From Cladocopium goreaui (lineage: Eukaryota; Sar; Dinophyceae; Suessiales; Symbiodiniaceae): a stretch of DNA of 64,000 nucleotides. The notes below the pieces were generated by a model, which had not been told where the DNA came from, did no database searches, and was given only the letters and a program-made list of their open reading frames with translations. The stretch covers positions 133,312 to 197,311 of the forward strand of contig CAMXCT020000252.1 in the NCBI GenBank assembly GCA_947184155.2, in the 5' to 3' direction. Made by a program: the position numbers and the translations under genes. This document shows, piece after piece, positions 1-64,000 of this stretch (within the stretch, counting starts at the first letter, position 1; each line of letters starts with the position of its first letter).

Positions 1-1415
1 CTGACGAAAACTACGCATGAGTATGCAATCTATCAGCTTTTCTCCACTGCCCTGGGATGGAGTGCATGGAAGGAATTTTTGCCGGATAGATTTGCCAACC
101 TCAAGCTCTTGATCACCCGTGCTATACGGCTACTGACTGCAGCGACCATCCGGCCGGCACATGCGAGGCCTCCCCATCCCACATGGGTCACTGCAGTTCG
201 TCAAATTTTTAGGTGCTATCATCCACAGGGCAAGTTGCTGTTTTTGCGAGCCTGTTTTCCTCATCTTGTGACAGCATCCATCCCAGACGGAATAAGGGAC
301 ATCGATGTCCTTGGCTTCTCGGCGGGATCGTACACTGGATTGGCAATCCACAAAGTGCTCAATGAATTCGATTGCTTCCCAGGTACCACTAAGGTAGCTG
401 CAATTGCCACTCCGCCTGAAATGCTGAGGTTGACAACTGGGGAACGAAGAGTGGTGCTTCTGCATTGCCTTGAAGACCGACTCTGCGTGTGGCACCCTGA
501 CACCCTCACAGACCTTAGCTATAATGTCGTCCTCATCGACGGGCAGCCATTCTGGAGTGGCCGAGCACGACATGCGTATGGACATTTACTGTTCACACCA
601 ATTGAGGAAGGCAGTCATCATATTGATTATCTCCAGATTACGACCCCTGAGGTCATACCACATGGGATACGATGTGAGGGGCTCCTACGAGTTCTCTCAT
701 GGGTTAGCTTTGATCTCCCTGACCATTGCAAACGTACCCTAAGTTCGCTTCTTCAAGCTGCTGGCAAGGGATGCCCTGATCTACATATGGTGCCATGGGA
801 TGGCAGGGATGTCAGAGATGACCCCCTTGCTACAGAACAGGATCTGCGACAGGTCCTGATTAACATGATCCCAATCCCTGGGCAGGCGAACGTGGAGGGA
901 GGAGAACTCATGAGAAGTCTGCTAACTGAATTCCTCCGTGGTTTCTCCCTGCGCATATTGATCTTCCTGCTAGATATGGTGTTGCCTCAATTGGATGCTT
1001 ACCATGCAGGTCGTCAGCTACAGCACCTGCAACCCTGGACCAGCGTGGTGTTGGCGCAACGACAAGAGCGAGGTCAACCGGGAGTGGAGCTGGTACTCCG
1101 ATGAGGCCTTTGCGGGATTTCATGTAATGCAGCTGCTCACTGAGTGCATTCCTCTCTTGCTCTTCAGCGACCCGAAGGCGGTTCCTTCCGTGTCACCATG
1201 GAGCCTATGTGAAAATGGCAACTTAGGAAGCATGGAAGCCAATGTGATGGCAGGTAGGGCCCTGTTTGGGCGTTTTCAGCTCCCCGAGGGCCCACATCGC
1301 TGTGCCATTTTCCTGGTCCAAGAAAAAGTAATGCAAGGGACTAGTCGTTCTGCGGATTCCCGTGCATACCGTCGAATTGCCCCAAAGTCCCTTGAGCTAG
1401 TCCTGGTCTCCAGCC
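1..1415 (+). pseudogene. Fragment of hydrolase-SF1 helicase giant gene (copy A)
   Basis: The frame is already open at base 1 and matches, codon by codon, the protein encoded on the minus strand at 14893-21814 (shared stretches such as EYxIYQLxSTAxGWxAW, RPAHARPPHPTW and MAGRALxGxFQLP). A GFSAGSYTG motif near nt 313-340 has the GxSxG form of an alpha/beta-hydrolase nucleophile elbow. A one-base frame change near 1085 moves reading into the next frame; it continues to about 1415 and then stops matching at a run of ten T. The helicase half found in the other copies is absent. This is therefore a broken copy. What the hydrolase-like domain acts on cannot be seen. A frameshift caused by sequence error is possible, but the missing helicase is not explained by that. 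Confidence 0.75.
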
Positions 1416-2163
1416 TTTTTTTTTTCCGTCCGACGCCTTCATTGCTTGCGCCAGGTCGTTCAACATGTTTAAGAGCATGTTGCAGTTGGGATTAATTGAT
1501 TAATTAATTCACGCAAAGGCCGTTGCTGTAGTGGCCGCAAAAGTAAACTGGTGGAGGACCGATACATAGTCCAATGCACTGTCACGCACATCCAGGAAAC
1601 AAGGCAAGACACCACAAAAACAAAAGAAACCAAAAAAACACAAGAACAAACAAAAAACACAAACCACACCAAAACAACACAAAACACAGAGCAGTGACGT
1701 GACAGTTCCAGTTTATGAGTGAGAAGATCAATTGGAGGTGATAGCTTAGTATCATCTCGTTACGTGCAAAATGACATCTTTTGTGCCATGTTGACGCAGG
1801 CCCATACAAAAACAAAACAAACAAACCCGCCACAAAACACATTGGGCCTCTTGAGAGGGTGTGGGAAGCAACAAAAGCTCAATGCGGAAACCAGGGATCC
1901 CCCCAGCCAGGATCCCCGAGATCACCAAGAGCAGCCTTCACGGCATGACATTCACCCTGACACTTTGAAGCAAACACCGACAAAGCCGGGTCGCAACAAA
2001 GTGGTGAGACAAACTACCGCAGTGAAACAGGAGAGTGAAACAGATCTAGTGTGAGAAAGTCAGCAATGGCTACGGCACTCACGGCACCCTCAGAGTCCGC
2101 TCAGTTGATCTTTTCCTAGCATCAGCATCAGCAGGCTTGCGGTTTGCGGGGAGTGTCGCCTCC
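1416..2163. other. Noncoding stretch with T10 junction, A/C-rich blocks and a hairpin
   Basis: No convincing gene. It opens with T10 (1416-1425), exactly where homology to the helicase gene stops; on the minus strand this would be a short poly(A). Two blocks (about 1600-1690 and 1800-1850) are almost only A and C on the + strand. A perfect 7-bp hairpin at 1894-1916 has the loop CCCCAGCCA, which recurs with a different stem at 12447-12471. A 111-codon ORF at 1719-2054 is low-complexity and not supported. Confidence 0.5.
1894..1916. promoter_or_regulatory. Hairpin with CCCCAGCCA loop, copy 1
   Basis: Stem GGGATCC/GGATCCC closes the nine-base loop CCCCAGCCA. The same loop is closed by an unrelated eight-base stem at 12447-12471, so the loop is kept while the stem differs. 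No function is known to me. Strand of action is unknown. Confidence 0.5.
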
Positions 2164-2542
2164 CTAGTGCTCTTGCAAGTAGTCTTCATGGGATGGGAGA
2201 TTGTGCTCGTCATCAGTGCGTGGTGATATCTGCGCATTGAGTTCTTCCGATGACGTGCTGGCTCCTCTGGCTGTATGATGAAGCTGCAGTATGGCTTTCT
2301 GCGCTTGGGTTACTTCGTAATTGGCAGATATTGTACAACTATCCAATATACAGCAAATCTGACGGAGTTGGCGTATAGCCGCCTCAAGGTCATTGACCCT
2401 CTGGGATGGGATGTTTTGTATGCCTTGAAGCTTCTGGCGTGCCTTCTCTAGAAGTTTGGTGGCATCATCGACTTCGCTGGTAGTGACCTGGCAGAGGGTC
2501 AGTTGGGTAATGGACTTTGCAAGGCGATGGACAGCAGCATCT
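2164..2542 (-). pseudogene. 3' end of coiled-coil membrane-protein gene, cut by copia insertion
   Basis: Minus-strand reading gives about 126 codons ending in a stop at 2164. The first 60 or so residues match the protein at 63519-64000 very closely (shared DAAVHRLA, LCQVTT, DDATKLLEKARQKLQGIQNI). The helical, leucine-rich composition suggests a coiled coil. The reading frame is interrupted exactly where the copia LTR begins (2543). The missing N-terminal part should lie on the other side of the element, but nothing homologous is found just beyond 12280, so the locus has been rearranged as well. Function unknown; the intact paralog begins with a membrane anchor. Confidence 0.75.
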
Positions 2543-3034
2543 TGTAAAAATCTTAATGAACCCTCAACTCAGCTCAGCGAGTTCCAAATCCTTTTCGCGC
2601 CGTTAACAAACAGGTCACACAAGGCACAAAACCAAGTGTCTTAAATTCGCTTGTTACTCGAGCCACTCTCTGGTTGAGCAACACAAAGTCACACGGACTT
2701 CTCAAAAACAAAAGACTGCTGTACCAACTGCGGATTCCAGATCAAAAGTTGTTTCAGATAACATCCTACGCAACAATCAACGATTCCGACCTAACGTGTA
2801 GCTAGTTAGTACCATAAGTGGTTGATTTAACCAATCCAAACAAAGAATCAACCACTCACAGTACTTTAGCGTCACAGGCGATGTTGTTAGCTAACAACAT
2901 CGACAAAATTGGTTGCACCAAAACTTGCCGTTTCCATATCATCCAATGATGATATTCACAGAAATCTTTACAGCATGATTTGACGAACAACTTCGTGATG
3001 TCAAATCATTTCCAAACGGTCCAAAAATGTTTGA
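2543..3034 (-). repeat. 3' LTR, portion shared with the 5' LTR
   Basis: Matches 11790-12280 almost base for base. In element orientation it ends at 2543 in CA, the normal LTR terminus. Beyond 3034 no second copy exists in the window, so the true start of this LTR cannot be fixed; it lies somewhere up to 3694, where ORF3 ends. Confidence 0.85.
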
Positions 3035-3694
3035 AATACTTCTCAACTGTTCCGAACGTTTCCGAAAATGTTCAAATGTTTCCAAAACCGTTCCAAACAA
3101 ACTGTGATCAAATCGGCTAAATCCCTAAAGCTCAAAAACCACTCTCGTCTCATTGAAAACGCAAATTCCAGCAAATACAGAGGTCAAAACGCAATGTCAC
3201 CGAAATCGCATCCAATGAAATACCGTCCATTCTAGAACATTCTCAGCTCATCAAAAGTGCAGAATCTCAATGAATACCGATGTCAAATGCAGTATCACAG
3301 AAGCATCATCCAATGAACTATTGTACCAAATAGAGGTGCACAACGGTCTAATCCCAGCGTACATCGTGAAGAAGCACGACGGTCCAATACCATATATTCA
3401 CACCCCCTTTCGGCGTGCTGCTTCCAAACCCAAAACGACACATCCCACTCGAAAAGTCTTCAGTGTCTAACAGAAAGGAAGTCTCCTGTATCAAAGGCTG
3501 TTGGCCGGAGCCACAATGATCCCATTCTCTTCCAGCTGGAATGCAATAACCCAAAGCGACACCATGTGTCTAACAGAAATTGCAACCTAAGCCAGATACC
3601 TTTGCTTCGATACATAAACCTCTCAAAATTAGGTCTCGTTGGAGACATTCAGAATCTCAAAGCTCATGCATCGATGACCGAAGTCACGTTGAGA
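3035..3694 (-). other. Probable U3 of the 3' LTR and untranslated region
   Basis: No gene. Contains short repeated words (forms of GTTCCGAACGTTTCC near 3050-3110; TGTCTAACAGAAA at about 3466 and 3571). No clear polypurine tract was found, so the LTR edge is undefined. Confidence 0.4.
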
Positions 3695-4216
3695 TCACGG
3701 CTTGATCACTCTCTTCCATGAACCAGATGCCTCTCTCTCAGGATCAAACTCCATATAGAGAAGAAAGCCAGCCAAATCCACGGCCTGAGTCTTGTGAGTT
3801 CCATCATAAGATCCATGATACTTCTTGTAAATGAATCCCAGATACTTGTTCAGCTCTTTGTCACCATCAATAGCCATCCTAAGCAGCTCGGAATAAGTCT
3901 GTCCGTTCCACTTCGGCTCGCCACTGACTTTCGGAAGCTGACACACTGTGTGAGACCAATCCTTCAGATTGCAATTCTTTGGCAATGGAACCTCCTTGCG
4001 ATCTTCGCTTCGGAAAAGTTCGCTTGGCGTAGTTGGAGACCCAACCGCTTCAAACTCTGAATCACTCTCTCCTCTCAAACGCTTGGAAGCATCAGTCATT
4101 GCTGATCCACCAGATACATTCGGAGTCTGCTGAGCCTTGTTCAACAATTCTTTCAATTGTTTCTGCTCAGCCTCTGTCAAACCACTATATCCAGCTGCAT
4201 TCTTAGACACAGCCAT
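3695..4216 (-). CDS. Copia element ORF3, 173-aa protein of unknown function
   Basis: ATG at 4216, stop at 3695. The N-terminal third is polar and low-complexity. The rest is a compact region with a W-rich segment, including LPKNCNLKDWSHTVCQLPK, a YSELLRMA helix and KELNKYLGFIYKKY, ending in a DLAGFLLYMEF segment. I do not recognise a named family. It lies downstream of pol and the methyltransferase-like ORF and upstream of the 3' LTR, so it is an accessory gene of the element, probably expressed from a separate or trans-spliced mRNA. No zinc, protease or membrane signature is visible. Similar third ORFs are something I associate with dinoflagellate copia elements, but that is memory rather than a search. 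Confidence 0.65.
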   Translation of the reverse strand: MAVSKNAAGYSGLTEAEQKQLKELLNKAQQTPNVSGGSAMTDASKRLRGESDSEFEAVGSPTTPSELFRSEDRKEVPLPKNCNLKDWSHTVCQLPKVSGEPKWNGQTYSELLRMAIDGDKELNKYLGFIYKKYHGSYDGTHKTQAVDLAGFLLYMEFDPEREASGSWKRVIKP

Positions 4217-4677
4217 GGCTTCAGCAAGTGAGGAGAGTAAAAAGTAAATCTTACTTCGGCGCTACTCAGAATCCGAAACAACACAAAGTCTAAGCCAAGA
4301 ATCCAAACAGATCTCCACAGTAGCTACCAGAGCAAGGTCAGTGAAACGCAAGAAAGAACGAGACCTGCCTACCTGGCACCCACACAGACCTTCAAGGCCC
4401 GCACACATACCAGATACACACACCTCAAACTATACCTGTTCCAGTCAAAGATCTTAGACCTTTTAAACTGCAACGCATGTCAAGTCCAGTCTGTTTCAGA
4501 CAAGTTCAAAACAGTTTGCATCAAGTCCAAACATGTCCCATGCTTCGCATTGAGATCAGTTTCGAAGTTTCAGTGCACGATCGTTTTAGATCAAACTTTA
4601 TCTCGTCGGCTCAAGTTCGAAAACCAAAACGAATCAAGAAACCTGTCTTCTTCAATTCGCGACAGCAACAACAAAAA
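4217..4677 (-). other. Spacer between methyltransferase-like ORF and ORF3
   Basis: About 460 bases with no supported gene. In element sense it would be the 5' leader of ORF3. No repeat or strong hairpin noticed. Confidence 0.4.
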
Positions 4678-5323
4678 CTATCCATCATTTCTTAATGCGT
4701 CCAAAGCACCACGAACAATCGAAACAGCTAGATTCTCATTGTAGAAAGCAGTTTCTGCCCAATCCACACTGTCCAAACCAGCATGTTTCTGAGTGCATTG
4801 ACACCGTCCAAAGTCCTTGGCCAATCTGCCAACCATCACCCTGCTGTTGCTGGTGAACTTCAACACCTTTCCAACCGGCTCACCGTCCTTAGTCTTAGAA
4901 CCTGTTGAACACAAGTGCACAGCTGCAACATGTTTGTGATTTAGCCTGAGCTAGGATCTTCGTGGTCATGGCATGTGTCCAAATTGCATTCCTCCATGGC
5001 AACTCAAAAGATGAAAACTTTCCCAACTTCATGTACTTGGAAACATGAGGAATAACATCAAACCAAACCACATCCGCTTCAGTAGCTGTGTTGTCTCCTC
5101 TAAAGTTTCGCAATGGGGACCCAGATGAACATGGTGACGAAACATGGACAAAAACTTTTGAATTACCCAGATCTTTCACTGTTTCCAACACACGGTCAAA
5201 AACAGCTTTCTTCTCCATGTTCTCAACAACACCAATGTACAAGAATCCAAATCTTCTAGCTACCTTGGAGATGCTTGAATCCGGTTTGCAACAAACCTCA
5301 ATGAACACATAACCGTTAACCAC
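4678..5323 (-). CDS. Cytosine-methyltransferase-like ORF of the copia element (frame change inside)
   Basis: Overlaps the last codons of pol (pol stop at 5316-5318) in another frame and opens with GTG at 5323, so it is either a separate start or a +1 frameshift product of pol. Motifs in order: FIEVCCKPDS (SAM-binding motif I form), VFVHVSSPCSSGSP (Pro-Cys motif IV form, with the catalytic Cys position) and FELPWRNAIW (ENV/ENP motif VI form). A second frame change near 4940 leads into a CxxG...C...H segment. The same series of motifs, in the same order, occurs in the polymerase of the unrelated tyrosine-recombinase element at about 26.1-26.8 kb. At about 215 residues it has no visible target-recognition domain. 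Whether it methylates DNA is inference; it could be an inactive derivative. Confidence 0.6.
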
Positions 5324-8300
5324 TCGAAATGGCCATGATGGCTCCCAGAGGAGCGTCCAGGACCTCGAAACCCATTGAGCTCCCCAGGCATTTTGTCAAA
5401 GCGTCAGCTGGATTACTAGATCCCTTCTCATAGTGGATTTTAAGCTTACCAAGATCCACCCTCTCTCGAAGCCACTCAATTCGAATCTCAAGGTGTCGAG
5501 ATTTCCGAGGTAGGTCCAAACCTTTCAACAGTTTGATCGACGACTCAGAGTCGGTCCGCAACACACCTGGAATCTCACTCGAGTCAAGCTCCTTGAAGGA
5601 CATCAGGATTCTCCCAAGCATTTTTCCCAAAGAAACCATCTCTTGGCTCACACTCTGCAATGCATACAGCTCGCTCTCCATGGAGCTCAATGAAACCAGA
5701 GCCTGATGCCTCGACAATGTCTTCAATGTGCATCCTCGGAATGTTAGGACTCCTCCGGAAATTCCTCTCCGTCCAGTCGTCTTCAATGGTGCATGGGAAG
5801 CATCCGAAAATGCAACAATATGTGGTCCTTGAAAAACATCTGACTCCAACAGCTTTGAATCACTTGGAAACCTAACTGCAACATTCATGTCACCTCGAAG
5901 GTACCTCAACAACATACGCATGGCATGTTCCGTGTGTTGAGTTGGGCGTGCTTGTTGAGTTGCAAGTATCCCAATCCATGCACGCAGGTCACCACGGGTC
6001 TGCGCCATCCAAGACACTTTACCTAGAGCTGCTCTGAAGCGTGCATAGGCATCACAACTCAGCTCCTCCCCACTCTCTTTGTCCATGACCGGAGTCACGT
6101 CAGGTGGGCCTTTGGCATTTGTTTTGATTTGGTAACTGGCAAACGTATCATCCAGGTAGTTGGATGGTAGAGAAATCAGTAAAGACCTTTCACCACGCCT
6201 CCTAGTGATAAGCCTACCCAGAAACCTCAACTGTCCCCCTTTCGAATGATCATGTATCAAACCAGTTCTTTTCAACCTCACACTTTTCCCAACGGTATCA
6301 AAGACAAAGTCAATTGCATCAACCGATGGCCCAACACAAATCAAGTCGTCAACATATGACAGAATCATGCATGGTTCACTGGAAGGCAACAAACCGCTGT
6401 ACAAGCAAGGTTCTAGACCACAAGAGCGTAACCTGCACTTATCAACAATCGACGACAAGTACACATTCCACTCCTGGCTGGCACTCCTCAGTCCATTCAG
6501 GGCTTTACTCAGCCACAGGTACAGCGCCTCACCACTTATGGAAGTGATGCTTGCAGGCAACTTGGCGACCACCTTCCGGGTACGCAGCGGCGTGGCATAA
6601 AGGCCGCCGAAATGTCAGCTGCTCCAACAAGCCAATCTCTTTCACCTGCAAAGCACAGCATGGCAAACAATGCCTCAGCTGAGGGAGTAGGTGACGATAT
6701 TCCAAGGGACCGGGCTGATTCAGCACCCTTTGCAATGTCTTTCAAGACTATCCGCCCACGGACCAAAGACGCGTTCTTTCGCGTAGTCACCCACCGAGAT
6801 GGGATTACCCTGCATTGCTTTCTCAAGTCACCTAATTCAGACTCAGTCAACAAGTCACCGCACTGCATGCTATCCAAATTGCCAATTTCAGTCTTCATGC
6901 CTTCAAGCGTCAAGTCACCAGGCAACTCCTCCAATGTTGAATCATCAATGGAGCCACTAGGACACCAGATCCGAATACGCTTGTCACCAAACGAAACAAC
7001 AGAACTGGAGGCATTCTTGTCAAACTTCAACGACGCAAGAGGCAAGTGACAAATGAGGTCATCCGAGTCAGTTGTGAGAAATGCCAAAGCATACACTTCA
7101 TGCAAGTCGTTGACGGGAGTCTCAGACAACGAATAATCACATGTCAGGCCAGAAACAAGTCCAGCAACATCAGGTTTCACGTCAATACGCTTGTTGTCAT
7201 CCCTGACCTCCCGATCCAAGTCCGCAAGTTCCACATCAGGTTCCCGCTTCAAACCTCTTCTCTCAATCAAGAGATCCTCTTCCGACCATTTTCGCTTGAC
7301 TCCAACAGATGCCTTAGGGTGACTACCAAGAGGATCAGGTCGAGAAACATCACCAGATTGAGAAGAACTCCCAACCTGGGAGGTGTCCCCTTCCCCATTC
7401 ACAAGGTTCACATCTACCGGCTCCTGGGACTCAATCGTTGGTTCAATTTTCACTTTCGCGGTTTCACCAGTCAATCCATCATCTTGTGGACCAAACGACA
7501 AAGGATCGAGTTCCTCGAAAGAATCCAAGGCATCTTGTCTACGCACAGGAACACTCCCAAGACCATCAAGGTCAGAAACCTCCCTGTTCGAACCTTCCCG
7601 TTTCACCTCCTGCAAAACGGTTGGTTTGCTTTCTGAAGGCCCAGATCCTTGTCCCTGTTCAAGCTCAGAACGGATCCATTTCTCATACCGCTCCATACAT
7701 TCCCTAGAGTGATTCTTATTCCCACGGGTCCCTTTAATTTCTATTTCCTTACATGCAGAACATTTCAAAGAAACCCCATGTTCATCAAGCCATTTCACTG
7801 GCGGTCCTGTTGAAGGACATTTCAAGTCCGAAGGCAAAGGAACAGAAACCTCTTGGGAAGACCTTGGAGCCTCTGGTAAACCACTACGCTCATCAACCAG
7901 TCTCACAAACAAACCATGACCATCAAGAATCTCAACAGGCATGCAAAGTTTGATTGACTTGGCTACAAAACGTTGATAAACCATCTCTGAACCAATACGG
8001 ATTCTCGCAGAAACCCAAACTCCCATTGACGAAAACTCAGGATGCAAGTAAACCCCTTCGACAAATCTTGGCAGGTTAGGATTCTTTGACATGATTGATT
8101 CAGGAAGCTCTGCAAGAACCTTACAACCAAACAGTGCAAAAACGTGGTTCCTGGCTCTGTCTCCAATCACCAAGTCTCTCGGCGTTCGGCTGGACTGCTG
8201 AACAGTCGTGAAATTGTTGTGGGAAAAACAAATGTAGTTCATACAGCATTGCAAAACAGGAGAACTGAAAACCAGGGTGTATCCCATTCTCTGAAAATCC

Positions 8301-11300
8301 AACTGCAACGTCTTCAAACCCTCTTTGATTTCCCGAATAGTTCTCTCTGCAGTCCCATTGGCTTGGTGACCCTGTGGAGGGGCTCTTTCAACCACAACAC
8401 CCATTGGCAACCCTGCTGATGAAATGAAATTCCCAACAGAAGATTCAGCGTCTGTGACAACTCTCAAAGAATGTTGATCCTTGCTACCCCCTAAACCCAT
8501 TTCAAGCAACCACTTCTGAAGTTGGCGGTTATCCCTTTGTCGATCACCAGTCATAAGAACACAACCAATGCTTGAGCTATAGGATTCACGAATAACAAGA
8601 AACTTGATATTCCCACGTTCACTGTCTTCAGATTCCGGTACCCATTCAAAGTCCTTGTTGAGAAAACCAAAATCCGCATGAATCTCAAATTCGGTTCCTT
8701 TTGGGGTTTTCTTTCGGGAATGTTTAGTGACTCCACGGCAACTCTGACAAACCTCGCAAGTCGGCTCGTAAGGCCGATGTCCTCTGAGTCTGTGCTGCAC
8801 CATCTGGTCTGCACTCAAGGCGCAAACAGTGTCCCCCTTTGAAAAACTACTCGCAACCACCGGAGATACATTGAGGGCTACATCATTCCCTTCATATGGA
8901 ACAACACGAACCCATGGTGTGTCATGCCAAAACGACAAATCACTAACTTCGTGTTGAGATTTCTTGTGAAACATCCGAACATGGTCCTTGTCAAATGTCA
9001 CGTCCCAACCCTGCTGAGTCAACTTGCAAACAGAGATAATTGGGTATGTCGTTTTCCCTACCATGACATCCAAAGGAATGACAGCTGGTTTCACATTTCC
9101 GTCTCTGTCAAAAACCTCAATCTGCAACAGCAATTTACAACTACCTTCCAAATCAACAGAAGTTCCATTAGCAGCTTGCAACGGCCCTACATTGTTTTGG
9201 ATTTCGGAGTGTTGAAACTGTTTCAAAACATCTCGGCTAACAACTGACATGCTAGCACCACTATCCAGAAGCCAAAAAGACTCACCCGGACCGATACCAT
9301 TCAGCATCATCTCACATGGTTTTGACACCACGTGCCCTTCAGTCTCGAAACACTCAGTCATCGACTCTCGTGCTGTCAGCACACCATGTGTGCCGTGCGT
9401 ATTGGGCTCATTTTTCTCATCAATAGGGTCAAGTTCAAAACCAGAATCAATTCCAACATGCACAAAAGGTTTCAAGTCACAACAGCAGGCTTCCAAGTTT
9501 CCTGCATCCAGATCATCACGATCAAGCCACATGTCCCCGAAATCATGCATGTCATGAAAGTTGGAATTCAGACAACAACAAGTCAAATCACTGTTCAAGC
9601 ACAGGTCAAACTCCTCAGAATGATCTTCAACGTACAAACCATCACCATCTTCCAAGCTCATGTCAAACACGCAAGGTTCACAAGGCAAACATGGCACATC
9701 GGGACAGGAAACCAAGGCACTCAAAACAAGCACATCTTGCTTTTGCTGGCCATCCAGTTCCGCACTCGCCTCTTCCGCAACAGGTTGATCATCGTACCAA
9801 CCTTCAGAGTACCACCAAGTGCCACTATCATCGACCATCGCAAACATTTTGCCCTTCTTCCCACCCGATTTTCCCGTACCTTTGCCTGAACCTTTGACAC
9901 CTTTCTTAGATGCTGACGGGGCACCATTAGTGCCACCACTTTTTCCAGTTGAAGATCCCTTTGAACCATCCTTGTCGCCGGTCTTCACCCGACAGTTCAC
10001 CGATATATGACCTGCCTTGCCACATTTATAGCATTTGACTTTCTCCATGTTGGTTGAACAAGCAGACACGTCATGACGTTTTCCGCACTTCGTGCATCTT
10101 GGTCCCTGCTTGTCCTTGTCCAATGCAGCATTCACAATAGGATCCCCCGAACCCTCAGATTCTTCACCTTCCTCTTCCTCAGCCACCGACGTGGCAGGAT
10201 TCAAGCCTGCAACAACCTTCCGAGATTGGAGATGCAAGTCCTTGAAGAGCCTGTGCTGTTGTTCAAATCGACGCGCAGCAAGTCGATAACTCGAATACGA
10301 TTCCCCACCACTATGCATCAAACAGTAGTTTCTTACATCGTTAGGCAACGAACGAACCAGCATGGTCAACATGTCAGAATCCCCAATCGCTAATCCAACA
10401 CTGTCACCCAACAAGGTGGAAATCATTCGTGTGTACTTCGCACATGCAAGCTCAATCTGGCGAATCAAATCTGAACTATCTTGTCCTTGAAAGACCCTGT
10501 TCAGCAACTGCACTCGCAATGAAAGACCCTCAGTTCTACTACGGAGACTGAATTCGTGGGACAACTGCCGAAGAAGTTCGAAACCATTTCCAAGGTACAG
10601 ATTGCTACTGCTATATGGATCACCCAAAGTGACTCCCGGGACAATGTCAATCCCTTCCTGAAATGATTGAATCATGACTGCAATCCTACCATGGCTTCCA
10701 AAAGTTGCCTTCAAAATGGCACTAAGTCTCACAGCCCTAGACTGCTGGTCAACACCCAAGGTGCTCCACGCAATACTCGTCGGCCAGTGAGTCGACTGTT
10801 CGATCTCTCGCCCAAACTGGACAGATCCCTGGCTAGCCCATGCTACCAGTTCCTGAACATAGGAAGTAAACCCCAAAACCTCATCTTCGCGGGTTTTCCA
10901 GGCTGAATAGTCAACAGTGGGACTAGGACCCAACCACTTCTCACTTCTTGAGAAAACATCCCTATTCTCAGATCTGCCCTGACTAGTACCCAAACCAGGC
11001 AAATTACCAGTCGCATCAGGAATAAATCCCCCTCCAAACTCAGGTGGAACATCCCCCAATCGATCGGAACAAACCTCTGGTGGTTACCATCAACCAATCT
11101 TTGAGTATTCTGAAAAACCTGTTGAAGCTCTCTAGCATTCAATCCCTGCAACAGCTGTTGAATCTGGGTTACTCGGTCGAAGTTACTACCACACTGCATC
11201 GGAACATTCTGCAAACCATTTCCGGCCATCGGATTTCTCACATTTCCTGGCCTTTGATTCATGCCCTGCAATGTCGGATTCACAACACCCACCCCATTTA

Positions 11301-11742
11301 CTGGTGGACCGTAGCCATACACAGGCATAGGTGGCACAACTCTTCCAGGCTGAGGCCCTACACTACCTCCCCCACTGCCACTTCCGTGGCTACCTGAAGA
11401 AGGCGGCACAGGAACTCCAGCTCCTGGAGCAAAGACCATTCCTTGGTTCTGAAAACTCTGAGCTCCTTGGTTCACAAGATCAGGTTGCACAGTGTTCCTG
11501 TTACCTGTCCAGTTAGTCCACGGGTCCTCTACTTGCAACGGATCACAACCTTGACACGCACCACCTGCACAAGATCCACGACCTGCCTCACCCTGGCTAC
11601 CAGCACCTCCGGCACACCCTGGGCAAGCACCCGCAGTCACCCCTGCCGCAGCAGCACGACCTGCACCAGCTTGACCTCGTTCAGCTTGACCTGGACTAAA
11701 GAACGACTCAGGACCAACACCTCCTGCACCTGGACTGTTCAT
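5316..11742 (-). CDS. gag-pol: Copia gag-pol polyprotein
   Basis: ATG at 11742 to stop at 5316. Two single-base losses, one in a G run near 11055 and one near 6540, split it into three frames; adding one base at each gives a clean 2,143-codon frame, so one gag-pol protein is inferred. The N-terminus is Gly/Ala/Pro-rich. Then come a gag core, two zinc knuckles (CTKCGKRHDVSAC and CYKCGKAGHISVNC near residue 567), aspartic protease LLDSGAS (about 824), integrase with HRLRGHRPYEPTCEVC and the D,D,E set (DFGFL, VTDAES, GTAERTIREIKEG), RT with DISAAF and YVDD (about 1794), and RNase H (AFSDASHA, RTDSESS, PADALTK). All key residues are present, so the element may have been active recently. Without the two repairs it is broken. 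Confidence 0.9.
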
Positions 11743-11763
11743 TGAAGACCTGGATCTCTAGTA

Positions 11764-11789
11764 GAGATACCCGAAGGCTCCCGCTACCA
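11764..11789 (-). other. Primer binding site (initiator tRNA-Met type)
   Basis: Directly inside the 5' LTR end, the element sense strand reads TGGTAGCGGGAGCC. The first eight bases equal those of the yeast Ty1 primer site, which pairs with initiator tRNA-Met. Position and sequence agree with minus-strand priming. Confidence 0.7.
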
Positions 11790-12280
11790 TGTAAAAATCT
11801 TATGAACCCTCAACTCAGCTCAGCGAGTTCCAAATCCTTTTCGCGCCGTTAACAAACAGGTCACACAAGGCACAAAACCAAGTGTCTTAAATTCTCTTGT
11901 TACTCGAGCCACTCTCTGGTTGAGCAACACAAAGTCACACGGACTTCTCAAAAACAAAAGACTGCTGTACCAACTGCGGATTCCAGATCAAAAGTTGTTT
12001 CAGATAACATCCTACGCAACAATCAACGATTCCGACCTAACGTGTAGCTAGTTAGTACCATAAGTGGTTGATTTAACCAATCCAAACAAAGAATCAACCA
12101 CTCATAGTACTTTAGCGTCACAGGCGATGTTGTTAGCTAACAACATCGACAAAATTGGTTGCACCAAAACTTGCCGTTTCCATATCATCCAATGATGATA
12201 CTCACAGAAATCTTTACAGCATGATTTGACGAACAACTTCGTGATGTCAAATCATCTCCAAACGGTCCAAAAATGTTTGA
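11790..12280 (-). repeat. 5' LTR, truncated at its outer end
   Basis: Matches 2543-3034. In element sense it should begin upstream of 12280, but the match ends there at a T10 run followed by unrelated sequence. The copy therefore lacks at least part of U3 and perhaps its own promoter. Confidence 0.85.
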
Positions 12281-14660
12281 TTTTTTTTTTCCCCTCCGGT
12301 TTGGCCGATTCGCACTAGGCACGGTCCTTACAATAGCGTAAGCGGTGAAAAGCATTTGAAAAAGGACTCGTGTGGTCCAAAAACGTGGGCAAATCATCAC
12401 ATCGACACAAACAAAAAACCAAACAAAAAACGCAACCAAAACGACCCGCAAATCCCCCAGCCAGATTTGCGTTTCGCCAAAAAGCAAACAGCGAAGCAAC
12501 AAAGAACGGGGCCGGGCCCAAACAAGAACCAAACCAAACAATTTGAGATTTGCCTTGAATACAGTGACCTAAGCCACTGTATTGTCATCAAAAACATGCA
12601 AACTAATTAAGTGCGGCAGAGCGAAAAATATAGTGCACGATCACCCAGATTCTAATCATCCATACAGCCGTGACTGTCACTCCAGCTCTCTGAAAGGTAG
12701 GCAAAGCAGAAATAGCTGACAGTACAGCTCGTATCAGTTGCCATTCTCATTGTCAAAGTTGGTCCTATGATGAAGAGTGAAGTTGGAGTCCAATCTCTGT
12801 AGTAAGATACTGCCGCAGTGGTGATGTGACTCAATACCCCCCTCAAGGGGGGTAGGGATTGACAGCCTGTAGGTCATGCAGGACAATAACTGTAATTGAT
12901 CCCATGCTGTCATATCGTAGGAAGCCAAGAGGACCTGAAAAGGTACCAATGGTGAAAGATCTCCGCAGCTAAAAAAGATCCTCTCCGTAAGGTCATTGCA
13001 GATGAATAGAATACACTCGTGCAGAGGGAAGGCTTAAGCAACGAAAGATTGCAACTCAGCGACCTGTACACAATTGCGCCGCTCGCACGTGGCAATCGAG
13101 CTCAAGCCACAAACTTGAAGAGGTGGCTAGGTTTGCTGTACCAGCACCAGATTGACTAGCAGGATTCACAAGGTGTCATCGTCCCAGCAAAAACTGCTGC
13201 AAGTCAGATGTTCCAGAGGTTCGCAGTGCATCTCACATAGGGCCACTCTCCCCTAGAGTGAGCCATGAGCAGAATCACGACGTCCCATCAGCGCACCGAT
13301 CCATGTTGGCAGGCTTTGCTGCACTAGGGCGCTCCAGACTGAACAGCAGGAAGCACCACTGGACAGCGCCAGTAGTGTCAGTAGTGCTCACTGCAGTGCA
13401 GCCTGGTCCATGGCTCTACCGGGGATCTACCGCCCCTCCAGGAAAAATCGCAGAAACAAAACAGAGCGAGAAGGGCCCTCCCCAGACAGCCAACGAAAAA
13501 ACCACATGAATCAAACGGCCCAACACCGCAAAAAGACATAAAGGGAAAAAACGGAGAGGAGGGGACGGTGACAGGAATCTGCCCCACCGCGAATGAGTTC
13601 AGAGTAACTAGAGATAAGACCAATGTAGTGAAGGTGAAATGATAGAGCAATGATGTAGAGCGGTAACCTCAGTATCCAGGCAACAGGTAAACCAGATGAC
13701 ACAACCACCACCAAAGAGAACCCTGCCATCATGGGGGGAAGGCAAAACACAAAAGGGGGGAGAGGCCAAAACAAAACACACACAACGACACCGGCCACAC
13801 AGAAGGAGCGAGGAGAGGAGCCAGGAGGCAGCAGAGGACAGAGGGAGAGGGACACACCCGCACCAGAAGGGGTACAAACGTGCCTTAGCGGAGTTCAAAA
13901 AAGGGGCCAAGGATCATACTATGATGAATACCTCAGTGAGGGTGCACACAGCACTCCAACAACACAGGAAACATGGTGTAGAGGGAACGAGCCCCACACA
14001 GGGCCAAAGGCCTTTAGTGCCATGAGACACAATGAAGAGGGGAAATCAATGCACAACAATCACTCCAAGCACAGAGGCAAAGCAACCAGGCCGTCGCCGG
14101 AAGCAACGATACCCAGAGGGAGGGACCAGTAAAACCTGGACCAAGGCGCCAAGGAGGAACATCCGAGGGGGAGTGAGGGTCACGTCAGGCAGGGAACAGT
14201 AACCATAAACCAAAACGGACAAAACAAACAAAAAGGGCACCAACACCTAATGTAGCGCTGCGGATGGCAAAACCTAAGGATGAGTCAGCGAATTCAAGTG
14301 CCTTGGTTGGTGGAAAGGGTGGGGGAGTGGGTGGCTAATCAAGATTACATCTGGGGACACAAACAGCATCTTCACCCATCGATGATTGTCAGGCAAAGAC
14401 TGCGAGAAAGCGAGTGCGTGCACTAGGCTTCATGGCAGAGGCAACCTTAGTACAAGCTAAGCTCTCTACGGGACAGCACATTCAGAAAGCGGGTATTAAC
14501 GAAGCCATGCGGCCCGATCTGTTATGCCTAAGCTGGCACTCGCACGCAAAGCCAACTGTGGCTCCCAACTGATGGAGAGATCTGGGTTGGTTGGAGCCAG
14601 GCATGTGTCGCATGATGAGCCTAACAATTATAAATGGGGAAACTGTGTCTCCTGCTCATA
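12281..14660. other. Noncoding region, probable remnants of leaders and repeats
   Basis: No supported gene in about 2.4 kb. It starts with T10 at 12281-12290. An A/C-rich block follows (12405-12530) around the hairpin 12447-12471. A strong 9-bp inverted repeat (AATACAGTG/CACTGTATT) lies near 12557-12583. A 7-bp C/G hairpin lies at 12836-12853 and a two-stem structure with a nine-base loop at 12858-12887. From 13430 to 14250 the + strand is purine- and A/C-rich, like the leaders of the minus-strand genes at 33.2-33.7 and 56.4-57.3 kb, so this may be a leader that lost its gene. A 43-codon ATG ORF (about 14479-14610, minus) follows the hairpin at 14661, too short to call. Confidence 0.45.
12447..12471. 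promoter_or_regulatory. Hairpin with CCCCAGCCA loop, copy 2
   Basis: Stem CGCAAATC/GATTTGCG, eight perfect pairs, closes CCCCAGCCA. Same loop as 1894-1916 with an unrelated stem, both inside A/C-rich noncoding DNA. Two copies only, so conservation of structure is suggestive and not proven. Confidence 0.5.
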
Positions 14661-14697
14661 CCAGTGCACCTGTCACGTCTTTGGACAGACACACTGG
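14661..14697 (-). promoter_or_regulatory. Two-stem leader hairpin, copy 1
   Basis: Outer stem CCAGTG/CACTGG, inner stem CTGTC/GACAG, loop ACGTCTTTG on the + strand. Same element as the 17 copies at 33-57 kb. It lies about 200 bases past the stop of the giant gene, so it would lead a following minus-strand gene, of which only a 43-codon ORF is visible. A spliced-leader-like word lies just upstream in sense, at 14729-14747. Confidence 0.8.
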
Positions 14698-14892
14698 GTA
14701 TGAGCAGTACACTTAAGTAGATGTGACAATTGAACCAATTAGACACGTAAGTCATCTTCCACCACCGTGATCGATGAAACAAAAGCCAACCAAAGGGTGA
14801 AAACCCAGAGTGAAACAGAAAAAGATAAGGGGAGGGGGGAGAGGGGGTGGACACACGAAGGAAAGTGTGATACTGGGGGGTTGAGCTGGGGA

Positions 14893-17800
14893 TCATGTCA
14901 TACCTCTCGTGAAATGTTCCAGATGGTGTTTTTTGTCTGCTGTAATGGTGTCATACCATTCATTGGTGAGCCCAAATGAAACTGGGTTCACTGCTTGCTG
15001 GGCAGTAGCACGCTGATGAAGCGCTCTGAGCGCCCTTCGATGTTCATCCAGATCTTCCGGAGGGACCCTCCGGCGGACTCGCCTGTCTGGGAAGTTTCGT
15101 TCCCGCAGGTTGGTTTGCAAGGCATGTTCCGCTATATAGACTGCTGGTTGCTGGAATAAAACTCGCTCCGCAAATCTGTCGAGATGGACTGTCCACTCAG
15201 CAAACATGTGGCTGTGTGACAGTTGCTTCCTGAGTCGCGCCTCTGTTTGATGAAGGCTCCCATTCATGTGCCACAATAGTAAAAGACTGTAGTTGGAAGG
15301 CCAGTCAAGTGGGCACAGTGTGGCTGTTTCTTTCCATTTTTCAGGGGTAAGCCCTTCTGAAGAGGGAATAATCACTTCAAGAGTAGTACGATTCGATCCA
15401 AGGGGTTGGAGACCTCGCAGCATACATGGTTCAACGAGCCCTGTGGTGTAGCCATTGATGAGCTCCTGGAAGCTTCCAGCCATTTGAAAGTCTTCATCCA
15501 ACCCCAGGTGAAAACCAGGCAAATTTTTAGCAACAAATTTAACTGCTTGGAGCCGCTTGTGTGCTTTGGCCTCCCGGTGCAGGGCCACGCCAAAAAGGCA
15601 AAAACCATGCAGAAGCACGGCCCTCCGCAAGCACCAGGCGCAGCCGGCGGCGCACACCTTTCCACACCGTGTGACCCAGGCCAACCTAAGGTAAGTGGAT
15701 CCACACACCGGGTGGTAAGTAACCGTGACCATTCATTTCCCAAGTGGATCCACTCACCGAGTGACGTGGGAACCACAAAGGTACCCATTCATTTCACCCA
15801 AGATGATCACCACTCAAGGGACGTGGAACACGGACACCCACCACCACACAAGGTGTTCACCACAATCACCGAAGGTGAAACCATCACACGATGCCCCCAT
15901 TGGTTCCCGGACTCCTGCTCGTACAGGAGAAGAACGACCAAAAAAGGAGTGGTCGAACTAAGTCACCTTTTCAGTGACCCCAGTCCCAATGGAGCACAGC
16001 TCGAACCTTGGATTAGGTCCTTACTGTGGCCAGACTGTACATTGAGCCCACTCTCCCCGAAGGTTGAGAGTGGACCGGTCGGTGACCCAGTCGTTAGCGA
16101 TCCCATGCATCCCCGGAGGGATACACCTGTCTCACGACAGGACCCTAACACTGTTAGGGAGGAACCGACGGTCTTGTCCACCGTGAGCTTGGCTACCCAC
16201 GATGAATTTTGACCGTTAGCCAACGGGTTGCCCCATTGACCCCTCCTCGAGACGAGTCACCAAGTCTCTAAGAGGTTCACCGATCGGTCCGGGAGAACCC
16301 CGAGATACCGCACGATCACCCAAGGATGTGCGCAAACACAAACGAGGGTGTGACATGAGGAGCAACCCAACATGTCAACACACGCCGACTAGGGGGTACG
16401 AAGGTACCGTGTCCGTTCACGGTTCGTTAGGGACGGGGGCCTTCAGCAACTCCCCTGCGCTATAGAAAAGTTTAACGTCCCCCCGGACCCTCACGGGTCC
16501 ACCTCCCCCTCTTGCAGCCATGCCTCTTGGCGGGCCGCAACCTCCGCCCGGGCTAGCTGCTTTTCTCCTTCCACGGGAGTCTCGTCATAGGAACGTTTCG
16601 GGCACGTGATGTTGATTTCTTGAGGTTTCTGTGCATTCTCAGGAGCATTCTCGAGGAGTTTGGGAGCAATTTTACTGGCCCAACTAGCCGGAAACCATGC
16701 CAAGAGGGCAGAGGCGCCACTCGTAAGGTCCACTAACCCAGTAGTGCACCGATGCGGTCGATCTGTGACTAGGACTTTCACAGGGCCACTCGGCGCTCGA
16801 CTCCGATTCACTTCAGAGCTCTCGCGGGCTGAGCCAATGAGTTCAGACAGGATGGGCCGAAACCAGTAAGTGGCATACAAAAGGCATTCAGTTTCTGGAG
16901 TCACCATGGATTCAGCCAATCTCATCAACGAGCTCATCGCCTGGGCGAGCTTCTCTGCCAATCGAATTGTGAGAGCCCTAGCTGTTTGATTAAGGACATC
17001 CTCCACCTTGGCACCTTGCCCGCGCAACCACAGTTCACCGGCCACACTCAGCAAGACGCGCGCAAACTTTTCTTGGATGGCAATCAAGGACAACGTCAGT
17101 CTCGCCTGGAGCCATAGCGGCGGGAGAACGCCAAGGTTTTCTGGTATGCAGAAAGGGTTTCCGTCAGGTTGGATATTGTCAATTAACATTGCTAGCTTAT
17201 CAGCTGCGCTCAAGATCTCGTCCTCAGAGGGATCTTCGGCTGCTTCAGGTATGGGTGGACACCATGAGATGGTAGGGTCTTCTGGATCACTTTCTCCATC
17301 GGTAGAGGCTGCTTCTTCATCCGAGGATGGGTCACTCACTGTGTCTCTTGCACCCTCCGGGCTTGCAAGTTTCATAGTGCCTGGATCAAATTGGCGATCT
17401 AGTGTGGCCAACAGCTCAGGTTGCAACCGATGGGCATCAAAGTAATGGATACCAGGGATTACCACAAGTTGTCGATCCTGTATACCAGCATGAAAGAAAA
17501 CCTTGTGACCTCTGTGTCGATGAACGAGGGCCGGGGACCCATTGTAAGCTGCACACAGCCAGAGGGGAGATCTGTAACCATCCGCGGCGTAACCATACAG
17601 GTACTCACGATCAATTGAGCAGGGGAAAAATCCGCTGGTAGTCAGCACATGGTCACGTGTGCGGGACTCTAGCGCTGCGAGGACATTAGGGGGAAGCCGT
17701 AGCCTGTCTCTGCATGCCACTACCAGCCGATATCGTCTCCACGCTCGTGTGCCATTGGTGGTCACTATCATGGCAATAGCAAGGGGCGGTTTATCTTGGG

Positions 17801-20800
17801 GAGTAAAGGGCACCGATAATCCCCAGTCCAGTATGGCACATCTGTCGCTGGGGTAGTGTATAGGGCCATGGTACTGAATGTCACGGGCTTTCAACGTGAA
17901 GTATCCGTCATGGTAAACCCCTATTGTCTGGGCCATTCCAATCATGCCTGCCATGTCAAGAGGCGAGACAATATAGGTATGGTCAATGGCTCTTGTCAGC
18001 GCTACAGTTGCCCTTCCATAGCAGTCCTCGCGCTCGTCTGCTGTTGAATCTCTCCCCCTCCACTAAGAAAGCCTACCCCTGTTTGAACAATGACAGCAAT
18101 GCGAGCTGTCGCTCCTGCAGCAGAGGAGGTGGTGGAGACTCGCAGCCCGCCATACCACTCGGTCTGAAAGCCATGTTGGAGTAGCAGATTATGTACAGCT
18201 GTACGGTTGCATAAGACAAGCAGCTGCGAGGTCGCTCCCTGTTGCAAGTTACGATAATAATTCTTCAGGTAGGTACAGAAGGCAACCACATCCTCAACTG
18301 CAGACCTGAGATCCTTAGGGGCTTTCCACAGTACTGTGCGGAAGCCTCCAATGGCTACAGTGGACTCATGTGGCACGAAATGGCCAATGTAGATATGGTT
18401 GGACTCATGGAGGACTAACTCCGGATATCGAACTGCAACAATGGCTTGGTAGGTCAGCATGGAAACTCGTGAGCTGTTAGGGAGAATGATGCCCCATCGA
18501 TGAGGACCACAGAGTCCAGCTGCTTCAAGGGTCGTGGTGCACGCAGGTACCCCAAACTCCTCTGGTGCTGTGGCAGTTAGCAAGACTGCAAGCACCGCTG
18601 CAATGAGGCTGCTGTGTGCATCCAGCTGGCACGAAATTCGGCAGTGGAACACCCGCCTGAGGGCGACAGGCAGCTCGTAATCTTGCGGAGTGGATGTCCA
18701 TGGGCCACTGTGCGGCTTGTTTGCAAGCCTCAAAAGACTGAAGAGCTCCGACTCCGGATCTTGGCTCGCATCGGGCCACAGCTGAGCTACGAGGGCTGCC
18801 ATTCGTGCTGGTGGAAAATAGTCGCCGGACTTATCAAGTGCTCGAAGCCCCAACGGCCGTTGCAACAGTTTACGTCGATTGACAGCCGCTGCTCGGCCTT
18901 TGGATAGCCCTCCTGGAGTTTGCCTGTGGTCTCCAATGAAGACAGTCAGCATTGGCTGTTGTATGGCAGCAAGAGCTGCAATCTCATGGTAGTTGCCATA
19001 CTGTTGACTTTCGTCCATGAAGGCAAGCCAGGTGCGAGAGATCCAATGGCCAAAAGAGGAGTAGCGCATCGCCATTTCCGCCGTAGCTGAGCCACCTGTT
19101 GCGATGAGTATATTCTTATGTGAGATGATTCTATTACGGTCACTACAACGGACGTCAATTTTGGAGGCGTATGCCTCTCCTTTGCCCTCCTCCATGCGTC
19201 CAATTAGCCTGCCGAAGTTCTTGATTGTGGGGGGCGCAAGATCACTCACTTGATCCGCTAGTGCTTTGGCAGCTACATTCTCTTTAGTGTAGACGATTGC
19301 AACAAAGTCATTCAGTTCGCAGCTTAGGGCAATGAGCAGGACCGCAAGGGACCGCGTTTTGCCAGCACCAAAACCCCTGCAATACATAAGTCAGATCTTC
19401 CAGTCATAATGGCCAGCAAGAGTGCAATTGAGACTGTCAGGACATGTCCATCACCGTGTGCTGCTAGAGGAAGGAGATGTTCACGATAGTAACTGTCATG
19501 GGCCCCATCCAGCGAGATCGCAGCTGGTGTCAAAAATCGGCTCAGAATTCTGACTAACGCATCAGTCAGTTGCGTTTTGCGCTCGCTAGCCATACGGCGA
19601 ACAGGTATATGCGGCTGCACAATGCCCATTGCCAATGGTAGGCGCGACTGGTTAGCTTGTGCAAACACTAAGAGTTCATGGCGGCTGCGTGTGTCTCCCA
19701 GAAAGGCCAACTCTTCCCAGACAACGGCCATGGACGGGTGGTCTTCAATGGGTTTCAGCCAATCCTGTGCAGGATCAAAATAACTCATTGTTCTAAGATG
19801 CAGATCCAAAAGTCGCCCACAAAAGGTCCGAGCAATAGGCAGAGAGACAATAACCAGCTCCAGCATCTTTGGGGCAATGCGCTTGAGCGCTCTTTGAACA
19901 GGGTTTTTGCTAGTTCCGCTCGACATCACCTTCTCATGTACCAATGCTATGACACAACGCTGCTGATTGTCTGGCAACTGGAATATACCCAGTAGGGCTC
20001 TGCCTGCCATCACGTTCGCTTCCAGGTTGCCCAGGTTCCCAGCTTCACAGAGAGCACGCGGCGACAGCGCTGGAACATCGGAAGGTGCACTAAATAGCAG
20101 GAGTGGGGCACCATCAGTATGTAGGTGGATGACATGAAATCCGGCATACGCCTCATATTGATAGGTAACCTGTAACCGTGTTCCAGTCTGTCCTCGCTTC
20201 TTCTGCTGAGCAAGTTCTACACTGACCCAAGGCTGTAGATGTTGGAGCTGCCGTCCCGCATGATACGCGTCTAATTGCGGAAGCACCATGTCCAGGAGGA
20301 AGATGAGGGTGCGCAGGGAAAAGCCTCGCAGAAATTCCGCCAGTAAGTTGCGGACTAGCAATCCTCCCTCATCATGGGACCCTCCCGGTGTGGGAATCAT
20401 CGCAATCAGGGCCGCTTGCAGTTCAGCTTCCGTTTCAGGCTGGCCATCCCGGATATCCCTTCCGTCAATGGGCACTGTGTGCAGTTCAGTGTTCCCTTCA
20501 CCAGCTGCTACTAACAGAGAACTTAGAGTTGTCTTGAGATGTTCAGGAAGGTCAAAGCTAACCCATGAAAGTACACGCAGCAGACCCTCGCAACGTACCC
20601 CATGTGGAATGACTTGAGGGGTAGTGATTTGTAGTCTTTGGACTTCATGAACCCCTTCGTCAAGATCAATGAAGAGCAAGTGGCCATAGGAGTGTTTAGC
20701 ACGTCCACTCCATGTGGGGTGCCCTTCTATCAGGACAATCTGATAGTTGAATTCTGTCAGAGAGTCAGGTTTCCACACACAAAGCCGGTCCTCCAGGCAG

Positions 20801-21814
20801 TGCACCAGTGTGACTGTGCGTTCGCCTGTGGCAAGTCTCATCATCTCTGGTGGTGTCGCAATCGCAGCAACTTTGGTGAGGCCAGGGAACACTGCAAACG
20901 CACTCAGGATCTCATGGACAGCAAGGCCCGTATAGGACCCTGCCGAAAAACCGTGCACGTTGACATCCCTGAAACCGCTTGCTGCCGCTGTGGTGACTAA
21001 CTGTGGAAAGCATGACTTCAGAAATAGATGTTTGCCTTGCGGATGGTAGCAACGAAAGATTTGCATAATTGCTGTTGTCCAGGTCGGGTGTGGTGGCCTG
21101 GCATGGGCTGGCCGGATATTCGCAGCCTCAATTAGGCGAATCGCTCGCGTGAGCAGCAGTTGTTGATCAGCGAACTGTCCAGGGAGAAAATCTCGCCAGG
21201 CTGTCCATCCTTCTGCCGTGGAGAGTAACTGATAGATCACATATTCATGCACAGTTTTGGTGAGGCCCAACTGGGTGATATGTTCTTCCCAGTCATCTGT
21301 CATCGCAAGCGATGGGCCATACACCTTGGTTTGCGCAAGATTTTGCAGAAAAATATCATATTCATGCTCGCCACTAAGTAGGCCACCCCCTAGTCCACTG
21401 CAATGCACTTCAAGGGGTCGGTCTTGCATCGGGGCGTCATCTTGCCAGACTTCAGCGAGGGAAAAGACCCAGGATGCCCACTCTGCAGAGCCTGTGAGGG
21501 CTACGGGCAGCGCATCTGCGGGTTGGCCCCCACTGTAGTGTTGTTTGGACACTTCCCCAATATCTATGGCCTGCTCATTGACGGTGACTTCCCAATTAGT
21601 CATCTCTCTGAAGGGTAGCGGAAGACCAAACGTGAGGGGAGCTGCCTGCTGCAGCGATGTACATGAAGGTTCAGATTGTTCCTTCCGGTGCCACAGTCCA
21701 CACAGCAATGTGAGTTGAGCTTGGGAGAGAGGAACAGGAGGCACTTTAGCATGCAGTCGCAGACCAACCACTGGAAGGAAATTGGGATGCAACCATTGGG
21801 GCTTCCATTCTTGT
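14893..21814 (-). CDS. Giant gene, 3' part: alpha/beta-hydrolase-like, SF1 helicase and C-terminal domains
   Basis: Continuation of the gene starting at 33190; the junction with 31539 is in frame once the retrotransposon is removed. From 21814 a hydrolase-like region carries GFSAGSYTG. The helicase core follows: Walker A GFGAGKTRS (about 19370), Walker B AFMDESQQYG, motif III VFIGDHRQTPGG, and motifs V-VI GVGFL...REDCYGRATVALTRA just before 17990. These are UPF1/SF1-type motifs. A conserved C-terminal domain (GIHYFDAHRL) follows. Frames change at a GGGGTTTT run (about 19368) and at a G run (about 18045); each fits one lost base. An intron at 15571-16502 is removed in frame, joining to a last exon that ends at 14893. 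Copies A (1-1415) and C (57.5-63.3 kb) are paralogs; copy C lacks this intron. Nucleic-acid unwinding is inferred; the target is unknown. Confidence 0.75.
15571..16502 (-). repeat. Introner-like intron, copy 1 (932 bp)
   Basis: In sense, the exon ends GGGGGAG, the intron begins GTGGACCC and ends CACCGGGAG, and the exon resumes GCCAAAGC. The frame runs on without shift (phase 0). The sequence is nearly identical to 37417-38434 except for a missing block of about 105 bp, and similar to 34071-35057. The identity to copy 3 extends 59 bases into the upstream exon and 17 into the downstream exon. The homologous place in the + strand paralog at about 62.2-62.4 kb has no such insertion. ORFs inside it are chance. 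Confidence 0.8.
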
Positions 21815-22201
21815 TTAACTTTCCCTCACTAAGCCACGAAGACAACACCTCCGAGTTACATGGTTAGGAGAGAGGAAAACCAAACAGAAGGGAGTCATCT
21901 AAACCAAAACCAAAAATGAAACTGAAATCACGAATCACTGAAAAATGCACATCAGGAAATTGCCACACGCGCCTCATCTTTTTTCCGCACACGCAAGGGG
22001 AATGTCTCTGGTCCAAGACATCTACACGGATGTCCACATGGCATTGAAATAGGTCGGCATGACCTTTCTCTTCCAAAAACTCCTGGCCACACACATCTGC
22101 CTGAGTGATGGCAGCGACATAAAAGGCCCAGTGTCACATCGCATGTAAGCCTACATCGGCTTCTCACACATCCACGTCACCACCAGAGAAAGCATCATCC
22201 C
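21815..22201 (-). repeat. B2 terminal repeat of the YR retrotransposon
   Basis: 387 bp matching 23316-23702. Its outer edge (21815) is the insertion junction with the giant gene. Confidence 0.9.
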
Positions 22202-22206
22202 AGTGG

Positions 22207-22878
22207 TCAAAACCATTGTAAGGGAGCGCCTGTTTCGCTCTGGAGCTCCATTGGACCTTCAGCAGGCGCAGGGTCAGCCGCGGTTGTGGATGCCGTGGCA
22301 TGATCTGCTGTACTGGCGCCCGTGGCCTCCGGAGGGTCGAGGTCAATGGCTGGTCCTCGGGGAGCATTGGCGATGATGCGATTTTTCAAACGCAACAGCG
22401 TTTCAACGCTGCGAAAAATAAGGAGTGAGTCCTCGAGGACGCTGTTGAAGTCCGAATGGAGCTCCACACTGTAAGAATCGCTGAACCAAGTGTGGAACGT
22501 TGTCAAGGCATTTATGGCATTGTAAATGGACTGCATGTTGGGCGTGAACGCATCCAACAGCAATTCCCCCAACGGCCGAGGAGCGTTGGGTAGCTGCAGG
22601 TGTAGAGGAGTATCGGGTCTCTGCTCTGGCCATAGCGTGCGTTCAAGCAAATACAATGCCTGCGAAAGTTGCGACCATAGCACAAAGAGGCTATTGAGAA
22701 ATTGTGGTCTGCCACATGCCTCAAGAATAAGGCGGCAACCTGTGATCAACTCGTCGAACTGGCGGATACGCAGCTCCTGTAGGGATTGTGCCGCTCGCAT
22801 GTCTGGCATCGCTGGCTCTAAGAAGCACAGGGATATTGAGATGGCGGCGGTGAGCTGCACGATTGAATCTGGGGACAT
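22207..22878 (-). CDS. ORF carried between A2 and B2, unknown function
   Basis: 223 codons from ATG at 22878 to a stop five bases from the B2 edge; the open frame continues upstream into repeat A2. The protein is mostly helical by composition (runs such as SLQELRIRQFDELI and SLFVLWSQLSQALYLLE) with an Ala/Pro/Thr-rich C-terminus. No motif of gag, RT, recombinase or methyltransferase is present, and I do not recognise it. Standard PAT/Ngaro elements have B1-A2-B2 joined, so this is an insert: a captured host gene or an accessory gene. The helical style resembles the small proteins of the 36-44 kb array, but no clear homolog is in the window. Confidence 0.5.
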   Translation of the reverse strand: MSPDSIVQLTAAISISLCFLEPAMPDMRAAQSLQELRIRQFDELITGCRLILEACGRPQFLNSLFVLWSQLSQALYLLERTLWPEQRPDTPLHLQLPNAPRPLGELLLDAFTPNMQSIYNAINALTTFHTWFSDSYSVELHSDFNSVLEDSLLIFRSVETLLRLKNRIIANAPRGPAIDLDPPEATGASTADHATASTTAADPAPAEGPMELQSETGAPLQWF

Positions 22879-22974
22879 TGTCTCCGGATAAATGCCGATC
22901 GAGCTGGTGCCAAAACTGTCACAGGTGAAGTAAAATGGATTTTGCCTGGGTGGGAAAGGTTTACCTGGGTTGGG

Positions 22975-23315
22975 ACAGGCAAACTTGAGATGACAAAACT
23001 TCATCGTGGGTGATTATTCGGCATGAATGTAACCAGTTTTGGAAGGTGAAACATGTCTTAAGTGTCAAGAAACAACACAGCGAACTCAAGAAAAGTCACA
23101 ACAATACAAAGACCAAACCGTGCAGCTACAAAAACTAAACCAAGGAACATGTTTCACCACAGGTGTGAAGGTGGCAAGAGGTTTTGTTTTGACTGCCCTT
23201 CTGTTTATTTACATTTGTTTAAGGTGTGTACTTCGTGGCCCAAATATTTTTTTTTAAAATTATTTTCTTTCCGTTCGGCCAATTTAAGGCGCTATCAATT
23301 TTATTGACAGCAAGC
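22975..23315 (-). repeat. A2 internal repeat
   Basis: 341 bp matching 31198-31538 with very few changes, mostly in a T/A run. Abuts B1 at 23316 exactly. Confidence 0.9.
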
Positions 23316-23702
23316 TTAACTTTCCCTCACTAAGCCACGAAGACAACACCTCCGAGTTACATGGTTAGGAGAGAGGAAAACCAAACAGAAGGGAGTCATC
23401 TAAACCAAAACCAAAAATGAAACTGAAATCACGAATCACTGAAAAATGCACATCAGGAAATTGCCACACGCGCCTCATCTTTTTTCCGCACACGCAAGGG
23501 GAATGTCTCTGGTCCAAGACATCTACACGGATGTCCACATGGCATTGAAATAGGTCGGCATGACCTTTCTCTTCCAAAAACTCCTGGCCACACACATCTG
23601 CCTGAGTGATGGCAGCGACATAAAAGGCCCAGTGTCACATCGCATGTAAGCCTACATCGGCTTCTCACACATCCACGTCACCACCAGAGAAAGCATCATC
23701 CC
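23316..23702 (-). repeat. B1 internal repeat
   Basis: 387 bp matching B2. The last codons and the stop of the polymerase frame (23665) fall inside it, so the element's pol ends in the repeat. Confidence 0.9.
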
Positions 23703-26700
23703 CCTTTTTATCCGGTGTGCAAAGAGGCTGCAAAATCTTTTTAACGGCAAGGTAAACCAACTCCCTAGAAACGGGCCTAACTGAAATTTCAGACATGCAA
23801 TTTCTGGAAGGGCCGTCGGCAATGTTACTCGCTGAGGGCACACGCGCGAACCATGAGTTGGTGCAGCTTTCATCTTCGAGCTTTAACAATTCGGCTACAA
23901 GGTCGGACCCTGGCTGAGTCCTAGCTCGCCCACTTATGGCAACATCTCTGGCTGAATTGTTATCAATGTAGAACACACAGGGTCGGTTTCGTAACCGGCG
24001 CTTCCACAAGACGAAACCAACAAGCAAGGCCAACATCTCCGCCTCGAAGATGACCGTGGACTTTCCTGGGTATCCAAGCATTCCTAACTCTTCGCTGGAA
24101 AGGCAGTAGGAAAAAGCTGCAACTTGCCTGCCATGGGCATCAAGCAAGACGCCCCCAAGGCCACACTGCCAACTCATGTCATCGGGGCTGAAGCTGGCGT
24201 CTGTAAAAACAAACATGGGGCTGTCCCAAGCAGGTGTGACGACTCGGGGTCTGGACGCTTTTAAACGTTCTCTGAAAACCCCCAGGAAGTGAGCCAGCGT
24301 CTCACCAACGTCGTCCCCATGATCAGAGTATGCATGGGTGGTCACAGCGTTCAAGCAGAGCTTTGCAGACCTTCCCCACAATTGGGAGTGGGCGAACTGC
24401 ATTCGACCCCGGAGTGACAAGGCGTCTTGGGCCGCCAGCTTTTTGGGTTTAAGCACTTGGGAGATGGTCTCAGTCAGCTCCGCTATGCGCTGGGGAGTGT
24501 TTGAAAACTTCACCTCACTGGAACCCCAGGACGACAAGTCAATCTCAACCCCTAGCGCCTTGAACTTTTTTGCGAACGGCAAATCCTTTTCGCCAGCAGA
24601 AACCGCCCAGCCAAGGAGTCTGAAAAACTGGTTTATCATGATGGATAAGGACTCGCTTTCAGCGGAGCGCGACAGCGTGATGAAGTCGTCGAAAAAGTTC
24701 GTCCACGGGATTGCCAACGCTTTGCATCCTAGCCACCAAATGGAGTGCGCCACCCTCAAAAAACCATAAACAGACTTTGAAGCCCCAAAGGGGAGCGCCT
24801 TCATGGAAAAGATCTTGGGACTGCGACTGTTAGGGTCGTAGACAGCGATGTAGGAAACCCAGCGGGAGCTGGGGGCTATACCAAGTTGTCGGTATGCGGC
24901 CGAGAGGTCAATAGTCTTTCCCATCCAATCGGCACAAGCAGACCCCCTCAGGAGTTCCATGCACAAGGCCGCGGCAACATCCAGAGTGTGCAACTTGGCT
25001 GAACACTCCACTTGGACCGTCGAGTTGACCCCTGAGGCACTGAAGTCATCTATCAAACGCACTTTCATCTTTTCGCCAGTGCCCTGCTTTATGCCAAAGC
25101 GTCTGCTAATAACAGCTGATTCAGGAAGGTCTTCAGGCGAGAGGGGACCCTCCAACCAGCCGCACTCCAACTCCTCCAAGGTCTTCGCAAAGACTTCGCC
25201 ATCGATGAAGTCATCCCCTGAAGACCTCACTGCCGACAACAGGCCAATCCGGGAGGCCCGAGCCGTCGTGGCCAACTCCGCCTCAGTAATCTTTGCAGGT
25301 TTGAAACCAGCCTCGAAAGAAGGTACAAAGCAGGTGGTACCAGAAAGCTCAATACCCCCCACGACTTCATCGAAGACCCCAACATCCGGGTATCCATACC
25401 AAGTCAACATTTCTTTCCAAAGGAGCAAACGTTTTGGAGCCAAAATGTCCCGCAGGCCATCAGGTAGACCCGCATGCAGCTTCTCTTCATCAGGGTTTAA
25501 GGCTTTGGCCCTGGACAGCCAATGCTTTAGTGCTTTTAAGCGGTGCTCCGTGATTTGCTTTACCGAGCTGGATGTTACCATGTCTACAGCTTCTTTTAGG
25601 GCTGCGGGCAATCTGGACTCGGAGCCGACAGGATGGCCTGCAAGAACTGCTTTTTGGATAAATTGCTCAGTAGTGTGGAAAACTCCAAATGATAGCCTTT
25701 TGTATCCAGGCTGGCAAATTTTAACCCCATTTTGGTTATCCCCCCCATTTAACCGGCGTGGTTTTTTAAGGAGGCAGGCTCCGGCTGGGATGTTTTGCCA
25801 AACTTCGGTCAGGCATTCACCAGGAGCAACCGGGGGGGTGCTAGATGTTGGGATGTCAACGTCAATAAAAGTCCGAAATTCAGAGACTAAAGGGGGCAGT
25901 TTACTGGATTTTGGCTGGGTGCCGGTGACCGAACGCAAATGTTGGTACGACATTTCATCAGGCAGGTTGAGCTCACCAGCAGGAGGCACCCATCCCTGGG
26001 AAACTGCATGCTCGGCTAAATAAAAGGCGATGTGGAACGCCAGCTTCATTGGGTAGGCTGTCTCTTCTGCGGTGGAGAAAGAGAGCCCATTATTAATTAA
26101 ACCCCAGGGTTTGTGCCTATGATGGGGGCCTATGCCGGGGCAGAGATTATTTAGCTGGTGCATGGTGGTGGTGTTATGGGCCAGGGCAGTCCATTTTGGT
26201 CGCTCGGACCCATATGCGCATGCCTGATGGATGGTAAAGGAAAGCAAAGGCTTCAGCGGGGCGAAAAAGGAGGTTCGCCAATACAAAGATGAACGTGGGT
26301 TCTCAATGCACACGACCTTGCCCAATGCTATGCATTCTAATGAAACACGGGTAATGAAGGCATAGAGAATGTTGGCGGACTGGATTCTGCGTTGGTCAAG
26401 GTCGGACATGTCTCCTACACCATCTGGAAATTCATCTGAACGCAAGGGCTTTGGGCCTGGAACATATCGGCCATTTTGCAACCGCACGGGTATGCCACGT
26501 GCACGGCTGCAGGTTCCGCACGGAGGAGCAGCGAAGATTCCTAGGCAATTTGGGGAGCGGATCCAACGCATGCAAAGCTCTTGCCCCTCTGCAGTTGTGA
26601 GGTCTACGGTAAGTAGGCGCCCTGAGTTTCTGGCACGTTTATGATCGACACCAAATGAGGACTTCAGGCCCAAAAACTGTAAACAGGATGTAACACGTGC

Positions 26701-27042
26701 AGAGCCTGCACAAACTTCAACAAAAAATGGGTCTTTGGAATCAACTGGAGGTGGATTGAGACTTGTGGATGCGCTTTCCTGTACAGGCGGACATGTTGAA
26801 TTATGTGAAAAAGGAACATCACTCACAGGCTTCACTGTGGGTGCTGTCGGAAAAACTTTCTGAAAAACGGGCTCCAAGTTGAATTCATCTGCTGGAGAAT
26901 TTGAATCCGTTTCATCCGCACTAGAACTGGCATGGCATGAAGGCTTTTGCTTTTTCTGAGGCTCAGGCAAATCGACTGTTTCGCAGGTTGATTTGCGCTT
27001 AAGAGCGCGGCCACAGCTCTGGTGCTCACATGGGGCCGTTTG
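23665..27042 (-). CDS. pol: YR-element polymerase: methyltransferase-like, RT and RNase H
   Basis: Same frame as gag. A single TGA (27043-27045) separates them, and no ATG opens the pol frame near its start, so readthrough of that stop is the likely route. After a polar linker, a cytosine-methyltransferase-like module occupies roughly residues 80-290 from 26970: FVEVCAGSARVT (motif I), APPCGTCSRARG (Pro-Cys motif IV) and CIENPRSSLYW (motif VI), then a C...H-rich tail. RT follows with IDLSAAYRQLGI and TNFFDDFI (about residue 757), then RNase H with FTDAS, FEAEM, YIDNNSA and NIADGPSR. All catalytic acids are present and the frame is intact over 1,100 codons, so this copy could be functional. 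DIRS elements are known for carrying Dam-like adenine methyltransferases; this one looks like the cytosine type. Confidence 0.9.
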   Translation of the reverse strand, partial: QTAPCEHQSCGRALKRKSTCETVDLPEPQKKQKPSCHASSSADETDSNSPADEFNLEPVFQKVFPTAPTVKPVSDVPFSHNSTCPPVQESASTSLNPPPVDSKDPFFVEVCAGSARVTSCLQFLGLKSSFGVDHKRARNSGRLLTVDLTTAEGQELCMRWIRSPNCLGIFAAPPCGTCSRARGIPVRLQNGRYVPGPKPLRSDEFPDGVGDMSDLDQRRIQSANILYAFITRVSLECIALGKVVCIENPRSSLYWRTSFFAPLKPLLSFTIHQACAYGSERPKWTALAHNTTTMHQLNNLCPGIGPHHRHKPWGLINNGLSFSTAEETAYPMKLAFHIAFYLAEHAVSQGWVPPAGELNLPDEMSYQHLRSVTGTQPKSSKLPPLVSEFRTFIDVDIPTSSTPPVAPGECLTEVWQNIPAGACLLKKPRRLNGGDNQNGVKICQPGYKRLSFGVFHTTEQFIQKAVLAGHPVGSESRLPAALKEAVDMVTSSSVKQITEHRLKALKHWLSRAKALNPDEEKLHAGLPDGLRDILAPKRLLLWKEMLTWYGYPDVGVFDEVVGGIELSGTTCFVPSFEAGFKPAKITEAELATTARASRIGLLSAVRSSGDDFIDGEVFAKTLEELECGWLEGPLSPEDLPESAVISRRFGIKQGTGEKMKVRLIDDFSASGVNSTVQVECSAKLHTLDVAAALCMELLRGSACADWMGKTIDLSAAYRQLGIAPSSRWVSYIAVYDPNSRSPKIFSMKALPFGASKSVYGFLRVAHSIWWLGCKALAIPWTNFFDDFITLSRSAESESLSIMINQFFRLLGWAVSAGEKDLPFAKKFKALGVEIDLSSWGSSEVKFSNTPQRIAELTETISQVLKPKKLAAQDALSLRGRMQFAHSQLWGRSAKLCLNAVTTHAYSDHGDDVGETLAHFLGVFRERLKASRPRVVTPAWDSPMFVFTDASFSPDDMSWQCGLGGVLLDAHGRQVAAFSYCLSSEELGMLGYPGKSTVIFEAEMLALLVGFVLWKRRLRNRPCVFYIDNNSARDVAISGRARTQPGSDLVAELLKLEDESCTNSWFARVPSASNIADGPSRNCMSEISVRPVSRELVYLAVKKILQPLCTPDKKGDDAFSGGDVDV

Positions 27043-28266
27043 TCAGGCCTTCTTATGATCCAACATGCAATGCTGCCCATAGCAAATCGCACACACGTGG
27101 TAACCTTTTCGGCATCTGGAATTTTCGATGGGCTCTTTGCACTTTCTCAGCGAGAAGTCAAAGCAAATGGGATCACCTGTGGGGGTTGATGCAGTTCCGC
27201 CCGCCTCTCTGATTTCACGCGGGATGCGTTGATCGGCTTTGCCTTTTCCTTTCCCTTTTCCTTTGGATCCATAGGGCTTGAATCTATTCGAGCCCTTCCG
27301 GTTTCCTTTTGCAGGCTGAGGCTTGTTTGCCGGGGTTCCGGGCTGAGCAGCGGGCTTAGCAACTGGCTTGGAAGCCACAGGAAGCAACGTGAAGCTGACT
27401 TCGTATGATTTAAGAGCTTCTTCCAACTTTGAGTCCAAAGCAAGGACCCCAGCTGCGTCAGGCCTGGGTTTGGTGTTCACCTCGATGAGACTGCACCAAG
27501 CTGCTCGATCAGCGGCTAACAACTGCGACACACTGCACCTGTTGTACCCGGCTGGCGGGTCTCTGTTCAAATGGCTGAACAACATCTGGACATACCGATC
27601 GTGTTTGGAAAATGACATGATCCCAGCGAAGTCAAGGGCTAGGCCGCGGCGCTTAAAGGATTCCAAGGCTTGGTACGAAGATTGCACTGTTGCTTCGTGA
27701 TCCATCTCTTTGTCTTTCAAAACGATTTTGGAGGCCTCAACTTCCAGCAGTTTCAATGGTGTCTTCGTGGTCATGGATAACTCTGTCAAGCGGCTGTAAC
27801 ATTTTTCCAACGGGATGTATCTCAAAATGTTTTGATCATATATTTGGCTGGCTGTGTCAAGCAAGGCATGGCAAGGTTCCGTATGGCCTTCAATGAGCAC
27901 ACCTGAAAGTCGATTTCGCAGGTTTGCTAATCTGGCTTCTTTTTCCGCTTGTGGGACCTTTTTGGCGGCCAACGGATCTGGGTTGGTGACCTGGTCCTTC
28001 AAAAGTGCCAACAGTTGAGTCTGGGATTCGAACAGCAGCCCCTTTAATGAGGCAACTCCACCAATGGTGGCTGTGGGGTCCATCTGTCTGACCCATTGCG
28101 TGAAATCATCATTTGCAATTGGTTGTCCGGGTTGGCCGTATGCATATGCGAGCGATGAAATCGTGCTCACACCAGAATTTTTCAAGGCTAACCTCAGGGC
28201 TTGCGGCACACCCACTTGGTCAAGGCGTAGGTCAAACTGAGCTTCAGAGTCAACAATGGATGTCAT
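27043..28266 (-). CDS. gag: YR-element Gag-like protein with C-terminal zinc fingers
   Basis: ATG at 28266, TGA at 27043, 407 residues. A helical N-terminal and middle region is followed by a basic Lys/Gly-rich tract (KGKGKGKGKA) and a Cys/His cluster (CFDFSLRKC...CRKGYHVCAICYGQHC...H), typical of nucleic-acid-binding Gag tails. The stop is followed directly by CAA and an open frame in phase leading to the methyltransferase-RT. It should coat the element RNA. It lies between the recombinase gene upstream and pol downstream. Confidence 0.85.
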   Translation of the reverse strand: MTSIVDSEAQFDLRLDQVGVPQALRLALKNSGVSTISSLAYAYGQPGQPIANDDFTQWVRQMDPTATIGGVASLKGLLFESQTQLLALLKDQVTNPDPLAAKKVPQAEKEARLANLRNRLSGVLIEGHTEPCHALLDTASQIYDQNILRYIPLEKCYSRLTELSMTTKTPLKLLEVEASKIVLKDKEMDHEATVQSSYQALESFKRRGLALDFAGIMSFSKHDRYVQMLFSHLNRDPPAGYNRCSVSQLLAADRAAWCSLIEVNTKPRPDAAGVLALDSKLEEALKSYEVSFTLLPVASKPVAKPAAQPGTPANKPQPAKGNRKGSNRFKPYGSKGKGKGKGKADQRIPREIREAGGTASTPTGDPICFDFSLRKCKEPIENSRCRKGYHVCAICYGQHCMLDHKKA

Positions 28267-28440
28267 AGCGGCAAGTGATGCAAAACAGGCTTTGGAAATA
28301 TATGATTTTTTTTTTTGGTATCATGTGAAACATGGCAAATCCACTGGAAAAGTTGTTTTGCATGAAAAAACACAGAGGCATGTGAAGCATGCAGCATGAA
28401 TTCTTGAACCAACAGGGTGGCGGCTTGCCAATCAATCCAT

Positions 28441-28584
28441 GAGGTACATCCCTCGCATGCGGTTTTGCTCACAGGACTCACAAACGATTCCAAGATGCTC
28501 ACTGAGGTACATCCCTCAAAGGAGGCTTTGATTTTCACAAAAAATCACAAAGGAATTCATGATTCTAATGGAGGTGCATCCCTC
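28441..28584 (-). repeat. Three copies of a small palindromic word between YR and gag
   Basis: GAGGTACATCCCTC at 28441-28454 and 28504-28517, and GAGGTGCATCCCTC at 28571-28584, spaced 63 and 67 bases. Each can fold as a short hairpin (GAGG/CCTC). They fill the gap between the recombinase stop (28696) and the gag start (28266), where an internal promoter, processing or translation signal would be needed. Confidence 0.6.
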
Positions 28585-28695
28585 ACTCAAATAAAATTAA
28601 GTGGAAGCAACAACGCAACAATGTGGCGGCATGCCATTGTTTTTTCCCTCACATGCACATGAGGTCACCGTTTCACAACATCGTTTTGATGTTCA

Positions 28696-30942
28696 TCACT
28701 TTCGATTGCACGACTTGCACAAAATGTTCCATGCTGTGGCCTCTGTGCATGGGCCGTAGGTCTCAGTCAACCTTTTTCCACAAACGGTGAACTTGATGCC
28801 TTCAACTTCATTTCCATCAAAACGGTGAATCAAGTGAGATTTGGAATGAACGAACCAAGCCTGGCCATCAGGTATTTTCGCTCTGAACCTTTTGACACGG
28901 ACGACCGGTTCATCAGCATCAGACTCATCTGAGGTCAAGGCACCACTTGAGTCAGTAGAAGAAGACTGCTCACCATCGCTGTGATAGATTTCAGGAGCTC
29001 CTGGCGCCTCTTCGCCCAATGCATTTTGGCCGACTGCATCCACTGTCTGTTCAACCGGTTCGATGCCACCTCCAGAGAAATCAAGGAGTTCACTCACCCC
29101 ACTGGCCTGATCAGCAAAATGGTCAGCAGATCCCTGCGAACCCTCAGGAGCCACGCTGCAAGCCTTGTCGGCTTCTCCACCTGCAACGGGATCGCAGAAA
29201 AATTCAGATCGCTGAGAGTCGGGCAAAAATCTTCCCTCGGCGATGGCATCGATCACCTTTTGCAATTCGGCCGTCGGAGCACACGCCAAGTCCCTGGAGT
29301 AAATGGCATATGTTTCATTAAGGCTTGATGCATGTCTCCCCAGGAGCGATCGGATGGCGGGGCTCAAACCATAGCGGGCACACCATGAAAGGGTCGTAGC
29401 TTTTAAGCTATGGCTTGATATGATTTCAGACTCCGAGCCAGGCAATGGGTCAGGGGACTCAACAAACCTTCTGAGCATTGCTGAAACTTCTGAAGCCCTA
29501 AGTCCGCGCTGCATGAAACCAAAGGCATTGTCTGATGGGGCTCTAAGCAGTGGTCCATCAATGGGAGTGCTTAACAAGGCACCGACAGACGAAAGGGCTT
29601 GCAAGGCATCGGCGACCCAGACACTTCCATCAACCCCTCTGGCCGGGATGACTATCGGCAGGAGTCGGGCTTTCAACATGGCCGTACGACCTGTTTTGTG
29701 ATTGCAGGTCTGGATGGTTACAAAGCCACCGGACTCTGAGAAATCAGGTTCCACTGAGTGAATCATCAGCAGGTCGCTGTTGCGACACCTCCCATAAAGA
29801 GCAAAGAGAATATATGCAATGACGGCCCGATCGACGGCATGTCTGCTCTGGTCTCTGAGAGCTCTGTGGAGGCCCTTCACTTGAGAAACGGTTAAAACCA
29901 TGGCTTGCTTCAGAATGCGTTTCTTTGCCAACATGATTTCGCAAATGCCGACCAGCCTCCTGCTGGAGAGGGTAGGCCCGAGCCCATCAAAGCCTAGCAA
30001 GAAATGGGCAAACCTGAAGGCGGAGAGAGCGGCGCTACCTTTTGTGGCAGGTGCTGCACTCTCTCGCAAGTGTTGCAAGTACCTCCATATGCACTCTTCA
30101 CTAAAAGGTTTGATGTCAGTCCAGCAAGTTTTGTCATACCACCTTAAAAATGAAAGCAATGCATTCGCTCTCTTCACCAAAGTGGCAGGGGCTCTTGCGC
30201 CAACGACGGCTTCGACAATGGCAGGGGCTCCAACCCTTTGCATTGTTTCGTCACCCAAGGCAAGGATGTGCCTCCCTGTGACACTGCAGTCTAAGTCATG
30301 GCGGAGCACTACCAAAATTTTGTTAACTGCAGTTAAGTGAAGCTTTGATTGCATCTCAACAAAATGTCCATCGTCTGCTGAACCGACGCATCTTGAAAAA
30401 ACAGGGCAAGCGTCAGAGAACTGAGCGGCTTTTGCAACCTCCTCTGCAACCATCTGGGGTTCCGGCTCAGCGTCGAAGTTGCAGAAAGCTCCAATGGGCA
30501 TTGTGGGAACCAAAGATTGTGGAAAAGGCTCATCACTGAATATGTCTTTAAAAATCCCTGTCTCCCATGGCAAAACGATATCCGTAGCTTGGCAGTTGGT
30601 TAACAAGGCTCTAGAGAACATCGCATTGTGAGTTGATAAAGACAAGGTAGGCTGGCTATCAGCTGCAGTCGAACTCTGAGGAAAACTCAAGGTGCCTGGT
30701 CCAATGGCTCCTTCCATCGAGGTGTCACCATGCGCATGAAAGGTGACGTTCGCTTCACCACCTGGACAAGTCGGGGGACGGTCATCATGGGCATGTCTAA
30801 CATCAATATCATCCGAAGCAAGTGGAAATTCACCCATCGATTCAAAGTCGATTGCGTCACCATCGAATCTGTGTCCAACGGAAAAATCTTGGTCAATGTC
30901 AGTCTCATCCAGGGCAGAACTGTCGCATTGTGTTGCATCCAT
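28696..30942 (-). CDS. Tyrosine recombinase of the YR retrotransposon
   Basis: ATG at 30942, 748 residues. The acidic N-terminal 200 residues have no motif. Next comes a core-binding-like helical region (KRANALLSFLRWYDK), then the catalytic domain: YGRCRNSDL with the box I Arg (about residue 380), HSLKAT in the place of HxxR (about 507, Lys for Arg) and LLGRHAS...ETYAIYSRDL giving the His and nucleophile Tyr (about 544). The C-terminal tail is acidic and then has a CxxC-type end. It should insert the circular cDNA by site-specific recombination. Unusually it is encoded first, ahead of gag; in most DIRS and Ngaro elements it comes last or overlaps RT. Confidence 0.85.
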   Translation of the reverse strand: MDATQCDSSALDETDIDQDFSVGHRFDGDAIDFESMGEFPLASDDIDVRHAHDDRPPTCPGGEANVTFHAHGDTSMEGAIGPGTLSFPQSSTAADSQPTLSLSTHNAMFSRALLTNCQATDIVLPWETGIFKDIFSDEPFPQSLVPTMPIGAFCNFDAEPEPQMVAEEVAKAAQFSDACPVFSRCVGSADDGHFVEMQSKLHLTAVNKILVVLRHDLDCSVTGRHILALGDETMQRVGAPAIVEAVVGARAPATLVKRANALLSFLRWYDKTCWTDIKPFSEECIWRYLQHLRESAAPATKGSAALSAFRFAHFLLGFDGLGPTLSSRRLVGICEIMLAKKRILKQAMVLTVSQVKGLHRALRDQSRHAVDRAVIAYILFALYGRCRNSDLLMIHSVEPDFSESGGFVTIQTCNHKTGRTAMLKARLLPIVIPARGVDGSVWVADALQALSSVGALLSTPIDGPLLRAPSDNAFGFMQRGLRASEVSAMLRRFVESPDPLPGSESEIISSHSLKATTLSWCARYGLSPAIRSLLGRHASSLNETYAIYSRDLACAPTAELQKVIDAIAEGRFLPDSQRSEFFCDPVAGGEADKACSVAPEGSQGSADHFADQASGVSELLDFSGGGIEPVEQTVDAVGQNALGEEAPGAPEIYHSDGEQSSSTDSSGALTSDESDADEPVVRVKRFRAKIPDGQAWFVHSKSHLIHRFDGNEVEGIKFTVCGKRLTETYGPCTEATAWNILCKSCNRK

Positions 30943-31197
30943 CACTGGGTGTCCAAAAAAAAACTTGAATGCACTCGCACAAGTCCCAAATTGTGAAGAA
31001 ACCCCCAGTTATCCGTAGAGAAGCCAAAGGAAACACATGAGCCAGCCAAGCAGGAATGTGAAGACAATGGAGACCAAATGCAGCACAAAGTGTAAATTGA
31101 AATGACAAAATCTGCCACACTGAGGTCGCGATGAACCCAGGGTGATCTGGGTGGCCACGGCAACGCGCCCACGCTGTTGAGCGCTCATTGGCGCCCC

Positions 31198-31538
31198 ACA
31201 GGCAAACTTGAGATGACAAAACTTCATCGTGGGTGATTATTCGGCATGAATGTAACCAATTTTGGAAGGTGAAACATGTCTTAAGTGTCAAGAAACAACA
31301 CAGCGAACTCAAGAAAAGTCACAACAATACAAAGACCAAACCGTGCAGCTACAAAAACTAAACCAAGGAACATGTTTCACCACAGGTGTGAAGGTGGCAA
31401 GAGGTTTTGTTTTGACTGCCCTTCTGTTTATTTACATTTGTTTAAGGTGTGTACTTCGTGGCCCAATTTTTTTTTTTTTAAATTATTTTCTTTCCGTTCG
31501 GCCAATTTAAGGCGCTATCAATTTTATTGACAGCAAGC
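31198..31538 (-). repeat. A1 terminal repeat
   Basis: 341 bp matching A2. Its outer edge (31538) is the insertion junction with the upstream part of the giant gene. Confidence 0.9.
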
Positions 31539-33190
31539 GTCCCAAATAGAGCCGCAGCCAGCGGCAACCAGCCAAATTGGGCCAGCTCAGCGAGACTGCT
31601 GGGCATTCTTTTCTTGGCAGTACTGCCAAACCCATGCAGAATCACAGGCCGCATGTAGTTTGGCTCAATTGTCATGGCTTGGTACATCTTGTCTCCCGGT
31701 AGTACTCGTACGCTGACTTCACCCGGCAGCAGGCTAAGGGTCGGAAGGGCTCCTTGCTCATAGGCAGGCCGAGCCCATTTGTGGAAGTTGGGTTGTCTAC
31801 CTTGGTAGCCATCAAGGATTCTCCGTAGATGACCGTGGCGCGGCCAGACTCCAGAGGCTGGGACCGGAAAAGTGACTAATCCAGACCACTGGCCCAACAC
31901 ACTCCACGCATGGCACCAATCTGCAGTAACCCGGGTGGACGTGCCAAGCAGAGGAGAGCCAAGTAATCCACTAGCAACTGCTTGCTCAACGTCCGCAGGT
32001 GGATATGTAGTAGCAAGGTAGGCTTCGACATGTCTATGATAGGCACGAGTAATGTCGTGAGCTATTTCGTCAGGATCCGTGTCCGAGTCCTCCAAGGCTG
32101 TGACAGGTACAGGGCTCTCATGACCCGAAGCTAATACAATGACCAGACCCGCATTGATTTCAGTGAATGCCTCGCTCACAAGGATGACTCCTTTGGGCCT
32201 ACACGCACTGGCAGTTTCATCCACGTCTGATTTGTCCTTCCGGGTAGGTTTAGTTGACCCAGCCGGGGAAGAGTCAGTGCTGCTAGACGTCGCCCGCCGA
32301 GACATGCGGGGACTCGGGTCTGGTGACCCACCATAGTCAACTTCATCTGACAGATCGGCACCATAGGTAAGTGGCGGAGCTCGTAGCGGGTCAGCTGTTC
32401 GGACAGCAATATGGTCAGCACTATGTGATCTGGACAGCTTCGATGGTGGGCCAGGTTGCTGCATATCCCTGCCCGTGTCCACAGAGCGCGCACGTTTGTG
32501 CGATGATGCAATGGGACTTGGCAGTTTGCTTTTGGCAACTTTGCTTGGCGTAGCTGGGAGGGTTGGATCAGTGCTCGCTAGCCAAAGTTCTCGTATCTCA
32601 AAGAGGGTCACAGGCACACAATCGCTGTCAATCAGTGCAAAGTTGATGGTCGGAAAGAGGAATACACAAGCATCAAGGATGTACGTCCCAGCCCATGTCG
32701 GGTGTACCTTGTGAAGACCCGTGTCAGCCGAAATGTGGACAAAGACAACTGTGGTGAGTTCACCATATGGACCGACATATCGTAGCCGTTCTTTCCACCA
32801 AGCAGCGACCATTGGCCAATGGCTGAGTCCAGGCACAGACTTGACCTTGTCTGATTGCAGATCCCGATTGTCCGTCACCAGATATACCGTGTGGTAGGGC
32901 AGAAACGCTGAGCTCTGACTAACCAACCATCGGTACAACTTGTGCCAATCCGGTCCAGGTAAGGCTTCGCTCCCGTCGACCGTGGCAATTTCATAGTCAT
33001 GCCGATCCGGTGCAGCTGTCTTCTTATGGGGGTCTCCAAATCGCCAGTGCTGCTCAATCGATACATTCAGCCCGTATTCAGTCGAAATGCTCTTGTGCTG
33101 TTCGATTGCGTAGAGCAAGTCAAAGAAGCTGATATTTGGGTTCTTTTCGTACCAAGACTTCGTAACCTGTTCTCTAGAGAGCAGAGACAT
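31539..33190 (-). CDS. Giant gene, 5' part: glycosyltransferase-like domain
   Basis: ATG at 33190, 63 bases downstream of a leader hairpin. It encodes about 550 residues before the retrotransposon junction. A conserved block near residues 60-205 ends in FALIDSDCVPVTLFEI, whose Asp-Ser-Asp has the DxD form of GT-A glycosyltransferases. A Ser/Pro-rich linker follows, then EAFTEINAGLVIVLASG and a conserved region ending in GWLPLAAALFGT. The protein then continues at 21814 with QEWKPQWLHP. The 571-codon ORF seen here ends only because it runs into repeat A1. I associate this domain set with large dinoflagellate proteins, but the enzyme activity is inferred from the DxD motif alone. Confidence 0.7.
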
Positions 33191-33252
33191 CACTCTATGA
33201 ATTCCTGGGCAACTGATTTGGCTGTAGAAAAGAAGAGCGGGGGAGGGAGGGA

Positions 33253-33739
33253 GGTGTTGAGAATCCTGACACGTCCTTGGTCAGAAGACTCAAGCACACC
33301 AAATGGAAAAAACAACAGAAAAACCGACAGGGAGAAACAAAGAGAAAGACAAACAAAGCAGGCAACAGAAAGAAATGGCCAACAGCACAACACACAACCA
33401 AACCAGACAAACGAAACAGAAAAGGGGGGGAGAGGGGGGGGCGAGTGTTGAAAAACCTGGCACGTCTTTGGCCAGGCAGTTCAAGCACCCAGAGCTAAAA
33501 TTGAAAGATCAAATCAAATACCCAGGACACTAAGACTTAGGAGCAATGGCTAAACTAGGCAGCGCACACGTAGTGAGCGAAAGAGGTGAATGAGGGGGAG
33601 GAAGCAGGAAGAGGAAGCTGGAAGCCCTGACAGTCTTTAGTCAGAGAATCCAGGCACGAGAAAGAGACAAGAGAAGAAAGGGGGAGGAGGGAAAGGGAGG
33701 TGCTGGTAACCCTGGCACGTCTTTGGCCAGAGAAACCAG
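33253..33739 (-). promoter_or_regulatory. Four two-stem leader hairpins (copies 2-5)
   Basis: Cores at 33257-33293, 33448-33484, 33618-33653 and 33703-33739. Inner/outer stems are CTGAC/GTCAG with TTGAG/CTCAA, CTGGC/GCCAG with TTGAA/TTCAA, CTGAC/GTCAG with CTGGA/TCCAG, and CTGGC/GCCAG with CTGGT/ACCAG. Loops are ACGTCCTTG, ACGTCTTTG, AGTCTTTA and ACGTCTTTG. All lie in the leader of the giant gene (ATG 33190). Every stem change is matched on the other side. Confidence 0.9.
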
Positions 33740-33827
33740 GCGTCAGATGGAAGGGAGGGAGAAGCAGGATGAAGTGAAATGAGCAATGATGGATGCTATC
33801 GTTAAATGTGGTCCCTATGCACGAAGA

Positions 33828-35108
33828 TCAATATGTACTTTGTTGAATGGAGAAAAAGCGGTAGCAATACCCTTCACCCAATATCCGGGAAGTTGGCTGT
33901 TTCAATCCCTTAATGTGGTTAGGAGGAGCTGTATGTCCCTTTCCTGGAACTGAGCTAAGGGCAAGACTGGCTACGACTGTCTCTTGAGCCGATGGGATCG
34001 CAGGGAGCAGTATCTCTTTGTGACAGAGCACACAGTACTGGTGCATTGCAAACCGCTTGGTACCTTTGGGCTCCCGGTGCAGGGCCACGCCAAAAAGGCG
34101 AAATCCACGCAGAAGCATGGCCCCCCGCAAGCACCAGGCGCACCCTGGGGCGGTACCCTTTCCACACCACGAGTCCCAGGTCAACCAAGGAGAGTGGATC
34201 CACTCACCGAGTGACGTGGGAACCGAAACCATTCATTTCCACCAAGAATGTACAGCGTAAACCGTACACCCCGAATGGACGTGGAGACGGAACCCATTCA
34301 TTTCACCCAAGATGATCACCACTCAATCCAAGGGACCAACTCATGATGCCCCCATAGGTTCCCGGACTCCAGCGATCACCGGAGAAGACGATCCAAGAAA
34401 GGAGTGGAAAGTCTTAGTCACCTTTTCAGTGACCCCAGTCCCTATGGAGCACAGCTCGGACCTTAGAGCCAAAAACAAGGTCCTCACTGTGGCCAGACTG
34501 TACATTGAGCCCACTCTCCCCGAAGGTTGAGAGTGAACCGGTCGGTGACCCAGTCGTTAGCGATCCCATGTATCCCAGGGGGATACACCTGTCTTGCGAC
34601 AGGACCCTAACACTGTTAGGGAGGAACCGACGGTCTTGTCCACCGCGAGCTTAGCTACCCAACGATGAATATTGACCGTTAGCCAACGGGTTGCCCCGTT
34701 GACCCCTCCTCGAGACAAGTCCCCAAGTCTCTAAGAGGTTCACCGACCTTGCCTGTTCCCCCGTGTCATCATTGGGTGTTGCTACCCTAGACACAAGGTA
34801 AGGTGAGACCCGTCGGTCCCGTACCACGTGTGTACCGATCGGTCCGGGAGAACCCCGAGATACCGCACGATCACCCAAGGATGTGCGCAAACACAAACGA
34901 GGGTGTGACATGAGGAGCAACCCAACATGTCAACACACGCCGACTAGGGGGTACCAAGGTACCGTGTTAATTCACGGTTCGTTAGGGACGGGGGCCTTCA
35001 GCAACTCCCCTGCGCTATAGAACTGTTTAACGTCCCCCCGGACCCTCTCGGGTCCACCTCCCCCTGTTCATGACATGGTATTGGGGACCCCATCCCCCTA
35101 CCCATCAT
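33828..35108 (-). CDS. Small two-exon gene with an introner-like intron
   Basis: Exon 1 is 35108-35058 (ATG at 35108, or in-frame ATGs at 35105 and 35093) and exon 2 is 34070-33828. Removing 34071-35057 joins GAG to CCC in frame and gives about 97 residues. A CVLCHKEILLP segment has one CxxC pair; the rest is polar. I do not recognise a family. The first residues of exon 2 (PKGTKRF) resemble those after the intron in the giant gene (AKAHKRL), so the intron may have moved with some flanking exon. Without splicing no sensible protein exists, which supports the intron call. Expression is unproven. Confidence 0.5.
34071..35057 (-). repeat. Introner-like intron, copy 2 (987 bp)
   Basis: Same ends as the other two: exon GGGGGAG, then GTGGACCC ... 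CACCGGGAG. It is more diverged than copies 1 and 3 and has its own small insertions and deletions. It retains the block of about 105 bp that copy 1 lacks (Pro/Thr-like text GACCTTGCCTGTTCCCCC on the + strand near 34745). Phase 0. Confidence 0.75.
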
Positions 35109-35234
35109 GGTTCAAATGAAACAAAAATTCTTATGCGTACGTTCTTTCGTGTGTCTTAAGATAACAAGCAAGCCAGAGTTCCTTTTTGCTGATGCCCGCA
35201 TCCTACTGGGAAAATGGTCATCTGGAGCACGCAA

Positions 35235-36353
35235 TTAGTCAACTTGGTGTAGGAATGTTTCTTCCTGGTTGTGCTCAGGGGGTATCTGCAGCTCAGGGCG
35301 TAGTTGTACTGGTAAAGACAGGCCATCGAGTATTCTGCGCCATCTAAATGTGGTGAAATTAGTCAGTCGAGACTGTTTTTCGATTATGTGTTGATATTTC
35401 CACACTATTTGTTTGAGGATAGCGGTGGCCCTATCTGTCAGAGCAGTGAATTTGATTCGCACCTGAGAAAGTTGCTCACTTCTCACCACGTCGGAGGGGC
35501 TACTGGCACGCTGTAAAATGTCAATGACTGTGTCTTCAGTGCTCTGCAAAGCAGCAGCTTGAACAGCGTTGAAAACTTCTTTACGGGCAGGGTAACCATA
35601 CCATTCCAGGGAGTGGCAAAGCACCGAGGCAATCGTAATCTCCTGCCACGGGTCCGCTTGTGCGTCTAGGAGCAGCTGGACATTAGTCCTGTGTCGATGG
35701 AGGACAGCAAGGAAAAGGGGTGGGAGCGCTCCTTTCACGGGTATCACCGAGGCACCAGCTTCAAGCAAAATTTGTACGTGCTGTGAGCTGCCCAACTCAA
35801 CTGCTAACTCCAACATGGTGGTAGGTTTTGTTGTGGGCGGAATGATATTGGGGTCAGCATGGGCTTGTAGCAGTAGGTAAGTTAGTGTGGCTCCATGTCG
35901 AGGAAAACAGTGGCCAGCAGTAGGCTGGTAAGCGTATGGATCAGCAGAGTGGTCTCGAAGGATAGCAGAAGCTACTAATGTACTAATATGCCCTTCCTCC
36001 GTTGTCATGTCCATAAGGCCTACACCCTTACCAAGAAGATAGCTTACATCAATCACATCCTTATGACAAATGGCAGTGAGAAGGTCTCGGTATTGCTGTG
36101 CTGACGGGACTTGTAACGACTGTACTATATAGCAGAACGTTGTCTCATTTGTATCTGTGTCGAACTGAACGGCCCTCAAAGGCAATTGGATTGCTGACGA
36201 GCTGGCTGCATACAGGACCACTTGGAAAGGTGAGTCTAACCTGAGCACCTTGGCCGTCTGTTTAATAATATCCCATCCGAGGGTTGTCCGTTCCACGACG
36301 TCCATCGTCAGGGTGGTTTCACCACGGATTCCATGGCAGACACGGAGTCGCAT
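35235..36353 (-). CDS. Ankyrin-repeat-like protein
   Basis: ATG at 36353 was chosen because it lies 26 bases downstream of a leader hairpin; an earlier in-frame codon at 36443 would translate the hairpin itself. The product is 372 residues. The N-terminus has a ubiquitin-like feel (LRVCHGIRGETTLTMDV), then several ankyrin-type units, for example TYLLLQAHADPN, MLELAVELGSSQHVQILLEAGA and PLFLAVLHRHRTNVQLLLDAQADP. A C-terminal region of about 130 residues is helical and charged. It would act as a protein-binding scaffold; the partner is unknown. Frame intact. Confidence 0.7.
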   Translation of the reverse strand: MRLRVCHGIRGETTLTMDVVERTTLGWDIIKQTAKVLRLDSPFQVVLYAASSSAIQLPLRAVQFDTDTNETTFCYIVQSLQVPSAQQYRDLLTAICHKDVIDVSYLLGKGVGLMDMTTEEGHISTLVASAILRDHSADPYAYQPTAGHCFPRHGATLTYLLLQAHADPNIIPPTTKPTTMLELAVELGSSQHVQILLEAGASVIPVKGALPPLFLAVLHRHRTNVQLLLDAQADPWQEITIASVLCHSLEWYGYPARKEVFNAVQAAALQSTEDTVIDILQRASSPSDVVRSEQLSQVRIKFTALTDRATAILKQIVWKYQHIIEKQSRLTNFTTFRWRRILDGLSLPVQLRPELQIPPEHNQEETFLHQVD

Positions 36354-36378
36354 ACTTACCCCTGGAAATAAGTAATCA

Positions 36379-36414
36379 GAGGCAACCCTGACAGTCCTTA
36401 GCCAGAGGGGCCTC
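36379..36414 (-). promoter_or_regulatory. Two-stem leader hairpin, copy 6
   Basis: Outer GAGGC/GCCTC, inner CTGAC/GCCAG with one A-C mismatch, loop AGTCCTTA. Upstream of the ankyrin gene. A spliced-leader-like word is at 36517-36536. Confidence 0.75.
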
Positions 36415-36901
36415 GCACTTATATTTGCAACCACGAAATTCATAGATGCCTAGGCAGGATACAGAGGGGTGTATAAGGAACTGTAAAAGGACTAGTAACA
36501 AATCAGACCATCTAAATTTGAGCCGATATTGCTTAGCAGATCACACGAGAAGAGTTCGCAAGGGCTTGCAAGCAAATACAACGAAAACATAGTAGCCAGT
36601 CAGAAGAAAACGGCATGTGCTGTATAGCATATCTAGGATCCCTTAGGTCTAAAGATCGATCTAGTTGGTATGCTTTTATTTGAGCTGAAAATTCTGCGGG
36701 CCTTCTATCGAGCAGCGTGGCAAGGGGTCACATGCAAGAAACGCTTCTACTCGACTGCCAGAAATCTGGTAGCAGATATAGCAAGTATCGCACTTACCAT
36801 CTTTTTCTGTCCTGCATCCTCAGCGTGAGGAAAGAGCCACAGTCTTCGCTGCAGTTCCTTCGGACTGTAGACAGCATGCAGATGTCAAAGGTCTATGTCA
36901 C
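36415..36901. other. Intergenic region with degenerate spliced-leader-like word
   Basis: No gene. On the minus strand, 36536-36517 resembles the 3' two-thirds of the dinoflagellate spliced leader (ending CGGCTCAAA). Nothing else noted. Confidence 0.4.
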
Positions 36902-39018
36902 TCAGGTTTGACTTCCCTCTGTAGCTGGATCTGTGCACGATTCTGTCGGAGCAGCGGAAACAGCTTGAACCAAATCTTCCTCTTTGGCCGTGGCTTGTTC
37001 ATGCTCGATCTGCACCAAGTTGCCCACGACTTCTTCCATTTGGGTGGCTGCCTCCATTACGAAGGTTAATAGAGTGCGTGCATACGCCAGCTGTTTAGCG
37101 GTCCGGGCCCGGCCCTCTGTTGCAGGTCCTAGCGGCGGTACCTCACCATGCCGCCACATTGTGACTTTGCTTGTTGTATGAGTTGGCATGGAGGGTGATT
37201 GCGGCTCCGATCGACCAGCAAAGGTCGCATTGAGTTTCTGCAAGTCGCGTTCACTGTAATTCCCAGTCGGGTCGAGCTGTTGGGTACTTGTCTGTCCAGT
37301 GGGGTCTGTATACTTCCTCTTGCCATGCAAGTTCTCCTCTCTTCGCGGCATAGACTTTATGGCACTTTTGTGTTCAAAGCCAGTCTTGAAAGTTTCGTGC
37401 GCTTGTGTGCTTTGGCCTCCCGGTGCAGGCCAAAAAGGCAAAAACCATGCAGAAGCACGGCCCTCCGCAAGCACCAGGCGCAGCCGGCGGCGCACACCTT
37501 TCCACACCGTGTGACCCAGGCCAACCTAAGGTAAGTGGATCCACACACCGGGTGGTAAGTAACCGTGACCATTCATTTCCCAAGTGGATCCACTCACCGA
37601 GTGACGTGGGAACCACAAAGGTACCCATTCATTTCACCCAAGATGATCACCACTCAAGGGACGTGGAACACGGACACCCACCACCACACAAGGTGTTCAC
37701 CACAATCACCGAAGGTGAAACCATCACACGATGCCCCCATTGGTTCCCGGACTCCTGCTCGTACAGGAGAAGAACGACCAAAAAAGGAGTGGTCGAACTA
37801 AGTCACCTTTTCAGTGACCCCAGTCCCAATGGAGCACAGCTCGAACCTTGGATTAGGTCCTTACTGTGGCCAGACTGTACATTGAGCCCACTCTCCCCGA
37901 AGGTTGAGAGTGGACCGGTCGGTGACCCAGTCGTTAGCGATCCCATGCATCCCCGGAGGGATACACCTGTCTCACGACAGGACCCTAACACTGTTAGGGA
38001 GGAACTGACGGTCTTGTCCACCGTGAGCTTGGCTACCCACGATGAATTTTGACCGTTAGCCAACGGGTTGCCCCATTGACCCCTCCTCGAGACGAGTCAC
38101 CAAGTCTCTAAGAGGTTCACCGACCTTGCCTGTTCCCCCATGTCATCATAGGGTGTTGCTACCCTAGACACGAGGTAAGGTGAGACCCGTCGGTCCCGTA
38201 CCACGTGTGTACCGATCGGTCCGGGAGAAACCCGAGATACCGCACGATCACCCAAGGATGTGCGCAAACACAAACGAGGGTGTGACATGAGGAGCAACCC
38301 AACATGTCAACACACGCCGACTAGGGGGTACGAAGGTACCGTGTCCGTTCACGGTTCGTTAGGGACGGGGGCCTTCAGCAACTCCCCTGCGCTATAGAAA
38401 AGTTTAACGTCCCCCCGGACCCTCACGGGTCCACCTCCCCCTCTTGCAGCCATGCCTCTTGGCGGGCCGCAACCTCCGCCCGGGCTAGCTGCTGAACTAC
38501 AGCGGGATTCTCTGTTCAGGGCAATAATTTTGTCCATCACCTTGCCTGAGCTATTGGTCATTTCTGTAAAGGGCCAGCAGGGCGTGCGATTCGCCAGGAT
38601 ATTGTGTTCATGCATCCGGTCAACATAGAAATGATTCAATTTCTCATTGTGTCGATGGTTCGTGATGACAGCAAATCTTCTGGGACTGACCCAAATCCAT
38701 AAATCCTCCTGAAAGGACTCTGTGGCATAGAAGGGCCAGATCTGCCGGCCTCCCATTTCCACAAAACAAAAATTGGTGTAGACGTCATCATTGGCTTCGG
38801 TATCTATATGACAAAAGTCATGTGACAGCTTGGCGGAACTGGACCCTGGATAGGCCCAGTCCACTGGGCTCTTCATGTCATCATTGAGAATAATGTTCAA
38901 GTCGCTGGTGTTCACTGTGAGCTTCAGTATCATTACTGCCACCAGCGGGGCCCGCTTGGTCAGGCCCAGTCAGTGGGCCTGCTTTTAGCGTGACCTTATC
39001 ACCGATCCACTGCGCCAT
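36902..39018 (-). CDS. Two-exon gene, paralog of 41634-42443, with introner-like intron
   Basis: Exon 1 runs from 39018 (ATG of MAQWIGD; a one-base change near 38950 moves to the main frame, alternatively start at the ATG near 38933) to 38435. Exon 2 is 37416-36902. Removing 37417-38434 joins the frames in phase 1 with no shift. Exon 1 matches the protein at 41634-42443: a shared DDVY/DEVY, a GG..PF segment, SPRRFAVI/NSRRFAIV, and a MHEHNILANR/MHAYNILGNR block. Exon 2 ends in a long helix (QLAYARTLLTFVMEAATQME), likely a coiled coil, as in the paralog. The paralog has no intron here, so the intron was gained. No enzyme motif is seen; function unknown. Confidence 0.6.
37417..38434 (-). repeat. 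Introner-like intron, copy 3 (1018 bp)
   Basis: Nearly identical to copy 1 (15571-16502): I found only a few substitutions, a six-base gap near 37428 and the block of about 105 bp absent from copy 1. Identity extends outside the splice sites to 37400 and 38493. GT and AG ends are identical. Phase 1, unlike phase 0 in copies 1 and 2. Confidence 0.8.
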
Positions 39019-39238
39019 GACTGCCCACCAGGGTTTACAAGGGTATGGCAGGAGCAGGAACAACGTGCAGGAAAAGAGAGGAGAGGAAACAATCACAGAC
39101 GAGTGAGAGGGACGGACCAGAAAGTAAACACGAGGGGCCAACAGTTACGGACAGCAGCAGAGGTAGCAATAGGGGGCAGCCAAAGAGAGGGGAAGAAGAC
39201 GACGGCAAAAGAGAGGGAAGGCAGAATAGAGAGAGGGT

Positions 39239-39269
39239 ACTCCCCTGACACGTCTTTGGTCAGAGGAGT
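39239..39269 (-). promoter_or_regulatory. Two-stem leader hairpin, copy 7
   Basis: Outer ACTCC/GGAGT, inner CTGAC/GTCAG, loop ACGTCTTTG. Lies 221 bases upstream of the ATG at 39018, in a pyrimidine-rich sense leader. Spliced-leader-like word at 39295-39312. Confidence 0.85.
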
Positions 39270-39504
39270 GGGAGCCCTGTACATGGGACGGTGGTTTGAG
39301 CCACAGGTATGCGATAGGGTATACTAAGAATGATGCCGTATCTCTCCCTGTCGACATGTACCAGATTCACGTGTACACATGAAGCATATGCTGAGCATGC
39401 ACGCTGCCTTGGCGGAGACACGACTCTTTTTGCCAGAATTTTGAATTGGCAAGATCACACCTAAGGATGATAAGCATAGTCCTTGCTTCGCGTCACTTGA
39501 TTCA

Positions 39505-39972
39505 TCAAAAAACAGTTAAACAGTGAGTAAGTTCAGTGTAACTGTGTTGTACATAAGCTGTGGCAATGTACATTGTAGATGAATCCGTGAAGCCTATTCC
39601 TTCACGGAACAGCTGTTCAAGGAGCCCAGCATCAAGGCAATCTACCGTCTCTTCCTTGATCGAAAAAACGCAAGGGGTCCTATGCATGAGTCCATTGGAT
39701 ATGAGGAGATAGTCTTGAATTTGTTGCTCTTCGATTCGGATTACTGCGTGTGTAGCAGTGTGTGCAATCCAAGTCTCCGCATCAGGCATTCGTAGGTGCA
39801 AAATTAGCAGTTCGATGTTGTCTCCTATCACTGCAGACGGAGGTCTTGCTTCGAGCGAGGTTGCTCCGATAACTCCATCCACAACGTCTAAGTGCTTCAT
39901 TTCGTCACCATGGCAATTCCGTATGCGCTGTCTGACTAGGTCTCCGTGTCTAGCGTAATTGCTTGGAAACAC
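39505..39972 (-). CDS. Small protein of unknown function
   Basis: Open from a stop just upstream of 39972 to 39505. The first ATG in frame is at 39900 (MKHLDVV, 131 residues); a GTG at 39972 would give 155. The protein is mixed alpha/beta by composition, with stretches such as NIELLILHLRMPDAETWI and MYIATAYVQHSY, and no recognised motif. It is the one array gene with no leader hairpin between it and its upstream neighbour (ends 40143), so it may share a transcript with that gene or have an upstream exon I cannot see. Frame intact, orientation as the rest of the array. Confidence 0.45.
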   Translation of the reverse strand: MFPSNYARHGDLVRQRIRNCHGDEMKHLDVVDGVIGATSLEARPPSAVIGDNIELLILHLRMPDAETWIAHTATHAVIRIEEQQIQDYLLISNGLMHRTPCVFSIKEETVDCLDAGLLEQLFREGIGFTDSSTMYIATAYVQHSYTELTHCLTVF

Positions 39973-40142
39973 CTAGTGATCTCAACCAATAACTACAGAG
40001 TGGTATTGTTGGATGTGTGTTGTGACGTATCAACTCTTGAGCAAACGATGGCACGCGTAGGTAATGAGTGGCACATAAACCATGTTGTTGCACCGATCTG
40101 TTATGCGGCAATTCTAAAATCCACAGCAATTTCACTGTTTTG

Positions 40143-40889
40143 TTATAGGAGGACGACCTCCGGTGCACCCAACTCTCTGTCGGGACTTCGAGTGGCCGCA
40201 GTGGGCGGGTCCTGCACAAGAAGTCTAAATCTTATGTCGGGAGCCATCATTCTGGCTACTTCTACTAGGAGCGTGCTAGGTTGTAGTCTTTGCACAGTTG
40301 AATTTGTTCCAGCTGCTCTAGTGGTCCAGATGCGGAGGTTGGGTGGCAACCCTATCCGTAATAGTAGAAATGCCACTTCCACCACTGTATCAACCGTTTG
40401 CTGCATGGTCCTGCGGTCCAAGAAACCGCCCAAGGTCGCAGTGATGTGTATTGTCTGGATAATCAGCCGGAATGGTCGGGCATCGATTGGCACTGGTGCA
40501 AGTCCCGCCTGATCGGTCATGCCTCCATCAGCAGCTGGAATTAAGTATAGGTGATTGACCCACACACCTCGTGTAGACGGGCGACTAAAACCTGCCACTT
40601 GGACTATGTCCTCGTATGATGCTGCTAGTGCTGTCAAGAGATGCTGTGTGATGCTCTGTCCATCCAATTCAACTTGTTGGAGGTCAGCTTCCAATGTGTT
40701 ATAGATCAATTGCAGCCCATGTGCTTCTTCTGGAAAGAAGGTGACACATCCACTCTGCACCAGCCGTACTGTGCGCCTGAGGTCTCGCACAGCCACCATG
40801 AGTTCCTGTGCTGCTTCCAAGCTATATAAGATCATCTTTACTGGCATAGAGAAACGGTGTTCTTCACCGCGGAGTCGTACAAAATCCAT
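40143..40889 (-). CDS. 248-aa protein of unknown function
   Basis: ATG at 40889, 97 bases downstream of a leader hairpin. No family recognised. A helical N-terminal half (AAQELMVAVRDLRRTVRLV, ALQQ-type heptads) is followed by a more beta-like middle with hydrophobic strands (RLIIQTIHITATLGGF) and a C-terminal segment RIWTTRAAG. There is no signal peptide, membrane span, Cys cluster or catalytic motif. The intact 248-codon frame, its placement after a hairpin and the shared orientation argue for a real gene. The N-terminal part slightly resembles the ORF at 22207-22878, too weakly to assert homology. Confidence 0.55.
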   Translation of the reverse strand: MDFVRLRGEEHRFSMPVKMILYSLEAAQELMVAVRDLRRTVRLVQSGCVTFFPEEAHGLQLIYNTLEADLQQVELDGQSITQHLLTALAASYEDIVQVAGFSRPSTRGVWVNHLYLIPAADGGMTDQAGLAPVPIDARPFRLIIQTIHITATLGGFLDRRTMQQTVDTVVEVAFLLLRIGLPPNLRIWTTRAAGTNSTVQRLQPSTLLVEVARMMAPDIRFRLLVQDPPTAATRSPDRELGAPEVVLL

Positions 40890-40985
40890 GGCAGTACGGG
40901 TAGAGAGAGTGGGGGCCCACTACATGAAGATTGCTATTTGCAAGTATAAGAGAGTGGCAATTAAAACGGTTATTAGTAATGTTGT

Positions 40986-41037
40986 GGTCAGTCAGTTGCA
41001 ATCCCGACACGTCTTTGGTCGGAAAGACAACGTGACC
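40986..41037 (-). promoter_or_regulatory. Two-stem leader hairpin, copy 8
   Basis: Inner CCGAC/GTCGG, outer GTTG/CAAC, a further outer GGTCA/TGACC, loop ACGTCTTTG. The inner stem has changed a T-A pair to C-G relative to most copies. Confidence 0.85.
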
Positions 41038-41633
41038 GTCATGGTTACCCTATTGAATGTCAGGCATGTTGGGAATTGGGTCATATCGGCCATGTCTCTA
41101 TGATGACTGTCTCGCTAGGGTATTTCAGTAAGTGTGATGGGGAAGGTTAATTTTTATCCCATTGTCGCTGAAACACGCTCACGTCATCTTTGTACACCTT
41201 TGAATTAGTGAAGAGCCCAGGGGCACCGTGCAATTTAACCATTGTGTACGAGTGAGCTAGATAACAAGTACAGACAAAAGACATGCAGGTTGGGGACCAT
41301 CCTAAGCCCTTCGCGAAAATTCCATGAAATTGCCTGTATCAGACTGTCTTCTACCTTGCGGGTAGGTGGGCAGGGGATATTGCGTATTAGGCATGCTAGC
41401 TTAGGGGGAGAAAAACCTGTGAGCAGAAATAGCGGCATGTTCACACTGCAGTCATCGCCAGCAATGGCAAGATGAAGATGAATGTGCCCCTACTAGATGA
41501 GCATGTGGTTCAATTCCCGTAAAAGTTACTTGCAAGACATGCGAGAATCACCACCGGAAAAGCAGACCAATGAAAACCTCTTTTGATTAACTGTCGATCA
41601 GCTTCACCGGTCTTCTGCTAAATCATGTAGGCC
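41038..41633. other. Intergenic, no gene seen
   Basis: Nearly 600 bases without a supported reading frame, repeat or hairpin of the leader type. Confidence 0.5.
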
Positions 41634-42443
41634 TCATAGGTCATTGAAGATGGTTGCATAAGCTTCACTGAGGGCATACCAATTTTGCTGTAGTCGGTAA
41701 AGTGCTCGGTTGGCTTCTTGTACGAGGTCATTATGTTGCCTTTGCAGCACGTGGATGCCTTCACTGAGTTGGAAGATTCGATCCGCTTCATCTTCATGAT
41801 TAGGAAAATGGCCTGCTATTGCATTTTGGCACTCTTGCGAGAGCCGAAAATCAAAGCACGGTCGATCATCTTCATGGACAGCACTGTTGATTCGTGATTG
41901 CTCACTCAGTGCGATTCCTTCGAGAGTTGGCTGCAGTGTTTCAATGCGATTGCCTAGTATATTGTAAGCATGCATAATTTCTGCAATAACAGCACATTGT
42001 TGAGCGTTTTTTGCAACAATTGCAAAACGTCTGGAGTTGGCCCAGCATGCATATCCATTGTGTCGCACCTCTGCTGCAAAGGGATAAAACCCTCCATAAC
42101 CTGCAATATTCAACCAAGCCTGTAGGTAAACCTCGTCACACTCTCGAGGAATGACCTTATGGAATCCATGGGGCAATGAAGCTCCCATCACTACTGTCGT
42201 CTCATCAGGAAGCCATGATTCATCTTCAGCCCAGAGGATGTTCCATTTTTCGCCATTGAGCCATGTGCATGCTTCCATCAAGTTAAATACCCTGCATTCT
42301 ATGTTAACATTGTGACATAGCCTATGGATAGGATACTTGCCGCGATGTAGATTCGTCAACATATTTGGAGTGCTCTGAATGGTTTCAACGTTATACCCTT
42401 TCCAGTGGTAGTTCCTCAGAAAGGTCATGAGCGCGGTCGACAT
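41634..42443 (-). CDS. 269-aa protein, intronless paralog of the gene at 36902-39018
   Basis: ATG at 42443, only 22 bases after a leader hairpin. The central block (DEVYLQAWLN, PFAAEV, NSRRFAIVAKN, MHAYNILGNR) is shared with exon 1 of the gene at 36902-39018. The C-terminal 70 residues (LSEGIHVLQRQHNDLVQEANRALYRLQ) form a likely coiled coil. No catalytic motif is visible. The frame is intact. Because it lacks the intron present in its paralog, it is the natural reference for dating that intron. Function unknown; a structural or regulatory role would be only a guess. Confidence 0.65.
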   Translation of the reverse strand: MSTALMTFLRNYHWKGYNVETIQSTPNMLTNLHRGKYPIHRLCHNVNIECRVFNLMEACTWLNGEKWNILWAEDESWLPDETTVVMGASLPHGFHKVIPRECDEVYLQAWLNIAGYGGFYPFAAEVRHNGYACWANSRRFAIVAKNAQQCAVIAEIMHAYNILGNRIETLQPTLEGIALSEQSRINSAVHEDDRPCFDFRLSQECQNAIAGHFPNHEDEADRIFQLSEGIHVLQRQHNDLVQEANRALYRLQQNWYALSEAYATIFNDL

Positions 42444-42464
42444 GGCTACGCGAGTGGAGCGCCT

Positions 42465-42510
42465 GCCAGGTGCAGTCCCGACACGTCTTTGGTCGGAAAA
42501 GCACCGTGGC
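42465..42510 (-). promoter_or_regulatory. Two-stem leader hairpin, copy 9
   Basis: Inner CCGAC/GTCGG, outer GGTGC/GCACC, extended GCCA/TGGC, loop ACGTCTTTG. The closest of all to a start codon (22 bases). Spliced-leader-like word at 42616-42634. Confidence 0.9.
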
Positions 42511-42910
42511 TTGGCAGCTGAGGATAACCTGTACTATTTATGTTGGTGTCAGGCAACATTGTTAGCATCATTGGAGGTAGCACATCATTAAGTCAGGTGT
42601 ATTGTCTGAAGTCTGTTTGAGCCGATAGACTACGTGTGCTAGGATGACGTTATGAACTTCGTTATCCTGTATTGGAGATCGAGTGGCTGCCGGCATGGAA
42701 GAGCTTGGTTATTACCTGTCACCAAAGCTGACAACACAAGTGAGCTTATTTTCTCAGTGGCTGAACAAAACTGCGCTATGCACGGCGTAAACACATTGGG
42801 ACTAGCCAGCCTCTCATATCTCAGCAAGTTGGGACAGGGAACTTGCAGGCACATTGTCATCTTGCTTCTCTTATAGTGCTAGCACTTCTCGGTCTTGCGT
42901 ATACCCACTG
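42511..42910. other. Intergenic with spliced-leader-like word
   Basis: No gene. Minus-strand 42634-42616 reads CGTAGTCTATCGGCTCAAA, similar to the dinoflagellate leader over most of its length. Confidence 0.4.
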
Positions 42911-43294
42911 CTATGGTGAGGGTGGGAAGCAGTTCTCTCTCACATCATGCAGTTCTTCGTCTACACTTGAACTGATCTCAATGCCATCGGGATACACCAC
43001 TGGGACCAACAGCTCGGTCTGAGCATATTCCATTTCACGTACGATGCGAGCTTTGTAGTCAGCTATCATGTGAAGTAAAGTGACTTGCGCTTGAATGCTC
43101 TCATCAAGCGTTTCTGGCATTGGTATGTCGACCCAGAGTACTTCTCTGGCCTGTTGCTTCGCCTTGAGCAAATGGTAGTGGGCGGACTGCAAATTATCCA
43201 GTAAGGTACAGCAAGCCGTATACTTGTTGATGACTCGTTTGATGTGTAAAAGTCGCTCGTCACAGCTTGATGCATCCGATGTTGCGCACGCCAT
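42911..43294 (-). CDS. 127-aa helical protein of unknown function
   Basis: ATG at 43294, 125 bases after a leader hairpin; the frame is open further upstream but without a better start. Helix-rich, coiled-coil-like N-terminal two-thirds (HIKRVINKYTACCTLLDNL, YHLLKAKQQAREVL) and an acidic C-terminus (SSSVDEELHDVRE). No family recognised, no membrane segment. Similar in size and style to the next gene upstream (43952-44332). Confidence 0.5.
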   Translation of the reverse strand: MACATSDASSCDERLLHIKRVINKYTACCTLLDNLQSAHYHLLKAKQQAREVLWVDIPMPETLDESIQAQVTLLHMIADYKARIVREMEYAQTELLVPVVYPDGIEISSSVDEELHDVRENCFPPSP

Positions 43295-43418
43295 GGCAGG
43301 TAACCCGACAACTAATCTGGTAGATCTCTTTCGACTCCAACAAACTCGCACAACTTATGTGGGGGAGAAGTGAAAGCTGATTGAACTCCGAGAACAAAAA
43401 AGACCATTACATGTTTGT

Positions 43419-43456
43419 GTGAGGGACCCCTGTCACGTCTTTGGACAGAAGTACCC
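43419..43456 (-). promoter_or_regulatory. Two-stem leader hairpin, copy 10
   Basis: Inner CTGTC/GACAG, outer AGGG/CCCT, loop ACGTCTTTG. Confidence 0.85.
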
Positions 43457-43951
43457 TGAGCTATCTTAGAAATGGAAAGCGATAAATACTTCTCAAGGTC
43501 CATTAAATAATTAGGGAGGAGACTACAGCACAAGGATGATTATGGGAGAGAGTAGCCAAGATCCATGTGGTACATGAAAATTTCACAAGCTTGGTCATTT
43601 GCCTCCTAATGCTGCTACTCCATGGGTACTGAAGAAAAGTAAAGTAAATGCATGGAGTCCTCAACGTCAGTACTACTAATCAAGTGCGACGTTGGAGTGT
43701 GACTCATGGACCTATGGAGAGCAAGCTTGAATACGACCAGGAGGCACGCTCAGACGAAAATGAAGGCAGAGAGATACGACAGGACGGAGAGTAAACAGAG
43801 TACCCTTCGAATCTCGCTACCCAGGATCGAAATCAAAAATGAGAGAAGTGGTACACAATTGGCAAGACACCTAGACAGTTGACCAGTCATTTTGCTCACT
43901 GCGCTACTGACTGTTGTATGGCACGAACACATTGTGCAGCAATAAGTCCGC
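43457..43951. other. Intergenic, no gene seen
   Basis: About 500 bases. The 69-codon minus ORF at 43750-43959 has no supporting feature. Confidence 0.45.
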
Positions 43952-44332
43952 TCATTCATCCAACTTTCGCTTCATAGAGCTTTGACTCTGTTGCCTACCG
44001 TGCTTCTCTTGCCGACGATTTGCCTCCCATCGTTGAAAGATTTTTGCTCGATCGATGGCAGTCAAGGATTTCCGGCCAATCTGTTCTTCACAAGCTGCTT
44101 GTTTTGGGACTGCGTGATTCCTTTCCTCGTTTGCCAGGAATAATATAGCTTCATCCAACGCTCCTAATGCCAATCTCAGTTGATTGACAGCTTTCTCCGT
44201 GTCCATGCCGGCTAGGCTTACCTTGTCAGTTGCCTTAGCCAGGCAATTTCGCAGCTGAGTGACATGATGGGATAACGGGTTCACTGAGCATGGCAATGGT
44301 TTCTGTCTAGGTCTCTCGGTCTCCGTGCTCAT
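43952..44332 (-). CDS. 126-aa coiled-coil-like protein
   Basis: ATG at 44332. Central helix (VTQLRNCLAKATDKVSLAG, EKAVNQLRLALGALDEAIL) and a basic C-terminal tail (KIFQRWEANRRQEKHGRQQ...MKRKLDE). The heptad layout is reminiscent of the coiled coil in the 63519 gene (VHRLAQSIAQ...DDATKLLEKA), but the identity is low, so relationship is only a suggestion. No leader hairpin of the common family was found upstream. Function unknown. Confidence 0.5.
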   Translation of the reverse strand: MSTETERPRQKPLPCSVNPLSHHVTQLRNCLAKATDKVSLAGMDTEKAVNQLRLALGALDEAILFLANEERNHAVPKQAACEEQIGRKSLTAIDRAKIFQRWEANRRQEKHGRQQSQSSMKRKLDE

Positions 44333-44671
44333 TGGCGGAGATACGGAGTACAGAATTAGCTACCTGTGAGCAATAAAATGGCTCATAAGTTACAGCAATA
44401 TGCCTTGCCTTATGGCTGTTAGGCAGAGAAGGGTACTCCAGGAAAGGTGAAGGTTCTACAGCACTTGTCAAGTTCATTGGAACGAAGGGCTCTATACATC
44501 TGACAAAACAGAAACAAACTAGATAAATGAAGTAACGACAAACCGAGTGTGTGATCCATTTGACTAAAGTACACAGGACGGGTACTTAGGTCGCTCTACG
44601 TCGTTTGGCCATGCGTTCCGTAAAGATAGCGTAGCCCGATGTTGGTGCTTGTGTGTTCCATCGGATGGGTC

Positions 44672-47600
44672 TCATCCCGAAAGGCTCACTCTCGATGTTT
44701 CTTTTCCGTTCGATTCGTGGGAGGGGGGGGGTTTCGCGGCCACGTTGACATCATCAAGGGTTTGTATAAGGGCTTGAGCATCTGCGGCGAGTTCACGTAA
44801 ACTGAAAAGGGGGGGATCGCATGACTCTAGCTGTAACTGATGGAGCATTGCTCGCTCTGCTTCATAAATTAAGTGTGGAGAGATTTCTTTTGGGAGCCAG
44901 AGTCCGTCATGAAGCCAAATTGCTGATGTTACGTGACACCTTCTAGTTAGTTCCTTGTAGTAAGAGATCATAATGTGTTCTTCATACCATTCAAGAGTTC
45001 GAAAAGCAGCACCTCTGACATGATCAGAATATTGTGGCCTCCGTAAGGACAGGTGGTCGTTAACAAGCGCTTGTGTTGCTGATTCAATTTGAAAACTGAG
45101 ATGATATAATGCTGGAGGACAGGTGATATGGTGGTCCCTTTCTAGTTTGGCACACGCTTCTCTTGCCCCTGCGTTCATTACAATTAGCGGATGTCGCTTG
45201 ACAACAGCAAACCGCTGATTCAGCGGTACCAAACCTAGCAGATCAGTAAGTATCGCTCTCAGATCTACTATGTGCGGGAGGTGGCTGCTGCGAAGGAGGC
45301 GTCGCATGATTTCATAGAAAGCGCCGACCATGTCAACTTCCTGGTGCGTATTTCCAAATAGGAGTAATCTCACCTTTCGTGGCAGTCTTTGAGCACAGGG
45401 TCCCCTACCATACAGTCGGCCCAGACAGTCTGTTGCAGAAGCCGTATACTCTACTACTCGGGGCTTCGTGAGATTGACAGTGCCCGCTAAATAGGCCTCC
45501 ACCTCTTTGAGATATTGCTGGTTTGCAGTTTGCACCATAAATTTATTTACCAATTCCATGCTTATATTCGGGACTTCGGTAAGTAATAGGATCGTAACAC
45601 CTAACGGCCTCTCTTCCAGTACAATGGCTCCAGATCGCATAGCCAGCTGAAAGGGCGCTTCAACCACGATTTCAGTAGGCTCGCTTACATGAGCTGGTAA
45701 GGCCTGTGCCGCTCGGCTAGCTACTCCAGCAAGATAATCTGCGAGTATATTGGCTTCTCTTGGGCGGTATACCCATTTTCCATGGTCAAAAAACCTAGAT
45801 TGTTTCCGGCGGATTTGCTGTATAATAGGCTGTAGGTCTATCCTACGAAAACGTCCTGCGAAGGCTAGGTGCTTAATGATGGGGAGGATATCGCCTTGTA
45901 GATAGGCCTGGTCAACTGCGTAGCTTCTGTGTACCATTTCTTCACACAACAGGTCTGTTGCGAGGTTAGCTGACACTGCCTCAGCAAAAATGTTGTCTGG
46001 GCAGCTAGGTAGTGCAACAGCCCTCCACTTGAGCAACGTTAGTCCTTCTCGCTGTAGTTCTAGGAGAGCAGCGCCCGCTCCACCTGTTCCCTTGTCAGCA
46101 TGACAGGACCCGTCAAATTGTACTAGCAGCGTAGTTTTGTCAGAATGAAGATAGCTGCTGAGCATTTCATTGGTGCCTATAGGCTGCAATGCTGTGAGAC
46201 GGCAATGATAGTCACCGCACTCACACTGAAAAGTGGAGAGCGAGACATTAGGGGAGATTCCTGTTCCAAACTGGATAGTTTGCTGAATTAATTGTAGCGG
46301 CTCAGAGCCTAACGGGACAACAGCAATTATTTGATTGGTGTCTACTGTTTCACGCGTGATGCATACCCGAGCTGGAGCAAGGGCACACGAGATGTGGAGT
46401 GGGGGTTTGTCACAGCACGAGAGTAGCGAATCATCGACAGAACAGTGGGCGGAAACTAACTGTGTCCTTACATGCTGCATACGAAGGTCCAGGGGTAGCT
46501 CTGTTTGTACTCTTTGTACGAGGTTATGTATCCAGGTGTCCATGGGGATAGGGGGAGCAGAGACTTGATGTTTCATTGCGCCTGATTCCCGTAGTAGCAA
46601 CCTGAATTGATGAACTACTCGCGAGGCTATTGCTAAGTGCTTAACGCCCTTCCTTGACCCTTCGGCCAGCGACAGTATTGAATCATCTCCTGTCAGGCTT
46701 CGTAGTGCACTGATAGGTACGACACACCACCTCACCCAATGTCCTACCGTATTGTCTCCCTTTGCACAAGCAATGCACTTTTCCCAGTCTTCACTTGCTG
46801 CCAATTCTTCTTGCATAGGGAGTTCTCTGCATGAAGTCTCCAGCAGTCTGACAAGGGAGTCTGTCGTAAAGGCCGTCAGCTGTTTAGTTACTATGCATGT
46901 TTCACAAATTGCGATTTGATAGCCGCCGAGTGGATACGCACGGCCAAAGTTAGCACATAGAGCACATTTTTTTTGCCGGCTTTGGCCACGTCGTGCTAAC
47001 CACTCATCATCATCCTCATTGACTGCCCAGCGTAGCAGAGTGAACCTAGTAATACTAGGAATCCATCGCTTGTTGGCCTCGCAAGCATGACTGAGCCATG
47101 CCCAGCTGATTCCTCCCGTCCATCCTGCTGTTAGCACCTTATTACGAAGATAGTGAGATGCAAGTTGCATCATGTGATGGAGCACACATTTTTTGACTGC
47201 GTTGATTCGTTGTTTGATTGTACCACTTCCTGACACTGCTCTTGTTAGGACACCTTCCCCAACAACTCGTGCCCACGCTTGCCAAAGTATCCTAACTTCG
47301 TGTGTTTGTCTGTTCACTGCCGGTGGAGTTTCAACATATAGTTCATGAACCTCTCCTCCTTTTCGCAGAAATAGCCCTAATGCAGAAACAAGGATGCTTA
47401 CACCCGGGTCAAGTAGTGGTGCAATTTTACACAGTCGGAACACAAATGCAAGGAGGTCATGCCTAATCCAACTACGTCCTAGTAAGAGTTCCGTTGCTGC
47501 CGCGCGCAGCATTTGAAGATCTTCCGTGGCAGCACCAAAATAGGATGTGGTATAGAGTACCACACTTTGTGCAAACGTATTGAAAGCAATGCTCTTAGAG

Positions 47601-50509
47601 ACAACCGACAGGACTGGTTGCCGAAACAGCCTGAGCCGATGTATAAACTTCTCGGCAGCTTTAGGATTAATTTGTTTAAGGGTAGTAGGATGTGTAGTAA
47701 CTGTCCATAAGTTACGATTAGACAATTGGGCACGCCCCAGTAGCAATAGCCCGAGTGAGGTCGCAACACCTTGGATGCAGTGTGCCCCGAAACCTGACTG
47801 ATCTAACTGCCGGAGCACCCAGCTTGGAAGCGGGCTGTTGATTACCAAAGCTGTTTTGCACCTGCAGCTACATTCCAACGCCAACAATGAGCATATAGGT
47901 GTATAATCAGTTCCGTTGAGGATACCACAGGCTTCTCTGGGGGTCAACCCAATACACTTGTCGGCTCGTGCAAGAATGAGTGTCTTTTGGGAAAGGATAG
48001 CTGATAAGATCGCTGCTCGTGCGGTGGGGTATTGTTTCTGTCGAAGAATAACTTCACTTTCAATTCGCCCAGGCAGGGATTGGACTGAGAAGGGGAGACA
48101 GTCAGAGCTGATAGCTTGCCAACAGGCATGCTGGTCAATTTGAAAACCTGCCGACCAGCAACATTGATAGCATTTATGGACTCTACTTACCCAAGTAATG
48201 TCATGTCCTGGTCCTGCAATCGTATTGTCGTCAATATATCCCTGGACACTCATGACCCGGGGGATACGATTCATATAGTGATATATCGGGTCCATTGCCA
48301 AGCAGAATAGGAAAACTGAGAAAGACCTTCCCATGTCAACTCCCACATGCACCGCCCTAGGCGGCAGAAGTCTGCCTTGAACTTTATGGCGAATGAGCCT
48401 TCCAAATAGAATGTATTTGGCATAATTACATACCCATGTCGGTGCTTTACGCATTCGCAGGATATGTAGAATCCAATAGGGATTAACCCGCTCAAAGGCT
48501 TTTGATAGATCAACTAGTAGCGCGGCCACGGGAGTATTGCTATCCAGTAAAGCTTGTATGGCATGGACAGCGTGCTGTGGTTCTTTAAAGCAATTCATGA
48601 CTACTTGCGAGGGATGCATATATGAGCAAGTTGCTTTCATGACTACAGCAGCTATGGTGCCATCCACAAGCCTATCACAGGTATTGGGCATTCCTAAAGG
48701 CCTAAAGTAGTCAGCAGTCGGACCTACTTTGGCCTTGGGTATCCAAACACCAACTTGTACAGGTGCAGCTCGTAGGCCTGCTAGCATTTTCATCATTAGC
48801 TGATCTAAAACTGGGTAGCTGTCTTCAGGGGAGAGTCTCCATGCAGAGTAGGGGATTCCATCAGGGCCAGGGGCTGAATCTTTGGTGCCAAGGAGTGTGT
48901 GGAGAAAATCCTGTTTCTGGGGGAGTTCAATGCTGGGCCAGGGCGATGCAGTCTGGTACTCCCGCAAAATGGGTTCCCATTCTTGAAGAGAGTCTTGAGG
49001 CTTAGCAAACCAAAAGTTCCGCGTGTCCAACATGGCTTCGTCCAGCATCTGGGAGGTGGTGCACTGTTCACCCTGCTGATTGAGGATCGGCCCATTATAG
49101 ATGACGCCCTTGGGGCAGATGGATCGTAACCGGTTCCAAAAGGTAATGTTATTGCCGATACCTCTGGCTTGTTGATTTACCTGCTCAAGAGCTGGATATT
49201 GCCGAGTCATAGTGATCTGGTCGAGAAAATCAAAAATCTGTTTCAATAGATCACTTCGAATTGTTACTTTTCCTGGATATAGCTCACTAGCCCCGTTAGA
49301 AGTAAATATATGGTAAGTGGCAGTCTGAAGTGCATGATATTGTTTTGCAGGTACGTGTAACACCTCAGCTCGAATTTTAAGGAATTTCCGCAGGAGTTCA
49401 TGCTCGGGAATCCGAGGGTGATTCGACGGAATAGGTTGTTGTCTCCACCAAGACCAAAGGGTGGCCACAAACTCAACTTCATCTGTTTGGGGTAGTCTTT
49501 GGATCCTTCTTATCAGCTCTTGTAGATCATTAGGAACCGTATAGGGGTTAGCCTCGTTCTTTCCTGGGCAAAACACGTCAGTGGGGATGGTTTGATGGAC
49601 TGGGTCTTTCATATCACTTTTTACTCTTGGTCGAACTACAAAGGTCGCAGTGAGTTGGTAATGTCCACTTAGGTGATGTCGCCGGTTGGCTGCTACAATC
49701 ACATCTATTTGGGCTGCAGCGATATAATCAGTAGGACACAATATTCTGTCGAGTGCTGAACTTCCAGTCGGGCTTTCGAAAGTATGGAGTTGTGGATGCG
49801 TGTCGAGAACTTGCGCGTGGACTAATAATTCATTCCAAAGGTCCGGGCAACTGGTATCTACCTGGTTAAAGTCTCCTCCCATATAGAGGGGAAAGTCTAC
49901 TTTACTGGTCTTGACCCAGGCGATGAGATCTTTCAGTTCAGCGACCTTAGTTTGTGGATGTAGATACACTGACAAAAGTCCGATAGTAGAGTATCTGTCT
50001 TGGATTACTGCGAGGACAATGCGACCTGGGATGACAACTTCTGTTCGGTCAAGTTTCCATCCTGGCGGAATTAGGGCTGCCGCACCACCAGACACTCCAC
50101 CTCTTTCTGTTAACAGTCCTTGGGTGTGTGCTACTTGAATGCCTGGTATGTTATGGTGCAAGACCTGATGGGTTTCAGCATGCCATCTGGTTTCTTGTAG
50201 TAAAACCGGGCCTGTCCGTAGAAGTCGTTTAATTAGTCGCATTTTGGCATCGCCTACCCTAGTTGCAAGTGTCCACCCTGATACATTCCACACATGTAAT
50301 CGTTTAAGCCTGAATGGAAGATCTTGCCTGATAGCTTTTCGGTATTCGAGAATGCCTCTTCCTATTTCTTCTACTGCAAGAGAAGGTAATGTTCGAGAGT
50401 CACACATAAGTTGCTGATAGAAATCATCAACACTCTGATGGAAAAGTGCAGCAACATGTTGCAAGGTTAGCTTCCACCATGGTGTTCGGACATGGAGTAT
50501 ATTGGGCAT
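44672..50509 (-). CDS. LINE-type endonuclease, reverse transcriptase and RNase H protein
   Basis: 1,945 uninterrupted codons from ATG 50509. APE-type endonuclease: LQETRW, GGDFNQV (about residue 210), SALDRIL and SGHYQL in place of the usual SDH. RT: SAPGPDGIPYSAW, LLVDLSKAFERV (about 664), GVDMGRSFSVFLF and GYIDDNTI (about 757), so YIDD holds the catalytic aspartates. A zinc-binding-like CALC...CETC lies near 1180. A stretch around 1360-1455 (VCITRETVDTNQIIAVVPLG; CHCRLTALQPIG-like text) has a faint SET-domain look. RNase H starts near 1461 with VQFDGSCHADKGTGGAG and ends with ILADYLAG. The long tail after it is unrecognised. The protein would nick target DNA and copy its own RNA. Intact length suggests a recent copy. 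Confidence 0.85.
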   Translation of the reverse strand: MPNILHVRTPWWKLTLQHVAALFHQSVDDFYQQLMCDSRTLPSLAVEEIGRGILEYRKAIRQDLPFRLKRLHVWNVSGWTLATRVGDAKMRLIKRLLRTGPVLLQETRWHAETHQVLHHNIPGIQVAHTQGLLTERGGVSGGAAALIPPGWKLDRTEVVIPGRIVLAVIQDRYSTIGLLSVYLHPQTKVAELKDLIAWVKTSKVDFPLYMGGDFNQVDTSCPDLWNELLVHAQVLDTHPQLHTFESPTGSSALDRILCPTDYIAAAQIDVIVAANRRHHLSGHYQLTATFVVRPRVKSDMKDPVHQTIPTDVFCPGKNEANPYTVPNDLQELIRRIQRLPQTDEVEFVATLWSWWRQQPIPSNHPRIPEHELLRKFLKIRAEVLHVPAKQYHALQTATYHIFTSNGASELYPGKVTIRSDLLKQIFDFLDQITMTRQYPALEQVNQQARGIGNNITFWNRLRSICPKGVIYNGPILNQQGEQCTTSQMLDEAMLDTRNFWFAKPQDSLQEWEPILREYQTASPWPSIELPQKQDFLHTLLGTKDSAPGPDGIPYSAWRLSPEDSYPVLDQLMMKMLAGLRAAPVQVGVWIPKAKVGPTADYFRPLGMPNTCDRLVDGTIAAVVMKATCSYMHPSQVVMNCFKEPQHAVHAIQALLDSNTPVAALLVDLSKAFERVNPYWILHILRMRKAPTWVCNYAKYILFGRLIRHKVQGRLLPPRAVHVGVDMGRSFSVFLFCLAMDPIYHYMNRIPRVMSVQGYIDDNTIAGPGHDITWVSRVHKCYQCCWSAGFQIDQHACWQAISSDCLPFSVQSLPGRIESEVILRQKQYPTARAAILSAILSQKTLILARADKCIGLTPREACGILNGTDYTPICSLLALECSCRCKTALVINSPLPSWVLRQLDQSGFGAHCIQGVATSLGLLLLGRAQLSNRNLWTVTTHPTTLKQINPKAAEKFIHRLRLFRQPVLSVVSKSIAFNTFAQSVVLYTTSYFGAATEDLQMLRAAATELLLGRSWIRHDLLAFVFRLCKIAPLLDPGVSILVSALGLFLRKGGEVHELYVETPPAVNRQTHEVRILWQAWARVVGEGVLTRAVSGSGTIKQRINAVKKCVLHHMMQLASHYLRNKVLTAGWTGGISWAWLSHACEANKRWIPSITRFTLLRWAVNEDDDEWLARRGQSRQKKCALCANFGRAYPLGGYQIAICETCIVTKQLTAFTTDSLVRLLETSCRELPMQEELAASEDWEKCIACAKGDNTVGHWVRWCVVPISALRSLTGDDSILSLAEGSRKGVKHLAIASRVVHQFRLLLRESGAMKHQVSAPPIPMDTWIHNLVQRVQTELPLDLRMQHVRTQLVSAHCSVDDSLLSCCDKPPLHISCALAPARVCITRETVDTNQIIAVVPLGSEPLQLIQQTIQFGTGISPNVSLSTFQCECGDYHCRLTALQPIGTNEMLSSYLHSDKTTLLVQFDGSCHADKGTGGAGAALLELQREGLTLLKWRAVALPSCPDNIFAEAVSANLATDLLCEEMVHRSYAVDQAYLQGDILPIIKHLAFAGRFRRIDLQPIIQQIRRKQSRFFDHGKWVYRPREANILADYLAGVASRAAQALPAHVSEPTEIVVEAPFQLAMRSGAIVLEERPLGVTILLLTEVPNISMELVNKFMVQTANQQYLKEVEAYLAGTVNLTKPRVVEYTASATDCLGRLYGRGPCAQRLPRKVRLLLFGNTHQEVDMVGAFYEIMRRLLRSSHLPHIVDLRAILTDLLGLVPLNQRFAVVKRHPLIVMNAGAREACAKLERDHHITCPPALYHLSFQIESATQALVNDHLSLRRPQYSDHVRGAAFRTLEWYEEHIMISYYKELTRRCHVTSAIWLHDGLWLPKEISPHLIYEAERAMLHQLQLESCDPPLFSLRELAADAQALIQTLDDVNVAAKPPPSHESNGKETSRVSLSG

Positions 50510-50667
50510 ATTGATAGGTCACGTATCTTTGATAAGTATGGCGGACATTGAGTTCCTGTTTCAAATAGGTAAGTCGTTTTGACACATCGCGTGAGCATCT
50601 TGAGCAAAGTACGGAGCAGAGGAGCAGGCAGGTTCCGCAGAATCATCATCATTCCGAGTAGAAAAAA

Positions 50668-53600
50668 TTAATTGACTCCCTCCGTTGGGGCTTCTCCCAG
50701 TGCGAAGAGCAGCCTGCTCCACTCCTCCGTACTTGCAAAAATAAGATATTCTCCCGATGGGTCCAGTGTATGCGATTGTATGAGCTGAGTTCCAATTTGC
50801 CTGGGCATTCGTCGCATGGACGATGACTGCGTATACCACATTGGTGACCATACTACAGGAGTGGCAACTTTGTATGCAACAAAGGACTTAGAGTCTGAAA
50901 GAGCTTGAACTTGGTGATTGTCAACCACATGTATGGCGATCCATTGTGGAATGGCACCACTAACATCTCGTGCTAATACACCTATAATACTTAAGCCTCC
51001 TGTGCCATCCAGACCACCGAGGAGATGGATGACAGTGCTAGCTGTCGAGGCGTTGTGCATAAAACACTGTGGGGCACCAAGTGTGTGCAGGTAACACAAG
51101 GCACAGAAAGGGCACTGTAACGCCGCAAATTCACTAAGATGTATATAGTGTTGCCCGTTATCAATGCGAGCAGTTATCGGGTAGGTCGCAAATGTATGAT
51201 AAGAAACTTGCACCACATCAGCAAAAATCTTTGGCATACTGGCATGAATGAGAAGGTCTTTACTTTGTCGATAGTCAAATGCGACAGTTCCAAAGCGAAA
51301 CGGTTGGTCAGGCTCATGAGAAAGCAACAGGAATAGCAAGCAAGGTCGTTGTACCCCAACATAGATAAGGGTAGGTTGCATTATTTTTGGTGCCCAAATG
51401 ATAAAACCGTAGGGAAATTGGTGCTTTACACTGAGCGTTGCAATCTGGAAAACGACAAATAATTGTTTGATAGCAGTAAGTTGTTCAGCACCAGTATATT
51501 CTTTCAACAGTTCAATATGCTTTGCTTTGATCTCGTGAGCTTCGGAATGAAATCCAAGACCATTTTTAACAGCCAAGTACAGCATGTGCGCTGATAGGGT
51601 AACATTTTCATATGTGTTGGAGGACTCTAGCACCCAATCAATCCGAGTTTGGGTCATAATACTGCTCAACTCTTTATCCCCGAAGGGGGGTTTATCCTCA
51701 CTGTGAGCTCCATGATACTTAGGTGGGTTGGATCCTTGTAGAAAGGCAAAGACTGTCGGCTGGTGTACTGCTGGGGGGCAAACTGATTCGACGTTATCAT
51801 TAAAGGAGTAGTGCCGCCATCTTGCTTCAAAATCCACTTTATCATCTCTGAGTTGAACTCCTCGAGCGGCTGCTTGTTCTAGAACCAACTTCAGCAAGTC
51901 TTGGTATTTGGAATAAACTTCTTGGATGCTAGGCAGATCCTTGTGGTACGGCTGCGCATCATTGTTTCCCTCAACCCACTGTTGTAATTGATCATCGGTG
52001 CCGAGGGCCGCACTGATGAGGGATGGATGAAAANNNNNNNNNNNNNNNNNNNNNNNNNNNNNNNNNNNNNNNNNNNNNNNNNNNNNNNNNNNNNNNNNNN
52101 NNNNNNNNNNNNNNNNNNNNNNNNNNNNNNNNNTTCTTCTTGTTCGACTTGGTTTTAGCATTGTGCTTGCATGAAGGGTGAGAAAGCTGCGAGTTTCGTG
52201 TTCTTTTCTGCTTGCGAGGAGATTTGAGAAAGCCTTTGACAACCTTTAATTGTCTTCTGCGATATTGCGCAACTTCTCCACCTCCTGCTGCTTCAGAAAG
52301 TTGTTTTGTCATTAAAATTGCTTTGGGCGATTTGACTGGCAATATGACCAGCCCACTGATGAGGAGCTTCCCGCTGACGTGCTTGTAGTCCGCAGCTCGT
52401 ATGCCATTGTTATGGTCGTAAATACTTATCATTCCAGGCTGGCTAGTATGCAGGACTATGAGCTGGCTGTCATGGTCAAGCCTAGTGGTGGCTATGAGAC
52501 ACTGGATTTCATACTCCCTTTCTTGGAACATAAATTTGTGCCCGAGTGGGAGTCGTTCTTCCTCAAGCTTCGGATAAGAGCATCCTGGAGGTACTTTGAT
52601 TCGAACAATGATCAAAGGGCCGAATTTACCGCACTTCCACTTGGCTTGGGCAGTGTCTAGACATGAACAAGCTTGACACTCTGTCAATTCGTCAGCATTC
52701 CAGATTGGAGCTAACAAGTCACAAAGTTCATCTATGCCTGTATTAGGCTTGATTGTCGCAGTGAAGGTGTCAATTGGTAGTGTGCTAGACCGTAAACACG
52801 CCTGACATTGCAGCACAAATCTTGAGAAGAGGAAGCTACGAGTACTCTGACTATAAGGTTAGCGCATATAATTGAATATAGTTCATACACAGCGTCATTT
52901 TGGGTAGTGCCGTTGGGGGGAATGGTGCTAAGCGTTGCTAGGGAAAGGCAGGCGTCGAAACATGTAAAGGGAAAGACAGTGGGCACTTGATGAACCCAGC
53001 TCCACCCTACACCTACTGCTGCAAGGGCTGCTTGTCGAACATGTATACTAACATGTGTTGGGATCCAAGGCCCTCTTGATAGGAGGTACAATGCAGTATT
53101 CATGCTAGACATGTGACTACAGTGGATCGCAATGTCTTGGGCTTTGTTAGCTAAGGCAGCAATAACGGTAGCATCAAGGGTCGGGAACCATTTTCGGCTA
53201 GATTCAGCAAAAGGAGAGAGAGAGGCAAACCGAAATTGTTGGGACTGACTTTGAGTCTCACGTTCAAAGGATGGCTGGGTGAGGTCAATTTGCTCAGTAT
53301 GGTCATCTTCCCCAGTGATATCAATGCACACACGCGTTTTGTCGTTAGCCGGGAGAACAGAGCTTCGTTGAAGGGCAGCCTGGATGAGGGGCACAGCATC
53401 TCCTTGATGTGAGGAAGAAGCCTGGGACGGCTTGGTCTTTGTGGGGGTTGCAATGCCAGGGGGGTCTTTACCAACTTCTACGACAACAGCGTCATCAGGC
53501 AACAATGACTGTTCTTCTGGTACAGTAACATTTCCTATAGGGGCCTCAGAGGCAGCATCTGGAGGCTGGGACTGACTTGGAAGTGTATGTACAATGGGGT

Positions 53601-56304
53601 CACTGCTCTCCAGTTTGGCATTGTCAGTTTGTGAGGGAGGGGAGACACCGGGTGGGGAGGAAGGAGTGATAACAGGGTCAGAGAGTTCATTAGACAGTCT
53701 GACTTTACTTGCAATACCACCTTTCACCTCTCCACCAGTGGGTTTGATCTCTTGTAGGCTAGTTTTTCGACTGCTGAGAGCTTCTCTTTCACATGTAGGG
53801 GGTTTCTTGAGAGGGGTGGAGAGAAGTGCAGGTTGGGGAGGTAGCATCTCTTTATCTTCCTCCTCTATTTTGCGTACATCATTTCGGTGATGGTCTTGAT
53901 CAACAACCATATCAGTAATTGGTTGCTCACTGGTGCCAGCTGGGTGACTAGCAGGAAGGTTGGTCCATGGGATGGTTGGGCTGACAGTAGGGGGGTCAGT
54001 GTGTGCATCCCTCGGCGTTAATTGCCCTTCTGGACCTTTACAAGCACGCTGAGCACCTTTGGGTCCACCTTGACTGCTTGACCGCTCTGTATTTGGCTTC
54101 GCAGTGTCATGGACGCTTGCCCCAGCGACTGCATCAGCAAGGGGGGGACTGTTTTGGTAAGGGTTGATCTGTTGGGAAGGCGGTGTTGGCGGGGGGGTGG
54201 TGCCTACCGCGGCGTAAGCCGGAAATTGATATATTTCTTTCTTACTGCCGGGGGGGGTAGACGGGGTCCTAGGCAGTTTGGCACCATGGTCAGTAAGTTT
54301 GTCCTTCGTGACCGGCTGGTTCTGTGTGGAGTTTGAAGAAAGTACCGCAGTAGTTTTCCTATTGGTACCGCTGTTGTCGAAGGTATTAAATTTCCATGCA
54401 GCAATGGCTTCAACTTTAGTATCAGCCGTGATCATGGCACTGAAGTCAAAGTAGGGAGGCACGAGCATGACTAGATAACAAGCTTTGAAGGGATAAATTT
54501 GTAGAGCGTCGACTTTGGTGAGGTATAATGAGCTTTCGAGGCCGTCAACTCGATTGATTTGACATTGCCTTCCTGTCGGTATTTCAAACATTATAATTCT
54601 GGTAAATTTGGAGACTTGCTCAAACCTAAGGACGTTTTGCTTGCAGAAATCTCCTTTCGCACTATTCACTGCTTCAAAATGACTGAAAAGAGTCAAAAAG
54701 ATATCTAGTGTGTCTTTTACAGGTATTGGTTCAAGGAAGAGTATCCATGGGTAGGTCTCTTCAGAATAAGTGTATGACACCTGTTGAGTCGGTAGGTCAA
54801 CTGCTGAGTCCTTAAGGAGCCCAAACCGTCGCTTCTGTGAAGCATTCTGGGTGCTGACAGGGGCGATGACAGTGAGTCTGTTTTTGAAGCTTGGATTACA
54901 CTTTTCACCAATTCTACGCCAATGCTCTCCTTTGGTCTCGTGCCTGGGTGGTTCACCCGGTGCACCAGTTTGTGGCAGTATGTTTCCACAATGCTCTATC
55001 GTGCAAACAATATTGTTTCCTCTTCTGTCCTTGACTGAGAAAGAACATGGGAAGTTCTGCTTAACTTCATGAGGGATCCAAAAAGTGAGCATCGTGATAT
55101 TGACATTGTCTTCATTAACGATGGTTTGAAATTCAAATTTGGAGGCTGAAAAAGCATTAATGAGTGCAGAGCCAAGATCTGAGTCAATGACTGCTACTTC
55201 ATTTTCCAGGAGTGGGATGATGCTACTTTTTGCAATTTGAAGTGGTATAAAGGGCATACTGCCTATTGGTGCATATCTTACTTCAATTCGGTACCAGTTG
55301 CTGCCAATGGCAGTCACTTGACTAAGAACAAATTGTGTCGATTGCTGTCGTTGTCCAAAGGGCAAGTACGTTGTTGAACAATGCAATAAATTGCGGAGCA
55401 CTTCGATTTCTATGCCTTCTAGTTTCAGCATTACTTGAGCTTTAGACAGGAAAAAGTACTTTATTCTAAAGGACATAAGCTCCAGCGCAAGAGCATTTCG
55501 TTCTTGATCACTTAAGTGCCGAGTGGACATAACAGTGAAGGCAGCAGCCTCCCGCAGTTTATGTAAGCGAGTCCAGTCAATGCCTTCTTTGATTTGGAAC
55601 TGGGTATCTTGTGCTGTGTTAATTTCTTTCTGTAGTGATTCAATTGCTTCACGGATTTTGGTTCTTTGTAAGCATGAGTTCTTTTCATATTTAATAGTAA
55701 GCGGAACGCTTCTTTTTGACTTGTCAGAATTATAGCAGCCATTTGGTGATGTACTGGTCTCACTGACCCCTGGATATTGCCCTTGCCGTAGTTGTTTGCC
55801 AACAAAATTTTCAAAGGCAATACGAGCAGGCATTATCAGCTCATCAGTAATCGTGTCAGAGATTTGCCATTCGATTACCAACGGACTGCTTGACAGGCTA
55901 TCCATTTTGACTAGATATAGTACAGTAGGATATTTTTGATATCTGAGGGTTCCAGTGAGTTGCTTAATTTCTCGGATGGCTGCAATATGCCTATGGCAAG
56001 TGTCAAAAACTTTAGCTGCTATTTCAACTGGGCCAGTGTTGGCATGACACTCATAGATAAAAATGACAGTCTGTTGCATCGTCGCCAGTGTTCTCATAGC
56101 ACTTTGCGCAGCTCCAAAAGCGGGAAAAGCGTAAGCAGTCGTCTCCTGCTTCGCTGTCTGTGAATGCAGCTGATCATAGGTGGTCAGAAGTATGCCTTCA
56201 GGTGCTTTGATTTTGCTAGGAAAATGCACCATGAGAGTGGCATTCAATCCAAGTGCACCGAGACCTTCTGCAGCAGCCTGTTGTGCCTCGATGTGCTCCG
56301 ACAT
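50668..56304 (-). CDS. USP (ubiquitin hydrolase)-like protein with degenerate Cys box; contains assembly gap
   Basis: ATG at 56304, 81 bases after the nearest leader hairpin. The first 1,000 residues are partly low-complexity (Pro/Thr/Ser-rich about 690-1040). Near residue 1063 AIHCSHMSSMNTALYLL resembles the Cys box of ubiquitin-specific proteases (form TCYMNSALQxL), but the catalytic Cys position is Ser. After a one-base frame change near 52830 comes a CxxC...CxxC zinc-binding fold (CQACLRSS, CQACSCLD), ILVRIKVPPG and YEIQCLIATTR, as in the C-terminal half of a USP. A 100-N gap at 52034-52133 hides an unknown length; the tail (to 50668) continues beyond it. Likely a non-catalytic or diverged protease fold; ubiquitin binding is inferred only. 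Confidence 0.5.
52034..52133. other. Assembly gap (100 N)
   Basis: Exactly one hundred N, the usual placeholder for a gap of unknown size. Translations across it are not meaningful. Confidence 0.98.
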
Positions 56305-56384
56305 TCTGGCTTTGTCTTCTTATTACTAGGAAAAGGGGGTGTGTGTGAGAGGTATGACAAGTTACTCGAGATAAGATTGGGGAG

Positions 56385-57170
56385 GGGGGGGAGTACCTGC
56401 CACGTCTTTGGACAGATAAACCCGTAGAGCAGGGAGAGAGAGCTTAACAAAGGAAAGAGGGAGAAGAGGGGGTGGAGTAGGTAGCAGAGCACCTGTCACG
56501 TCTTTGGACAGATGCACTGTGTAACCAGAAAAGAGCAGTCTCTCCAATTGGTTCACGTAAGACGTAACAAAGTAAATCGAGGCTCAGACAAACAAAACAA
56601 GGGGGGGGAGGAAAAGGTGTCCTAAAAAAAGGGGGGGTTGGGTGGGGTAGGGAACAGAGACCTGTCACGTCTTTGGACAGATACACTGTGTAACCTGAAG
56701 AGAGCAGCGGGGAAAAGAAGGGGTCTTGTAAAAGACCAATATAAGAAACAGAGCACCTGTCACGTCTTTGGACAGACACACTGTGCAAACAAAAGAAGGC
56801 AGCTGTTATCAGAGGGGTCGTGAAAGAAACAGATGAAAAACAGAGTACCTGCCACGTCTTTGGACAGACACACTGTGAAAAGGTTATGTGGAGGTAATGA
56901 GAAGAAGTCCTGAAAGGTAAAAGGGACAAGAAGAATCACTGTAATAGAAGCAAAAAGAGGACCTTAGTAGAGCGATGCAGAAAGAAGAACAGTGACCTGT
57001 CACGTCTTTGGACAGACACACTGTGTGAGCGCAAAAATTCCTTAGTAAATAAGAAGAAGTGAGCCTGTCACGTCTTAGGACAGACACCCTGTGTAGACGC
57101 AAGCAACCGAAAAGGGGTGAGCGAAGGTTGCGCGGGGTGCCTGTCACGTCTTTGGACAGACACCCAGGCA
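56385..57170 (-). promoter_or_regulatory. Cluster of eight two-stem leader hairpins (copies 11-18)
   Basis: Inner stems start at 56397, 56493, 56662, 56757, 56849, 56997, 57065 and 57141. Most are CTGTC/GACAG with outer ACAG/CTGT; 57141 has outer GGGTG/CACCC and 56989 has ACAGTG/CACTGT. Two copies (56397, 56849) have CTGCC against GACAG, one mismatch each. Loops are ACGTCTTTG except ACGTCTTAG at 57065. Spacing is irregular (68-169 bases), and flanks such as AACAGAG and ACACACTGTG recur, so the cluster grew by local duplication. All precede the ATG at 56304. Confidence 0.9.
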
Positions 57171-57479
57171 ACAGAGAAAAGCAAAACTTAAGATCTGAGC
57201 TCGATGCCAATCAGGTGATCAAAAATCACAAAAACAGAACGAAGGTTTACGCAATCTCTCAACCAGGTGTTCAATCTAAGGGCCAGACGAAAACCGTAAG
57301 AGAGCAACAAAATTAAACACAATCTCAAATTAAAAAAAGGGGGGGTTCCGGCAGCACAGGAGGAATCGAGCACAGTAAGTCGCCCCAGCAACAAACTACA
57401 CACCAAGTCCCTTACCCCTGGGCTAACTACGCAGTTACCAGTACTCTCCTCTGCAACAGGTGTGCTCGGCTACTGGTAA

Positions 57480-57511
57480 CTTGAACCAAAAACTTGAGCC
57501 AAAGGCTACGG
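57480..57511 (-). other. Relict dinoflagellate spliced leader plus partial second copy
   Basis: Minus strand 57511-57493 reads CCGTAGCCTTTGGCTCAAG, the 22-base dinoflagellate leader minus its first base and an internal AT. Immediately after, TTTTTGGTTCAAG repeats the leader's 3' half. Tandem relicts of this kind arise when a trans-spliced mRNA is reverse transcribed, inserted and trans-spliced again. Confidence 0.75.
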
Positions 57512-60500
57512 TTGGCTCCCAAAACAGGATCCAAAAAACCAGTAGAAACATGGCGGCCAGAAAGGGACCTCGACTGTAGTCTACCTAAGTTAACAAAGTT
57601 TCCGTGCGGTTCAAACCAGCCGGTTGCTGAAGTTCTTGCCTTATTCGCACCGGCAAATATAGACCCGCCTATATTCGTCGCCAGCGGTGCGAAGCATAGC
57701 CACCTCGCATATGTTGAGGCCCTGTACCACGCTGATACTTCTGAACTACACTATCCAAGATAAGAGTGGCACGTTCTGTCATGGCAGTGAGTTCGGGCTG
57801 CGAGTTCAATGGCCATTCTGCCTCAGATGACATGCATCTCTGCTTTGGTCGAGCAAGTCAGCCACGTATCTGCAGGGCCCTGTGCAACGGATACCTGCAA
57901 GACAGATTCACGTCGTGACAGGAATCCAGACCAGTACCAGGGGCGATCACAAAGAGAACATACTGTCAAGGTCCCTTTCTCGCAGCCATGTTTTGACCAC
58001 TTTTTTGGGCCTTGTTTTAGGGGCCATGATGAAGCAGGTTTGTTGGCATTCGAGGCGCTCCAAGGCTTACCAAGGCTTGCCCGAGGCACGAGGACAAAGC
58101 GAGGCTCACGGGGACTCAAATCTATATAATACTATGGTTGGGGTCCCTTAGCCATGATTGATGGTGTGGCAGTGGGACACTGTGGTGCCTTCTGGACTTG
58201 CAAAAGGATCAAAACTGAGCAAAAAGCTACCCAATACCTAGCCGGGTTGGCAACGGTTACCATCTCCTCAAGGGCCAATTTGCATAATTATACCACCATG
58301 GTCCAACAGTTCCTTGGTACCCTACCCCTGCCCATGGCTGTCTACATGTTAGACTACTACCTGCCCATGCTCAGTCCTAATGAAGGCTACAATGAAACAG
58401 GGTTAACAATGCAAAGTGCAGGACCGGTTCGACAGCCATCACAACCCATTGCCCTGGAGTTCCTTTTCAAAGGCAGCGAGTTTGGCCACTGGCGAGTCAA
58501 AGGCGGACAGGATGCATTCGCGTTCCGACATCCAAGCCTTGGTAAAACTGATGTGTTTAGCCTACTTGCCAGCGATGCGCACCATCACAAAGTCAGCCCC
58601 ATTGGCACGGGTAGGCTCATCGCCATGGTTGGCACAGCAGAAGCACCAGCTGATGACGGAGATGACCTCCAAGTCCTATTTGGATTGGTCCTCGCCATCA
58701 CACCGCGTGCAGCCAAAAAGAAGGATGAGCTGGCAGCCTCACGTATATACAGACAATGTAACCCTAAATTCATTGAGGTCGCCTTCCTCACCGTACCAGC
58801 CATTGAGTTCTTTGCAAAGGAACAGCTTGAAACCCTCCAAGACTTGTACACTGATTCTGACCAACGCCTGGACCCTATTGATGCAACTGTCCAGGGGCAA
58901 AACAGTCCGGTTCCAAAGGTCTTTTTTCTCCACACAATGTGGATGTTTGGATGTACCAAGCCCACCCGCGAGCTTACAGCCGTCGCGCAAACCTCCCCGT
59001 GCAGGTACCACCTGGAACTAGGCATCTATAATGTCCAAACAGCAGTGGAGGGAATGGAGGGCAACAAAAGATCACATTTCTTGCATTTGTGCGGTCAGTT
59101 GCTGCACCTAGTGCTAACTCCATGTCACGTTGAAGGCGAGCATCACCCCTGGACCCGCTCCACAGCGCTATCCTTTGCTGCTGAAATTGACGGACATGTT
59201 TTAGGCACACTCTGTGCAGTGACAATGGCTTTGCTCACCAACCGGCTCGATCTGTGCATCCAAGGGCTCTTCGGAGCAGGCAAGTCGAAATCGATGGCAA
59301 TCCTTATCCTGGCGCTGATTGAGATCGATGCCACCGACAGCCTTAAGATATTGTTCATTTGTAAAGAGAACTCCGGTACTAGATCTTTTGCTGACCTCCT
59401 CCTATGGCTCGACCCCCCGTCGGGGGTGTTTAGGCGCATGGGTAGGCTGGTGGGAGACCAAGAGCGCAACAAAAGCAGTTACTCCCACACAAAATTTGAT
59501 ATCCACCCGAAAGAAGGCAAATGTTGCACAAGTGTCAGCTAATCTTAGCCACCGGGGGAACGGTAGCCCAGGATCTTACCATGCAATGGTCCACAATGGG
59601 TGGTTTTATGCAAGAGCTGTCCCTTCTGGTCATTGATGAAGGCCAGCAGTATGGCACTGACCGAGAAATTGCAGTTATCAGCCTGCTGAGGCAGCAACCT
59701 CTGGTATTGTGGACAGGAGACTCAGAGCAGACACCCGGCGGCATTGATCGGGCAGCTCGCAACGCAAAGCGCTCCCGACAACTACTGGCCTGCGAAGCAA
59801 CCGCAATTATTACACGCCAGCCACCCTTGCCGATGCTATGACCCGACTGCTAGATGGTTCGGCCAATGAAGGTCTGACGACTCTTAGTCAAATTCTCAAA
59901 CGAGGACAGTCCACTTTAGGCCGGCTATGGACAAGTCAGCTATCGCCACAGGATGAGGAAGATCTTAAAGTAGCCAGCGCTGTTCTTCCAGGCCTCCAAG
60001 CCGTATTTAAAGCAACGCAGCCCACTATGCGGCGACACTCCCGTTTCGTAGAATCGGAACTGCTGGAGGGTGCTGTTCTCAATCTTCCACGGTCTCTTGT
60101 GCGCCTTGCCTGGATCTTGCAACATGCCGCTACCCTCCTGCCCATGGCTGGGGACATACATTAAATTCCCAAACCGCTGGTGTGAGTGACATCCATGCTT
60201 GGGGGTTAATGCTTCCCTCCAGCTCCAGAGTTAGTCCTGTGACATACCATGCAGTGGTTGCAGTAAGATACCCCGCTCTCTGCAGACAGGTAAATGGCCT
60301 ATGGGAACTAGGCAGTTTTGCCTCGGGAGGACTACCAGACAAACCACCAGGGTTTCAGCTGGTGCTTTGGGATACCAATGCTAGGATTAACGGTTTGGTA
60401 GCGACTGACCTAGAGACTCTTGTGTCAGAGGTCCTCACCTCCTTCCCTTGTAATGCTGGATTTGCGGATGGACTCTTTACAATGACCACAGCAACTGATC

Positions 60501-63260
60501 ACAAGAACAACTTGAATCGCTCCGTGCTCAAAAGAGACTATGTTCGTACCTTGCGTGTCGAGACAATTCAGCCGGAGGAACAGCACAGGTATCAATCGTG
60601 GCTCAGCCCAGCATTGGTTTTCTCAACACTAAATATTACTCCAATGGCTCTCCTACAGAAGATACAGAAGATTGCCTGGGCAGAATCACTGTAGGACTCA
60701 CCCGGTCCAAATCATTAACCTTGCTAGTCTCACCTCTGGACATGATGGGGCTCATGGGCATGGCACAGGTGATTGCCACATCGTCTACGGCATCGGGGGC
60801 CTACGGAGGGGAGAAACGACATGGAAGTGCCAGAATTTAACCCTGACCCAGTACAAGAGAATCTTGCGCAATTAAGCCGTTGGTCACTGAATTCACCACC
60901 AAACTGGGAATACCCGCCCTCGCTATCGCCAACCAATACTACGATCAGCATGCTGATGAGGTAAAGCGAGCAAGGTACCGTTTGATATTGGTCCGAGGGT
61001 CAGACCTTTGATGGTTGGACAGAGCGCGCTTCCAAGAAATTCAAGCAGGCTTGCGAACCCAACACAAGTGGCTCCCCAAGCAACATCTCCCTTTCTCCGA
61101 AGTCGTCCTATATGCCTATGCTGCTGATCGCACACCCTTTCCCACCTACGTGTGCCTACCTTCAGGACTGTATAAAGCACGCACCGGGAATGTAGTAGCG
61201 CAGACAGGCCCAGACCAGGAGATCCTGTCCCTGCCTGGCATATATTTCTTTGATGGATGGCGATTACACCCAAATTTGCCAATCCCAGACCACCTGCCAC
61301 GCGCAGCAGAGGCACCAGTTCAAGGTACCGCTCCTGATGCACCTACACCTGATGCGGAACCCAAACGGTCGCCAGAAGAAGAAGCGAGGGACATTCTTGC
61401 AGTAGCCGCCAAGAACCAGCCAGAGGATGGCCCGAGCACAAGAAAAGCAGCTGTCCGCGCATGTAAATACCTGAGAGCCATGGTCAACCAATACGAAACC
61501 ACCATCCAAGCTGTGCATAGTGCCGCCCGCACCCACACGCAAGGAAGTAAAGGCATGGTTGGACCTCCTGTTGATTATCGCCCACAAGGAGAAGCCCTCC
61601 CAGTAATATCAGCAGACCTCACCTCTGAATTATTGCATTGCCTATCCACGCTCCCAGACCCATGGCCCTTAGCCAAAATTACCATCGATATGGAGAAACC
61701 GAGCCAATGGGTCTCAAAATTGTGCAGACTTTATTTTGCGGACGAGTACGCCAAGCGCACAGTAGGACTTCCCTCACGTAAACATGTTCCGGACATTGCA
61801 GGCGCCCTCCGAGCAGTTCAAGCCATCCTCCCCAAACTTGAAGTCAAGATGATTGAATTCTTAGCTGAATGGATGGTAACTCTGTTAATGCCAGCCAGAC
61901 ACGTAATGGAAGTGAGGGCACCTCATCTTTCCTTCATGATGCTCAAGGAATACTGGTTCAGGGAACTTTACTTAGGCCTGAAAGTCACAGCGTCCTTTGA
62001 CCGCTCTGAGTCATATACCAGAGTGATCGATGGTCAGGTAAGATGCATCACGCCTGAAGTGAAGCCGCAGAATTTGCAGGTCATTTGGAATGTGCAGTTC
62101 ATCACAGTCTTTGTGCCAGCATGGATGATCCCGCCTGTCTACCATAGCCTACGCAGAGAAAGCATCAAAACTGCGAGTTCTGGCAGCCCCATAGGAGTCC
62201 AGTCAGTCCGCCCTACTTGGTTTGAGGACACAACACCTAAGGACCCTACCTCTCAGCAATCTCAAGACCCTCACAAGGAGCAAGCCCAGCCACTTCATGG
62301 TCTTAAGTTAGTCATCAAAGAAGAAGAGTTACCAGCGACTGACCAACCGCAATTCCAGTCGCTTGAGCTGTTGGCTAGCAGGGGCCTGTTGGCACCTGAT
62401 ACATGGAAGTGCAAACGTGCACAAGTCAGCCTGAAAGCAACTATTGATGTCCCCATGTTGGGTACAATCATAGAGCAAAATGGCGATGGGCTCCTGGAAG
62501 ACTCCCACATGCCAGTAGGATGGCCACTCCACATCGATGGCACTGTCAGACAATGTTGCATTCACAGAACTGCTAGTTTGCAAGAATTAGACGATATGCT
62601 CAAGGAATACGACATGAAACGAGATTCTGTTGAAATCAACCATGACGCGCCTCAATGGTCCCATCATGCAGTGTGGAACCGCAAGTATATGGAACCAAGA
62701 CCTGGATATACGCTGGAACAGCTATGGGCTGACTCCGAACCTGCAGTAAATAAAAAACGACCACTTCCTATGAAGTACAGGCAGATGACCTTCAGCGTGC
62801 CGTATCGGCCATTCGGCATTTTCCGCCCCCTATTCCTCCGGACAGCCCCTTCATACAAGCGTTAGGAACACCAGCTGCCCTAAAAGCCCCACCACAGACT
62901 GATACCCTAGCGCAGAGGGCACTGGAAGAATGGGAGCGTACTCTGTGCGAAAACAAGGCAGTAGCAATCCTTGCCGAGATACAAGCTGGACGACCGACCA
63001 TCATCCACAAAGATGGCGGGGAAATGCTTATTGCCATTGTTCTGGACAAGCCACTGGAGGAAGCAAAGAAATTAGTTGATGACCCTGCGGCATTTACCCG
63101 CGAAATGACACGCATCCTGCGCGACAAGCATACTCACCCGCTCATAGCCCAAATGATGAAACCTGCGGAGAGCAGTGAGCCACCCTCTGCCACTGCGAGC
63201 GCGAGTGGTGCCAGTAGCAGTCGAGACCTTCGCACTACACCACATGAACAGTTCCAATAA
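57494..63260 (+). pseudogene. Heavily broken copy C of the giant hydrolase-helicase gene
   Basis: Pieces in at least six frames follow the order of the minus-strand copy. The N-terminal remnant is weak (57.5-58.1 kb; the GxSxG motif is not preserved). Helicase pieces: GLFGAGKSKS (Walker A, about 59270), LLVIDEGQQYG and LWTGDSEQTPGG (about 59620-59740), and EDCLGRITVGLTRSKSLTLLVSP (motif VI, split over two frames). The C-terminal domain is one long ORF, 61015-62865 (GIYFFDGWRL, LLASRGLLAP), continuing in another frame to 63260. The many shifts are not limited to homopolymers, so this copy is probably dead. It is the only copy on this strand with the C-terminal domain and has no introner, which dates the intron after the split. 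Confidence 0.75.
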
Positions 63261-63332
63261 AACGCACCAAATGACACAAAGTACCCAAGTTCCACGAAGA
63301 GCAATCAGCATCCAACTTCAACTAACTTGAAC

Positions 63333-63494
63333 GGCGTTGTTACCATCGGGTACTCATGGTTGACAACTGCCTGCTACGATCCCTCTTCCAGTCGACATAC
63401 TGGAGCCAGCATAGGATTGCCAGCACAATATATCTTGGTGACAGTACGGTTGAGCGGCGTTGTCACCATGGGGTACTCATGGTTGATTACTGCC
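63333..63494 (+). promoter_or_regulatory. Two leader-type hairpins of a second family
   Basis: 63333-63371: outer GTTGT/ACAAC, inner ACCAT/ATGGT, loop CGGGTACTC. 63456-63494: the same inner stem, loop GGGGTACTC, weaker outer stem (GGC/GCC). Geometry (5-bp inner stem, nine-base loop, outer stem) is that of the 18-copy family, but the loop sequence is different and they lie on the + strand upstream of the + strand gene at 63519. Confidence 0.6.
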
Positions 63495-63518
63495 CGCTGC
63501 GGCTACCATGTTCTCAGC

Positions 63519-64000
63519 ATGCAGAATCGAGCATGGGACGGGAGGCGGGGGGGGCGTATACTTATAATCCTTTCATTGGTGTTTGTTGTTTTGTTTCCTT
63601 TAACGTTGCATGGTAGTGTAGTGAGATGTCAAAGTACATCAAGCCATGGTGCCTGTCGCCGTTTGACTGTCGATCAACCAAACTTTCGACCGACCATTGA
63701 TGTTCACCACACCATCACATGCCCATTCTCGATGAAGCTTGCTACACTGTGCACACCAGTTGAATACCTGAAAGCCTTTGTCCACCTACAAACCGGTAGA
63801 CAACTGTTCCTTGGAATGGAGCGACCGACCCCGATCAAAGATGCCGCTGTCCATCGTCTTGCACAGTCAATTGCACAAATGACCCTCTGCCAGGTCACTA
63901 CCACTGAGATCGATGATGCCACCAAGCTTCTAGAGAAGGCCCGACAGAAACTCCAAGGAATCCAAAACATCCCACCCCAGAGGGTAAATGACCTTGATAC
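63519..64000 (+). CDS. Membrane-anchored coiled-coil protein, 5' part (runs off window)
   Basis: ATG at 63519, open to the window end (160 codons). A short basic start (NRAWDGRRGGR) leads into a strong hydrophobic segment, ILIILSLVFVVLFPLTL, giving a signal peptide or signal anchor. Then comes a Cys-containing region, and from about residue 115 a helical stretch (DAAVHRLAQSIAQMTL, DDATKLLEKARQKLQGI) likely to form a coiled coil. It matches the minus-strand fragment at 2164-2542, which supplies the C-terminus lacking here. Two leader-type hairpins stand just upstream, which supports this start. The helicase copy C ends 258 bases before it. Function unknown; the location is probably membrane or secretory. 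Confidence 0.7.
   Translation, partial: MQNRAWDGRRGGRILIILSLVFVVLFPLTLHGSVVRCQSTSSHGACRRLTVDQPNFRPTIDVHHTITCPFSMKLATLCTPVEYLKAFVHLQTGRQLFLGMERPTPIKDAAVHRLAQSIAQMTLCQVTTTEIDDATKLLEKARQKLQGIQNIPPQRVNDLD

Follow-up and report, generated by a model that had tools for sequence, protein, structure and literature searches.

Covarying hairpins repeated along a giant LINE-like retrotransposon of the dinoflagellate Cladocopium goreaui

Among the closest described counterparts of the element reported here is SymbioLINE-Dnmt, a Symbiodinium LINE (de Mendoza et al. 2018, PMC5890265). Two ORFs are described there, the upstream one containing a DNMT and the downstream one an endonuclease, a reverse transcriptase, and an RNase H; the UTRs at both ends are conserved, target-site duplications are present, and a poly-A tail is lacking. 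The word "hairpin" is absent from its main text. Dinoflagellate retrogenes carry DinoSL relics at the 5′ end of the retroposed mRNA (PMC6050394, PMC12014239). In trypanosomatids, which are also spliced-leader organisms, LINEs such as L1Tc are reported to begin with an RNA that is conserved and in part structured, namely Pr77, a single 77-nt promoter/HDV-like ribozyme region (PMC4035085, PMC4748587).

The sequence analyzed was a 64,000-nt stretch of C. goreaui DNA (contig CAMXCT020000252.1, positions 133,312 to 197,311; hereafter the window, whose own numbering is used throughout). A preliminary description had placed a repeated RNA-like element in the leaders of unrelated genes in a dinoflagellate setting. 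The setting is supported, but all of these genes belong as cistrons to a single LINE-like retrotransposon of ∼34 kb, which runs from 57511 to 12281 on the minus strand. An insert-free copy measures 34,071 nt and has a DinoSL relic at its 5′ end, poly(A) at its 3′ end, and ten ORFs, all of which are under purifying selection as judged by dN/dS between copies. The parts of the element are as follows.

57493 to 57511, minus strand: 5′ terminus, a dinoflagellate spliced-leader relic, CCGTAGCCTTTGGCTCAAG (letters read)
52732 to 56304, minus strand: ORF1, first part (homologues P0001-P0032; dN/dS 0.08-0.14)
44672 to 50509, minus strand: ORF2, reverse transcriptase (Pfam RVT_1 1.1e-9; dN/dS 0.08-0.10)
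43952 to 44332, minus strand: o3, 126 aa, no preceding hairpin (dN/dS 0.21-0.52)
42911 to 43294, minus strand: o4, 127 aa (dN/dS 0.06-0.14; 3 stops in the C35 copy)
41634 to 42443, minus strand: o5, 269 aa, highly repeated family (47 homologues; dN/dS 0.04 over 242 aa)
40143 to 40889, minus strand: o6, 248 aa (dN/dS 0.14-0.15)
39505 to 39900, minus strand: o7, 131 aa, no preceding hairpin (dN/dS 0.12-0.28)
38349 to 38933, minus strand: o8, shortened here by a 1-kb insertion at 37400-38488 (dN/dS 0.07-0.08)
35235 to 36353, minus strand: o9, ankyrin-repeat protein (Pfam Ank_2 4.3e-8; dN/dS 0.21-0.30)
14893 to 33190, minus strand: o10, helicase-like (N-terminal part, 90 homologues; dN/dS 0.09-0.12; co-linearity)
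21815 to 31538, minus strand: DIRS-type retrotransposon inserted in o10, foreign to the element (split repeats)
12281 to 12290, minus strand: 3′ poly(A) end of the element (ten As)

The 5′ terminus is identical in the window, C150, and C80. Twenty further 5′ ends, picked among 30 scored matches that align from query base 1, all share it and have unrelated upstream flanks, except that the L174/L175 pair shares a flank. The other 10 of the 40 scored matches begin at bases 3 to 24, and the one examined (C1109) has a diverged relic. Runs of ∼9-11 As were present at all 10 inspected 3′ ends (6/6 and 4/4; one interrupted, one followed by T), with a query that itself contains an A-run. The 3′ end is fixed and, as in LINEs, copies are truncated at the 5′ side, C97 beginning at window position 14903 and C65 at 20469 by co-linearity. 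A first look at the genome gave at least 139 candidates for the 5′ end and at least 1231 for the 3′ end. No target-site duplications were seen by eye at C458, C1109, C890, C4691, or C150, the two ends of the first four being paired solely via contig, strand, and distance.

Compared with SymbioLINE-Dnmt as covered above, the element likewise has its reverse-transcriptase ORF downstream of another ORF; however, it is far larger, with ∼20 kb and eight more ORFs beyond ORF2, and it ends in As with no duplication seen. The 5′ relic, followed in the window by a second relic-like TTTTTGGTTCAAG, recalls the DinoSL retrogenes of the cited accounts, but the mRNA retroposed in this case comprises many genes of a retrotransposon that encodes a reverse transcriptase itself. 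Relative to Pr77, which lies at the 5′ end alone, the structured RNA takes the form of many short hairpins, also before internal cistrons, and has no Rfam ribozyme match.

ORF1 runs on across a 100-N gap (52034-52133) to about 50668. Its DNMT-like part falls in the gap, where P0001 residues 1233-1656 are unmatched; the putative DNMT motifs FDGVG, PCQ, EN, and QRKR were seen by eye in P0001. Pfam DNA_methylase was matched at no better than E 0.1, in one of three proteins, and the DNMT domain gave no Pfam match in the C150 part and no PDB match. ORF2 of C150 matches RVT_1 (3.2e-10) and, weakly and under the cut-off, RVT_3 (RNase H, 0.0017), while its endonuclease motifs are a by-eye reading of the translation. 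No viral relatives of ORF1 or ORF2 were found. A peptide match at P0039 residue 779 was dropped as chance. In C150, o8 is 385 aa and o10 is 2524 aa with an AAA_19 match (4.9e-4) under the cut-off. The window o10 is broken by a 1-kb repeat (15554-16558) and by the DIRS insertion, whose split repeats lie at 21815-22201/23316-23702 (100%) and 22975-23315/31198-31538 (98.8%) and which is missing at the corresponding place in C150 and C97. A candidate o11 after the helicase (C150 31433-31816) was rejected as a gene at a dN/dS of 1.03.

The 18 hairpin copies first proposed are borne out. A covariance model trained on 21 sequences, which include copies of the window itself, gave 18 window matches at E < 0.1 (5.8e-13 to 0.058), all on the minus strand, and the next three matches had E values of 3.5 to 4.8. 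The pattern CTGNC-ACGTCTTTG-GNCAG with up to 3 mismatches matched 16 window sites versus 0.29 expected, a count reached in 0 of 100 shuffles; a loop-shortened copy at 33627 is the 17th site. The model recovered these 17 and added the copy at 36374-36419.

56389 to 57172, minus strand: eight-hairpin array in the ORF1 5′ UTR, cores at 56397, 56493, 56662, 56757, 56849, 56997, 57065, and 57141 (pattern and covariance model)
43417 to 43462, minus strand: hairpin before o4 (E 1.9e-4)
42464 to 42510, minus strand: hairpin before o5, CCGAC/GTCGG (E 9.9e-13; folding z -4.4)
40990 to 41036, minus strand: hairpin before o6, CCGAC/GTCGG (E 5.8e-13)
39233 to 39278, minus strand: hairpin before o8 (E 9.2e-5)
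36374 to 36419, minus strand: 18th hairpin, GAGGC/GCCTC, just upstream of the o9 start (E 1.9e-4)
33252 to 33744, minus strand: four-hairpin helicase leader, at 33698-33744, 33613-33658, 33443-33489, and 33252-33298 (covariance model)
14656 to 14702, minus strand: 3′ UTR hairpin, ∼205 nt past the o10 stop (E 5.1e-6)

The C150 copy likewise has eight hairpins before ORF1 and four before the helicase, a counterpart of the 18th hairpin (L127:2038-2083, E 6.7e-9), and two hairpins at the corresponding place in its 3′ UTR. Hairpins precede 7 of its 10 cistrons, ORF2, o3, and o7 being without. The noncoding intervals that precede o3 and o7, 237 and 241 nt long, contain no hairpin, and neither does the final ∼2.4 kb of the 3′ UTR. 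Placement in gene leaders holds for most copies but not for the one at 14670, which comes after the helicase stop (14893), and the spacing of 20-220 nt given earlier is roughly right: 29 to 225 nt within C150 and 34 to 311 nt in the window (nearest copy, leaders measured). A longer o9 ORF, reaching 36443, takes in the hairpin by accident; the conserved start lies after it.

In the window and 39 loci fetched from the first 100 of 2,395 genome matches, 117 sites combine a near-exact loop with a complete inner stem, and exactly these 117 can be assigned to position classes of the element. Assignment required 60% identity or more to any of 17 C150 classes, a condition that removed 0/117 full-stem sites. 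As far as sampled, these comparisons indicate that the hairpin is not a host gene-leader element, because the genes it precedes are cistrons of one ∼34-kb retrotransposon. A MITE or DNA transposon end was rejected, the hairpins occupying constant internal sites within a single larger element. As the preliminary description held, no known family was recognized: Rfam gave 0 matches at the gathering score in the window, and a relaxed threshold gave only chance-level matches in two stretches; a known ribozyme was accordingly rejected, and the suggestion of a self-cleaving RNA is without support. A prokaryotic or viral origin was also rejected: by rough estimate, both the 5 single viral-contig matches and the at least 119 single loose-pattern matches in bacterial and archaeal genomes are near chance.

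Comparative evidence indicates that the repeated hairpin is a real, covarying, selected RNA structure on the sense strand, as had been supposed. Across 54 distinct rows, in which related copies are not independent, 92.8% of cells were paired versus 69.1% when shuffled, double-change cells numbered 188 versus 55.8, and the covariation score was 0.579 versus 0.174 when shuffled and at most 0.126 when slid. Comparable covariation was obtained on 21 rows that had been picked ahead of all modelling from their loop and their position class; these are distinct sequences from 5 of the 17 classes, the array, o4, o8, and 3′ UTR classes being omitted because their inner spacing differs. Covariation of the outer stems, also claimed previously, holds for the 9 dispersed copies tested, whose own flanks form a mean of 4.78 Watson-Crick pairs versus 2.06 with the 3′ flank of another copy (permutation p 5e-5, the test floor), but is not significant for the eight-copy tandem array at 56397-57159 (p 0.29). 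Array copies share flanks as tandem duplicates and are therefore not independent evidence.

In the best-formed copies the sense RNA retains a lower stem, then a bulged base that is in most cases C, a 5-bp stem of free sequence, a small internal loop, and a CYGNC/GNCRG stem with the near-constant loop CAAAGACGU. In predicted folds, the proposed 4x4 internal loop is replaced by a 2x2 loop and two further inner pairs in 5/8 copies and by a continuous stem in 2/8 (39245 and 14670); a single bulged C lies beneath the outer stem in 5/8, and in all 8 a single C-G pair flanked by a bulged base closes the 9-nt loop. The iron-responsive element is a bulged-C hairpin with a 5-bp stem and a constant loop. 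The present hairpin is like it in these traits and in leader location, but differs in loop sequence, second stem, and genomic setting. Sense orientation is supported by wobble pairs: among 110 exact-loop sites the variable pair is G-U in 20 and A-C in 0, sense G-U occurs in 19 of 100 entries listed from a total of 2,395 genome matches (by hand), and a pattern containing the mirror case has 3 genome matches. With wobble pairs nearly confined to the sense orientation, it is the sense RNA that folds. That asymmetry, and covariation despite unrelated stem sequences, weigh against a promoter box or cruciform acting at the DNA level, a very improbable reading even though the array is tandem and upstream of ORF1, as some LINE promoters are.

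The leaders differ in their ATG content. No ATG occurs in the ORF1 5′ UTR over 1,267 nt (C150) and 1,186 nt (window), and 23 leaders from 13 further sequences contain 5 versus 55.4 expected (leaders that could not be located or measured <40 nt were passed over; none came from C65, so that 13/14 sequences were used). In C150, the intervals from hairpin to start have 0 versus 13.5 expected and those from the previous stop to the hairpin 33 versus 40.2; for o9, counted apart, the corresponding figures are 0 over 61 nt and 16 over 619 nt. Strong depletion is restricted to the helicase leader and that of ORF1. Among the small cistrons, depletion is weak in the further sequences (4 versus 9.6, summed) and absent in the window (4 versus 5.3, summed; 0/4 significant in a separate test). 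The 230 nt upstream of the first helicase hairpin are also depleted (1 versus 24.7, summed), and depletion there therefore does not start at the hairpin. The near absence of ATG from multi-hairpin leaders suggests that they may be scanned by ribosomes.

Our tentative reading, which we place a little short of an even chance, is that the hairpin acts in the leaders of this giant, polycistronic, LINE-like retrotransposon as an RNA element that promotes translation initiation. A host or element protein factor would read the constant loop, the outer stems merely holding it out, and the factor-bound leader would help recruit ribosomes, with the cistrons translated from the ∼34-kb RNA or from shorter RNAs derived from it. 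The ORF1 array lies inside RNA that received a spliced leader, was polyadenylated, and was retrotransposed; therefore, it is present in the mature RNA. Most hairpins stand before ORF1 (eight) and the helicase (four), the two largest products having their own leader. Counting against a translation role are the one or two hairpins in the 3′ UTR, the hairpin-free ORF2, o3, and o7, the variable distance to the start, and the uneven ATG depletion among leaders. Internal ribosome entry sites are known, and a stronger version, in which a single spliced-leader RNA of a ten-cistron ∼34-kb LINE would be translated per cistron through a reusable ∼50-nt internal-entry hairpin, seems unlikely; if true, it would make this a eukaryotic nuclear polycistronic mobile element carrying its own ribosome-loading module.

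Alternatively, the hairpin could be the site of an element-encoded RNA-binding protein, such as the ORF1 product, and could serve in assembling the RNP, in choosing the RNA, or in target-primed reverse transcription; its intergenic place would reflect mere exclusion from coding sequence. Protein sites typically have a constant loop borne on stems of free sequence, and many copies along one RNA, some in the 3′ UTR, and confinement to the element in the sampled loci fit as well, but the copies stand before start codons, noncoding stretches before o3 and o7 and at the 3′ end lack them, and a protein site alone does not explain ATG-poor leaders, so that we regard this too as unlikely. Less probable again is that the hairpin directs 5′-end formation (spliced-leader acceptor choice, cleavage, or internal transcription start) to give a capped mRNA per cistron. 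Dinoflagellate mRNAs do receive a spliced leader (PMC6050394), several hairpins are followed by pyrimidine-rich tracts and YAG sites, and the helicase leader is ATG-poor upstream of its hairpins too, as if a separate mRNA began there. However, the spliced leader was joined upstream of the entire ORF1 array, which was retained in mature RNA, and among 40 sequences searched true relics occur at 4 element 5′ ends, the remaining weak matches never lying within 400 nt before a hairpin.

If the translation-leader reading is correct, dinoflagellates harbor a non-LTR retrotransposon that exceeds the usual described size several-fold. Selection would maintain its accessory genes, which encode ankyrin, helicase-like, and unknown proteins, and a compact RNA module would recur ahead of its genes. 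Expression of several genes from one eukaryotic RNA would be directly testable with a ∼50-nt part, and the element is a clean case of trans-spliced element RNA being retrotransposed. At other loci, some gene models are extended at the N terminus by what looks like translated hairpin sequence. Three proteins show this ∼80-90 nt ahead of ORF1 (by hand; the window value is 92), and one protein shows it four times ahead of the helicase.

The hairpin, which has a CTGNC/GNCAG-type inner stem and a near-constant 9-nt loop, is an RNA structure. A pattern match to its core located 16 window sites (0.29 expected), a loop-shortened 17th copy lies at 33627, and a covariance model recovered 18 window hairpins, all on the minus strand, in agreement with the 18 copies of the preliminary description. 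The 18th (36374-36419) was detected via its structure and has a far stronger counterpart at another locus (E 6.7e-9). The window occupies C252:133312-197311 of a 1.17-Gb genome in 6,202 contigs; genome-wide, the exact pattern gave 2,395 matches as compared to 0 for the reversed control.

Covariation was scored in two sets: 21 distinct sequences that represent five position classes (places within the element described below) in a gap-free alignment, and 54 distinct model matches whose alignment is fitted to the model. Standard pair cells made up 95.2% and 92.8%, respectively, as compared to 73.7% and 69.1% when shuffled. Double-change cells, which bear out the claim of covarying stems, numbered 75 versus 23.4 and 188 versus 55.8, counts that are inflated by kinship among copies. 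That kinship is not the main cause is argued by slid controls, with scores of at most 0.168 (21 sequences) and 0.126 (54 sequences), and by the lack of relation between the stem sequences of different cistrons. Further pair types were no more numerous than in shuffles, 422 of 500 (21 sequences) and 90 of 500 (54 sequences) of which reach the same count. Outer-stem complementarity had been claimed for each copy; in the eight-copy array, pairing of the outer stem is not significant (p 0.29). Exceptions at the variable inner pair are sense-strand G-U, found at 20 of 110 exact-loop sites with no A-C, among loci fetched with an exact stem pattern that left the variable base free. A hand count gave 19 sense G-U among the first 100 listed of the 2,395 genome matches, and a pattern containing the mirror case (plus two mismatches) matched three times genome-wide.

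The leaders had been assigned to unrelated genes; instead, they belong to cistrons of one giant LINE-like element (57511 to 12281, minus strand), co-linear in the window, in contig C150 (a copy lacking the window's inserts), and in contig C97 (a truncated copy).

Cistrons of the giant element, with lengths in the C150 copy and hairpins in front
ORF1: 2267 aa; 8 hairpins
ORF2: 2024 aa, 16 nt after ORF1; no hairpin
o3: 126 aa; no hairpin
o4: 127 aa; 1 hairpin
o5: 242 aa read with a broken start frame, versus 269 aa in the window; 1 hairpin
o6: 248 aa; 1 hairpin
o7: 131 aa; no hairpin
o8: 385 aa; 1 hairpin
o9, ankyrin protein: 372 aa; 1 hairpin
o10, helicase-like: 2524 aa; 4 hairpins
About 200 nt past the o10 stop: 1 hairpin in the window, 2 in C150

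The position in gene leaders is thus upheld, and 8 of the 169 homologous proteins retrieved (32 + 90 + 47) carry an N-terminal extension that looks like translated hairpin sequence, some copies by eye. P0004 has two, the second ∼89 nt before the ORF1 start (92 in the window); in P0013 and P0022, which show a variant loop, the distance is ∼80 and 82 nt (protein distances are hand counts). Judging from the codons of these two, other subfamilies seem to have the loop CAUAGACGU in place of CAAAGACGU. The remainder are P0124 and P0144 (o5 family) and P0054, P0110, and P0037 (helicase family), the last with four, as in the window. Most other gene models stop short of the upstream hairpin zone.

Between copies, dN/dS is 0.04-0.30, with one o3 comparison at 0.52; the ORF after o10 gives 1.03. 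RVT_1 and ankyrin passed Pfam cut-offs, and AAA_19 and RVT_3 missed them. A DNMT-like part was read from motifs (Pfam E 0.1 in one of three proteins; no PDB match). The 100-N assembly gap at 52034-52133 corresponds to ∼1.27 kb between flanking matches in the C150 copy, and the DNMT-like part would lie there.

C150:88593-54531 (copy length 34,071 nt) runs co-linear with window 57505 to 12280 at 72-91% identity per block, and C97 does so with window 12281 to 52032 at 92-99% per block; the window and C97 copies are close relatives and not independent. A spliced-leader relic forms the 5' end in the window, C150, and C80; PMC6050394 gives DinoSL as DCCGUAGCCAUUUUGGCUCAAG. The relic also begins 20 of 20 further 5' ends fetched, after unrelated flanks (one flank pair shared). 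These were drawn from the 30 of 40 scored matches aligning from query base 1, which partly selects for the relic and not for the end of similarity there. Directly after the relic, TTTTTGGTTCAAG (57480-57492) looks like a second, older one, which suggests repeated rounds of trans-splicing and retroposition. An A-run terminates 10 of 10 printed 3' ends (one interrupted, one followed by T). First-look candidate matches number at least 1,231 at the 3' end versus at least 139 at the 5' end, and the truncated C97 and C65 copies start at window 14903 and 20469, respectively, as given by target-primed reverse transcription. Counting against this, no target-site duplication was seen at C458, C1109, C4691, C890, or C150. 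In the first four, 5' and 3' ends, paired by contig, strand, and distance, lie 33.6, 35.0, 42.2, and 42.9 kb apart, respectively. TGTGAGGTCGTCAAA is common to the junctions at the C1109 5' flank (L185) and the C4691 3' flank (L188), a possible target preference.

The ORF1 5' UTR contains no ATG over 1,267 nt (C150) and 1,186 nt (window), versus 10 and 7 when the opposite strand is read. Excluding o9, the stretches from hairpin to start hold 0 ATG versus 13.5 expected in C150 and 4 versus 12.6 in the window, and those from previous stop to hairpin hold 33 versus 40.2 and 42 versus 40.4. In 13 further sequences, 23 leaders contain 5 ATG (55.4 expected) and the 230 nt upstream of them 51 (72.3 expected). 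The signal is carried by ORF1 and helicase leaders (window P 0.006 and 0.0245, dinucleotide shuffles); P never fell below 0.29 for the window's four small-cistron leaders, and those in the further sequences gave 4 versus 9.6 expected. The helicase zone upstream of the hairpins is depleted too. From this pattern we infer that ribosomes would scan through the multi-hairpin leaders and that the hairpin function is most likely translation-related, a putative role in which entry at the hairpin is not claimed. A putative protein-binding site for RNP formation is a serious if rather doubtful rival. So is a 5'-end formation signal, which we consider unlikely; in the RNA that was retrotransposed, the spliced leader precedes the ORF1 array, which is therefore not an outron removed by splicing.

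A literature search, in the portions of the sources available, found neither a comparable hairpin nor a multi-gene LINE as large as this one. The giant element resembles SymbioLINE-Dnmt, a Symbiodinium LINE stated to have no poly-A, whereas the 3' ends of the giant element are A-runs; because of this and of other features without clear agreement, membership is not claimed. Resemblance to Symbiodinium LINEs, like the DinoSL relics, suggests a Symbiodiniaceae dinoflagellate as the source.

Window blocks absent from both C150 and C97 are the DIRS element and three ∼1-kb repeats.

Other elements in the window
21815-31538: DIRS-type element in the helicase ORF, split direct repeats
about 15554-16558, 34053-35102, and 37400-38488: ∼1-kb unclassified repeat, inserted in the giant element
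2543-12280: Copia-type LTR element, LTRs 2543-3034 and 11790-12280 (99% identical)
57513-58026: MITE-like unit, 66-nt inverted ends (79%)

By eye, the DIRS-type element has tyrosine-recombinase-like and RT-like ORFs, and its repeat identity (98.8-100%) suggests recent insertion. Two window copies of the ∼1-kb repeat are 99% identical; it is present also in C128 and in C97, which bears its own copy at a different place. The giant element is adjoined by the Copia-type element at its poly(A) end and directly by the MITE-like unit at its 5' end; pieces of the MITE-like unit occur also in C97 and C128. Older helicase-region relatives lie on the other strand (+) at 1-1500 (66% DNA identity) and 58130-63115, and the C150 copy flanks match window 61842 and 61849.
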